A stretch of 64,000 bases of DNA, taken from contig OY725490.1 in assembly GCA_963281255.1 (NCBI GenBank), forward strand, positions 1,302,001 to 1,366,000. The letters are read 5' to 3'. This DNA is from Aphrocallistes beatrix (taxonomy: Eukaryota; Porifera; Hexactinellida; Sceptrulophora; Aphrocallistidae). The notes beneath the pieces were generated by a model. That model was given only the letters and a program-made list of their open reading frames with translations, ran no database searches and was not told where the DNA came from. The stretch's first letter is position 1. Each line of letters starts with the position of its first letter. Below, in pieces: positions 1-64,000 of this stretch. Made by a program: the position numbers and the translations under genes.

Positions 1-233
1 AACACAAATTAATATAACAGGCCTACTTATACTTGATTATATTTTTGTATAAATATTTATATAATAGATAAAAATTTATGCAAAAATATAATCAAGTATT
101 ATTTGGTTAACCAAATTATTCGGTAGACCAAATATTCGGTTGACCAAATATTCGGTGAACCAAATTATTTGGTCTGACCATTATTCGGTTAAAATGATAT
201 TTGGTTGAAGCGGTTTCAACCTTGATATATATA

Positions 234-420
234 CAGTCGACTCTGCTTAATAGGGCCACTGTTTAATCGGGTCAGCCGCTTAATCGGGCCACTTTTGGCA
301 GGACCGGAATAGCTCTCACACATAGAAGCTAATACAAAATATTTTCGGTTAATAGGGTCCTCCGCTTAATCGGTGCAAAATGTCCTCTGACCGATGTAGC
401 CTATTAAGCGGAGTCGACTG
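234..420. mobile_element. Pogo-like miniature inverted-repeat element with TA duplication
   Basis: A 187-bp element begins with cagtcgactctgcttaat and ends with its imperfect inverse, flanked on both sides by TA. The interior repeats the terminal phrase (cttaatcggg, ttaatagggt). Relatives occur at about 1098-1240, 2635-2931, 5456-5903 and 50690-50860. TA flanks and a cagt start are typical of pogo/Tigger-type non-autonomous elements; the superfamily is inferred. Confidence 0.75.
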
Positions 421-446
421 TATATATACGTATATATAAATAAATA

Positions 447-960
447 CAAGCGCGCTTCGCTTGCTTGCGCTGCGCGGCTGGCAGACACTTTGTGTCCGCC
501 GGAGGCTCCCTTCGGTCGCCTGTGGTCACCATTGATTAATTATAAGGGAAATAACATCTCTAAATACGTCTGTCCCACTGGTCTAATCGATACCGCACGA
601 AAAATCACCAAAAATATCAATTTTTAAAATTTTGATGAGTAATGATGACGTTATAAAAAAGTGATGAGTCATGTTAGTATACACATTTTATTAAAATTTC
701 AGCCTTATATCTCCTATAATGGCTGAGTTATGCTCGAATAACTGTATTGCTTAACTTTTAAAAATGTGACAATGACGTCATAATTCCATGATGAGTCGAC
801 ATTTACTCTGAGCTCAGAACTTACTGGAGCCATAGCCAAAAGACTCCCACATGCCAAAAAATCAGCTTTCTGTGACTGGCAGTTTCTTCAATCAATTCGT
901 TACAGATATAGATATATATAAACATTAATCGAGTTTTAATAGAAAGGATATGTACCTCTG
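447..960 (+). repeat. Repeat family R1, near full-length copy
   Basis: This copy starts with a GC-rich head (caagcgcgcttcgcttgctt, then a ggcggacac/gtgtccgcc hairpin), continues through an AT-rich body with cgtcat and atgatgagtc phrases, and ends in a variable TA tract followed by attaatcgagttttaatag. Other copies are listed separately. On the reverse strand the unit starts tatccttactattaaaactc and ends in GC-rich hairpins. Those ends resemble non-autonomous helitron/helentron elements, which is inference. Confidence 0.7.
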
Positions 961-2634
961 TCCCAATGCATTGTTTGTCTTCGCAGAAATGAAACTCTCC
1001 TGGATCTAACTCATCAGTGTGAAATCATCAGTAACCTTGTTCTCCGCTTATATGAGTAGTCTCAGTTGTCCATGTCCCAAACTCTACATTAAAATATACA
1101 ATCAACTCCGCTTAATTGGGACAAGTCTCCAGGAACGGAATGGTTCCCTTACATAGAAACTAATACTAAAATTCATCGGTTAATTGCTTAATTGGGACAA
1201 AATATCCGGGACCAAAGTCTCCAGATTAAGCGGAGTCACCTGACTTTGATTTCTTACTCTGAAGTTAAAAAAGAAGAAGAATTAAATGAATAATAACGAC
1301 AATTAATTATAAAATACAATAAAAGGAAGCTACCACTGATACACAATGCTAATGATGCCAAAGATCAAATTATCCAATGAGATGAGTGAATCATTGATAA
1401 AAAGATAAACGCTAAATCATTAGATTAGAAATAAAAGAAATAATACTCTGTGAGAGGTATTAAGTCATGGAATGCGGTGGAATAAATAAAAGAAATTGAT
1501 AAGGATGAGTTTCTGTCCGTCGCCCACAGACTCCATTCCTAGGTTCTGCCAGGAGTCAGACCTGGCGGAGAACTCGCACTGGGGTCCGGGGAGAGACCGC
1601 ATCACGCGCTTCTAGTTCATGGGGCCAGACCCTATCAAGATTCTGTGTTACAATCGTGTAGCCAATGGAATGGCGTGAAAGAACGAGTGCGGTCCGGTCG
1701 CTAAGTTTATGCGGCCCGCGGGGTTCGTTTGGAAAGGGCATGAATGCGGCCCGAATAATTTTCTAGGACACTTTTAGCCCTTACTTGAGTGGAGTAGATT
1801 TATTTTTCCATTCATAAATCCCTTTCTATAATTCTATAATGGCATTGTACTCCAAGTACATATTTAATTACTGAGAAAATCCAGGTAGAATGCATCTTGC
1901 AGAGTTCAATTATACATTATCATGGTAGCAAAAACATTCTCAAATTTTGTGGCACGCCAAGTCGGCTCAAAGTTTCACTGCGGCCCGAAAGCTAACTTTT
2001 GTGCCCACCCCTGACTAACTGATATGCACACGTACCAACTTGAGCCATGACATGAACGAGACGCGGCGTTGAATTTAGAGGGACATGACGGGACAAATCG
2101 AAAATATTAGACATGTGGATGTGATTCATAAAAGCGGGACGTAATGTGGAAATTTCATGTAAAACCGGGACGCTCAAAAATTGGCTCAATATGTATACGC
2201 ATATATATAGGCAGTTCTAGATTATATGCATATAACCCCATAAATGGTTATAATATCTCTTAAATGGCGCTAAGTCATTTTGGGCGGGGAAACCTTAGAA
2301 GTGTGGGGTCTTTGCTATAAATAGAAATGACCCCAGGTAATTTAAGGGATATACTAAATTTAGATAAATTCGAGAAATCTCTGCTCTGTTTAAAGGCGTG
2401 AGTTAGAAAGGAGTGGTAGGGAGGATGTGACTAATGAATTGGTTCTAGTTCCAGTTTCTACCTGGTTTCAGTACGAGCTGTTCTATCAGACGGATTGACA
2501 GAGGTGCGTAACCGGAGTGAGTGTAAGCTATGTCTTCTGGATTCTTCAAGTCACTCAGCGGCTTAGTCAGCTTCAGAGACCTAAAAAGCAACAATAACAA
2601 TAACAATTGTTATAACTAACTAATGCACTATATA

Positions 2635-2931
2635 CAGTCAACTCCGCCTAATAGGGTCACTGGTTAATCGGGACACTTTTGGTAGGACCAGAATAGCTCT
2701 CGCACATAGAAACTAATACAAAATATTTTCGGTTAATAGGGTTCTCCACTTTATCGGGGCAAAATGTCCTCTGACCGATGTGACCTATTAACCCGCGGTT
2801 GGCTAGGAATGTTGAAAGTGAAAATAAAGTACATTGAAAGTGAACTGAAAGTGAAAATGAAAGTGGGGCTCTATTTATACTTTTGAGACCTAGCCAGGCG
2901 AGGGTTTTAATTAATTAAGCAGAGTCGACTG
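2635..2931. mobile_element. Pogo-like element split by a nested TTAA-type element
   Basis: The outer element has the same cagtca/gtcgactg ends as the copy at 234-420. At its right side it is interrupted by a sequence (2792-2906) bordered by TTAA on both sides with inverted ends (cccgcggttggctagg against aaccctcgcctggctagg). TTAA borders are the hallmark of piggyBac insertions. Confidence 0.65.
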
Positions 2932-3007
2932 TAACTATCTCAGATCATCTGGATTCACAGCAAAGTTTTTCTCTAGACATAGAGAGGTAAAGTACTAAGT
3001 AATAATA

Positions 3008-3194
3008 CAGTAGAACTCGGTTAGTATGTATTTGGATAATAAGTTCTTCGGTTTAGTACGCACTCATTTCTCTGAACCAAAATCCAACTATAATATAGAT
3101 TTCTATGTAGTACAAACTCGGTTAGTCCGTACTTACGGATTGTACGTGCTAATAATTCCTTCCCGAAGGGGTATGTCTTATCTGAGTTCTACTG
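3008..3194. mobile_element. Pogo-like miniature element, second subfamily
   Basis: The element starts cagtagaactcggttag and ends with the inverse (ctgagttctactg), flanked by TA on both sides; 187 bp. The interior repeats the phrase cggttagt. No coding capacity. Confidence 0.7.
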
Positions 3195-3572
3195 TACATT
3201 ATTAAATACATTTTGTTCTCAGAGAATTTCTAAACCTCGCTGCGTTATGGGGGATCAGGTATCAGTGTTTCAAAACGTTCATAGAATCCGGTAAACGGAC
3301 AATTCGTCTCATTAGAGACTAAAATAAACCGGTACTAATATGTAAGGAACGGAAATTGAGACTTTTGGAGTGGAGTACTATATTTGAAAAAAGGGTGAAA
3401 ATGAGGGCTTTTTATTGAGAAATAAGTAGGTGCAAATTGGGCATTTGGGGACAAAATTCCGCGTGACGAAATGTCCGCGATGAAATATTCCTGCGACGAA
3501 TTGTCCGTCATTCATAGAATCCACGGGTTTACGTCCACAGTCCGTCCTGAACACAGAAGAGACATAACTCAC

Positions 3573-3914
3573 TTTCTGAGGTCTTGGAAGCCTGCTGCTG
3601 TACCTTTAGTAGCAGACTCCAGCCTGTGGAATGTGACGAGATGCTGCACTCCATACCCGTGCACTATCTCACGCTTGTAGTGCTCGAATACCTTGTTCTT
3701 CAGCCCGTTGCCTACCAACACACATGGTGCATTGGAATTCAATCATATAGCGCCAGTCGATAGAGCAGCGACTAAAAGCAGTGTTAAAGCTACTCACCTG
3801 ACTCTGTAGACAAATAAGCCTGATGATAGGCACGAGTTCTCCCTGTCTGCCTATCAACTTCTCGATGTACTCGTTAATCCTGTCGTGATCCACTTCCTCA
3901 AGGAATCTCTGCTC
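3573..3914 (-). pseudogene. VPS33-like gene fragment (two exons)
   Basis: Two stretches on the minus strand read as adjacent pieces of a Sec1/Munc18-family vacuolar sorting protein of the VPS33 group. The first (3798-3914, 39 codons) includes YIEKLIGRQGELVPIIRLIC and ends LQSQ before a gtgagt donor. The second (3573-3711) reads NGLKNKVFEHYKREIVHGYG, followed by a hydrophobic and acidic continuation, then gtgagt. In known VPS33A the same order (RLVCLQS, then GLKQKVLDYYKREI) is continuous. VPS33 serves in the HOPS/CORVET tethering complexes. Using the good gtgagt donor the phases do not match (phase 0 against a 2-base start); an internal gt 5 bases earlier would restore CLQS-NGLK. I find no further VPS33 exons on either side, so this is probably a fragment, though a gene with distant exons is possible. 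Confidence 0.6.
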
Positions 3915-5455
3915 CTGAGATTTCAGTTCGGAGAAAGAAAACTAAATCATTCTGCAAGTGAAGAGATTGATTTCACTAAATGTATCTCATCCCGAGAAGT
4001 GCTGTGTATACTAAAATGATGCAAACTGTAATGATTAGTAATTCGCATTGGATACTTTAATGATGAATATTCTACACTGATATCATTAACAATAGAATTC
4101 AATGTGCTATCGAATCCATTGTATTGAAACAATGCATAGAATAGCTTCATTAAAACAGACCCATAACATGATTGCAATGAAACTGTATTATAAGCTAGCG
4201 TATACTAAACTCTGTGCTTATAAAACTACTTTACAAAACTTCATACAAAACTAAATACAGGTAAGCTGAGTTCTATGCTCTGGGTGTCTATCCGATGCCC
4301 TTATTCTAAAAATAAAAGAGAACGTTTTGGTTTATAATTAGGATTTATATGTGGTATGTCAAAGATCCATACAACTTTTGGTATCAAGTCTTCCAATTTA
4401 CCTAGAGTCTATATATTTATTACCTTTTGTGGCAGTAACAAACCTGTTTAGGATTATTAACTCCCGAATATACATGTCGAGTCATTGTCGACCCACATAT
4501 ATTTTAAAATCGTGTGCCATTAATTTGTGCCTTGTACAATATTTGTTGCAAAACTGCAATACTAAAAAACAAATGCTATTGGTATCAGTGTTTGTTGAAG
4601 CTTTTAAATTACTAGATATTGTGAGATAATGCAGATCGTTGGTGCAGTGAGGATTAGTGGAATGTATTGCAATCTATTTTGAATTGCGTCATAAGACGAG
4701 ATTGGGCTAGCTAGCATTTCTCGTTTGGATATATCTGACAGTGGAAACCATTAATCAAAGGGTTGTTAACAAACCCTATTAATCCCATTAGCTATTTCTA
4801 TGCACACCAGAAAACTCTTGGCTATGCCACTGCAGAATGAATTCGTACAAAATGTCAAACGGAGAAATTTGGTTTTGAAATAAGAAGGGTTGTAACATTA
4901 TTATATTCTCAGTGGATGAATCATTTTCAGGTTAAACACAAACAGATAAGGCCACTGTTAATAAGAAGCTTGTTCCATCTAAACTTATCCTTAGTGGGGG
5001 TACAGGAGGGAAGTATTCATCATGATTATCTCATTATTTGATGGAACATAATAAGCTAACAATTTAAATATAAAAAGCTAAAAAACATCTAATCATCAGA
5101 ATATATTGAAATAAAGGAATTATCTAGGAGCGCGAGACGCTCCTTTAGGCGTATGATTTTAAGCTGCAAAGTGTTTAGGAACGTAAAAATACCCAATTTA
5201 CCCAATATTATAATGTCATTTAGCGATTTAGGCGTATGAAAATTTAGAAATTTTAGATTAGGAGCGTATCTCTGGAAGGCTGTATAATACCCTGATTGAA
5301 ATGCTAGTCATACTGACTGCATTCAAATTAATAGTAACGAATTTCCTGCACCAGAAACATAATGTGAACTGATCGCTATATTGACTAAACTGACACATAT
5401 GCGGTAACTGAATACTGATGCGGAATGTGGAGCTAATTAACAGTGGCCTAACAAC

Positions 5456-5903
5456 AGTCGGTTCTGCTTAATAGGGTCACATCCATAGGCGTCGTAAACT
5501 TTATTGCCTACCCTTGGACTGCCCGGCCACAATAATCTAGGGCCGTTCAGTCAGTTAATCGGGCCGTATCTTCAGCTGATCCAGCGTTACCGTCAGCCAA
5601 ATGGGCCGTGAACCCTTGCATGAGGAATTAGTAACAGCCAATTACCAGTACATAATAGCACTAAGCTTTTATTTACCGGGTAGCACCCGGGAGACCGGGT
5701 ACTAACCGGCATTCCCTCTGGGCCGCCCGGTCATTGCCGGGTAACCGGGTGGGTTACGACGCCTATGGTCACATCGGTCAGAGGACATTTTTCCTCAATT
5801 AAGCGGAGAACCCTATTAACCGAAAATATTTTGCATTAGCTTCTATGCATGAGAGCTATTCCGGTCCTGCCAAAAGTGACCCAATTGAGCGGAGTCGATT
5901 GAG
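5456..5903. mobile_element. Pogo-like element interrupted by another element
   Basis: The outer ends (cagtcggttctgcttaatag and its degenerate inverse gagcggagtcgattg) belong to the 234-420 family. The normal interior is split at gtcacatc, which appears on both sides of the insert at 5484-5767. Confidence 0.7.
5484..5767. mobile_element. hAT-like miniature element with 8-bp target duplication
   Basis: A 284-bp insert has inverted ends cataggcgtcgtaa and ttacgacgcctatg. It is flanked by the direct repeat gtcacatc at 5476-5483 and 5768-5775. An 8-bp duplication fits hAT-type insertion. The interior is GC-rich with cccgg/ccggg runs, unlike its surroundings. Confidence 0.85.
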
Positions 5904-6419
5904 TTGATGATGGGAGTATACCTGTATGTGTGGGAGGTAGAGCTAATTAGCATTGGCTGTATTGCATTCCATTTTGAATTGCGTCATAAGACGAGATTGG
6001 GGTAGCTAGCATCATGTTGACACCAAGGGGTACACTGACTGAAAAGGTTTAGAACCACTGACATAGAATATCAGATAGGAAGAACATAGATTCATAATTT
6101 CAAAATAAAACAGTTTCGGGGATTTAAATGCCTAATATCTGGAAGGTTGAGTTATAATGATCGAGTCAAGTTTCTTCATCTGTGTGAGAGTGGGAATGAG
6201 GTGTGTGAGGTTAGAATTCAGTTTAAATCCACACTCAGCCAGATGGCACTCGTAAACTCCTGAGTGGTGAGGTGTGCGAATGACCAGACACGAGTGAATC
6301 TCCTCAGCTCATCTCTCCTGACATCTCAGACCTAAGTCCTGGCAAGACTCTCATCTCATCCACTTCCAGGAGGATGTCTCAAGGAGTTCAGTGGAAGGTA
6401 GACATCTCCAAAATCCCTA

Positions 6420-7840
6420 CACACAACTCATCACGGTCTGATGTGGTAGTAGTCTGTGTAGAGGTGTTTCAGTAGTGTGCTGTCACTCGTCAGAGCCTCG
6501 TTTAGAGCGGCGAGCAGAGAGATGTAGACAGGAATGACTCTCTTCTTCTGTCGGACTAGTCTCTTCAATTGTTTCTCCTCTTCACTCAGTTGGAGTGTGA
6601 AGTAGCGGTCTCTGTTCTCAGAGGAGAATCCTATAACATTGATAGAACCGCGTCGATGTGTAGAGTGAGTTCAGAGATGAGATCTTGGTATTGTGGTTAG
6701 CAGGACTGAGTCAGTGTCTTTCCATTGAAGAGGAGACTTTCTTTGAATGGAACTTCTTTGGTGAATTCATCGAGACTGTCTATGATGAGGAGGAGACTGT
6801 CTCATCTGAATCTACGAGGTGTTGCTAGGTCTGCTGTCCAGGTGGCACCAACTGGCATTGAGAGACATATCCATTTATGTACAAACTCGCCATCAACGGA
6901 TTTACCCGCCTTGCCGCGCGACACTTCCATGTCGTGCCACTCCTGTGTGGGCAAGAGAGAGTTAGGGAATGAAAGCTGAGGTATTCCTCTCTCCCGAATC
7001 TTAGAGCGACCATGTGGTAAGAAAACCTTCCCGGGTTCCATCGAGACACCATATTTCAGGTGTGGAGGTATTGTATTGGCTCAGCTCTTCAGTGAAATCC
7101 ACCGGAGTGGTGTCAATCTCCTCGCTAGCAATCTTCCTCATGAATTCAGGTTATTTCGTTATAGGTTGTTCCGTCAGATTGATCTATAGGAGTAGGCTTC
7201 TGATCAACGGAACATACACGACTCAATGTCGACAGATCTTCTTCTTCTGCTCGCGTCACTTTCCTATTCTGTATCTTGATGTAATGCTTCAGAGTTTCCC
7301 AGGCGGCGAACTCTTTTCCTTGCTGTATCACTTCTTTACAGAATTTTCGGATGAAAAGGTTTTCAGGCAAATCTGATATCTACACGTTTAATCGCTACCA
7401 CAATCTGCACATTTGGTCTTAGGTCTTTGGAGGTACTTCGAACGTCATTGTAGCTTTCAAGTCAGGGACAATTTAACAAATTCTCAACCAATCTTTATCG
7501 CGTATCTCCAAGTTGTTTTTACGAGTGATTTGAAGTGAATTCTTCTCCCAGTATGGCATAGGGTGGTCAGTAGCCAGCCAATGGTATTATATGGCTTCAT
7601 TTGATAAATCGGAACGACTAATCGTGCAAGCCTTTATATAAATGACAGGGTGCCCCATTCTTTCAGGGTATAGAGGAACTGTCTTAATTCTGCACGTTCT
7701 CACACATTCCAGAGAGCACATTTAGTAACGTGGAAGTGTAGCTATGTCTCTCGCAGTGAATTCGTCTCCCAGATCAATCAGAGCTTCAATTCAGTGAGTT
7801 CGAGAGTCAATTCTGAGTTCTAAGGAGAATGGACTAATGA
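6420..7840 (-). pseudogene. Decayed NACHT-domain protein remnant
   Basis: Reading the minus strand, a chain of broken frames gives a recognisable order. At about 7146-7370 comes a helical segment with WETLKHYIKIQNRKVTRAEE. At about 6825-7050 is a glycine/lysine-rich piece where a P-loop would be expected. At about 6720-6800 is LLIIDSLDEF, a good match to the NACHT Walker B motif. At 6420-6660 follows INVIGFSSENRDRYFTLQLS and further helices, typical of the region after the NACHT core. Stops and frame changes separate the pieces, including a TAA soon after Walker B. Around 7690-7840 frames such as LIDLGDEFTARDIATLP suggest an N-terminal part I cannot assign. NACHT proteins are innate immune or death-signalling NTPases, abundant in sponges. 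No leucine-rich repeats were found. Confidence 0.55.
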
Positions 7841-8197
7841 TATAATTAACCTAGCTTAAAGGAATATACATACGTGTACTGTATATTGTTAGCAAACGAT
7901 ATTTGCGTCATTAATTCAAGGCTTTTCACGAGTTATTTGATTGACTCACGAGTATCGAGTCACTACTCACTGACTCAAGTCATCAGATTTCATTAACGAG
8001 TCAACAAAAGTCGAGTCATTAGAGTTAATGACTTTGCAGTACCGGTGGAAGTGGTCAGGCCATGGCTTGACCACTTATGTTAAGGCGTAGGAGGCCTGAC
8101 CACTGTAGGGATGGTGAAGCAATGGGCCTGACCACTATACAGCTGCTTCAGCCGACTTTGAACTTTGTGAAAAGCCCTGCATAAATTCCATTATTCT
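7841..8197. repeat. Short internal repeats: gagtca-rich and cctgaccact-rich
   Basis: From about 7935 to 8035 the motif gagtca or tgactc recurs on both strands. From about 8045 to 8145 the phrase cctgaccact or its inverse recurs four times. This lies just upstream of the LRAT-like gene; a promoter role is possible but not shown. Confidence 0.5.
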
Positions 8198-9161
8198 ATG
8201 AATGAATCATTCTTACATGTTAGACTTCATTCATACGAACCACTATATAAATTCACCCAGCGTATAATTATAGTCACACTTTTTTTCTCTCTTTTGATAC
8301 ATTATAACATCATGATCGCCAATGATCACGGATTCCTCAAGGGGGATATGATATACAGAAAACTATTAGGTTCTGGAGGCGGAACTACAAGGGTAACTTC
8401 AGGAAAAATAGGTTATCATTATGGGATCTACATCGGGAATTACGAGGTAGTTCACTTCACCAGTGATGCTGGAGTTCTGAGGAGCAACTTGGACGAGTTT
8501 GCTTGTGGACAAGAAGTTTCAAAGAGAAAAATGTAATATTTCTTTATGAAAGACAATATAAGCAAAAGTTTTGATAAGTTGATACGATCGATACCCTGTT
8601 ATAAAAATAAAGTTATAAATTTAAACTATCAAATAGATTTCAATGGGTTATTCGATACTTAGGACAGGGTGTATGCACTTGCCAGACCCCTTCATTCTAG
8701 ATTGCCACTGATATCTGACAAATGCAAGTACCCTTTGTGTACGATTAATAATATTATAAAATATAAAGTTATAATTATAAAATAAGGCACTTAATACCAG
8801 TTTCTCAATAGAAAAAGTTTATAGGTTTATATTTTCTAGCTTTTCCTTTTTGACAGACTTTTTTGGAAAAAAGTCTAAAGAAGAAATAGTGGAGACAGCT
8901 CTAGATTACTGTGAAAATCCACAGAAGTGGAAGAAATACAGCCTCATCAAAAATAACTGCGAGCACTTTGCATACTCCTGTGCTGGTATCAAAAAGCCAC
9001 CATCCTTTCAAGTTACGAAAGCGAAATTGATATTCATTTTAATTTTAGCAATACCACTGCTAGTAACATTGTTTATCATCCATGAGATTATATGTCGCGA
9101 CGTGCGGGAAATTAGATGTTTTGAAAAATTGGAGACGGTATGGATAAAAGTTGCTAGATAA
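8198..9161 (+). CDS. LRAT-domain (NlpC/P60-fold) membrane protein, two exons
   Basis: Exon 1 is 8198-8532 and exon 2 is 8840-9161, joined by a GT-AG intron of 307 bp that keeps phase 2. The product carries the LRAT/PLAAT signature: GDMIYRK near the start, a first histidine in GYHYGIYIG, a second in VVHF, and the catalytic cysteine in NNCEHF in exon 2, the His-His-Cys arrangement of lecithin retinol acyltransferase and phospholipase/acyltransferase family enzymes. After the domain comes a strongly hydrophobic helix (about 9026-9085), so it is probably tail-anchored with the catalytic domain in the cytosol, as in PLAAT proteins. The ATG at 8198 adds a hydrophobic N-terminal stretch; the in-frame ATG at 8312 would start just before the conserved domain and may be the true start. 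Likely an acyltransferase or phospholipase; substrate unknown. Confidence 0.8.
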
Positions 9162-9675
9162 AAAGATACATCAACAGCTACAAGTACTTCAATATAATAA
9201 TATCTCAATGCTATATTAGATATATTATCTCTTAGTCTAACTATGTATCAGATACATTAGGAATGAGATTCCTTTAAGAGTGTATTGCTTCGTATATCTA
9301 AATATATTTGTGTGAATCAGTAGTGTTATATCTTATCTTAGTATACTAGTATTTTAGTGCTGCGCAGCTTCCGAACGCTTATTGTCCCCCTCAAAGGTTT
9401 CTAGTTAGATACTCAGCTAATTAGGTAATACATACTGATCTATGCACATAATGAGGTTCTTCAATCAATTCACAGCAATCATAACTTCTAAATATTTATA
9501 CTTGTTGAATATAATGAGGATCTGTGGCATTTTTTCTCCACACACACATACAATAATAAATATCTAAATATGTATATACATAATTGAAAACTAAGTGATA
9601 ATTAAGTCATAGGCGTAGAATAGGGGGGAGCAACAATTACGAGCTGATTTAAATCGAAAAACATAATAGCCTAAT
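9162..9675. other. Intergenic, AT-rich, nothing recognised
   Basis: No coding region or clear repeat border. A phrase at about 9609 (cataggcgtag followed by a run of g) looks like an isolated end of the small-element type also seen at 46370. Confidence 0.5.
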
Positions 9676-9837
9676 TCATGTCTTTGCTGAATGAAAAAAC
9701 ATTTTTCTAAACTGATTTCGTGGCACAAACTCATCCAATAACTCTTGCCTATTGATTTTGTCCATCTCTTGTTTGTGTATGTGGATTCCGGCGACGTGGT
9801 TTAGGCGCTGTTGTGACATTGTGGTTCTGTCACGAAA

Positions 9838-10478
9838 AAAATGGTCCGAGGCCAAAATTGGTCCAGGGGGACCAAATTTGGCAGGCCAAAACTGGTCCCC
9901 TTCTGCCAAAATTGGTCCGGGTTAAATTTTGTGTCATTTAATTACGTACACAAAGTAGTCCTCTCCTCATAGGATGTGATGACATTACAATCACTATAGG
10001 GGGTCTCTATTAATAGGGAGTCTATTCAATACATGCCAACTGCACGTTTTTGACGGGACATCCCGATTTTTGCATTCTTCTGTTGAGCTAATTTCATGAA
10101 TGTCCTGTTTTTATATGAAGTTTTATTCTGTCCACTTTTTGATTCTACAACTATGTAGAAGTTCTACTATTGCGTCCCGCCATTTCCCGCAAACTTCAAC
10201 GCTGCGCGACCCGCTTTTATCATGGCTCAAGTTGGCATTATTCATATTTAAAAAATATCTGTCGGTAGACCGATAGTGCAGCTGACTTGGCACGTGAGAT
10301 ATGAATATTGTAATACATCGGGACTACTAAATTTTTGAAAACTCAAATTTCGCAGCGTACGGAGATGCATACATACATACATATGGACGGATGTGGTACA
10401 CCGTCCTTGCCATAGGGGCATCTTTCTGCAGAAACTGCACTAAAACTGGTCCCCCGGACCAAGTTTGGCCTGACAGTT
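9838..10478. mobile_element. Non-autonomous element inserted in the hAT transposase
   Basis: The insert has inverted ends: ggccaaaattggtcc with aggggga on the left and the inverse of ggccaaacttggtccggggg on the right. It carries no coding sequence. It contains a further element at 10033-10238 with inverted ends atgccaact and agttggcat, and a tail around 10260-10400 that resembles the repeat at 15595-16300. Confidence 0.55.
10033..10238. mobile_element. Small inverted-repeat element (atgccaact family)
   Basis: The ends atgccaact and gctcaagttggcat are inverse. Inner phrases with gcgggac and gggacat recur in partial copies at about 2030-2200 and 13093-13240, supporting a dispersed family. Confidence 0.55.
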
Positions 10479-10749
10479 CTCAAATACGTTTTGATTCTAC
10501 GCAGGCAGCTGAATGACCGCTCCGCGGAGCACGAGGTGCAAGGAAGAGTGGCATATAGCTGCAACACCTTGAACAAGTCTTTCAAGAATAGGACACGAGT
10601 CATGTCCTTCTTAAGCATTTCAAGGAACCCACTTTTTTCCCTGGGGGACAACCTAAATTTTTTCCTCGCTCGTTATCGCCCCTCCATCGCAAAACGATGT
10701 TGCTACGCCAATGAATTAAGTATTTACCTAGTTTTGAGTAAAACCTAAT

Positions 10750-13481
10750 TGTTTATCCCTAACTCTATTTATGATGTTCTCCGTGACCTCATAATTAGTA
10801 ACAAAACAAACTAGAACTCACTTGAGATGTTGATATCCTCGAAAGAATCGTTTGGAGATCGATGATAGTAGTCTTTATGAAATTGTTTAGAATTAATCTT
10901 CAATTTAATCTATTATCTAGCATTTGAACTGAGCATAATATGAAACTGAATACCTCAGTTAGTAATAAGGAATTTAGTTATTCAATAACAGTGAAACTTA
11001 TAACGGCCACTTAAGGGACTGGACAAAATGACCATATGCACAGATTTCATTACATATATAGAGGTTAATTGTAATGGGAAAGTCGACGGTGGACTGTTTT
11101 AAGTGGTCGTTATAGCTGGTTCAACTGTAACCAGATAGTTACATTAAGTAATTAAGTAATGAGTATACTTCGTAAGTTCGTATAGGAAAGTTAAAGTATC
11201 ATTAATTATAAACAAAATAATCAAATAAGATACAAACAACATTTCATGAACTTCATTAGAATATAATGTTAGGTTATAAGGAGTGGGTCTGTAAGGCTGG
11301 AAGTAAACCTAGTACGAATTCTTCCAAATCGATACTTAAAAGTTTTCCAAAGTTTTGCTCCAAAAGATCCAATACTGAGAATAGGTAGTGGAAACCTATC
11401 GCAACGTGAGACTATGAACAGAACTGTTGAGATTCCTAATACAACATCTCTACTGAGGTTGAGAGCTCCAATCTGTTTATTGGTATAGTCTTGGTATAGC
11501 AGTATAGGTGAAACATACAGGGATAATAGCGAACTCCGTTACAATAAGAAAAAAATAATTTGTCGACTAAGGTTGATAACAATATAGACAGAACACTTAT
11601 CTCCATCAAACTCATAATGACAGCGAGATGATGGTAGGCCTCTACAGATGTCCTGACTATTTGCCTATTCACTCCTCTGATCTTATATTCTACAGACCTC
11701 CATTTCAGTGTTTTGTAGAAATCCGAGTTTGCTTAATCCAAACGCAGGAATAGACAAGATTGATGATAGTTCAGATAGCTTTTAAGAATAAAAAGTTGAG
11801 GAACAGAACAAGTGATGATAAAAAGTTCCAATCAAACACATGATCAAAGTAAACATCGAATAGACTGGAATGGTTTACCGTTAATATCATGACGTGTGAC
11901 ATCGAGATACCTCATAATACATATCACCGAGATAGCAGAATTATCCGCTCTAGTGCAATTGTTATTATTTTGTCAATGGACATTGGGATTGGGACAAAAG
12001 TACAAAATTCATACATTAGTAAACCAACAACTTCAATTCCATTGATCTCCAACAGATAAACAAACTTAACTATTTCAGTTTTGTAGTGGAGTGCTAGCTC
12101 TGAAGAGTTTCCGAGTACGTATATCTCCTCTATAATGGTCTAAAATAAGAAATCGAAAAAATTCTTATATCTTATATGTCCAGAATAACTTCAATTATTA
12201 ATAATACGTATATTCATGATTTGAATAGTAGGGGGACTGGTTCGTTTGTAAAAATAAAAATTTACCATTGGGCTTCCAATCAAATAACATGCATAAATAA
12301 TTATATAATAATTATAAAATAATTATATAATTATTATAAAATAATTATATAATTATTATACAATAATTATATAATTATTATTGCTACATTTGGTTATATG
12401 GACGTAATCATCTATAAAAACAATATTTTTAAAGTATAACCACAAAATGTACCTGGAATGTGAGATTTCTTAATTGAAAAAATTCTGAACTCACAAACTC
12501 AATGAGATGTCTTCTATACTATAAATATTTTTTCGTCAGGTGGTAAATCGGGCTAAAAATTAATAATCACCCCGACACTACTAGATATAAAGATTCAATA
12601 GTAATATTAGGCTAGACTCATTGCTTTATTGTACTAACTCTGTTGTAGTGAGTATTTGAGATAAAATTACTTAACAACACATAACAACTGATTGACCAAT
12701 GAATGAGTAGATTAGAATTAGTATTGAATGATAGTCAGAATAAAGTTAGCACCAATCAAAAGAGAGTGTGAAACTGAGAGAGTATAAAAGGGAGGAAATA
12801 GTCATTATTGTATTTAACAAATTCATTCTCTTGTTTGGAATTATGATCATATTTTAAGATATTCTTTTATTACATAAGTATATTTCGTAGACAAGTTATT
12901 GAACAAGATACAATTATATGGATATGTTGGTGGAGATATAACGATGAGTTCATCTTAATCTTTCATCAGGTATAAATAATTTAATTCCTCTATCTTATAT
13001 ATACAATATATCTGATTTACAAAGGTATTTCTAATACTAGGTTAGTTATACTCATTTCAATTACGTAGTTCCAATAAATATATTTCATTCATGCCAACTT
13101 GAGCTGTAGTAAAAGCGGGACTCAGCATTGAATTTCACGGGACATGGCGGGACGCAGTAAAAAATATTATACATGTAATCAAACAAAGCGGGACATAATG
13201 GAGAAATTTCATTCAACATTGCAATCAAACTGTTATTCATATTCATGCAAGTGTACATTCAAATGAAAAAATACATATTTTAAATTTGAGGACTATAGTT
13301 TGTAAGTGAAAAACTAAAATTTCAGCCCACCTCCATTTTTTTATAAAATATTTAGAAGCTCAATTTATAGACTCACAAAAAATACATACAAATTTTGAAC
13401 AATCCAAAGTAAAATTTTTAGGATACAAATGTTCTCAAAAATACTCAATATTATATACATTACACACACATATCTCTATTA
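10750..13481. other. Intergenic, AT-rich; includes a segment duplicated downstream of gene B
   Basis: No convincing gene. At 12295-12382 there is a tandem AT repeat based on ataattatataattattata. The stretch about 12655-13060 is duplicated at about 26145-26560, at the matching place downstream of gene B. Both copies contain tataaaaggga (12784 and 26287) on the plus strand with a ccaat phrase upstream. A copy of the atgccaact element family lies at 13093-13240. Confidence 0.6.
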
Positions 13482-16400
13482 TTACACAATTGATTTCAAG
13501 TTAGCATATTGAGAAGGTTGATTGGAGAGCTGTCGAGTAGGTAGAGCAGACACATGAGCATAGTTGGGACCTTGATTTTCCTTAGAATTTTCAGACAATT
13601 GTTTTCCAGGTAGAGCAGACATATTAGTGTAGTAGGGGTACTCTTGTTTAGTTGGAGGTGCGTGAGTGAGTTGATTAGTAGGTAGATCGAACAGATTAGA
13701 ATAGTTAGGACCTTGATTTTCTTTAGAAACATTTTCAGAAAGTTGTTGGGTAGGCATAGCAGACATATGAGTGTAGTAGGGGTATTCTTGCTGAGTTAGA
13801 GTTACATCAGAGAGTTGATTAGTAGGTAGAGTGGACATATTTGCATAGTAAGGACCTTGTGTAGATTCAGTAGGATTGTGATGGGACATTTCATTAATAT
13901 AAACATTGTGTTCCAAATTGCTAGAGAAGTAAACAAGTAATATATTTTCGTTCCTGTTTTGCACCATAGAGTTTAACGTTAAGATTTATAGTACGAAATA
14001 AGGCTAGATAAAATATTTGTATATTATAATGCTAATTCTTCAGCATAATGAACTTGTGTTTTATAATTTTGGAGAAATACATACCAAATATCCTCGAATA
14101 GTAGTCGGGGCGATGTATATAATGAATCTTAGCCCCATTTACCACCTGAAGAAAAACTGTATCGATAGGATACGGTATTTATATTCAGAATTCGTTATAT
14201 GGCCGGCAGTTATATCTGCTTTGTTAAATCCGAAGGGTGCAGTTATCAGTGTACCTACTAATCACTAACATTCCTATTGGTCCGAACCAAATCGAGGAGG
14301 AATACGCATCCTCCATATTAATGTGAAGTACTTCCCAGTAAATTAATAAACTTACTCTTCAATTTTCACTCTATCTGATGACTTCCGATCTCGAGATTCT
14401 AATAAAGAAACATATTTGGAAATTTAAAACATTTTCAATAGCATATGTTGCTAGAAGTGAGACTAACCTTTTCTTCTTTTCTTCAAGCAAAATATACACA
14501 GAGTGATTATGATAATTGAATTAACAATTAAGATTAAGACTAAGAATCCAAACACTCCTCCAAACACTAGTATGATGTTGATGTTAGCTGAAACTAAAAA
14601 TATAATGACTCAAAGTGTCATAATAGTAAACTATATAACATTCTATAAAACATACAATGTGAATCACTTAATGAAACTCCTTTTAACCACTTTGCGAATT
14701 AATTTATCAGCAAAGTTCCATTCTTTCCAATTACCAATAACAAGTTGAAGTAATTTATGGCTAAATTAAGATAGTAATGCAACCTAGTATTTTTAACAGT
14801 TGAAAATAACGAAACTTAAATGAACTTACCCATAGGAAATATCGTAGATGGAAGAACAGTAAAGATGGTCATTGTGGAGGTAGGAAAAGGGATACTTGTA
14901 GATACGGACATAGTTGTAGGTTCAGGAGTATATGGAATAGCAAGATTATCTAAGATAGAGAATAATCGAAAATAGATATGATAAATCGATTTGCTTTCTC
15001 TATCAGTAAATTTAATCTTGCTAAACAAATCGTTTAAACATTTTTTTATATGAGAGCAAAACATCTAACAGAACGTAATTGAAATCTTTTGACGCAACTA
15101 TAGATCTCTATTCTCACAAGTTTTTATAGGGAAAAAACCCGATCGAAGTACGTAAATGCTATACTATGTACGATCATTTTATACCAGTTTCAGAGTTACG
15201 TAGTACATCATTAACCGCATACATCGTCGTTTTTGTCATTAAATTGTTACCATACTTGATTTAAATGAACATTCTATTGCTGTTCCATTGAATGGTTGTC
15301 CACACTGTTGTACTATCATCAAGTTAGCTGTAATGTTAATTTCTACTCCATCTAGCTGAGTGAAGTTGTGAGCAGTTAGAACTGTATTGTAACTGAGTTG
15401 AGAAGATGGTAGAGTGAAGTTAGTACTGTCAGTGTATGTGTATGTTACACCTTGTCTACTGTGAGAGTAGATTAGTTGGAGAGAATACGAAATGTCTAAT
15501 CCTGATACTCCTGATGGTAGTGTAGGTGTACTTAATTCCTAAAAAGTAAAGTAGTTTTAATTTTCGTAATAAAAAGTTGCAATATTAAAAAATGTCGGTC
15601 GACAGACCGACAGTGCAGCTCCAGGAAGTGACTCGAAGGAACATGTAATATAAATATCGGATTGCATCGTGAATTACTAATCTTACGGCATTCTGAAATT
15701 TGGAATCTACATATTAATACTATACCCTATATTTGCTATTGAGAGCTAGCTTTTAGCTCAAAATAAATTTATTTTAAAAAGTGTGAAAATATGTATATAT
15801 ACATATGTTAGAAACTCATAAAATGCTTAGATAACCACTTTCAATGTGTTAAAATCGGAATCTACACATCAAAATATCTTATATGAAGCGTTGAAAACTC
15901 GCTTTTAGCTCAAAATAAGATTTTTTTCGAAAGGTGTGAAAATATGTATATATACATATGTTAGAAACTCATAAAATATTCATATTATTACTTTCAAAGT
16001 GCGAAAATCGGATCCTACGTGGTGAAATACCCTACATTAGTCGTTGAGATCTTACTTTTATCTTTAAACAAAGCTTTGCAGTGGAGGTGTTAAAATATGA
16101 ATATAAACTCATAAAAACCGGAAGTGATGAGATTTTGCGAAAAAATGACGGTGCACATCTGCACCATAAAGAGATCCTACATGCGAAATTTGGTAAAATT
16201 CGGACTGTTAGATTTCGCAGTCGCGCGCGTACGGACATAAATACATACATACATACATCATACGGACGGACGAGAAGTCATTATTTTAGTTTTGTTATTA
16301 TTTAACTAATACGTATTTGCAAAAATAATGTTTTGACTAAATATACCCTATATATTCGAATAGAGGGCGACTAACCTCTAGCCCATTTACCCCTGATGAA

Positions 16401-19102
16401 AAATGAATTATTTATTTGGGAGACATTTCAATGAATATACCAGTACAAATGATTGGAAGAATTTAAAGTAAAATTTTATTCTAAAGAGTATAAAAATAAC
16501 ACCATCTTTGGGGCAGTGATTACTCGAGGACCGCAATCCGAGAATACTAAACGGTATTTACTGTCAAAATATTCCTGCTAATATTTATCACATTTACTCA
16601 CCCAGTTAATTGTGAGACTTCCTGTGACATTGTTGTAATCAAGACACACGAACTGAGAACTTTTCATCAGTGAGTAATCTACGTAACAAATCCAAACATA
16701 ATAAAATTTCCTCATAAATGAGTTAGCTATCTCTATTACTTGTAATTGTGCTGTTAGCCATGTATGTTAGAATACTCACTTTTAACAGAGTTAACATAAG
16801 TAGAGCTGTTAGTAGAGTTACCAGCACAGCTCATAGCTGTTACAGAGTACTGATAGTCAGTGTTGATATTCAGAATAGTGGAGTGAAGGTAACTGTTAGA
16901 ATTAGTAGTAGCTAGTGGATATCCATCAAGATACAAGAAATACCTATCTACAGTTCTGTTGCTAGGAGGAGTATTCCATGATAGAGATATGTCAGCTGAG
17001 CAAGTAGCTGTGTTGAAGTTAGACACAGAGCTCTGTAGACTGATGGGAGCAGAAGGAGGAGCTAGGAAATATCATTAAAGTTCGATAGCTGTGCTGCGTG
17101 TGTTTATCTATATACGTTGAATTCTATTTTTTCTAAAGGGGCGGGAAATTTAACCCTGAAATGATACAATCAAAGTAGCAAAATTTCTATTCTTTTAAAG
17201 TATGAGTATTTGGAGCTGTGGGGCTACACAACGTGTGCTACTAACCATGTTATGACTCAAATGTCAATTTGCTGATGAATTTTTAACAATAAGGGTAGGG
17301 GCGAAGTATAATTAGAAATGAGATGGCGCCAAAGTGACGCTTCCTTCCATAGAGTTTTTGTTATTTAATTGTTCTCATTCTTACCTGTCCCAATTTTTAG
17401 TGTGGTCCCTAGACTTTTATATTGGAACATAGTTGCACATATCCGTTCGATTTTCGAAACCTGCTAAATCATCATTATATACAGCATTTCGTAGGTTTAT
17501 CCCTTTGCTTATAGCTAGAAAACAGTCAATTACTGTAGCACTTCCATATTAATACCAAATGTAAATAGTGACATCTAAAACGAATTCCACTGTCAAACCA
17601 ATCGGACTGTCCTATGTTAACTTAAATGATGTTCAAATCTATTCGAATGAGCATCACACAATTCATATTTAAAAGATTCAATTCTTATGAATGTTAAGAG
17701 ATACGTCTACGTACGTGTAATAAAACTGAGATATAGATCACTGAAAACAAAATATATGCGTAGGCGCGTAGCTACAAATATACCTGCTTGAATCAATCGG
17801 ATATTTTCAATTAGATCCATTCCAGTATTTAGAGCCACTTCGCAACCGATGCGTAGTCCTTCATCAGAATTCAGATAAGAAAGTAGAGTGACTACTCCAG
17901 ACACCATCGTGACAGATCCAGCATTAGTATAAGCTGTCAGTCTAGTCAGATCTACATCAGGGTGTGAATTGCTGGTATTGATGTTGTTGGCTGAAAATGC
18001 TACATTAGAATTTCCAATGAGGAAAAAGGGTACTAGAGTTGTGAATGTTTGACCAGCAGGAGGTGTCAGTATACAACTGACAGTGATTCTGTCTCCCACA
18101 CATGCCGTGCTGGGAATCTGAGTTAGTGTACCTAGAATTTACATCTTGGTTTAATAAAGTTTAAGAGGTACTAATGAAATAGAATTTCAATACATTTGTT
18201 TAATCAATATTACATTTGATTATACAGTAGAATCTCGATAAGTGGGGTCTCTATAAATGGGGAACCTCCTTAGATGGGCAATTTTAGCCATCTTTGTTCG
18301 ATTATATACAAACGAACGTCTATAAGTGGAAAAGTGGGAAATAGGGGAGTTGAGAATTTCAGAAATTATCTTTTCATCCAAATTAACCACTTTAATTGGG
18401 GGGGAAAGTGATAAGAGAGCGGTTTTCTGGACACATTTTACAATTTTTAAAACTCTAAAAGCATATAACAAACTATTGGAGAAGAACAGCAGAATATTTA
18501 TGGAGAAAATTCCCACTTTGGGCGACTAAGGCACACACAAAGTGTGTACATCCTGCACAGCGCAGGCAAGCCAAGGGTCCTATAAATTATTTTCTGTATT
18601 TTTAAACCTTCCCTTCATACCTAGATAGAAGGTTGAAATTTCACTATTGCTCCTTTTGTCGATATTTTCAATATTTATTTGAATCTAAAATGGTATATTA
18701 AAAATGATGGTATAAATGCATGCCATGTGTCGAACTTGTGGAGGTTTGAGCGCCTAGATTCGAGAAGAGTACAAAATTTAGATATGAGTTCCCCTAGAAG
18801 CCCCATCAATTGGTCAATTATTCTGAAAGGCGTCCCTCCATTCAGGGTCGCTATTTATATGAACCACCAGGGGGCCAAAACAATTGGTATAACTTCATCT
18901 GAAGCAAATCAAACTCTACTCAGTATGAATATTATGTAAACAAAATAATAATTAACAAAAACTCATAAATATACATACATGTTAAGCAGGTCTATAATAA
19001 GTGACTCTAATAACTACTAGTATGATATGTAAAAATACCTTGGCAAAAAGTGTAAAAGCTGAAGAAAAAAAGCAGCATGAAGTGATTCCCAAACGAACTC
19101 AT
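13482..19102 (-). CDS. Gene A: Ig-like/FN3 transmembrane receptor with tyrosine-rich tail
   Basis: Nine exons in transcription order: 19039-19102, 17784-18131, 16780-17061, 16602-16678, 15256-15538, 14830-14949, 14468-14587, 14356-14398, 13482-13920. Each has AG and GT borders and the phases agree, giving 591 codons without a stop. Residues 1-21 are a signal peptide (ATG in MSSFGNHFML). Residues 22-137 form an Ig-like domain with cysteines in ITVSC and SDEGLRIGC. Residues 138-231 are an FN3 domain; 232-351 a second FN3 split by an intron; 352-391 a Thr/Ser/Pro stalk; 392-431 the transmembrane helix ending in KKRRK. The tail (432-591) repeats the motifs YYANM, YYTHM, YSNL, YYTNM, YAHV and YANL. 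YxxM is the PI3-kinase SH2 docking pattern and YxxL resembles ITAM/ITIM halves. Likely a cell-surface recognition receptor; ligand unknown. Confidence 0.88.
15595..16300. repeat. Dispersed repeat with internal ~155-bp tandem units, in an intron of gene A
   Basis: It starts gtcggtcgacagaccgacag and ends with a catacatacatac run and acggacgga. Within it, a unit of about 155 bp containing gtgtgaaaatatgtatatat and gttagaaactcataaaat is repeated about two and a half times from 15700 to 16120. A shortened relative lies at 10260-10400. The terminal catac run suggests a retroposon 3' end, unproven. Confidence 0.55.
18226..18540. repeat. Pogo-like element relic in intron 1 of gene A
   Basis: The phrase acagtagaatctcgataagt is typical of a pogo-type left end, followed by aagtgggg and ctctataaatgggg repeats. 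Matching relics lie at the same position in gene B (from 29667) and relic E (from 36055), so the insertion predates the gene duplications. Confidence 0.6.
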
Positions 19103-21344
19103 TCTGACATAAAATGATACCTCAAAAAACGATATGTCAGGCTGTAAGATAAAACAGTAAAGCATAAATATGATTAATTTTATGAATATTATTAAGTACT
19201 CTCGCTTATTTATTCGTGGATTCTCTTCTACTCCCCTGTGCTTATTCCAACCTCTCTGTTAATTAAATTTGGTACACAATGAACAAATCACATAAAATAA
19301 CTTCAGTCTATTATGCACACAGTTTACCATCATTGAATAGTAGTAACCTGGTAGATTGTAATTTTTAGTGGAACAATACTGCACATAGTTAATAATTTAA
19401 TTAGTTTTCTGGGGGGGGACATTTGAAAACGTTTATTCGAGTACAATATATGGTAAATAGTCAATGCCATTATTCACGACTATATAAACACATTTGGTTT
19501 TTAGATCGTTTTCTATGTCTCAACAGCTATATAATATTAAATATTAAAAAAGTTAATGCATCTTGTATAATTTACAAACAGTCTGATAAAAAAGCCATCG
19601 ATAGTAAGAACGTAAAAATTTTCTTCAAAGGTCACAGTTTTGTTCTGTTCTCTAAATTAGGAATGCATATGAAGTATCTATTTTTAGTAAAAACCTAAAA
19701 TTTAAAAGACGCGAAGTAGATACCATCATTGATGCATTGGAAAAATGACTGAACATATCCACCAAATATATTACTTGGAAATATTATCTGCATATGACTA
19801 ATGCTGATTATTTATACAACTGAAGAGTATCCTTGGGAATTATCCTGATCTTAGCATGGATAATACGAGTACGCAAGAGATGAATGCTAGCATTGCATGC
19901 TAATACTATTTGGACTTTCTCATCTCATGCTGTCGTGCTAACAAATAATATAAAATTCCAAAGCACTTTTAATCAGAGGTTAAAATACGAAGGATGATGC
20001 AAGTGGTAGTGTACAAGTGTTGTAAGTTTGGCGGATAATTTGCTATGCTTGTATTCACGGATGAAAAAGTTAATCACAGATTCCAATCAACGATGCTTAT
20101 CAAACAGGAGAATTAAGGCAGTCAAAGTCTGTTTTTTTGTCAATTTTATTTCATAGCCTAGGCGACAAAAAAACGACTTTGTAATTTTGTAACAGAGTTG
20201 CTACTACTAACAATAAAACAATGCCTACAGAGGCCTAGTGATATAAATATCAATGCAATATTCGAAAGAAGCTACATATATTATCTCTTACAATTAACGT
20301 GTGTGTAGTCTATTAGAATATCTGAATTTACTCAGATAAGTACGTCATACTCTTTCTGAAGTAAATAATTCGTCTAAATAGATAGATTAATGAAATCAGA
20401 ACTGTATCAGAAATTTTGTTTCTTGATAAATATAATTTACTTCGTATTAAGTCAACTAATCTGAATGTAAGCTCAATTTGAATACACAAAGTTCACATTG
20501 CTAAAGATTATTATACTTAAATAATCAATTCCAGTCCATGTCGTTAAAAGTTATTTTATGATCGAATTGATTGATTGTAGCATATAACACACTTTAATTG
20601 TTGTGTTAACGATCAAATTATAGACTCAAAATAGCAGTATTCAATCATTTATATGAAATAGAATCGTGTGAATGGCATTATAAAAGGCTGATATTTGATT
20701 GGTTCACATAAACCAATGAATTTCAATCACAAATAGTCCTTTGGATTGTAGGCATAAGTCACCACTATTTTATTCCAATGTATTTGCATTATACTAGTAA
20801 AATAATCGAAGTTGATTGGTCAGCACATTTTGTCACCTATCTCGGCGAGGTGTGAACATTTCGCTTAGATCTTCGAACTTAATCCTAGATTCATCATTTG
20901 ACACATACATGCCAATTTTCGTATCTCTACGACTTGCCAATTCTTCAATCAATTCGGACAAACAAACAAACAAACAAACAAATCCTGGAGTTTTAATATA
21001 TAAGATTATGGGGAACTTCTGAGATCCAGCGCAAGAGAATACTCCCAATGATGACCTATTTCTGAGATTTATTATTAATTCCTAAATGTTATTTCGACCT
21101 TAACAAAAAATTGCATTAATAGATGGTATAGTTAGTATTGAATCAAATCATTGTAAATACAAAATAATTTCTTAATAGTGTAGAATCAAAATTCTGAATC
21201 GTGAAATATTAGTAATACTAATTTTAAATATCAATGCTAAGAAATGCAATAGAATAAGCGATTGAAGTAGACTCATCAAGTAATAGAGTTGAAGTGGGGA
21301 CATCTAATGTTAATTAATGATATTTGTATGAATAACTTGGGTTT
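19103..21344. other. Spacer between genes A and C
   Basis: No gene recognised. About 19370-19695 is duplicated at 31558-31856, where it is the 3' flank of the fucosyltransferase gene; the similarity stops right at that gene's stop codon. Repeat R2 occupies 20391-21007. The open frames here show no conserved motif. Confidence 0.65.
20391..21007 (-). repeat. Repeat family R2, copy 1
   Basis: About 617 bp, nearly identical to 43723-44357. On the minus strand it begins aatcttatatattaaaactc, then a (tttg)n run and gaattgattgaagaattggc, a phrase shared with R1 (gaattgattgaagaaactgc). Partial copies lie at 46795-46925, 55840-55960 and 62755-62860. The start is helitron-like; no coding capacity. Confidence 0.65.
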
Positions 21345-24300
21345 TTAAGCTCTTAGAGGAGTTACACGTGTCTTGAATTTCTGCTTAGCACTCTTTTTCA
21401 CATAAATCAGAATACAGATGATACAGACGATACAGATCATAAGGAATAGTATCAAAGCAGAGATGACTGGACCTATTATCAACACTATTGTGATCGAGGG
21501 AGACGCTAGAGAAGATGGGATTTAATAAAATTATACAAAATTTCACTCAAATTATACAATCTTTAAATGAGTTCTAATACAGAGTAGTACAGAGGATAAA
21601 AAAGTTATCCTCTGTGCCCGTTGTTGGGGACTACCAAAGAAATAAGTTTCAGACCTGTCTATTTGTGAAATTTTTCTCGAGTAATAGAACCATTAAATTA
21701 AAAAGAAACAAAAAATGTTGTAGTTTCTAGTAATACTACTATATAGGGATAATTATACAGACAATATACATTGTCATTACCTAATACTACTAGTACTTTA
21801 AAACCTGCGGTTGGTGTAGTGTTTTTTCTATTTATAGTCAGACCCCAAACTTGTATGGCTTCCCCGCCCAAAATGGCTTAAACAGGAAATGACGCAACAA
21901 AACACCTCGCCAAGCGCGGGTTTTAATTAAGTAACTACATTGTATATGTCTATAGAGCAAGGATAAAATTGGGACATGTATAGAAATGATTTGGTGCTGC
22001 TAGGCTCCTGTTAACATTGAATTTACTTACTTTTCTTCATTCTCGTAATACTTGGTAGAACTACGTGTCCATCAGTTAAACTCATGTTGATATATGTAAC
22101 TAGTAATATGTTAGTTGCATTTGGACTTGGATTTAGATTGAAAGAATCAGGAATAGTAAAACTAAAATTGAAAGGTAGGTTGAGGTCAAATTTTGTTATC
22201 ATTAAGGACTTTTGAGTTTCTCGCTGGTAGACTGTTAAATTGAAAAGTTCTTTCGAAATGTAGTAAGACTCCGTGCAAATTGGACTATAATAACTCCATG
22301 TTATGAGTAATGGACTCTTTGAAGTTATTACAAATGATCCGCTTCTATTGCTCAACCCTAGTAACACAATCTGTTAATATCGAATACTCGTAGCAAAAAT
22401 CTAATACTCCATTAAGACATACTTTGAAGAGAAAACTTTCTGGAAAATTGAGTTATAATTCCTCCTGAACATAATGGAACAGAGGCAGATGCTCGATAGC
22501 ATATACCAAAAGAAAAATTGTGAGAAAATACCACTGTATCTAGATCTGAATAAGTAATGTTAGTGAGTGTGTCTATAACATCTGTATTGTTGTAGAGAGT
22601 TAGGTTGAATTGCAATGGAGAGAATGCTATCATCTGAGTTAAAACAGGCCTAATAGAGAAGTTGGCCAGTACTATTTGAATACCAAGTGTAAATTCTGCT
22701 GGAACTAGAAAATAGCAAACAATAATATATATATATATATATACGTAACGAATTGATTGAAGAAACTGCCAGTCACAGAAAGCTGATTTTTGGCATGTGG
22801 GACTCTTTTGGCTATAGCTCTACTAAGTTCTGACCTCAGACATGAAAATGTCGACTCATCATGGAATTATGACGTCATTGCCACCTTTTTCATTATTATA
22901 ATTTTCGGTTTTTCGACTATAACTAATCCATTTAAGGTGATAGAAGGCTGAGATTTTAATAGAATGTGTTTATTAATATACTTTGCATATGATGCAACAA
23001 TCATCAAAAATGATGACTCATCACTTTGTTATGACGCCATCATTATGATCAAATTTTAAAAATTGACAAATTTGGTGATTTTTCGTGTGATATCGATTAT
23101 AACCGTAGGACAGACGTATTTAGGGATGTTATCTCCCTTATAATTAATCAATGTGACCCAGGCGGACACAAAGTGTCCGCCAAACGCGAAGCGCGCTTGT
23201 TGCAAATAATATTCTCAATTGTCATAGTTAAAGCAGTACAACATTCTAGCAACTATTGGTCTTGACTTGGAATCATGACTAACTTAGGTAGCAAATATAC
23301 ATAATGCAGTTACCAAATATAGTTATATTAGCGGGAGTCGAGTTTCCAGCACAGCTAGCAGCAGCTAGGGAGTATAGGTATGCAGTATTGGGGCTGAGTG
23401 GATCTGTGTCTGTGTACTGAGTGGTGGTGTTACTGAGTGTAGAGATGAGAGAATTGTTACGGTACAGATAGAACTGAATTAGAGTTCTGTCGGCAGCAGG
23501 AGCTACCCAGAATACACTCACTCCGAAACATGCAGATTGTATAATCATGGGAGATGACGGTGGATCTAAAACACATTAAGATATCATTTTATATTAATTT
23601 AACACAGAGTTTCACGTTTTGAAAAGTCTACAATCCATTAATTATGACAAGTCATCAGCACTGAAATTATTTTAAATCAATACATACCTACTTCCTGCAA
23701 TTGTAGGGTGGCAATTAATATTATAGTAACGCCAAACATATTATCTCTATACATCTGCCCACATCCAAGACGAAGACCTGCATCCGATTCAGTGTAAGAG
23801 AGAAGAGAAATAGTTCCACTCACACTCTTAGAAGTACCGGCATAAGCAGTGGCAGTCAACTTAGTGAGGTCGACATTCCCATGCGTACTGTTCAGGGAGT
23901 TTATGTCAGAAGCTGAGATGAGAGTATTAGATGTCCCAACTACGAAACTGATTGTATTGGATGCGAAATTATTCATTACATTCTGAATAGTTAAGTTACA
24001 GTACACAGCTATTCTCTCTCCAATACAAGCGTGTGAAGGTGTTTGAGTCAAAGTAGTTGAGGTAGCTGATGAAAGAGTTTGTAAATGTGATAATAAACAA
24101 TTGAAAACTTTAAAGCAACACACGTAGGGATTCCAATCCCGGCCAAATTTCTCAATCCCGGGATTTCGGGATTCAAGATCTTTCCAATCCCGGGATCCCG
24201 GGATTTTTCGGGATTGTATCTTGCAGCAAAATTTATTTAAATTTTAATTTGGAAAATTTAGAGAAGGAAGATATTATTTAATTTAATTCTTGACAAACTC

Positions 24301-24980
24301 TTTGAAAACAAGGGATGTACTTTCTGCCATAAAAATATGAGATAATCGTAATTTTTGATTATTTATTATTATAGAAAGCCTATTTATAGATTAGTAAATA
24401 GTAATACAGTACATACTTGTAAATCGTATTGTTGTTATTTGACACTGAATAGTGTATTTGTAAGTTACCATTGTAAATAGGATCTTGTTTCCAAGTAGTG
24501 TGATTGGTAATTGTAAGGAAATTGTTCAATTGACTAAAGTTTCGGGATCCCGGGATTGAGAAGGTAATCCCGGGATTGAAATATCGAGATCGGGATTATA
24601 AAACTAATCCCGGGATTGAATCCCGGAGGTAAAATGGACCGGGATCCCGGGATTGTAACCCTTAAACACACGTGATACATAATACATGGTGTAGGAAATT
24701 ATTGGTAGGGACATGGCCCTACCAATAATTTGAATTGGGACAGTTTCTTCTATTGATCAAATTACATATTTCAGAGATAGCACTACCAATTCTAAGTCGT
24801 AGCCCAAAGCTCTACCAATCCCACTTAAAGTCTTCCTGTGTACACAACATAAACAATTAGCAACAAATTATATTTAAATTTTAATAAATCTCGCTTACCT
24901 GATGCTGATTGGTGGGATTGCAGTAGGGTGTAAAGTATGGAATAAGTCAGTAAATATACGTGATTCCTCTCTGACTTCAT
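21345..24980 (-). CDS. Gene C: Ig-like/FN3 transmembrane receptor with short basic tail
   Basis: Six exons: 24899-24980, 23688-24065, 23314-23565, 22423-22704, 22031-22357, 21345-21505. All introns are phase 1 and the joined frame has 493 codons. The signal peptide (MKSERNHVYLLTYSILYTLL) precedes an Ig-like domain with TPSHACIGER, a first cysteine in IAVYC and the second in SDAGLRLGC. Then comes an FN3 domain (SVFWVAPAADRTLI, ending SCAGNSTPAN), a diverged pair of FN3-like exons rich in N-glycosylation sites, and a terminal exon with a transmembrane helix (VISALILFLMICIVCIICIL) and a short tail rich in K and R (VKKSAKQKFKTRVTPLRA). Unlike A, D and F the tail has no YxxM or YxxL motif. The second FN3 pair is not closely similar to those of A or D. 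For the fifth exon I chose the acceptor at 22358 over the one at 22371 because only it keeps phase. Confidence 0.85.
21802..21922. mobile_element. piggyBac-like miniature element with TTAA borders
   Basis: It lies between TTAA at 21798-21801 and 21923-21926. The ends aacctgcggttggtgtagtg and the inverse of aacccgcgcttggcgagg match. Related copies occur at 2792-2906, 26960-27082 and 25834-25922. It is in the last intron of gene C. Confidence 0.7.
22724..23200 (-). repeat. Repeat R1 in an intron of gene C
   Basis: A near full copy in reverse orientation: an AT dinucleotide tract, gtaacgaattgattgaagaa, the body, then ggcggacac/gtgtccgcc and gcgaagcgcgcttg at the end. It fills most of the intron between the exons at 22704 and 23314. 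Confidence 0.7.
24125..24664. mobile_element. hAT-like element with 8-bp target duplication in intron 1 of gene C
   Basis: The 540-bp element begins tagggattccaatcccgg and ends with the inverse (ccgggattgtaaccctta). The direct repeat aacacacg flanks it at 24117-24124 and 24665-24672. Both ends carry many copies of atcccgggatt, giving strong local hairpins. No open frame of note. Confidence 0.85.
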
Positions 24981-27789
24981 CTTCACACGAATTTAGTGTA
25001 ACAAATAGTTGGATTAGAGTTTACTATGCAAACTGTCGAAACAATAAATTACGTGCTTGTACTTATATAAATATCAGCACACGTGTCATCTATACATACA
25101 TATATGTAAAACAGAGTTGAACTATGCACCTATAATTATGCTATACAGATTGAATGAGTACGAGTATACGTTAGTACAGTGGTTCCCAACCTGGGTCCAT
25201 GGAGCCCTTAGTGGTCCACAAAAAATACCAAGGGGCCCACAGGATTCGAAATTTTGTATTACGGTTAATAGGAGGGGGTCCACAGAATATAGAAAACATG
25301 CCCACATTGGTTTAGCTAGTGCCCATCCAGAAGTGTCAGCCCATGACACAATAGTAGAGAGCGTGTCTACCCTACTGAGCAATATTAAGTTAATATGTCC
25401 GCTTAGCGATCATTATAGATCAGAGTATCACTCAATTTCATCAAAGTGAAACAATGTTGTGTTGTCCAGATATTAGTATTTTAATTATCATAATAATACA
25501 GATTCTAAAACTAGGAGAAATGTTGTAACACAATCCAAAATTGACTAATTTCTCCTGATTAAATATATTTATAGCTTCTAGTAATCTGCTATTAATCCAT
25601 GATACGCGTATTAAAATATTATTGTTACATTTGGTATATATGGAGGTATGATAAACTAGAAGAACAGTATTTTAATTAACAGTACGTATAGCAATAAATT
25701 TACCTGGAATGTGAGATTTCTGGATTGAATAAATTTTCTAAACACACAAACATATTCAATCTACCATAGCAAATAAATTGAGAACTACAGGCCATTGGAA
25801 TGCGAAATATTTAATATATCCCTACTTTGCCTAGGAATGTTGAATTGAAAGTGAATTGAAATTGAAAATGAAAGTGGGGTCATTTCTATTTATACCCCAA
25901 GTCATCTTAGGGTTTTAAAATAATTTTCCATATTTTTAACTGAAAAGTATCGATTGTTAGATCTGCGTATTTAACTCATAAGTAAAATTTGTTGCAGAAA
26001 TTTTTGACAATACCGTGTATACTTGATTAGTAGACAAAGAGGATGTTTATTTCCTTTCCCCGGTTCCTTGGCTTAGACTAAAATTTCAAATTTCAATATT
26101 AATACATAGTAGACTAGACTCATTGCTCTATTGTACTAACTACTGTTGTAGTGAGTATTGAGATAAAATTACTTAACAACTCATAACAACTGATTGACCA
26201 ATGAATGAGTAGAATAGAATTAGTATTGAATAATAGTCAGAATAAAGTTAGCACCAATCAAAAGCGAGAGTGTGAACTGAGAGAGTATAAAAGGGAGGAA
26301 ATAGTCATTAGTGCATTTGTAACAAATTCATTCTCTTGTTTGGAAGTATTATCATATTTTAAAATGCTCTTTTATTACATAAGTATTTCGTAGACAAGTT
26401 ATTGATCAATAGAAAATTATATGGATATGTTGGTAGAGATATAATGATGGGTTCATCTTGATATTTCATCAGGTATAAATAATTTAATTTCTCTATCTTA
26501 TATACAATATATCAGAATTATTTCTAATACCAGTAGAGCCATGCTCATTTCAATTAGTTCCAAACGAATTTATTTATTCAATTTTGCAATATCAAACTGC
26601 TTTCCATTTATTCAGATGGAAAAATACATTTTAATAAAAAAATGTGAGGGTTTCCCCGGGAAATAGTATAGAATAATTTAGGGAGACGGGATTTCAGAAG
26701 CTGTTCACTATACAAACTATAGTCATAGGGATGATATAATGAAATTTGGCCATATGATGTCGAATAATTCTGGCCCAACGAAGTCATATACGATTTCTTA
26801 TCCGATATTCGCAATACTATTATCTTATTAGCTTTCTCTTTGTCCTTGTTTCGTTTATCATGGACGCCTAACACCTTTAGTCATTATATAAAGCGATCAT
26901 GCTAATTCCTGGGAGAGATGGAAAATGTTGTATCTTAATTGCACTAGTTGGTGGATCATACGAGTTAACTCTTAAATGGCGCGAGATTTTTGCTAACTCA
27001 TTTCCAATTAAGTCATTTTGGGCGGGGAAACCATAGGAGTGCGGGGTCTTTGCTATAAATAGAAATGACCTCAGTTAATTTAAGGACAAATATTATTAAT
27101 CAATTGGTCCTTTTGATGAAATATTACATGTAAGTAGTAAATATTGATAATCAGTATCATAAATTAAGTTACAAAATCGAAAGAGCCGATATATACAAAT
27201 AGTATCTAACATTTCAAAAACCCAATTTATTGTCTGTGTTTGAATCTTGCTCTACTGAATAAATATTTAGAACAGTAAGCGGTACGAAATTATGTGTGAT
27301 GGGATGTGTGAATTTGTATATCGATATTACTTCTACAACTACTCTAGTTAAAACGAAATTGATACGGGAAGAGACAGAAGAATTGTATGATACATTGAGT
27401 TCTATCACACTTCAACTCCTTTCCTACTTGTATGTGTCTTTCTTCTCAAGACTTATCGATATGCTGCAGATTTATTTCAGATTCAAGACATGGTTTATTT
27501 TGTTGTTGTGTGAAGCATGCTACTCTATGCTACGACTATTGATATCACATCAACAGGTAAACAACTACATTTAATATGATGTAAAAGTGTATATCTGTCA
27601 ATTTGTTCAATCATTTATACTTGAATTCTTCCCTTTAATAATATCAATTAAATTGAACGTATTATTTAGAAACTCAATTTATAGACTCACAAAAAATACA
27701 TAAAAATTTAAAACAGTCCAAATAAAAATTCTTAGAATACAATTGTTCTCAAAAATAATCCATCCCATATACACTACATATCTCTATAA
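24981..27789. other. Spacer between gene C and gene B
   Basis: No gene recognised. A hAT-like end (cagtggttcccaacctgggt) at 25180 starts a small element reaching about 25345. TTAA-type miniature elements lie at about 25834-25922 and 26960-27082. The segment 26145-26560 duplicates the one downstream of gene A. Open frames at 26608-26874 and 27296-27574 show no family signature. Confidence 0.6.
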
Positions 27790-30403
27790 TTACACAATTG
27801 ATTTCAAGTTAGCATATTGAGAAGGTTGATTGGAGAGCTGTCGAGTAGGTAGAGCAGACACATGGGTATAGTAAGGACCTTGATTTTCCTTAGGAGAACT
27901 TTCAGACAATTGTTTTCCAGGTAGACTAGACATATTAGTGTAGTAGGGGTATTCTTGTTTAGTTGGAGGTGCGTGAGTGAGTTGATTAGTAGGTAGATCG
28001 AACAGATTAGAATAGTTAGGACCTTGATTTTCTTTAGAAACATTTTCAGATAGTTGTTGGGTAGGCATAGCAGACATATGAGTGTAGTAGGGGTATTCTT
28101 GCTTAGTTCGAGTTACATCAGAGAGTTGATTAGTAGATAGAGTGGACATATTTGCATAGTAGGGACCTTGTGTAGATTCAGTAGGATTGTGATGGGACGT
28201 TTCATTAACATAAATGTTGTGTTCCAAATTGCTAGAGAAGTAAACTTAATATATTTTCATTCCTGTTTTGCACCATAGAGTTTAACGTTAAAATGTATAG
28301 TACGAGATAAGGCTAGATAAAATATTGGTATATTATAATGCTATTTCTTCAACATAATGAACTTGTGTTTCATAATATTGGAGAAATACATACCTAATAT
28401 CCTCGAATAGCAGTCAGTGCGTTATAGAAGGAATTTTAGCCCCATTTACCAGCTGAAGAAAAAGTTTCAGATATAGCAACTTTTCAATGAACATAACAAG
28501 CGAGTGATTAGATACACATTAGGAAGGATTTATTTTCTATCAAACTTCTTTCTAAGTCTATTGCATCCCTTTTTTCAAGTCATATGCATCCCCATATTAA
28601 TGTGCATAGGCCCCCTGGATTCGAAGATGGCCCATAGACGCAATACAATTTAAGGGCTGAACCCCTCTAGAACTCCAAAATTGCTCATAGATTTCGAAAA
28701 GTTCGGTGTTCCTGTGAATGTGAAGTACTCCCAAATTAACAAACTTATTCTTCAATTTTTACTCTGTCTGATGATTTGCGATTTCGAGATTCTAAAAAGA
28801 AACATATTTAGAGGTTAAAATGAAGTTTTAATAGCACATCTCGCTAGAATATGCGACTAACCTTTTCTTCTTTTCTTAAAGAGAAATATGCACACAGCAG
28901 TGATTATGATAATGATTATCCTTACTATTAAAACTCGATTAATGTGTATACGTATATATATCTGTAACGAATTGATTGAAGAAACTGCCAGACACAGAAA
29001 GCTGATTTTTGGCATGTGGGAGTCTTTTGGTTATGGCTCCACTAAGTTCTGACCTCAGACAAAAGGTTGACTCATCATGGAATTATGACGTCATTGTCAC
29101 ATTTTTTTAAAAAAAAATGATTCAATTCTTATGAATGTTAAGAGATACGCGTACGTACGTATAATAAAACTGAGCTATAGATCAATGAAAACAAAAGATA
29201 TATTTATGTAGATAGAAAATATACCTGCTTGAATCAATTGGATATTTTCAATTATTTCCGGCCCAGTATTTATAGCCACTTCGCAACCGATGCGTAGTCC
29301 TTCATCAGAAGTCAGAAAAGAAAGTAGAGTAACTACTCCAGACACCATCGTTTGAGATCCAGCATTAGTATAAGCTGTCAGTCTAGTCAGATCTACATCA
29401 GGGTGTGAATTGTTGTCATTGATATTGTTAGCTGAAAGGGCTGTATCAGAATTTCCAATGATGAAACGTGGAGTGAGAGCTGTGAATGTTTGACCAGCAG
29501 GAGGTGTCAGTGTACAACTGACAGTGATTCTGTCTCCCTCACATGCTGTGCTGGGAGTCTGAGTTAGTGTACCTAGAATTTACATCTTGGTTTAAGAAGG
29601 TTTAAGGAGTACTAATGAAATAGAATTTCAATACCTTTGTTTAATCAATATTACATTTGATTATACAGTATAACCTCGATAAGTACGGTCTCTATAAATA
29701 GGGAACCTCCTTATATGGGCAATTTTAGTCATCTTCATTCGATATACAAACGAATCTCTATAAGTGGAAAAGTGGGAAGTGTGGGAGTTAAGAATTTCAG
29801 AAATTATGTTCCTATTCAAATTAACCACTTTAATTGGGGGAAGTGATAGGAGAGCGATTTTCTGGACAAATTAAATAAAAGACTTTTAGAGTTTGTATTG
29901 ATACCTAGATAGAATGTTTAAATTTCATTATTGGTCTTGGGCCTTTTTCAATACTAATTTGAAATTAAAATTTTACGTTAAAAATAGTTGGATAGATGCA
30001 TACCACTGTGTATGTCGAACTTGTGGATGTTTGAGTGCCCTAGATTCGAAGATGCTCCAAAGAAGAGTACAAAATTTAGATGAGTTCCTCCTCCTAAGCC
30101 CCAACAATTGATCAATTATTCTGAAAGGCTTCCCTGCATTCATGGTCGCTATTAATGAACCACCGGGGTCAAAAAAAATTGGACTAAACTTCATAAGAAG
30201 CAAATCAAACTCAACTCAGTACGAATATTATGTAAACGAAATAATAATTACCAATGTTAGCTCATAAATGAATGTATATGTTAAGCAGGTTCATTATAAG
30301 CAACTCTACTAATAGTACAAGTATAACATATAAAAATACCTTGGCCAAAAATGTAAAAGCTGAAGAAAAAAACCAGCATGAAGTGATTTCCAAACGAACT
30401 CAT
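27790..30403 (-). pseudogene. Gene B: close copy of gene A with internal deletion
   Basis: Exon 1 (30340-30403, signal peptide MSSFGNHFMLVFFFSFYIFG) and the Ig-like exon (29225-29572, cysteines in ITVSC and SDEGLRIGC) are intact and in phase. Next, R1 sequence occupies 28917-29112, and only the last third of the transmembrane exon survives (about 28863-28916, reading to FKKRRK). Both FN3 parts and the stalk are missing. The 43-base exon (28756-28798 region) has at in place of the gt donor found in gene A. The tail exon (27790-28231) is open and nearly identical to that of A, with YYANM, YYTHM, YSNL, YYTNM, YYTHV and YANL. A soluble Ig-domain product is possible, but a membrane receptor is not. 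Confidence 0.8.
28917..29112 (-). repeat. Truncated R1 copy at the deletion junction of gene B
   Basis: It starts tatccttactattaaaactc directly after the surviving part of the transmembrane exon and stops in a run of a near 29112, beyond which sequence homologous to the gene A intron resumes. Confidence 0.75.
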
Positions 30404-30820
30404 TCTGACAGAAGATGATACCTCAAAACGATATGTCAAGCTAGTAAGAGATAAAATAATAAAACACATTAATATATGAATAAATTTTATGAATATTATT
30501 AGCGGAAGTACTCTAGGGGTCGAATAACCTAGCGCCCCGCATATTTATGGATTTTCTTCTACTCCCCTCTGCTTATTCCAACCTCCATGTTAATTAAATT
30601 TGGTAATTGATTTTAAATGTTTTATTCAAACTTTTTACTGGATAAAGATAAAAGATGTGATCAACTATTTTCCATCAGAATTCAATAGGATACAGTAGAA
30701 CCTCCATGAGTGACCTACTCCCTATTCCCCACATATTATTCTGTACTGTAATCACAAGACATCGAGCTAAAATGGTTTGAATAAATCCGAAAAAGGTAAT
30801 TTCAAGTCATTTTTAGGTAA

Positions 30821-30952
30821 TAATGTTGCAGTGTATTAGAGAATTTAGTGTGTTCGCGAATACATCATTATTATTTGGTGTGTTTGCGTACACATCAAAT
30901 AATAATGATGTATTCGCGAACACACTAAATTCTCTAATACACTGCAACATTA
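30821..30952. repeat. Near-perfect 132-bp palindrome
   Basis: The arm starting taatgttgcagtgtattaga is matched almost base for base by its inverse ending tctaatacactgcaacatta. The similarity runs almost to the centre (about 30887). It includes gtgttcgcgaatacatcatt and its inverse. A foldback miniature element is the simplest explanation. Confidence 0.85.
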
Positions 30953-31297
30953 ATACTGTTTGACAAAAAGTGTTCTCCTACGAAATCTGATCCACTGTTT
31001 TGATGACAATTCTACACAATGAACAAACCACATAAAATAGCCTCAGTCTATTATGCACACAGTTTACTATCATTGAATAGGTAGATTGTAATTTTAAACC
31101 CATTTTTCCTACCTGATGAAAATCTATCATTTTAGATGAAAGAATTTTCAAATGAATGCAACTATCCGAGTGATTTGATAAATTGAAACAAATAAACAAC
31201 TCAATACACCAACTGGTCAAAAGTATTTGAACAACATTTTTTTTTCATCAATAATACTACAATACTATGTAATGTATCTTCAAGTAATATAACAGTA

Positions 31298-31438
31298 CAG
31301 TGGAATTTGCTTATTAGCAACTCCCTTATTAGCAATAATGCTCTATTAGCAACCAATCTTCAGGTCCCAGGTGAAGATTTTGTGTCAATTATGTTCCCTT
31401 ATTACTAATTACTAATAACTAATAAGCAAATTACACTG
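31298..31438. mobile_element. Pogo-like miniature element, third subfamily
   Basis: It begins cagtggaatttgcttattag and ends with the inverse (aataagcaaattacactg), flanked by TA on both sides; 141 bp. The interior repeats ttattagcaa. Confidence 0.75.
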
Positions 31439-31856
31439 TACTGCATATTTGATAAAAACACACACTTACCTACACTTTTTGTAATCCTGAGCATTCTATG
31501 AAATGATTATTGAACACTTGTCATTACGTATGATTTATGATTGTAGTGAGTGGAACAAGACTGCACATAGTTAATAATTTAGTTTAGCTCTCTGGGGGGG
31601 ACATTTGAAAACATTTATTCGAGTACAATATATGGTAAATAATCAATGCCATCATTCACGACTTTATAAACACATTTGGTTTTTAGATCGTTTTATATGT
31701 TTCACCAGCTATATAATATTAAACATTTAAAAAAGTAACGCACCTAGTATAATTTACAAACAGCCTGATAAATAAAGTTATTGATAGTAAAAACCAAAAA
31801 ATATCTTCAAAGGTCACAATTTTGTTCCGTTCTCTAAATTAGGAATGCATATGGAG

Positions 31857-33076
31857 CTAAAACCGAAGCATTTTACGAAATTTCCGACGAATGATGAATA
31901 ATAAACACAACACTGCAGGTACTACCCAAAATAAAGCCAGATTAAATGTGTTAGTGGTCCCCTCAAACTCATGAAAATCCCTCTTCGGAGTATTATAGTC
32001 TAAATTGAGTTCGTTTGGTACTATTATATTTTTCTCTGATTTGATTCCTTCGATAGCTTCGATTGACTTTGTTCCGAGAGTTTCTTCAGTTGTTTTCTCT
32101 TCGGATACTTCGGATACTAATTTTCCAGGAATTCTATCCACAGCCCTCTGATGAAGGTGATCCCACTTTACTCCCCTTTGCATCGCATCCACGTAGCGAC
32201 ACACACGACAATAATGATCCACTTCCCACAACACTCGATTTACCACTTCAAACTCAGGATCAAATGGCTTATGTTTCCACTCGAAGTAACTTTCGTATAG
32301 TGCCTCATTTTCTAGGACTTTTTTCAAGTAATTAGCTACGTCTTTAGGTGTGTTGAAGTCTGCTACATCAATATAGGAACCTTTAGGTATTATGTTAGCT
32401 ACGTCAACTGTTCCCATGTAAACAGGCAGAACTCCAGCTTGCATTGCTTGAAATATCTTTTCAGTTACATAACCTGGAGAATTCCCGTTTTCAAAAGCGA
32501 GTTGGATCTTATATTCACTGATCACTTCCACTTTGGTGCACTCTCTATCCCCGCACTGGGGCCAATCCATGTTTTTAAAACAATTGCTAGGAGCAAACAC
32601 GCCTATCACTTTATCGATTGCCTTTACATATTCGTTACGTTCATTCGATGGCTTGCAATTCCTAGCCACAAAGGTTGCATGTGGTTTGGCATCTCTTGGC
32701 TCCTCTACATTCTTGAGTGCATCCATGTTTAGTATCAATGCCCATGGAATCTCTGATCGTCTGTCGAGTAGAGATGTAGCTTGGAAATGTCGCTTTAAGA
32801 ATTCTAATCTGAGCAAATTATAATAATGTTGTCCCTCTTTCGATCCAAGAATCTTAATTCAGGTATTTGATTTTTTAGAAGATTCTATAGCTTGTTCCAC
32901 ATTTCCATCGTTCATCGCGATATAAAATTCGGCATCTGCTTTTTCAGGATTGGCTGTAAACTCGCAAGGTATGTCGCAATCTGCCACTCTTTCATAATTA
33001 AAATCGGCACTGGATTTAGGAGTTACTTTTATAATGATCGCGTGACTGAAGCAGTAATAATTGAGTTCATTGATAT
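31857..33076 (-). pseudogene. GT10 alpha-1,3-fucosyltransferase with one in-frame stop
   Basis: The minus-strand frame from the acceptor near 33077 runs to the TAG at 31857-31859, broken only by TGA at 32859-32861. Before the stop it reads VADCDIPCEFTANPEKADAE and FYIAMNDG; after it, IKILGSKEGQHYYNLL. Later come KPHATFVARNC, the donor-binding core YKIQLAFENGNSPGYVTEKI, then FQAMQAGVLPVYMG and GSYIDVADF. This is the family 10 glycosyltransferase pattern (transfer of fucose from GDP-fucose to N-acetylglucosamine-containing glycans in the Golgi). An upstream exon with the start codon is expected but not identified. A hydrophobic helix near the C-terminus (about 31880-31940) is unusual, because known GT10 enzymes are anchored at the N-terminus. 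All core motifs are otherwise preserved, so the stop may be recent, a sequencing error or an allele. Confidence 0.8.
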
Positions 33077-35902
33077 CTGATTATAGGTGTACCTGAATGA
33101 ATCAATGATTATATAGGATTACCACTGTTGAAAGAGTTCTTTTTAAAAGAATAACGAGTTCTTATTAAAGGATTATCGCTGGACCATAGCCTACTACATA
33201 TAAGGCCTACAGCAACTTTGTGGAATAGGGATGTGATAGAACTGTAAGAAATATTCTATTTTTTGCTTTAAATTCGTAACTACAAATCCGAATTACTCAA
33301 TTTTGAAAGTTCCAAAACAAAGACTTATTCACATGTAGAAAATTATCAACCTGTGTCACTAATCATCATCATGTATAATGGCCGTGACTAGAAAGTAGTC
33401 ATCAAGTATTAAGGTAGATATTTTTTACTTGGGAGTTAGTAATTGCGTTGAAACTTACAATTTTGAGTAATTAGAATGTGTAGATTATGAATTTGAAGTA
33501 AAAAAAAATAAAAAAATAGAATATTTCTTAAGGTTTGAGCACATTCCTTTACTTAATACTATTCGTATGGAAGTTTTAATTCTAAAAAAGCGTTTGATAG
33601 GGAGCTTCTTCAAGACCTTTTGAAAAGCATAAAATGCAACGATTGAGCTCTAATAACCTCTAGCTTTACTCTTCTTTAATTCTTCTGCTATCTTTCAATT
33701 TTTATTGAATATCTGTGAAACTATGATAGCTTTTGCTATCAGATCATTGTTATTAGTGTGGCTTTGAACTATTCTTTGGAATGTCTGTGCCATTGTTTTA
33801 AATGCACCTGCTCTGATTCAATATGTGAAGTCAGCTCTAAACTGCTTAATTAAGGACAAGTTATGCTTCCAGTTATATCAGAGTATAGACATAACAATTC
33901 GCCCAAATTCAAAAAGGTTGCTGATTATAAGCTATCATATCATATTAATTAATACAGTGGATACACCATATAGGAATATACTATATAATAATATTCACCA
34001 TGTAAGAATATTTTCCAGTCCCCATCCCCAATTTAAAATTTATCCATAATATTTATTCTATATAAGAATATATTTATAGTATAAAACAATATTTTGGTAG
34101 ATATTTTAACCTTTCTCAAGAAAATTTTCGTCAGACCTAACTTATTCTTTTACCTTACAATATAACCTCGTTAAATGTGAACACCAAAGGACTGTCAAAA
34201 TTTTTTCGTCTTATCCGAAGTTCGTATTAACCGAAAAATATCCAGATTTTGTATAAATACTTGTTCGTATTATCCGGAAATTAGTATTACACGTAACCAT
34301 ATTCGTACTAACGAGGTATATAAGAATATATTTTCACTGTCCCGACAGTATTCTTATATAGTGTAACTACTGTAAATTATTATTTTCAATATTCTAACCT
34401 GAATTATCAAAGTTTAGCAAGTAATTTAAAAGTTTTAACATTAATATACCAATAGCCTTTGTTTTTTAGTATTGTAGTTTATACGTAGATCATTAGGGAG
34501 TACAGTAATACATATTTTGACAAAAATATTAAATATTAAATCGCTAGAATTTTTAGTGCCGCTCCTTGTATAGGAAATGCCTTTGTCATGATCGACATGC
34601 GACGTCCATCCGTCTGCTCGCTCCTGGAAATTCTATTGGACCAAATTGCATCTAATTTGGGCCATATATTCCTTCTATGGTGGAGATTTGAACCTGGGTC
34701 CAAATCCTGAAATATTTTCACACCTTTCCACAAAAGATGTCAAAATGTATTAACCAATCAGAATCCAAGGATTTAACTTTGCAGTTGGCTTTGATTTTAT
34801 TGACTGAGGGATTGCACTTAACTCAATGTATATAAACAACTTACATTGACTCTCTCTAACCTTATTCGAAGTAATTTAACCCGAAATGATATATTCAGAG
34901 GAGCAAATTTAAATTCTTTTAAAGTGCGAGTATTGTGCTCTTCGCTCGCTGCGATGCGCGGCAGACACAAAGTGTACTACGAATCATATTATTTCTCAAG
35001 TGTTAATTTGCTGGAGAATTTTCGACAAAAGATGGAAAGAGTGCAGTAGCATTACATATGAAATGGCGCCAAAGTGACGTTTCCTTAGAGAGTTCATGTT
35101 ATTTAATTGTATTCATTCCTGCCTGTCCCAATTTTAGTGCGCTTTCTAGACTTTAATATCGGATCATGGATCTTATATAATACAGAATTTTTACTTTTTT
35201 TTGAGAAAGTGGAATAGAAAATGGAAAGTTGCACATATCCGTTCGATTTTCGAAAACTCATAAATCATCATTATATATAGCATTTCGTAGGTTTATCCCT
35301 TTGCTTAAAGCTAGAAAACAGTCAATACTAAAGCACTTCTATATCCACACCAAATGTAAATAGTGACATCTAAAACGAATTCCACTGTCAAACCAATCGG
35401 ACTTTTATACTCTAACTTAAATGATGTTAAAACTTATTCAATGCGTTATCATCACACATTTTTATTTATATGATTGATTTATCAGTTATTTATATACGGA
35501 GATAATTATACGTCTACAATTGTGCAATAATACGTACGCAGAATAATATCTTGTAAATTTACTCAATAATCATATATCGATCGACATATTATTTCTACAT
35601 TTCCGACCGAGTGCGATTTTAACATTATTCTTACGATATTACCTTGCACAACTTGCTGTTTTCTCCGAGGAAAATGGTTTCTACTTTCATCTCGCTTTCG
35701 CTGATTTAATAGATTCAGAATATGTAGAATTTCTCAGATATTCAACGGTAGTATTATGTTCGTTACAATCCATCTACTCGAACAGCAAATACAGCACCAG
35801 AGTATTATGTGTGTGGAAAGTATAATTGCTTTACTCTGAAAAGAAGTAGGTTGCAACTAGTACATCCATTTATAGTATACTACGTATTCGTTTTCCATGC
35901 TA
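33077..35902. other. Spacer with pogo-like elements and a duplicated intron segment
   Basis: No gene recognised. An element at about 33956-34372 has inverted ends (cagtggatacaccatatagg against cagtagttacactatataag) and contains another (about 34160-34318, acctcgttaa to taacgaggt). The stretch about 34870-35460 matches the gene A intron at 17150-17640 (shared aaatggcgccaaagtgacg), so it is the intron remnant of relic E. Confidence 0.6.
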
Positions 35903-36490
35903 CGATAGTGATTCTGTCTCCCACATATGATGTGCTAGGAGTCTGAGTTACTGTACCTAGAATTTAAATCTTGGTTTAAGAAGGTTTAAGAGGTACTAAT
36001 GAAATAGAATTTCAATACATTTGTTTAATCATCAATATTATATTTGATTAGACAGTAGAATCTCTATAAATGGGGAAATTTTGTCCATCTTTATTCGATT
36101 ATATAAAAATGAACCTCTATAAGTGGGAAAGTGAGAAATGGGGGAGTCAAGAATTTCAGAAATTATTTTCCTATCCAAATAAACCACTTTAATGGGAGGA
36201 GTGATAACAGTGCGAAATTTTAAAAAATCGCTTGTCCAATTTTCAATTTTTTTGGGCGCGTAATGATGACATCATAACAGAGTGATTTTTGATGAGAGTT
36301 GTATCATATTTTAGATATATTAATATACATATGCTATTAAAATTTCAGCCTTTTATATAATATCACCTAAAATGGCTGAGTTAGAGTCGAAAAACTGATA
36401 TTTCTAATTATAAAAAAGGTTACAATGACATTATAATGCCATGATATGACGAAAAAAACCCAGCGTGAAGTGATTTCCAAACGAACTCAT
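35903..36490 (-). pseudogene. Relic E: 5' end of a gene A-type receptor
   Basis: Two pieces remain. The signal-peptide exon (36451-36490) reads MSSFGNHFTLGF, then runs into R1 sequence and loses its donor. The beginning of the Ig-like exon (35903-35954) reads TVTQTPSTSYVGDRIT after an intact attctag acceptor and then ends abruptly; the first cysteine codon has become tyrosine. A pogo relic and a degenerate R1 fragment (36234-36450) fill the intron. No FN3, transmembrane or tail exons. Confidence 0.75.
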
Positions 36491-38533
36491 TCTGACAGAA
36501 GATGATACCTCAAAATGATATGTCAGGCTGTTAGAAAAACTATAAAGCATAAATGTAAACAAAATTTATGAATTTTATTAGTACTCTAGGGGTCTGAATA
36601 AACGCCTCCCTGCTTATTTATTCATGGATTTTCTTTTACTCTCCTATGCTTATCCCAACCTCCCTGTTAATTAATTTAGTAATTTATTTCAATTTTTTAT
36701 CCCAATATAGCTTTCTTTGGATGTTTTGTATCAATTATTCTGAATTCTATAAGATACAGTAAGAACCTCCATTCTCTACTTATTATTTTGTACTGTAATC
36801 ACAAGACATTGAGCGAAAAAGTTGAATAATCCAAAAATAGTCATTTCAAATCATTTTTAGGTAATAATACATCTGAACATCTCATTCTTGAAATTCGAAC
36901 TAAGAAAAATAATAATTATCCATCTTTACGTTTTGATCTAGCGTTTATCCTTACTATTAAAACTCGATTAATGTAGTATATATGTGTGTATATATCTATA
37001 TATCTGTAACGAATTGATTGAAGAAACTGCCAGTCACAGAAAGCTGATTTTTGACATGTGGGAGTTTTTTTGCTATGGCTCCATTAAGTTCTGAGCTCAG
37101 ACGAAAATGTCGACTCATCATGGAATTATGACGTCATTGCCACATTTTTAAAAGTTAAGCAATACAGTTATTCGAGCATAACTCAGCCATTATAGGAGAT
37201 AGAATGCTGAAATTTTAATAGATTATGTATATTAATATATCTAACCTATGGCACAACTATCATCAAAAAATGATGACTCATCAATTTGTTATGACGTCAT
37301 CATTACTCATCAAAAATTTTAAAAATTGACAAATTCGGTGATTTTTCTTGCGATATCGATTATAACAGTGGGACAGACGTATTTAGAGATGTTTTCTCCC
37401 ATATAATTAATCAATGGTGACCACAGGCGCCCCCGGTGGACAGTGTCCGCCAGCCTCGCAGCGCAAGCAAGCGAAGCGCGCTTGTAATTATCTATATTTC
37501 GATTATTTTAACAAACCTCGCTAAAAACGATCATAGCGAAATAATAGCCTTAATCAAGGGTAAATTACGGCGTAGAGATCAAAATTGAAAAATTGTACAG
37601 AAAGCCAACTTCGGACAGGAATGAGGTTGAAATTTGTAGGTTTTGAAGCGATATTTTAGCGTTTTCTCCGAAAATGGTACGTTTATATCTGACCAATCAG
37701 CATCGAGTATTTTTAGCAATGCTTACTCATAATTTCTTTGAGACTGAAAAATTATTGGCGTATGTTGCTGCCTGATCAAATCATTGACTTCAATCGTTTA
37801 TATATCTTAAGTATAGCATCAATTTAATTTCGCTTAATCAACGATTACCGTATTGCTTCGAATAAGCGCCGGGCGCTTATTTATTTCGTGCACCCTTTAG
37901 ACCCGGCGCTTATTTTTTTCATTCGCTATTTTGACCCGGCGCTCTTTTTTTTGTTTATTACATTGACTGGCACTTTTATTTTTGCCACAACTGAGAATGT
38001 TAGTTCTATTAAAAAAAGGATAATGCAATGTTTCAAAAAGCACTTGTATCTATGCCACTACTGAGAATACTAGTTTGATATGATGTTCTGAGAAGTAAAA
38101 TGCCCCGGCGTCCGACGCTTATTCGAGCCCCGGCGCTTATTCAGGGAAATACGGTATATAACATCGTGATAATAATGGTAATAGTTGAAAAGTAAAATTT
38201 GGATTATTCCACCATAACATATTGGGTTTATTGTCTCTGAAATAGGTGGATGTTATTGTTGTAATGGCGCTTGTCTTAATTTATTCCAAATATTGAATCG
38301 TAACACAAGTAAATAAAAAATCAAACAAATGGTATAAACAACCAATTTTCAATAAAATCCTATCTAATAGTCAGTCAAATGAACTTTTAAAACCATTTGA
38401 GCCCAAAGGCCCAAACCAACAGATTACTGAAGCATAAACACTGTTAGTAACAAATAATATAGTAGTCTACATCTTTTTTTCTCTCTTAATGTAAATATGT
38501 TATATCTATGGATTTAAATAAGAATCTTTTGCA
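36491..38533. other. Spacer upstream of relic E and downstream of gene D
   Basis: R1 in reverse orientation occupies 36956-37484. From about 37860 to 38155 a segment repeats cggcgcttattt phrases with inverted ends (ccgtattgcttcgaataagcg and the inverse at 38125-38155), a likely small element. No gene recognised. Confidence 0.6.
36956..37484 (-). repeat. Repeat R1, full-length reverse copy
   Basis: It starts tatccttactattaaaactc, carries a TA-rich tract, the full body, and ends with the gacagtgtccgcc phrase and gcgaagcgcgcttg. It is the most complete copy and useful to define family borders. Confidence 0.75.
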
Positions 38534-41495
38534 TCACTTCAAGTTAGCATAGTGAGTGGGAGGTTGAGTGCTGTCTTGTTTGTGTACAGAACTCATAGGA
38601 ACATAATAGTGAGGAGAATGTTGTTGAGTAGGAGAGCTGATGCTACCACTCATCTTATCTAGATCTATGTACTCGTAAGGATGAGATGGAGCTGTTTTAG
38701 ATGGAGTTTGTGTAGTGTTTAAATGCTTGATCTTTCTTAGTAGAAAGATAACAACTGTTATTAGTAGTAAGTTTATGACTAAACTTATGAAGAGAATCAG
38801 TGCAATGGTGATAGAAATAGGAAGACAAGATGGAAATGAATCTGAACGAATAGTATCAGTAAGATTATGCATTGGTGTAATAGATGAAGATAGAGCAGTA
38901 GATACTGGTAGAGGAGTTAAAGATGGCGGAGTAGGAGGATTATCTAAAGATTACAATAATATAGTAGACCCGGGATATTAAAACATTTATGTTAGACTAT
39001 TGAAATATTATTTTGTCATATAAAGTAAGTGGCATTCATCAATATAGGGTAAGCACCGTCTTCTATAATTGCCCGAGTTACGCCTATGGTGCTATATTAT
39101 AGAAACAATGAAATAATATCATACTTGAATTAAAGGAACATTCCATTGCTGTTCCACTGAATGACTGTCCACACTGTTGTACTATCATCAAGTTAGTTGT
39201 AATGTTAGTTTCTACTCCATCTAGCTGAGTGAAGTTGTGAGCAGTTAGAACTGTACTGTAACTGAGTTGAGAAGATGGTAGAGTGAAGCTAGTACTGTCA
39301 GTGTATGTGTATGTTACACCTTGTCTACTGTGAGAGTAGAGGAGTTGGAGAGAATACGAAATGTCTAATCCTGATACTCCTGATGGCTGTGTAGGTGTAC
39401 TCAATTCCTATATATGAAATATTTAATATTACGATGGATACTCTTGATTGTCTGCAATAAAAGTCCAAATTAGAATATTTCTGATAAAAATAACAAAGTG
39501 CGACATATAAGCTACTTTTAGTAAACAAATTTATTTAACTAATTTTACCAATTCGAAGTGCGATTGGCAGTCAGTTTGTGATATAATTTTCCCCTTACAG
39601 TCATAATCATGTAAGAATGAACTCACCCAATTAACTGTGAGTCCTCCTGTGACATTGTCATATGCAAAACACACATCTTGAGAACTTATCGTTAGTGAGT
39701 AACCTAAATACGTTCATACATTTTATATCATTGTTGATATGGAAACTAACTCTCTTAAAATGATTTGCTACTATAACTCACTTGTAACAGAGTTAACATT
39801 ACTAGAGCTGTTAGTAGAGTTACCAGCACAGCTCATAGCTGTTACTGAGTACTGATAATCAGTGTTGATATTCAGAATAGTGGAGTGAATGTAACTGTTA
39901 GAATTAGTAGTAGCTAGTGGAGATCCATCAAGATACAGAAAATACCTATCTACAGTTCTGTCGCTAGGAGGAGTATTCCATGATAGAGATATGTCAGCTG
40001 AGCAAGTAGCTGTGTTGAAGTTAGATACAGAGCTCTGTAGACCGTTAGAAGGAGAAGGAGGATCTAGTGAATAAAATAGCTATATTATCAAAACTCAATT
40101 GTCATTGCGTGTGTGTATAGGGGAGTATTTGAGAGTATTTTAATAGGTCGTAATATATGAAGATGTGTCATCGATACAATGTTTTCAAACAGACACAATG
40201 GTGAGATCCAGGATGATAAATTTCCGTATGTTCATTATTCAAAAATTATTAGAAGAATTCTTTCAAATGTGAATTCATTAAATTACCCCAATAATAAGTT
40301 GGCAATTAGCTGCGTCAATTTATATATAAAAACTGGATTTTGTAATACATGTAAATAAAAAGTGCGAATGTATGCATCCCTCCTCTAACATCATTTAGTT
40401 TGGTAACTGTATATACATATGGTTGTTTTAGGTTAAAACTTCGAGTACTTTATTTAATACTTTGAATAATGTAGACAACTAATGTAAAAATGCAATACTA
40501 TACATACCAGCTAATGAATTCGGTTGTCCGGACACAAGAACAGGGCTCACAGAAAAGTTCGTAAACTCTCCATGACATCCAAATACAGTAGCAGAGTCAG
40601 AAGGCTGATAACTCTTTATGATGACTCTAATCCCTGGTCTGCTCGTGCTGACACTCAGTCCATCAAGATTAGCACTGTAACGAGACAAGTCTATACCACC
40701 CAGTACTGCGTTTGAGTTAAGAGGACTAATTGAAAAAGGAACTGAAGAGTCGAAGGAAACTTGAGCATCATTTAGCCTGAATTGTACAGAAGACTCCACG
40801 TAGCATACTATCTCAACTTCCTCTCCAATGCAGAGTGGTGAGCTAGGAGAGAATGAAATGCTGCTACCTAGACAAGAGATTTTATTTTTTGAAAATTAAC
40901 AAAAGAAACAGTTTAGCTGACCATTAATTACGTACTACCAGACATTAACACTATTTTTAGAGATTTAATTCTATGCTGCTAGTAGTACTAGTGTAATTTG
41001 ATGGGGGGAACAATGATATTCTGCGAGCCATGCGAAATTTTAGAATTCTCTGAGAGAATCCGAAATGATTAATCACTTAAAACTGTAAAGGCAAGAAAAG
41101 TATATCATTATCGGTTAGGAAATTGTCCTTGCCTATCAAATGGCACCATTTAATAATGCCTATTATTTGTAGTCTAGGAGATATGGCCTAAGTTAATCTA
41201 ATTACTTATTCCTAGCAACGCAGAAATGTGTAAACTTGAATGTTTCAACATATTTCTAAACAACTATTCGATATATGATATTATATTGATGGTTGAACAT
41301 TAATTTGGCGGTTGAAAACCATTAAGACATCAAACAGGCAAAATCCTTTGATTTCTAAAATGTTTTAGACCACAGAATCTCTGATATTTCTTAATTTAAT
41401 GATAGCGCATAAACTGAAGTTATATGAAAAAGTAACATACCTTGAGAATGTGCTTGACTTGTAGATAAGATTAAGGTGTAGATAAATAGAAACAT
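38534..41495 (-). CDS. Gene D: Ig-like/FN3 transmembrane receptor with YVPM tail
   Basis: Six exons: 41441-41495, 40508-40867, 39782-40063, 39627-39703, 39125-39407, 38534-38943. Every junction has AG/GT borders and consistent phase; total 488 codons. The signal peptide starts MFLFIYTLILSTSQ. The Ig-like domain (19-138) has cysteines in VEIVC and SDSATVFGC and is very different from that of A. The FN3 domain (139-232) and split FN3 (233-352) are nearly identical to A at DNA level. The last exon combines stalk, transmembrane helix (ISITIALILFISLVINLLLI) and tail. The tail carries YEYIDL, YYVPM and a terminal YANLK. YVPM is the classical p85 PI3-kinase docking sequence; EYIDL resembles an ITIM half. 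Likely a surface receptor signalling through SH2 proteins. Confidence 0.88.
40868..41440. other. Intron 1 of gene D
   Basis: No repeat border or coding frame recognised in this 573-bp intron. Donor gtatgt and a tctag acceptor are clear. Confidence 0.6.
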
Positions 41496-41859
41496 CTTGA
41501 AAATAGTAGCATCCAGCAATGAGAAGCTAACTCAAATATCTAGCTGTAAACAACAACAACAACAATGTAACACATGCAACTAATGGACATATTATACAGG
41601 GCCATAGCCACCGGTCCGGTTGGAATAGTAAACTTATATATCAACAGTATCATTTAAAATTGTTGGTATAGGAGTGCATGAAACAATACAATAATGAATG
41701 AGTTGCTTAACTTTCCCATAAATTTAACTTTATAATTGATGGGTCATTTTTCGCGTGAGCCATGGGTAGGCGAAAGTGACCCATGGTCCACCATGATGTG
41801 GATACTTTTCATAAATCAAGTTAGAATACTGATTAGTAAGAGCAGGGGCACCAACTTCG

Positions 41860-41990
41860 AAATTTATGGGAAAATTTTTAGTTCTAGGGGGGGCTCAGCT
41901 CTAAAATTTGTATTGCGTCTTGGGCCATCTTCAAATCCAGGGGGGGCTCGAGCCCCCCCAGCACCCCAGGTTCGGCGTCTATGAGTGAGA
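41860..41990. repeat. Relic of a gggggg-type small element
   Basis: Phrases such as ggggggctcagctctaaaat and gggggggctcgagccccccc, followed by ggcgtctatgag, resemble the element at 46370-46500. Only part of it is visible. Confidence 0.45.
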
Positions 41991-42445
41991 GTATGAGTAC
42001 CCTTTAGTTTGTGCCAATCCTGAGCAATTGTTGTCGAGTAGGTGAATATAAATATTAAGAATAAATAAATAATTTTTTATTACATATTACAAGCATACGT
42101 ATTTTACACCTAAGGTTGGTGTCTTAATGGAGCTGCATTATCAGCATGTCGCTAGACATTTTATCTTTTTACTTTATCTAGTAACTTTGTACATACTACA
42201 TCTAATGAATACAGAATACATAATACATATATCTCATAAATACTTGTACATTTTAAAAACCAAACAGAATGTAAAAACAAACAAAGTTCAAATATAATCC
42301 ATTTATCTAGTATTGAGTTTTCAGTAAATACACAGTAACAACGATAATAATGAAAAGAGTGTATAATTTACAATGGTAAAATTATTCTTCCATTTACAAA
42401 AGTTTGATAATGATAAATGCATATATGTCAATACAATGCTACCCA

Positions 42446-45400
42446 TCACTTCAAGTTAGCATACTGAGTAGGGGTTTGAGTGCTATCTTGTTTGTTTATA
42501 GGGTTCATAGGAACATAATCCTGAGGAGATTGTTGTTGAGTAGGAGAGCTGATGTTACCACTCATCTTGTCTATCTCTATGTACTCGTAAGGACGTGCTG
42601 GGACTGATTTAGATACTGAGACCAATTGTTTATTCCTTTTTGCCATGAAGATGACTATAATCACACATGTTATATTGAGAGCCAAACTTAAAGTGAAGAG
42701 CAAAATAACTATGATCAGCATTGGAAGTATGAATGGAGGTGAGAAACCTAAAGCATTATAAAAAATCAAGTTGGTTTACTAAAACTATTAAACTATTTAA
42801 ATGTAAAATATTAGTATCATTTCTCATTGCTATCACCACTATGAGAAAATTAACATCAAGGGTATTAACATTATTACTAGAGAATAAAGGGTTAAAAAGG
42901 CTAAAATTCGATCAATTGTGTTAGCTTTGAAATTTTCCAAAAAGCTTTATTTTGGACAAAGTACTTGTTAAACCTTCCTATTACCACAATCATCACATGA
43001 GACAACTTGTAACGGGAGCTTTTTTGCAAATTTTTCAATCGCCAAACCTTTGTGTCAGTCTAACTCAGCGAGTTTTCATGCTATTATGATTCTCTTGACG
43101 GGAATCAACGCAGAATATGCACTTCATGTGCTTATAATCGAGTTTTTTCGAGTTATGGAGTTCTAATTTTAAAAGTCTCACGAATTTTGGTGGTGCTTGA
43201 ACTTTAGAGCACCATTACTCGCAAAAACTCGATTGAAGTAAAGCCCATGAAGTGAAAACAAGGACCATACTGCATTGATTCCCGTCAAGAGAATCACGAT
43301 AGCATGAAAACTCGCTGAGTTAGACTGACACAAAGGTTTGGCGGTTGAAATTTTTGCAGCTCCCGTTACAAGTAGTCCTATGTGACGATTGTGGTAAAAG
43401 GAAATTTTAACAAGTACTTTGTCTAAAATAAGGCTTTTTGGAAAATTTCAAAATTGACACAATTGCTGAACTTTGCCGTTAGTACTACTAATTGGAAAGA
43501 ACTGCTACAAACAGAAAAATTTGTTTGCCCAAACACAATAACTTAATCACTATTATTTGTAAATTTTATTGCTATCTTAATAAAAACAAGCGCGCTTCGC
43601 TTGCTTGCGCTGCGCGGCTTGCGGACACTGCGTGTCCGCAGATTTACCCAGTGGGCGCTTGCGGATATTAGAGAAACAATACGTCACTTTCTTGTTTTAT
43701 ACTAAGTACGCTGAATTGTCTTGATGAAATCAGAACTGTAGCAGAAATTGTTTCGTGATAAATATAATTTACTTCGCATTAAGTCAATTAATCTGAATGT
43801 AAGCTCAATTTGAATACACAAAGTTCACATTGCTAAAGATTATTATACTTAGTAAATAATCAATTCCAGTCCCTGTCGTTAAAAGTTATTTTATAATCGA
43901 ATTGATTGATCGTAGCATATAACACACTTTAATTGTTGTTAACGATCAAATTATAGACACAAAATAGCAGTATTCAGTCATTTATATGAAATAGAATCCC
44001 GTGAATGACATTATAAAAGGCTGATAATTGATTGGTTCACATAAACCAATGAATTTCAATCACAATTAGTTCTTTTGATTGTATGCATAAGTCACTACTA
44101 TTTTATTCCAATGTATTTGCATTATAAAATAATCGAATTTGATTGGTCAGCACATTTTGTCACTTATCTCGGCGAGGTGTGAACATTTCGCTTAGATCTT
44201 CGAACTTAATCCTAGATTCATCATTTGACACCTCCATGCCAATTTTCGTATTTCTACGACTTACCAATTCTTCAATCAATTCGGACAAACAAACAAACAA
44301 ACAAACAAACAAACAAAAAAAAAATAAAAAAATCCTGGAGTTTTAATATATAAGATTCATGATGAAATTTGAATATATTCATCCGTAAGCCAACAATATT
44401 TACTATTTAATAACAAGTTCTTCTTTATTTGAGCAGCTTAAGTGGCAAGTGTGCGATTTCCAACTTGTGGCTAATTTTATTTTTAATTTTTCTACTTACT
44501 GGTAAGAGCGGAATTGTGAGGTACTGTTGTAGTGGAGAAAGTTGATGAAACGGTTGGAATAGAAGGATTATCTAAAGAAATAGTATTTACAAACACTTCC
44601 ATCGCTTGCACTGCATGGCTTGCCGATACTGTGTCCGCTTCAGTCGCCCTTTGGGCGACTCTCTATATAAAATGGTCTTGCTAGCCCCAAATTAACTTAC
44701 AAAAATATTCGCAAAATTATTTCAAAATTGATAGCATCTATTATAAAAAACAATGACATAATTAACATTATTTCGTAGTACGATCTTTGGAATTTATGCT
44801 GCTAAAACCCTAAAACCCCAGGTCAGCAGTTAAAAGTTAGCCCTAGCATATTTTCGTTTTCTTAATATATCTTTTGTAAACAAAACAAAAGCAAATATTT
44901 ATCATATAGTTTTGAAGATACAACATTCGAATGGTCATGTAATGCCAATATTGATATACAATACCATATACACTGATACTAGCTTCATTCAAAAATATCA
45001 TACTTGTATAATATCCGATATGTTGATATTTTTTGACATCACGATTATTGATGACAATACTTGCACAATCCAAATTAAGACATGCCAACTGTACATATAG
45101 ACACAAATAAGTATAAATCGAATTTTTTGTTTAGATAGAACGTTTGAACTTAAATTACAGGTGCATAATAATATATGTTCGATGATGACACTCAGAAACT
45201 GATAATAATGAACCTTCGCTATACTACAGCTCAAGTGCTATAAATGACTAAAAGAAATGAACTTCATACCTATAGTTAAGAAACAGCCCACTGCTGTTCC
45301 ACTGAATGACTGTCCACACTGCTGTACTATCATCAAGTTAGCTGCTATGTTAGTCTGTACTCCATCTAGCTGAGTGAAGTTGTGAGCAGTTAGAACTGTA

Positions 45401-48400
45401 TTGTAACTGAGTCGAGAAGATGGTAGAGTGAAGCTAATACTGTCAGTGTATGTGTCTGTTACATCTTGTCTACTGTGAGAGTAGAGGAGCTGGAGAGAAT
45501 ACGAAATGTCTAATCCTGAAACTCCTGTTGGCTGTGTAGCAGGTATACTCAATTCCTATAAAGTAATTCCAAATTTAATGTAAAATGCTAAAATAATAAA
45601 TGCTCTTATTTAACCATTGGAGAACTTTTTTAGTGTGTGCTTCCTCATACAATTTTATAGGTGCACAGTTCTAAAATGAGTATTGATGTCCGACCATAAT
45701 CTCTCCCCTAGCAACTATATATACATTACACCTTCGCTAATCCGAACAACTTTGTACCAAAGATCGAAAAATGGTTCGGATTAGTGTATTCCTTCCGATT
45801 AGTAAAATAACAATTCAATGGGGATTTAACGATAACAAGCGCGCTTCCCTTGCGCTGCGGGACTTGCGAACACTTTGTGTCCGCAGAGTCTCCCTGCGGG
45901 CGCTTTGGAGTTACTCAATTTAACTTATTTTGGGAATTTGTTTACTTTCTATAAATATTGTAAACAAATATTAACAATTAACTTCTCAAATAGCTTCGAG
46001 AATATGATATTCGAAATCTACACCGCTAAAAACCACATGTCACAGTTTGTCTTTTTTACCTACTCTAATCATAGCGGTTACTACATGTATAATGGCTAGT
46101 TTTGTTGGTTGCCCAGTGATGTTCAAAGCTTTTTATCTAAAAGTAGAAGGTTCCAAGGTGAGGCGCATAAATGCTTCAATTGAGCGGATATTTTCTAACT
46201 TTAGTTTAGTTCAGAACAAACTCGAAATAGATTAGACTTAGAGAACCAGCAAAATTGGTAACATGTTATCGGGAATTGAGAGGTTCAGTGGAGTTTGATT
46301 GGTGATTTGCTTTTCATTTGTTTTGGATTTTCAATGGTGTATTAGATTTGATATGCACCTCTTACCATGGGCGTAGCGACCAAATATTATTTGGGGGGCT
46401 GGATATATTTTAGGGGGACCATTATTCAGATCAAATTTCAAATTTCAAAGTTATTTATTTATTTTGGGGGGGCCAGGCCCCCCCATGGCTACGCCCATGC
46501 CTCTTACAATAAATACACTTATAAAATTAATTATACGTTTTAAATCAAGGACAAAACTGGGAAAATCCGTTTCTGGAGAATAAAACCCATTTTAACCCGA
46601 GTTAAACTAATTAAACCCGGGTTTTACCCGGATTTAACCCACTGGGCTGGGCAAAACCTATTTAACCCGGGTTAAATTCCAACCCTGCTATACACATTAT
46701 TGTTTTGTATTAATAGCAATGATAGCCTTAATAGTGTCGTACAATGATTTTTATTGAGAGAGTGAATCCGTACATAGTATTGTATAGAAAAGGTGTGAAA
46801 ATTTCGCTCTGATCTTCGAACTTAATCGTAGACTTTTTTACCTGTGTGATAAAATTCACATTTCTAGCACCTCTCAGTTCCTCAATCAATTCTGCACAAA
46901 CAAAACAAAAACATTGCGTTTTAACATTTCCAAGCGCGCATCACTTGCTTGCGCTGCGCGGCTTGCAGACACTTTGTGTCCGCCGGAGGCCTGTGGTCAC
47001 TTTGATTAATTATTAGGGAGATAACATCTCTAAATATGTTTGTCTAACAGTTAAATTAAATTTTTGTAGCGTAATGATGACGCCAAAAATAGGGTGATGA
47101 GTCTTCATTTTTGATGAGAGTTGTATCTTATGTGAGATATATTAATATACCGTAAACTGGGGCGACTTTGGCCCACAATAGCAGTTTTAATAAAATACTC
47201 AAACTTACGAATCAATGTGATTACATTGATAATGTGTTGAATGAAACTCTCAATATAGCCACAGGCATAGCATTCTAATACACTAAGGCAATGGCGCAGG
47301 CCTTTTTTTCTGGACCATGGATTGGTTAAACGAGCTAAGTGAATTTATCACTAATTATCAATTTAACATTTGTTCGCTTTCTATTTGTCCACCACACTTA
47401 CTAAAGTCATATCATTGAGCCCAAAAGGTTAAGTACTTAATAAATGAGCGTTTATAATCATAATATTAATTGCAAACAAACAAATACATTCGAAATAGAT
47501 TCATAGCACAGCACGGCAAGACTAACAATATACACTAAGTAGAAATAATCATTATTGAAATGGTGAATTACATAAATTAAAATTAGTAAACTGAAGGATG
47601 TTATGAAGAGAAGATAATATTCTAAGATTAAGGAAGATTAAAACGTTGTTATTCCGTTAGACATCACTTCTCTCTCTTCATCCTTTATCCCGTCTTGTCA
47701 CACCATTCCTACGAAAGAGAAGGATTATTCATAGCCTACTATAATAAGGTCTCAGAGTAACTTGCGAATTAGGCACTAGGGATGCAGTAGAAGATGGTTG
47801 AAGAAATACATGAGCTGCCTTAAATCATTAACAAAGCACAATAGAGCTTAAGAATGTATTACCAGCATATATAAATATGGTGTCAAAGCACCCATATCCG
47901 TTGTTTAAATTTAGATTAGTCATCAAATGATTGCGCAACAGGTTATATTTGGGTCAAATTTAGTGATTTTCAGAGGCCGTTTAAGGGCACTTCTAAGTGT
48001 TTTTATTATAAAGTTTTTCGCATAGAACTGAGAAGTGAATGTGTTAATACTAAAAATTTGGAATTTTTTCATGGAATGTTCTTACATTCCAGTGTTGCCA
48101 TGGAAACGTGTTTAGGTCAGTTGGGGCTATATCTTGAAAACAGCGATAGCTAGACATTCAAATTTAATCCCATTTGATAGCAAATAGGCTACTTCCTATT
48201 AAGCTATAATACAATTTCTATGTCTTAATTCAATAATTTACGAGTTATTAGACAATTTATCATTTTGGTCACATTTGGTAATTTGTCGAATATCTCGTAA
48301 ACCATTGAATTTAGACACAGAAATTGTATTATAGCTAAATAGGAAGTCGCCTATTTGCTATCAAATGGGATTAAATTTGAATGTCTAGCTATCGCTGTTT

Positions 48401-49891
48401 TCAAGATATAGCCCCAACTGACCAAAACACGTTTCCATAGCAACACTGGAATGTAAGAACATTCCATGAAAAATTCCAAATTTTTAGTATTAACACATTC
48501 ACTTCTCAGTTCTATGCGAAAAACTTTATAATAAAAACACTTAGAAGTGCCCTTAAACGGCCTCTGAAAATCACTAAATTTGACCCAAATATAACCTGTT
48601 GCGCAATCATTTGATGACTAATCTAAATTTTAACAACGGATATGGGTGCTTTGACACCATATTTATATATGCTGGTAATACATTCCTAAGCTCTATTGTG
48701 CTTTGTTAATGATTTGCAGCTTATGTATTTCTTCATCCATCTTCTACCGCATCCCTGGTTAAGTTACTCTTAGGCCTTATATATAGTAGGCTATGGATTA
48801 TTATACTTCACAACGATACAATTCTCTCACACATATCAATCCATTTGTCATCAGCTATGATTAAAATTAATACTAGTAATTTAGTATGAGTTGAACCGGG
48901 ATAAAACTGTTTTCGAAGAACTTGAGAGTTAGCAATTTGATGAAAGTTTTATGGATAATACAAGTAGTAACGCAGTCGATAACAGCAATATATGGATATG
49001 GATACATAAGTGACCCCTGTCTAATAAATCTATGATAATTTATTGAGATCCCTTATCAGTTGTTAAATAGGTTAGATTTTTGTATAAGAGAAAACTGCAC
49101 ACCCAGCCACGTTATTAGGTTAAATACATTTCTTTATTAAAATCCCTGCAAACTATTCAAATATTCTTCAAGAGCTATAACTACTGTTAATAGTAAAGTT
49201 GTTTCAGCTCTAAAAAGACCTTCAGTGGGGATGCGGGCAGGCGTTATATCATGACCATTATCTCATTATTTTATAATATAATCAAGGCTGATAATTTGAT
49301 ATATAATTGGCTACAAACATTTAATTCACACATTGAAGTATCAATAACCATCAATATATTTTGAAATGCTGGTATATCGACTCGATCATTATATTCAACA
49401 AGCGCGCTTCGCTTGCTTGCGCTGCGCGGCTGGCGGACACTTTGTGTCCGCCGGAGGCTCCCTTCGGTCGCTTGGAGGTGACATTGGTTAATTAAACGGG
49501 ATATATCATCTCTAAATATGTCCATCTTAGTTTTAAAATCGATATCACTCGAAAAAACACCAAATTTGTCAATTTTTAAAATTTTGATGAGTAATGATGA
49601 CGTCATAGCAAAGTGATGAGTCATCATTTTTTGATGATAGTTACATCATATGTGAGACGTGTTAGGATACAGATTCTATTAAAATCTCAGCCTTCTATCT
49701 CCTATAATGGCTGAGTTATGCCCGAATAACTGTGTTGCTTAACTTTTAAAAATGTGACAATGACGTCATAATTCCATGATGAGTCGACATTTTCGTCTGA
49801 GCTCAGAACTTACTGGAGCCATAGCCAAAAGACTCCCACATGCCAAAAATCAGCTTTCTGGGCCCGGCAGTTTCTTCAATCAATTCGTTAC

Positions 49892-49926
<35 letters not shown>

Positions 49927-52900
49927 AGCGCGCTTCGTTTGTTTGCGCTTCGCGGCTGGCGGACACTTTGTGTCCGCCTGGGGTCACATTGGTTAATTAT
50001 AAGGGAGATAGGATCTCTAAATATGTCTGTCCTACTGTGATAATCGATATCACTCGAAAAATCACCAAATTTGTCAATTTTAAAATTTTTGATGCGTAAT
50101 GATGACGTCATAACAAAGTGATGAGTCATCATTTTTTTATGATAGTTACATCATATGTGAGGTATGTTAGTATACAGATTCTATTAAAATTTCAGCCTTC
50201 TATCTCCTTTAATGGCTGAGTTATGCTTGAATAACTGTGTTGCTTAACTTTTAAAAATGTGACAATGACGTCATAATTCCATGATGAGTCGACATTTTGC
50301 TCTGAACTCAGAACTTACTGGAGCCATAGCCAAAAGACTCCCACATGCCAAAAATCAGCTTTCTCAAAATGGGTATTGCGCATTTTAATTTTTAAACAAA
50401 AATATTAACTTTTGTGAAAATTATTGATGTTTGAATTTTTATATTATAAATCACATATAAAAAAATTAAAGCCCCAGTTTTTTGCCATCAAACTCTTGAA
50501 ATATTGATGCTAGAAATATTTCCTTTGGAACACGTTTATTTACGTTTCGATCTATTTTATATTTCAAATATTGTCTCAAACTGTAGAATGCCCAGCATTT
50601 TATGGCTTCAGTGCCATAGAAAATGGCTGGGAGACATCCGCGATATCGGGGACACTGTGTCCCCTCTGGGCATTCTACGGTTAATATTACAGTCAACGCC
50701 CCTTAATCGGGAAACCGGTCAATCAGGACAACCGATTATTGGGATAAGTCTCCTGGAACGGAATGGTCCCAATACTTATAAGCCAAAACTAAATTTCAAC
50801 GGTTAATTGGAATCCCTGCTTAATCGGGACCAAGTTGTCCGGATTAATTGAGTAACGTATTTAAATTTACACAGTATGTATAATCTCGATTTCTATTATG
50901 CATAAACAACACATGTAAACAAGCATGAGCAAACTGTTCAAACAAATCAATAAATGAATAATCAGAAGTAAATGTTAACGTCGCATCGGTCAGCTTGAAA
51001 TACAAGTTGGATTGCATTAATACAGATACGAATTCTCAGAACAAGAAGGTAGTAATCATCTTCATTGTGAAATGCGTCAATCATTTCTGGAATGTATAAA
51101 CAGGAAATAAGTCGAGGAGTCATCTTGTCATCATATCCAAATCTTAAACCATCAAAAGAATAGTGATAATTGAATGATTGTGTGATAAGACGGTTTTAAT
51201 GTATATATATATATATATATTTATCTCTCGAATATTATGTTGCTATTTTGGGAATTGGGGTTCGCAAATAGCTAAATTATTTCTATGTATGAGAAATTTA
51301 TTAGTACCCTTTCACTGTATCACTTGATAACTGAAGGGAGTAGTTAGATTGATCTTTTGCAGAAACCATTATTTAATTATCAACACCATATTTATATAGT
51401 ATTAGTTGGTATTTATCACTTTTAACCNNNNNNNNNNNNNNNNNNNNNNNNNNNNNNNNNNNNNNNNNNNNNNNNNNNNNNNNNNNNNNNNNNNNNNNNN
51501 NNNNNNNNNNNNNNNNNNNNNNNNNNNNNNNNNNNNNNNNNNNNNNNNNNNNNNNNNNNNNNNNNNNNNNNNNNNNNNNNNNNNNNNNNNNNNNNNNNNN
51601 NNNNNNNNNNNNNNNNNNNNNNNNNNNGGGGACACAGTGTCCCCGATATCGCGGATGTCTCCCAGCCATTTTCTATGGCACTGAAGCCATAAAATGCTGG
51701 GCATTCTACAGTTTGAGACAATATTTGAAATATAAAATAGATCGAAACGTAAATAAACGTGTTCCAAAGGAAATATTTCTAGCATCAATATTTCAAGAGT
51801 TTGATGGCAAAAAACTGGGGCTTTAATTTTTTTATATGTGATTTATAATATAAAAATTCAAACATCAATAATTTTCACAAAAGTTAATATTTTTGTTTAA
51901 AAATTAAAATGCGTAATACCCATTTTGAGAAATAAGTGTCATTCAAAGGAAAACTATTTCTTCTAATTACTTACAGAGATATTCACAAATAACTGAGACA
52001 AGAATTCACTATCAAAATGCTAAGTCACCTTAGGAAATTTGACACATTTGAGGCGTTTTATGAAATACCCAAATGCTCCTCTTTCCACAGGTATAATTAT
52101 TTTTAACATAGAACGCATACATTTTGAGATGTGTGCGTTTTAGAGAGGATTTTGAATCCGTCGCTGAAACTTTAATGGGATTTATAATGCAAAAATTCAA
52201 ACGTTAATAATTTTCTCAAAAGTAAATATTTTTGTTTGAAAATTAAAATGCGTAATACCCATTTTGAGAAATAAGTGTCATTCAAAGGAAAACTATTTCT
52301 TCTAATTACTTACAGAGATATTCACAAATAACTGAGACAAGAATTCACTATCAAAATGCTAAGTCACCTTAGGAAATTTGACACATTTGAGGCGTTTTAT
52401 GAAATACCCAAATGCTCTTCTTTCCACTGGTATAATTATTTTTAACATAGAACGCATACTTTTTGAGTTATTTGCGTTTTAGTGAGGATTTTGAATCCGT
52501 CGCTGAATCCGTCGCTAAGATAACACTCGTTATATATATACACATTAATCGAGTTTTAATAGTAGGATAAATTATTAAATATACATTAATCGAGTTTTAA
52601 TAGTAAGGATAAATCCTTGTACCTGAAATATAATGGGCTACTGATGGCAAAATGACAATATATGCGGTAGCTAAATATTGATGCGGGCGAGGAGATGAAA
52701 CACGGTCCCAATTAACAGTCCTATACTAGGATTTTGGGATTGTTGTTTAATCGAAAAAAATGTGAGATGATTGGATAATTCAAGTCGACGTTCACGATCC
52801 AAAATTTGACAATAATAAATAGTATACAGTCAGGGTCGCGTATTGTGAACCACCAGGGGACCAAAAAATCTGTTCATAATATACTTCATATTAAGCGAAC

Positions 52901-54905
52901 TTGTCAATACATATCCTATCTAAAAATGAAATTGGGACCAGGAGGTTAGTTCATAATAAACGAATGTTAATATTAAGCGGGTTCATATTAAACGACCCTG
53001 ACTGTAGTTTGAACTAGATACGTATCTGACAATATAAGCTGAAATGATGTTTTATTCAGTTTTAATGGATCATTTTGTATTCGAGCCTGTTAGTAAATAT
53101 AGGTTTCTGAAATAATTATCTTAATTAAAAAAAAATAGTTATTGGACGCATGAGCTATCCAGGCGTTTCGTAGGTCGAGCGTCGAGGTCGCTAAGCTAAG
53201 AAAGAAGATCTGAAAATGAACTAACTAAGAACTTATCTACCTTTTCTTCGTTGTTAGTTATGCTCTTAGTAGAGTAGGCAGATTCCACCAGCAATCGTTC
53301 AGTGTGGTCCAAAGATAGTCTCTTAGGCTTGGAATTCCATTCAGAAAGATAGGAAGTGTAGTCGGGGAATATACTGGGTATTGAAGTTTTATTTAGAGCT
53401 ATTCTATCCTGGAAACTGTAACAGCACGAAGCCCGTCATTGTAGGCAATGGTTCTCTCGATGTCATCTGGTTTGAAAGAATGTATACATATCTAAACAGT
53501 GTGTAGAAGTGTAAATGTGACAATCAGTTAATAAGGAAAATACAATAGAAACTTACTCACATCAGCGTGTTTACTTCCTAGTCTTTCCGTGGGCGTGGAA
53601 TTACTCTAAACGATTCTTTGGGAAGTGAAAAGCAAAAGGATATTCTGCTTCACTTTTATAGTTGGACTTGCAGCCTAGAACAACACAGGACATGTCGTTC
53701 CGGAAGAGTAATGAAGATGGATGCTTATGTGGAGTGTTTCGGATCAACTTTGAGTCGTGTATAGGAAAAGACAGTGATTTGTAAAACTTCACAACAAGGT
53801 AGCAAATAAATATATAATTCATGTGGTTGATTTTGAAACAAAACAAGTAGTATGTTAATATATAAGCAATATGGTTGCTTAAAATTAGTTTAACCACAAA
53901 TTCTCTACAGTGCCATCCTCGAACCAATTTGAAGAAAATCGATACAGTATTAATGAAAAGGATCATTATATAATATACGAAATTATATACCAGCATAATC
54001 CAATCATTTTCAGAAAAATTCATTTAGCTCGTTTAACCAATCCATGGTCCAGAAAAAAAGGTCTGCGCCATTGCCTTAGTGTATTAGAATGCTATGCCAC
54101 AGGTATTTAAACCGCGATATTTCTGGTATATTTTATTAAAACAAGCGTATATGAATATTGTAAACAAAAGTTAACGAATAATTTCTTATATGGGTCCGAA
54201 AATATAAAATTCGAAATCTACACCACTAAAAACCACATGTCAACCATTAAAAGCTAGTCTCTAGCCTATTTTGAGCCCGCAGGGAGACTCTGCGGACACG
54301 CAGTGTCTGATGCCGCGCAGCTCCAGCAAGCAAAGCCCGCTTGTATAAGATAAACTTCAATTCAAAACGAAGAGGCGAATGTCATTGTATTTTTTGTGTT
54401 CGGATTATATTGGTGTTTGCATATATTTGACATAATAAACTTACCCAATAAACAGTGAGACTTCCTGTAACATTGTTATAATCAAGACACACGAACTGAG
54501 AACTCCTCCTCAGTGAGTAAACTAAAATTCAATATTTTAGAATTTGTTTACGAGTAAATTACCTATATTACAAGTCAACAGGTGTGATACTTAGTATTAA
54601 TTTACGGTTATTAAAAGACTTACTTGCTCCAACAGAGTTAACATTAGTAGAGCTGTCAGTAGAGTTACCAGCACAGCTCATAGCTGTTACAGAGTACTGA
54701 TAGTCAGTGTTGATATTCAGAATAGTGGAATAATTGTAACTGTTAGAATTATTACTAACTAGTAGAGATCCATCAAAATACAGGAAATACCTATCTACAG
54801 TTCTGTTGCTAGGAGGAGTATTCCATGATAGAGATATGTCAGCTGAGCAAGTAGCTGTGTTGAAGTTAGATACAGAGCTCTGTAGACTGGGAGGAAAAGG
54901 AGGAG
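42446..54905 (-). CDS. Gene F: FN3 transmembrane receptor with YVPM tail, 5' end not found
   Basis: Five phase-consistent exons: 54624-54905 (FN3, ends SVGAS), 54445-54521 (first part of split FN3, ending in TGG before gtaagt), 45270-45555 (second part), 44500-44571 (Thr/Ser/Pro stalk), 42446-42747 (transmembrane helix and tail). The intron 45556-54444 is 8.9 kb and holds repeats, a broken THAP gene and the assembly gap; all others are short. The tail reads YEYIEI, DYVPM and terminal YANLK, almost the same as D. The FN3 exons are nearly identical to those of A and D. I found no signal-peptide or Ig-like exon upstream before the Ginger element, so the gene may be truncated, or its 5' exons may have been displaced. 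Because the long intron spans a gap, the join of the two halves is an inference; they could belong to two incomplete genes. Confidence 0.65.
42913..43465. repeat. Foldback element, about 553 bp, in an intron of gene F
   Basis: The left arm starts caattgtgttagctttgaaa and the right arm ends with its inverse (ttgacacaattg). The arms of about 260 bp share long near-identical runs, for example agtctaactcagcgagtttt and the inverse. The centre is near 43189. No coding sequence. Confidence 0.8.
43587..43662 (+). repeat. R1 head fragment
   Basis: Only the GC-rich head (caagcgcgcttcgcttgctt and a gcggacac/gtgtccgc hairpin) is present. Similar heads alone occur at 45836-45908 and, inverted, at 54274-54344. 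Confidence 0.65.
43723..44357 (-). repeat. Repeat family R2, copy 2, in an intron of gene F
   Basis: Nearly identical to 20391-21007, with a longer (caaa)n run followed by an a-rich tract. Confidence 0.7.
46370..46500. mobile_element. Small element with catgggcgtagc inverted ends
   Basis: It starts catgggcgtagcgacc and ends with the inverse (ggctacgcccatg). Next to the ends are runs of g and c, and the interior is short. No coding sequence. Confidence 0.7.
46560..46690. repeat. taacccgggttaa-rich small element
   Basis: Several copies of aacccgggtt and gggttaaa in both orientations lie within 130 bp, ending near aattccaaccctgc. The style matches the hAT-like element in gene C, but no target duplication was identified. 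Confidence 0.5.
46931..47152 (+). repeat. Partial R1 copy
   Basis: The head caagcgcgc and the hairpin are followed by about 150 bp of the body; the copy then ends near gatatattaatataccg. Confidence 0.6.
47722..48804. repeat. Long inverted repeat, about 1.08 kb
   Basis: The arms of about 530 bp are highly similar: for example ttgcgcaacaggttatattt on the left and its exact inverse on the right, or tgtctagctatcgctgtttt. The centre is near 48268 in a short unique spacer. No protein frame; RNA copied across it would form a long hairpin. It lies in the long intron of gene F. Confidence 0.85.
49398..49924 (+). repeat. R1, first of a head-to-tail pair
   Basis: A complete head and body, ending in a pure AT dinucleotide tract of about 35 bases in place of the usual terminal attaatcgagtttt. 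Confidence 0.7.
49925..50364 (+). repeat. R1, second of a head-to-tail pair
   Basis: The head starts immediately after the AT tract of the first copy. The copy is cut at aaaatcagctttct, where the inverted repeat flanking the gap begins. Confidence 0.7.
50365..51936. repeat. Inverted repeat flanking the assembly gap
   Basis: Bases 50365-50661 and 51628-51936 are inverse copies of each other, ending at ggggacactgtgtcccc at the gap side. Between them are about 760 bp of unique sequence, including a pogo-like relic (50690-50860), then the gap. Confidence 0.8.
51428..51627. other. Assembly gap, 200 undetermined bases
   Basis: A run of exactly 200 n. The round size suggests a placeholder rather than a measured length. 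The right border touches one arm of the inverted repeat. Confidence 0.98.
51843..52510. repeat. Direct tandem duplication, about 339-bp unit
   Basis: The unit containing tgcgtaatacccattttgag, aaataagtgtcattcaaagg and ttttgaatccgtcgctgaa appears twice in a row with few differences. The first unit overlaps the end of the inverted repeat. Confidence 0.8.
52827..53004. mobile_element. Pogo-like miniature element, fourth subfamily
   Basis: 178 bp, starting cagtcagggtcgcgtattgt and ending with the inverse (taaacgaccctgactg), with TA at both flanks. Confidence 0.75.
53241..53693 (-). pseudogene. Broken THAP zinc-finger gene, two exons
   Basis: Exon 1 (53561-53693) starts MSCVVLGCKSNYKSEAEYPF and reaches FHFPKN, the first half of a THAP domain (C-x4-C). 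A frame change then follows, and a TAG stands where the conserved tryptophan of the WxxVN region would be. Exon 2 (53241-53491) begins near ICIHSFKPDDIE, matching the THAP CxxHF segment, with a further frame change before IALNKTSIPSIFPDY. THAP domains bind DNA and are common in P-element-type transposases and their host derivatives. It lies inside the long intron of gene F, in the same orientation. Non-functional. Confidence 0.75.
54020..54115. repeat. Inverse copy of the segment at 47250-47345
   Basis: The run accaatccatggtccagaaa and the following bases to ctatgccacagg are the inverse of those at 47250-47345. Probably the end of a small element; borders not resolved. Confidence 0.6.
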
Positions 54906-56176
54906 CTAGAGTAAATTATTTGATTACAGATATATCAAACAATTTCAGTAAGAAAATAAATTGTAAGGAATCTTCTCTTAATTAATATAATTTGTATTTG
55001 CAACCTCAATACTGATTATTCCACTTAATATACGTACCCTGTTTAAACGAACTGAAAGAAAATCTGCTACCACGATGACTGCATATTTGAACCCCAAAAA
55101 TACAACTTTAAGAATCTTCTAAATTCCCTGAAGTTTCAAAAGTGTGGGAGATGTTAACCATCTACTAACTGTCAACATCTCCCGTAGCAAATACAATAAT
55201 AAAATATATTCATATTAAGATTTCGTAAAATTTGCAGTGCTGTCTTACAAGTTGTTTATGTTCTATCTTTGGATTTTACATGGGCAATTCAATTTTCTCT
55301 TGGGTCCTTTATTTTACCAGAAAGACGATATATTCTAACCTGCACCTGGTGTAAGTTAACAACAGCTAACTTGCTTTCAATAAAGCAGTGAAGCAGGAGC
55401 TGGGATTGGGCAATCCCTTATGTAATCCCTTATTCCTTAAGGGCATCTCTATTTACTAGAAGCTGCACTATTACTAGTAACGAATATTGTGATAGTTGCA
55501 GAAATATTAGTATTTCAAACATTAAATGGTACACAGATACCAAATCACATTCTCATTATGAAATAGAAATATTTTTATTTTTTAATAGGAAAGTTTCATA
55601 ATATGAATATTGAATACAATATAATATGTGTCATATAGAATTGGAGGTGGGATATCATAATAATCATAATAATGTTTTTTAGTAACATAATGTAGATGGT
55701 TTATTAATCATATAAATAGAAATTAGGAAATAAAGAATTAAGCGATAATAACAATAAGTGTTGAAAATACTGAGCCAGAAAATCTAGAAATAAGATAAAA
55801 GTCACATAATCCGTTTAAAGGAGGTTGTCTTAAATCTTATATATAATAATGCTAGGATTTTTTGTTTGTCCGAATTGATTGAAGAATTGGGAAGTCATAG
55901 AGATGTGAAAATTGGCATGTAGGTGTCAAATAATATGACTACGATTAAGTTCTAAGATCTAAACCACACAATTGTATGTTCATGCTATTTACTGGTGAAT
56001 CCGGGGGGAGGGATTAAGGAGTTGCAGCCCTTGGCTAAATTATCTGACCCTGTTGAGGGCATGAGCATTGCAACGCTATTAGTTTCTGTTGCAGACTAAT
56101 TACGGAACTTTATTTTATAATAACTAAATAACAAATGTGTAGCAAGATAATAAATGTGTAGTAAGTTGTGTAGATA
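54906..56176. other. Spacer between gene F and the Ginger element
   Basis: No exon of the receptor family could be placed with confidence. Part of R2 (about 55840-55960) is present. No coding frame. Confidence 0.5.
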
Positions 56177-56345
56177 TGCTACGGAACATGTTGACATTTG
56201 GAAAATGTTAACATCTATCATGGTAAATGTTAACATCTACCGCGGTAGATGTTAACATTTACCATGGTAGATGTTAACATTTTATTTTCAATTTGTTTAA
56301 TGTATTTTAGACGGCTTTCCTAATGCTTTCACTTTCACATGATAA
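56177..56345. repeat. Left terminal repeat of the Ginger element with palindromic units
   Basis: After the terminal 30 bases, the unit atgttaacatctaccgcggt and variants is repeated about four times, each unit being itself self-complementary (atgttaacat, taccgcggta). The right end (59618-59715) has two such half-units. Confidence 0.8.
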
Positions 56346-56615
56346 ACATCTTTGATATGTCGATTTTGTAACTGTTTACATTCTAAATATGTTTACTACC
56401 TGATACAGATGGGAGGAACAGGTGCAATAATCGAACTATCGAGAATCAAATTTCAAAAAATTATAAAAATAATGATAGATCTTATTTTCTTTACTGCTTT
56501 CGTCCTGGTACAGATGGGGCAGATAGATGATCTATCTTTCCTGTTTGTTATAAGAGCCAAATAAATTATAAGTACATATAAAAAATCTTATTTTCCTACA
56601 CGTACTTTTGTTCAT

Positions 56616-59255
56616 ATGTCTGATATTCGTTTAAATTACCACCGTCGAAAGTTTGAAGACGAAGTACTGGCTAAAAAACAGGAGCCAAAGTGTCGTATCC
56701 GGAATAATAAAGAGATAGAAGGGATAATCGAGCAACTCTGCGATCCAAGCTGGACGTATCCCCGAGCTGATCGATCCCTTCAGCATTTTCGCGTTCTTAA
56801 GGTCTTGGAAGTAAAGGAATTGCGCTATATAGATCCTTACAATAAAGATAAGTCCTTCCAAGTTGTTTCGTTCGAAGACCTGTTCGATAAACTTCATTGG
56901 TCGTGGGAACAGACAGGATTTGCAGGATGGAAACCAATTCACCATAATTTAAGGGAACAAGGTATCTATATCAGTGTTGGGTTAGTGAGGCTATTCTTAG
57001 AGCACAGCCCGAGCCATCAGGCAAGAATTTCCAAAAAGAGTCAGAAATCTTTAGTAACAAATCCAATTCTGTCTACAAGCTTTGGCTCACGGGAACAGGT
57101 TGATCTTATCGATATGCGTACTGTGCCAGATATCGGATTTAAGTGGATTTTAAATTACCAGGATCATTTCACTAAGTGGGTAGTATTAAAACCATTAAAA
57201 CAAAAATGTGCGGAAGAAGTTGCCAGCAATCTTGTCACAATCTTCTATTCACTTGGTGCACGGAACATACTCCAGAGTGACAATGGCAAGGAGTTTGATA
57301 ATAGGCTTCTATTGGAAACTCTAAATGCATTGTGGCCATCAACCAAAATAATACATGGAAAGCTCTGTTGAGAATGCAAATGGTCGTGTTGAGAATATTC
57401 TTCAAAGTTTGTTGGAAAAGAAGGCCATTCTCATTGGGCTAAGGAATTGGACAGAGTAGCATATATGAAAAACACAACACTACATACGATTCTGAGTACC
57501 AGCCCATATAAGGTTCTATATGGTAGAGATCCACCTCGAGGACTTCGAGATTTTGATATTCCTTCTACACTTCATCATTCAATCAATACAGTTGAAGATC
57601 TTAGTTCAAAGTTCCCAAGTTTTGAAACTGAACTATTAAGCGGTAACGAAGACATTACATACAGCGTAGAGGATGTTGGTTCACCTTTTATCCTAAATAC
57701 CTCCCAAATGGAATCAGTATCTCTTTCTGAAAATATCGATAGTGATAATGGCTCGGACCATTATGATGTAACGATGAATTTTGATCTTACAACATTGGGA
57801 GCTACAATGGATCAAATATCTGAAGGTATGTCTTGTTCAATATGCAATTTTTCAGTAGAAAGCGAATTCGTGACTTGTTTTTCATGTTCAAACGTTGGGC
57901 ATAAGTATTGTTTTAGCCAAGATTTGGTAACATCACACTATTATTGCGTAAGTCCATATTGTGCTAAAATACTGAACCAAAGCAAAATATGCACACTTGC
58001 TCAAAGGGGCTAAAAGAGGCAAGCAGAAAAGATGCTTTCTGATACTGCAAAGTATTTACCAGCAGTTACCATTGGCGATAATGTCAGGGTCTCAATTCCC
58101 AAGGTTGATAGGGGAAAACCAAGTTAGTGATATTCCTAAAACTGAAAGCACAATGCACACCATTGCCAGATCAGTTACCTTAGGTAAAAGAACTTCTTGT
58201 CAGTGTAGGGGAAAATGTAATACAAATTACTGTTCATGTAGAAGATCTGTGGTGTCACATGTTCCAGCAACTGCCATTCCAAAATAAGAGGTAAATGTAA
58301 TAATGCAATCTCACCACCAGGATCTCCTAGTGAGCAACACGAAGAGTGTAAATATAAAATTGAGAGTTCTACTTGTACAATTAATTCAGTAAAAATACAA
58401 CGTAAAGATAGCAAGGAAATTGTTGATATTTCAGGTAATGAAGATTTCATCAATGGACTTGTAAAAAAAGATGAAATATTTAATGACAACATATTAGATA
58501 CCGATAGTTCTGATAGTGAACCTTTGATAATGGATACTGGGAGATTAAGCATTCCATTCGCTGAGATTGAGCAGTATTGCGCAAGTTGGGGAGGTTGTTA
58601 CAAAGGCATCAACTTGTATAACATATGTAATGTTGATAATGTCATAACTCTAATTAGTCTCCGACTTCACGAATTACAAAGAATACTGACCTGGCTTGAA
58701 ATAACGATCCAAGATGACCTGAGGAAAATTATATCCGATATTCGTAAATTGAAATTCGATTCGCTACGTTTCTGGCTAGCGAGAAAATTACAAGTCAAGT
58801 TTGAGACTGGCACATTCGATTTCTTTGGATCCGAATATAGAATTGTTCAGATTTTCGTTAATGCTGGACTAATCGTCCAAAAATATGAACGTACATATAA
58901 GTTTTCACATTGTTCAGGGGTGTTTACAATGAAGGAACGCATCAACTATTTCAAAAATTTTCTCACAAGTTTTCAACACACTATTGACTCTAAACTAATC
59001 CCTAAAAAGTGCAAGATATGTCAATGTAAAAATGAAAACTTTCAAAAAATGGGAAGTATGTTTCCTCAACTTTCGCCATTGTTATTCATAGACGCAGGAC
59101 ACCTGCGAGTGCAAGTGAATGATATTGATCCATACATTACCTTGGAGCATGAAGATACAATATTGACTTTCAAGCATATTGGCCATTCACTCATCTATGG
59201 AAACCACTTCACACTCCAAACCTTTATAAATGAAAAGCTTGTCTCACTCATATGA
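56616..59255 (+). pseudogene. Ginger transposase with PHD-like, CXC-like and C-terminal cysteine-rich domains, frame broken
   Basis: The frame starts at ATG 56616. A degenerate zinc-binding region (LHWSWEQTGFAGW) is followed by the integrase core: first acidic residue in VDLIDM, second in LQSDNGKEF, third in SVENANGRVEN. About 8 codons and the frame are lost near 57360, just between the second and third residues, and the frame shifts again near 57425. Next come SPYKVLYGRDPPRGL (typical of the KRBA2-like integrase group), a PHD-like cluster (SCSICNF to VSPYC, 57830-57965), a stop at 58011, a GDNVRVSIPKVDRGK segment (58067-58115), a CXC-like cluster (CQCRGKCNTNYCSC, 58200-58240) with another frame change, and a long C-terminal domain (58524-59252) with IEQYCASWGGCYKG and GHSLIYGNHF. 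The last domain may be a papain-fold protease (unproven). Inactive. Confidence 0.8.
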
Positions 59256-59719
59256 TGGAATCAGAAGTCCTAAGATTCAAGTTGAAGAACCATCTAAATT
59301 TCCCGAAATCGCTAAAATTAATTTTATCGCATTTATCTTAGTCGTTTAATTAATTGATAACATTCCTTAGTATTCTTGGATCATCGTTACATTATCTGTC
59401 TTAGCATACATACATATATACTACTGTATGTCACAACTGTAATAATAAAGTAGATTAGTACCCTAATTAGCTTGTATAATTAACTGAAGAGGACTTGGAT
59501 TAATTAATATGGCATTTGCGTGGGGGTGCGGTTTTCGGAACCTATAAAAGTATGAGGTAGTTACGATGAAAGTTTTAATTAAACACCTGGTAAAAAAATG
59601 AAATTGAAACTATTTCGGAAGCCGTCTAAAATACATTAAACAAATTGAAAATAAGATGTTAACATCTACCGCGGTAGATGTTAACATCTTCCAAATGTCA
59701 ACATGTTCCGTAGCAGATA

Positions 59720-61063
59720 CAGTCTGTAACATAATTATTGAGAATTTTAATAAATTCTTATTGAACCAATTTTAATAAATATCTCTCTTCTATCATTTAC
59801 TCTCTATCAAAATTATCTTTATCTTCATTTTCCTGAAGTATTTTGACCATATTGAAAGAAATTTTCATTCTTTTGCTAAAAATACAAGCTCAAATTAAAT
59901 GATGACGTCATCATTTTCTTCATTTTTTTGCATATTTAACTTTTATCTTTTTCTTGTCAATGGTTTAGCTAGTAATACTGCCTACATGAGTCAAAAACTA
60001 AAGTGAACTCAAATAGAAACACTATTGAACAACTCCGGTTTATCTGTAAAAGATATATCACGGAAGTTTGGCGTAAGCGTTGCCACGGTTTATAGGGTAA
60101 AATCTAGAAAAACAAGACAACATTGGTTTAGAACATCGTAAGGGTGCTGGGAGACCGTCTAAACTGAGATTATCTATCCGAAAAAGCATTTCCCAACAGA
60201 TCAGACGTAAGCCTTATTTCTCTTTGCGTACTTTGGCTAATCTTGTCCCTGGGAAACCTTCTCATGAAACTGTCTGGCGAGCGATGAAAGACCTCGACTA
60301 TACTAAAATATATCCGACCAACAGACCAATGGTGAGCGAGAAAAATCGGCTTGCGAGAGTTCAATGGGCAAAGAAGCATAAGTACCCAAAAAAAGCATGG
60401 TATAAGACTGTTTATACCGATGAAATGTCGATTTGGTTGTCTCGAGGAAGGATTAAAATGTGGACAAAATCCGACACAAAAAGGACAGCTCCAACGACTA
60501 AACATACCTCCAAAATTAATGTTTGGGCAGGATTTAGCTCAATGGGGACGTTTCCTCTCTCCATCTTTACTGATAATATGAACAGCCAAATGTTTATTAC
60601 CATCCTAGAAGGGCATCTGTTAACCCAGGCTGAAGTCTTTCACCAAAATGAATGGCGTCTAGTCATGGATAATGACCGAAAACACACCTCGAAGGTTGTC
60701 AAAGAATTTTTGTCCCAAAATATCCCAAACCATCTACCATGGCCTTCGCAGAGCCCTGACCTCAACCCGATTGAGAATGTTTTCGGATGGGTTAAACGAG
60801 AACTCATAAAACTAGCTCCCAGGACAATTTCCGAACTTAGAGAAAAACTCGAGATCGTATGGTCGAACATAAACCCTGAATTTCTCAAGCCATACTGTGA
60901 TTCCATGCCACGCAGGTGCCAGTTAGTGATAGAATCGGGCGGTTTTCCGATTAATTATTAGTATTGGCATGTTGTTAATAATATATTCAAACGACTAGAG
61001 ATATCCGCATGAACGTGTGTTTTACAGTATTTTAATGATTCTCACTAATTATGTTACAGACTG
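59720..61063 (+). mobile_element. Tc1-type transposon with TA target duplication
   Basis: The ends cagtctgtaacataattatt and the inverse of cagtctgtaacataattagt bound 1344 bp and are flanked by TA (59718-59719, 61064-61065). The left TA is part of the Ginger target duplication. The inverted ends are about 35 bp long. Confidence 0.88.
59986..60961 (+). pseudogene. Tc1-type transposase, broken near the N-terminus
   Basis: ATG at 59986 is followed by TGA at 60004, then a helix-turn-helix (LSVKDISRKFGVSVATVYRV) in the same frame. Near 60115-60125 the frame shifts into the GRPSKL motif and the long open part to TAA at 60961. Catalytic residues are in VYTDEMSIW, VMDNDRKHT and NPIENVFGW; 34 residues separate the second D and the E, the Tc1-type DD34E signature. 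LPWPSQSPDLNPIE is a family hallmark. The rest of the catalytic domain is intact, so inactivation seems recent. Confidence 0.88.
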
Positions 61064-61110
61064 TACATGCATTTTACTAAATTAAAACTGACCTGAAGGT
61101 TTAGGAAATT

Positions 61111-62575
61111 CTAGACATCTTCTTTATGTGAATGCTTTTTCTTATAGTGGTATAGAACACAGCAGATGATGGTCGCAATGATAATTATTAATATTAATAA
61201 CAATAAGACAGCAGATATGGGGGACAATATTTCCAATAGCGGAATCTCATTTGTTTCTGGTGGAACTATAAAAAATACTTTTTAATATCCATGCAGTGGG
61301 TTTTTTTAATATTATACTCACGATGAAAAATAATAAATAGATAATACGTACATAACTCATTTAATAACATAGACTTGTCTCGTTACTAAGTTACTTAAAT
61401 AGTACAAGAATAACGGCCTTAACAAAAAACATGCACATTTAGTAAAAACTATATATCTCATCTCCTTCTGCCCTACAGATCATGTCATTATAATATGGCA
61501 AGTGAATGAAACTCCCATTACTTTTTAGACTAGGGATGAAAATAAAATGCTATGGCAATTCAAAATATGAAGACTCATCAAGGACATGATTAACCTTGAA
61601 GTGTATTACCAGGATATCTAAACAATATGTACCGGAATCCATTATTAAATATGCTTTATCATCATTATGTTGCTCAACATGTTTTCTTTAAAAATTGAAA
61701 ATTGTTGATTTTAATATTAGTTCCTACACTCTTATTCGCATCTTTAATATTCATCTTCATTTGTTTAGAAATATGTGGAAATATGCATTTGAATACTCAC
61801 ACATTCCAATAAATATTTCCCCATATTTATAAACAACTGACCCATAAATGAAATTTCCCACGCAAATATAAGGAACTACCAAAGTAATTACGAAAAGTAG
61901 TTACCAATGGCATAACTAATCCTTCTCCTTTAATCTCCCCACAAAATGAAGTGAATAAATGCTATTTTAGAATATAAAACAACTTCCAAATCATTTTCAA
62001 TGGCATGGCGTAATTTGAATGCCAGTCAATTCGTACCACGTACCAACTCGTACCAAGTCAAATTGTACCGAATCAACAGAAAATCCTGCTTTCATTGTGT
62101 TCTTACAAAGATCTCATCCAAAATGCAATAGAAATCGTACATTTCATTTTGGTAGTGGTACTAGTTGAATTTACTATCTGGCACGAGTTGACTTAGTGCT
62201 TTAGGACGAGTTGGTAGTTCGTGTAAGTTGACTGATTCCCCGTAAGATTATTATGGACAAAGTTACAACGTACAATTAATAAAACTAGTTATGGCTTACT
62301 TTGATCATAATCAATGTTAACAGAGCTGATAGTAGAGTTACCAGCACAGCTCATAGCTGTTACAGAGTACTGATAGTCAGTGTTGATATTCAGAATAGTG
62401 GAGTGAATGTAACTGTTAGAATTAGTAGTAGCTAGTGGAGATCCATCAAGATACAGGAAATACATATCTACAGTTCTGTTGCTAGGAGGAGTATTCCATG
62501 ATAGAGATATGTTAGCTGAGCGAGAAAATGTAAAGTTAGATAGAGAGCTCTGCAGATTGGGAGCAGAAGGAGGAG
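61111..62575 (-). CDS. Gene G: FN3 transmembrane receptor 3' portion with short tail
   Basis: Two exons are visible: FN3 (62300-62575, starting after tttaatag, ending in gtaagc) and a terminal exon (61111-61265) with a juxtamembrane segment, a long hydrophobic helix (AVLLLLILIIIIATIICCVL) and a short basic tail (YHYKKKHSHKEDV) before TAG. Phases agree (phase 1). The FN3 exon is nearly identical to those in A, D and F except near its start (NFTFSRSANISLSW), where the usual cysteine is missing. The second FN3, stalk and tyrosine-rich tail are absent. Exons for the signal peptide and Ig-like domain were not found in the 0.7 kb upstream. It could be a partial gene or a short-tail member like C. 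Confidence 0.65.
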
Positions 62576-63334
62576 CTATTAAATACATATGAAGGGAAAA
62601 TGGCGTAATAAATCCATAATGTATCTACATTTTCGTCTGAGATACAGTTGCACTTTCAAATATAAGTCACCCAATTTAGTCTAAGTGAAATTAGTCATAC
62701 CAAGTCCCAACTACCAAAAAGTCAACTCGTAACAAGTGGGAGCTTTTTATTCAATATAAAGCTAACTAATCTAAGAATGTGATGTCAATTTGAATCTACA
62801 AAATTCACAATATAAAGATTATTATATTTGAACAACTCAAACAACTTCATTCGAGTAACCTTAAGAACAATCGAGTCCGGCCGTATTCACTAAGAACTTA
62901 AGATCGATATTAGTGCTTAAGTCTTAAGTTCGATCTTAAGTCGTATTCACTAAGATTTGAGTTCGATCTTAAGACCGAACTTTAAGCAACCTAGGGAGGT
63001 GTCTTGAGTATTGTAATTGATTCGATTTTCACTAATTACTCCATAAATGTTGTTCAAACTTACTTCTGTCGAACATTGAATCTATCTTGATTGATATTAG
63101 ACTTCAAATAAAATTTAAATATTTTTTAAACATTTCTCTTATTGTGTGTAACATCGCAACATGTATCACATGCTATAATTCGTGGCAAATTCTTCTTGGG
63201 TTTGTATGAATAAACAAACATACATTCTTTGATTATATAATCTTACACTAATTTTAACATGCATAATTATAGAGACAGGCTTTATATATTGATTCACATG
63301 ACTGATAATAATCACTTTGATCCTATTTTCCTAT
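62576..63334. other. Spacer between gene G and the Myb-like gene
   Basis: Part of R2 flank (62755-62860) and a miniature element at about 62876-62990 with ggccgtattcactaagaact and repeated cttaagatcgat phrases, in the style of common Harbinger-type miniature elements. No gene recognised. Confidence 0.55.
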
Positions 63335-64000
63335 TTACAATGATTTTTCCAGCTGTCTCTGACTTTTCAATCGATAATAGTCACTCTGTTCTTCTATTAA
63401 CTGCAGCTGTGCTGAGAATACAGCCATCTGTTGAAACAAAACTTCCTGCTGTAATGGAAGTAGGTCTGCAGCCTTCAAGAATTCGACCGAATCATCTTGC
63501 TCATCAACAGTTCGCCTTCTCTTCCGACTTTTCTTTGATGCCTTTTATGTTGTCGATATTTCAATTCTGGAGACTCTAAAATCGGAGTATCTTCAGATTC
63601 ATCGGGACCTGTAGCCGATACTGTTGACGCTATTGCTGGTGCTTGAAAAAGATCAGCAACACCTGAAATTCCACTAAAAGCAGGGGTGTTTTGGAACATC
63701 TCTGTTACCCGATCTGCAGAGTCAGTAAAAATACTTCTATCTGCTGATAGGATTTGCATATCTTCATCCTCCACCTGTCCAGCACTGTTTGTACCCCCTC
63801 CAGTCTTTCTGGCTTCCCTAAAGCTTGCATCAACTTTGGACTTTGCATTTAGCTTTAGATTGGTCCATTTTTTCCTAATATCCTCTACAGCTCTGCTATT
63901 GCCATGTACCGAGTTGAGTTCGGTTGCAATGTCTCCAGATTTGTTTCCTCCTTTTGTTTTTGTCAGCTGAATTTCCTGACCCTCTCAAAATCTCACCTGC
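63335..64000 (-). CDS. Myb/SANT-like DNA-binding protein, truncated by the window edge, one frameshift
   Basis: The minus strand, from the right edge, reads TELNSVHGNSRAVEDIRKKW, then TNLKLNAKSKVDASFREARK and TGGG, the pattern of Myb/SANT-like domains (Myb_DNA-bind_5 type) found in Harbinger-associated and host-derived proteins. An acidic and serine-rich linker follows (63560-63775). Near 63530 the frame must change by one base; the other frame continues with KKSRKRRRTVDEQ (a nuclear-localisation-like basic run), then VEFLKAADLLPLQQEVLFQQ and a glutamine-rich probable coiled coil to the TAA at 63335. A frameshift or a sequence error is equally possible. The N-terminus lies beyond the window. 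Confidence 0.65.

Follow-up and report, generated by a model that had tools for sequence, protein, structure and literature searches.

A tandem cluster of predicted V-set and FN3-like membrane receptors with exon-bounded homogenisation in a glass sponge

Gene copies in fast-evolving immune receptor families can overwrite one another's parts, and the copies in a gene cluster of the hexactinellid sponge Aphrocallistes beatrix seem to do likewise. What kind of receptors does this cluster encode, and how have its copies come to be nearly identical in some exons and old in others? We addressed these questions in a window of 64,000 nucleotides, the whole stretch of DNA analysed.

Architecture of the cluster

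Seven related loci (A, Z, B, a relic, D, E and G) lie on the minus strand within ~49 kb (13482-62575), as a sequence-only reading had claimed and as exon joining together with similarity and profile searches confirms. Three of these, A, D and Z, encode complete in-frame type I membrane proteins of 591, 488 and 493 aa, assembled from 9, 6 and 6 exons, respectively, with GT-AG borders and open joined frames.

13482-19102, minus strand: gene A, complete, 591 aa, 9 exons (SP 19102-19039, Ig 18131-17784, FN1 17061-16780, FN2a 16678-16602, FN2b 15538-15256, stalk 14949-14830, TM 14587-14468, cyt1 14398-14356, tail 13920-13482)
15256-15538, minus strand: FN2b exon of A, homogenised with D and E; no predicted fold assigned by profile
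21345-24980, minus strand: gene Z, complete, 493 aa, short tail (SP 24980-24899, Ig 24065-23688, FN1-like 23565-23314, unassigned domains 22704-22423 and 22357-22031, TM and tail 21505-21345)
27790-30403, minus strand: locus B, broken copy of A (SP 30403-30340, Ig 29572-29225, tail 28231-27790)
34873-36490, minus strand: relic of A/B type (start of SP, 17 Ig residues, then Ig-FN1 intron)
38534-41495, minus strand: gene D, complete, 488 aa, 6 exons (SP 41495-41441, Ig 40867-40508, FN1 40063-39782, FN2a 39703-39627, FN2b 39407-39125, stalk, TM and tail 38943-38534)
42446-54905, minus strand: locus E, incomplete within the window (FN1 54905-54624, FN2a 54521-54445, FN2b 45555-45270, stalk 44571-44500, TM and tail 42747-42446)
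61113-62575, minus strand: locus G, incomplete within the window (FN1 62575-62300, TM and short tail 61265-61113)

Six of the eight splice junctions of gene A are in phase 1, and the cyt1-tail junction is in phase 2. A further candidate exon of this gene, 'tail2' (14145-14083), was excluded because it breaks the frame. Among random 282-bp stretches of the window, 362 of 19845 were open in a given frame. Rfam and tRNA scans of the window gave 0 matches; positions 1-13000 and 31800-34500 were covered as ORFs only. Of the shared layout that had been proposed, the tandem arrangement of Ig-like transmembrane receptors is supported; the full layout is not demonstrable in E and G, and in Z two domains of unassigned type stand where FN2 was expected.

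Predicted folds of the extracellular domains

The tip of A is firmly predicted to fold as a V-set Ig domain. Its AlphaFold2 model (pLDDT 81) matches CD8aa (E 3.5e-4) and also antibody light-chain V domains in Foldseek, with a TM-score of ~0.58 and an rmsd of ~5, and the B- and F-strand cysteines are invariant in all four Ig exons. Profile matches to light-chain V regions are weak (best E 5e-4, over ~30 residues), and the Ig of D yields a weak model (pLDDT 56) with no Foldseek matches at E 0.001. Profile searches and structure prediction, the check that the sequence-only reading had suggested, gave a V-set fold for A by structure, no Pfam Ig match in any of the three Ig exons scanned, and fn3 below cut-off. 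Identity among the Ig exons of A, Z and D is 24-44%, and dS exceeds 2 in most Ig pairs. Ig dN/dS is 0.97 between A and the broken copy B and 0.24-0.44 in four older pairs, in which dS is saturated; for Z-D it is undefined.

The FN1 domain appears to be fibronectin type III-like, just under the Pfam cut-off of 25 bits: the FN1 exon of A scores 24.6 bits alone, and the whole proteins score 19.3 (A), 22.4 (D) and 14.0 (Z) bits, all under that cut-off. Its profile retrieved 12 PDB sequences at E ≤0.1, headed by DUF3472 proteins (3.9e-6) and including chitinases, FN3con and RPTPs. FN1 of A is 89, 86 and 81% identical in amino acids to FN1 of D, E and G; that of Z is 36% alike. FN2 had been described as a split FN3, a description that we do not uphold: Pfam, a PDB profile search and hhalign against FN1 (score 14.4 versus 13.5 for the reversed control, probability <1%) all recognised no FN3 in it. 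The two further domains of Z also lack a Pfam or PDB profile match and align to FN1 with scores of 11.7 and 13.5 (10.1 and 12.0 reversed; probability <1%); they match one another weakly (E 0.029).

Exon-bounded homogenisation

A pattern new relative to the earlier reading is that FN1 and FN2b are near-identical at silent sites, whereas FN2a, the D-E tails and most Ig pairs are old. The dS is 0.048-0.133 in all six FN1 pairs of A, D, E and G and 0.080-0.186 in all three FN2b pairs of A, D and E. By comparison, FN2a, the exon that separates them, has a dS of 0.416-0.542 in all three pairs, and the D-E tail one of 0.728. Silent differences between D and E amount to 10.5/131.7 versus 30.7/65.8 (Fisher p 5e-10), and the contrast against FN2a gives Fisher p of 0.0036, 0.035 and 0.0027, all with rounded site counts and sites taken as independent. 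Rate counts omit gapped codons and stops, and comprise neither B and the relic, which have no FN exons, nor Z, left out because its FN1 is so distant and its other domains are unrelated. The introns flanking FN1 and FN2b have identity near the shuffled level (one shuffle each as control), and the borders of similarity coincide with splice sites. This sharpness is not absolute, since some residual similarity persists in the short introns between FN1 and FN2a (0.53-0.66 versus 0.44-0.49 shuffled, three pairs).

Ectopic gene conversion, which would halt where intron homology ends, is the reading that best fits the homogenised FN1 and FN2b. A cDNA-templated patch was rejected, because FN2a lies between FN1 and FN2b and is not homogenised. 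Recent exon shuffling, or constraint at the nucleotide level, might instead account for the low silent divergence and would fit the coincidence of borders with splice sites. It would also fit GC3, which is not raised (0.24-0.35 in homogenised exons versus 0.24-0.39 elsewhere), so that GC-biased conversion leaves no mark here; raised GC3 has served elsewhere as a mark of conversion (PMC2720389). We nevertheless regard this alternative as improbable: protein-level constraint offers no explanation, given a dN/dS of 0.51-1.72 in the nine FN1 and FN2b pairs (none clearly differing from 1 by bootstrap), and conversion would be likelier than a mechanism that had to place two exons separately and exactly in several loci. 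We do not claim positive selection on these exons because the bootstrap fractions with pN>pS are 0.14-0.87 for FN1 (six pairs) and 0.15-0.52 for FN2b (three pairs). The conversion reading also bears on the divergent N-terminal Ig above near-identical downstream modules that had been emphasised before. The contrast is seen; fast evolution of the Ig is not proven by it, as it arises largely because FN1 and FN2b were recently homogenised.

Cytoplasmic tails

Long tails with tyrosine motifs are found in A, D, E and the remnant B, and short tails in Z and G. The tail exon of A carries YxxM, YxN and YxxL/V motifs in excess of shuffled sequences (YxxM 3 versus 0.34, YxN 5 versus 1.22, Yxx[LIVM] 6 versus 2.00), counts that are inflated by an internal repeat, a 144-nt tandem unit present in 2.3 copies (13536-13859). 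Yxx[LIVM] also exceeds shuffles in the tails of D (4 versus 0.82) and E (4 versus 0.76), where YxxM and YxN occur once each, without excess. ITIMs are not above chance in these three tails (one in A, with 0.40 expected, and none in D and E), and ITAMs are absent from all three. CD28-like SH2-docking motifs (YxNM/YxxM) are thus above chance in A and not in D or E. The short tail of Z is without a Yxx[LIVM] motif, and the TM segments of Z and G contain no charged residue. The coexistence of short-tailed members with long tails bearing YxxM and YxxL/I was described correctly, and the designation of the latter as SH2-docking in type is supported, with YxxM and YxN of D and E at chance.

Broken and incomplete loci

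The relics noted earlier are real, and comprise a fragment locus and the broken copy B. In B, ~3.1 kb corresponding to FN1, FN2, the stalk and most of the TM are gone: A 17670-14524 has no counterpart, its place being taken by 195 bases, mostly a dispersed repeat, and one splice donor is altered. The relic retains 13 signal-peptide and 17 Ig residues. For E and G, no Ig exon emerged when every stop-to-stop ORF of at least 25 codons in the window was screened by profile, a screen that short exons can escape, and similarity to the SP of A, the only criterion used, revealed no signal peptide. Every exon found in these two loci is free of premature stops, E retains a full tail, and locus E contains an 8.9-kb intron with 200 Ns. 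Elsewhere in the window, a weak Ig-profile match lies at +1840-1992 (E 0.002); it was set aside as an Ig exon, being only a partial match of 36 columns within a short ORF.

Discussion

We consider it fairly probable that these loci encode single-pass recognition receptors of the cell surface and form a cluster evolving by birth and death, with putative conversion and signalling; they may plausibly serve in immunity or allorecognition. Two other readings must be weighed against this. The cluster may be mostly decaying, with only A, D and Z at work and the remainder pseudogenes, as B, the relic, the apparent absence of an Ig exon from both E and G and the dN/dS of 1.72 for FN1 of the E-G pair would suggest; this is possible, if doubtful, as the exons of E and G lack premature stops, the E tail is full, and the first exons of both could sit beyond the window or in the gap, or have diverged too far to be seen. 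Alternatively, these could be ordinary adhesion- or growth-type receptors, tandemly duplicated by chance, that recognise neither self, non-self nor microbes. Ig with FN3 is a common layout of adhesion and cytokine receptors, and YxxM/YxN tails occur in adhesion- and growth-type receptors too. The dN/dS of the older Ig pairs points to constraint rather than diversification. However, a broken copy, a relic, differing tail types and exon homogenisation all occur within 49 kb, and such features are more usual in recognition families. We therefore find the ordinary-receptor explanation rather unlikely, even though putative cytokine receptors of a sponge transcriptome include Ig, FN3 and kinase domains (PMC8242945).

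As recognition receptors, the cluster products can be compared with several known systems. The vertebrate paired receptors KIR, LILR and SIRP are likewise tandem, with long- and short-tailed members and modules passed between genes. They typically share their ligand-binding domains, whereas the cluster shares FN1 and FN2b: the Ig tips of A, Z and D differ to the extent given above, and the Ig of G is unseen. CD28 has one V-set Ig and no FN3; the cluster has an FN3-like domain and several motifs in repeats. The likeness to CD28 lies in one V-set Ig, a TM and a YxNM tail that would fit p85 and Grb2, both of which dock on the YMNM motif of CD28 (PMC3425079). Hydractinia Alr genes (PMC11067881, PMC11999971, PMC13119343, PMC12065747) lie in a cluster, have duplicated many times and encode IgSF receptors that cross the membrane once and carry V-set domains and tyrosine motifs; the cluster resembles them in all these respects. 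Alr are described as combining V-set and I-set domains with ITIM/ITAM-type motifs, whereas the cluster has one V-set, FN3-like and other modules, and a prevalence of YxxM/YxN. The fester co-receptors of Botryllus (FcoR; 520-610 aa; PMC12065747) share with the cluster a signal peptide, a variable-type Ig placed first, a TM, a long tail (Y-x-x-I/L/V in FcoR) and clustering; they differ in having one sushi and two C2 Ig domains, a hemITAM or ITIM, and fester as a partner encoded nearby. At E 1, Pfam matched neither a sushi nor an Ig domain in A, D and Z, although a diverged C2 could escape, as the V-set of A did.

Relatives were sought more widely. In two sets of viral, bacterial and archaeal records, tblastn found none, with FN1, Ig and FN2 as queries in the viral contigs and FN1 in the genome contigs. 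Pattern-only matches in the viral contigs (FN1 19, Ig 110 and FN2 31 stretches) and in the genome contigs (FN1 64) were not upheld by tblastn, and the repeat pattern had 0 matches in either set. A limited look at open papers (titles and abstract starts) found no described family of such layout.

In the recognition model, the Ig tip would engage either a ligand or, on a neighbouring cell, a molecule like itself, and Src-type kinases would phosphorylate the tail tyrosines. Phosphorylated YxNM, YxxM and YxN might then, in the manner of CD28, recruit PI3K p85 and SH2 proteins of the Grb2 type, with YxxL/I sites recruiting other SH2 proteins. Short-tailed members may act as non-signalling or competing partners, and the shared FN stem may allow pairing between members or give them a common mode of display. 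More speculatively, and in our view with little likelihood, the locus could be an undescribed animal self/non-self cluster, in which an FN chassis kept by conversion for pairing bears diversifying V-set tips and either PI3K/Grb2-type or short tails, for CD28-like allorecognition or immune signalling.

The gene models open the way to direct tests of polymorphism and expression. A stem homogenised by exon beneath a freely diverging tip and tail offers a testable rule for how receptors could keep a common partner surface. Should the cluster prove to be a recognition locus, the small set of invertebrate systems known so far would gain V-set receptors that signal in CD28 fashion instead of through ITIM/ITAM motifs.

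Gene models and surroundings

Similarity and profile searches of the window bore out seven related minus-strand loci at 13482-62575: the receptors A, Z, D, E and G, a broken copy of the A type (B) and a fragment of the A/B type at 34873-36490 (the relic). Exon borders were set by hand and then checked by script. A (591 aa), D (488 aa) and Z (493 aa) form complete open proteins with GT-AG introns. Most junctions are in phase 1 (6 of 8 in A); FN2 (exons FN2a and FN2b) of A, D and E is interrupted in phase 0, and the junction ahead of the A tail is in phase 2. Locus E, about 12.5 kb long, contains an 8.9-kb intron with repeats and 200 Ns (51428-51627); at locus G just the fibronectin type III-like exon, FN1, and a transmembrane exon with a short tail were seen. 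The search for E and G signal-peptide exons relied solely on similarity to that of A. Profiles run against all stop-to-stop ORFs of at least 25 codons in the window recovered the relic fragment at 35.9 kb and no other FN1, FN2 or Ig exon beyond the modelled ones, save three weak matches:

1840, +, weak Ig profile match, E 0.002
10126, -, weaker FN1 profile match, E 0.079
34181, +, weaker Ig profile match, E 0.87

Composition and gene content suggest animal DNA: the window is AT-rich (GC 0.30-0.41) and holds spliced genes as well as Tc1-type, hAT and gypsy-like transposon pieces. Its other features are:

8171-9158, +, LRAT-like gene of two ORFs, adjoining the cluster
10346-10672, -, hAT transposase dimerisation piece
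31863-32858, -, GT10 fucosyltransferase ORF (Pfam, 123 bits) within the cluster, B on one side and the relic on the other
32862-33080, -, ORF next to the GT10 ORF (region 31860-33080), weak UBA_4 match
47822-48715, hairpin-like element: long nested inverted repeat, 247 bp (99%) and 210 bp (92%)
50360-50664 / 51628-51932, 305-bp inverted repeat with 100% complementary arms, one of them abutting the 200-base N gap in E's large intron
56565-59252, +, retroelement-like ORFs upstream of E FN1, including a RING/PHD-like piece; integrase core match under cut-off
60101-60958, +, Tc1/mariner-type transposase ORF, 286 aa, immediately downstream of G
63481-63984, -, Myb/SANT-like ORF upstream of G, possibly transposon-derived
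446-804, 22724-22845, 28943-29064, 36985-37106 and 49573-50364, dispersed repeat, both orientations

Seven collinear pieces of B align to A at 81-93% identity, introns and exons alike. B lacks a counterpart of A 17670-14524, in place of which stand 195 bases, mostly dispersed repeat. The relic aligns to A on either side of a missing Ig middle. Both thus arose from the A type by segmental duplication and have since decayed. One copy of the dispersed repeat sits at B's site of lost FN exons.

Exon-bounded homogenisation

The main new result is that the FN1 and FN2b exons are homogenised within exon bounds. Silent divergence (dS, Nei-Gojobori) is 0.048-0.133 for FN1 in all six pairs of A, D, E and G and 0.080-0.186 for FN2b in all three pairs of A, D and E, whereas FN2a, placed between the two and 78-102 bases from FN1, stands at 0.416-0.542 in the same three pairs (FN1 and FN2b versus FN2a, Fisher p 0.0036 for A-D, 0.035 for A-E and 0.0027 for D-E). 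The D-E tail has a dS of 0.728, and silent differences between D and E number 10.5 in 131.7 sites of FN1 and FN2b versus 30.7 in 65.8 of the tail (Fisher p 5e-10). Ig dS is 0.115 for A-B, 2.2-2.7 in four pairs and saturated for Z-D. Splice signals excepted, flanks and introns are mostly close to shuffled identity (0.458 versus 0.469 for the A-D intron between Ig and FN1), with slight residual similarity in the short FN1-FN2a introns (0.53-0.66 versus 0.44-0.49). Identity along exons tends to peak mid-exon and to drop within 40 bases of either end.

In the homogenised exons dN/dS is 0.51-1.72, with no clear departure from 1, and protein constraint therefore does not account for how alike the FN1 and FN2b copies are. 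We infer that the pattern is that expected of ectopic gene conversion between loci with diverged introns: introns diverged past recombination would confine tracts to exons, and FN2a, at 77 bases, may be too short for conversion. A cDNA template is disfavoured because it would have covered FN2a too, which lies between FN1 and FN2b and is not homogenised. Since GC3 of the homogenised exons is not raised, GC-biased conversion is unsupported.

The sequence-only reading had set a divergent N-terminal domain against conserved downstream domains. The contrast is real, but it largely reflects FN-exon homogenisation, and fast Ig evolution is unproven. For the Ig exon, A against B gives a dN/dS of 0.97, and four old pairs with saturated dS give 0.24-0.44; neither the Ig nor the FN dN/dS values obtained here show diversifying selection.

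Extracellular domains

A structure model of the A Ig exon, built on a four-paralogue alignment (pLDDT 81.3, pTM 0.74), matched five PDB chains at E ≤0.001 in Foldseek, CD8aa at the top (3.5e-4) and antibody light-chain V domains next, at a TM-score of about 0.58 and an r.m.s.d. of about 5. A profile of four Ig exons gives weak matches to light-chain V regions (best E 5e-4) that cover about its first 30 residues, and a Pfam scan of three Ig exons detected no Ig domain. The D Ig exon is 24% identical to that of A; its model (pLDDT 56) had no Foldseek match at E 0.001, the best rows being mostly Fab light chains at E ≥0.07.

FN1 of A alone scores 24.6 bits against Pfam fn3 (cut-off 25), and scores inside whole proteins are lower (A 19.3, D 22.4, Z 14.0). 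The FN1 profile finds 12 PDB sequences at E ≤0.1, including DUF3472 proteins (3.9e-6), chitinases, FN3con and receptor phosphatases. FN2, previously read as a split FN3, did not hold up as such: no search, Pfam and PDB profile included, gave it a domain identity. Two further Z domains were likewise unrecognised in all searches.

Tails and function

The A tail extends 167 aa from the membrane and has 12 tyrosines, in motifs that include YANM, YTHM, YTNM, YINE, YSNL, YAHV and a terminal YANL; D and E carry YIDL or YIEI, YVPM and a terminal YANL. Against 5000 shuffles, A is enriched in YxxM (3 versus 0.34 expected, fraction 0.0018), YxN (5 versus 1.22, 0.0026) and Yxx[LIVM] (6 versus 2.00, 0.0056), although its motifs are not independent, because much of the tail exon consists of a 144-nt unit repeated in tandem (2.3 copies, 80%). 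Yxx[LIVM] is also enriched in D (4 versus 0.82, 0.0020) and E (4 versus 0.76, 0.0008), where YxxM and YxN occur once each, within chance; ITIM and ITAM are within chance in all three tails. The YxNM type of motif suits p85 through its M at +3 as well as Grb2 through its N at +2, as PMC3425079 describes for CD28. The tyrosines of the present tails are presumably phosphorylated.

Hydractinia Alr, Botryllus FcoR and vertebrate paired receptors each differ in layout from these receptors, and no description of the present layout was among the matches listed from the open literature. Judged by its sequence, the receptor cluster is real and well formed, with an unusual homogenisation pattern and a putative function. 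Self, other individuals and microbes are indistinguishable as recognition targets at this level. Most likely the loci encode a family of cell-surface recognition receptors, in which long-tailed members would act by CD28-like SH2 docking and short-tailed members would be non-signalling.
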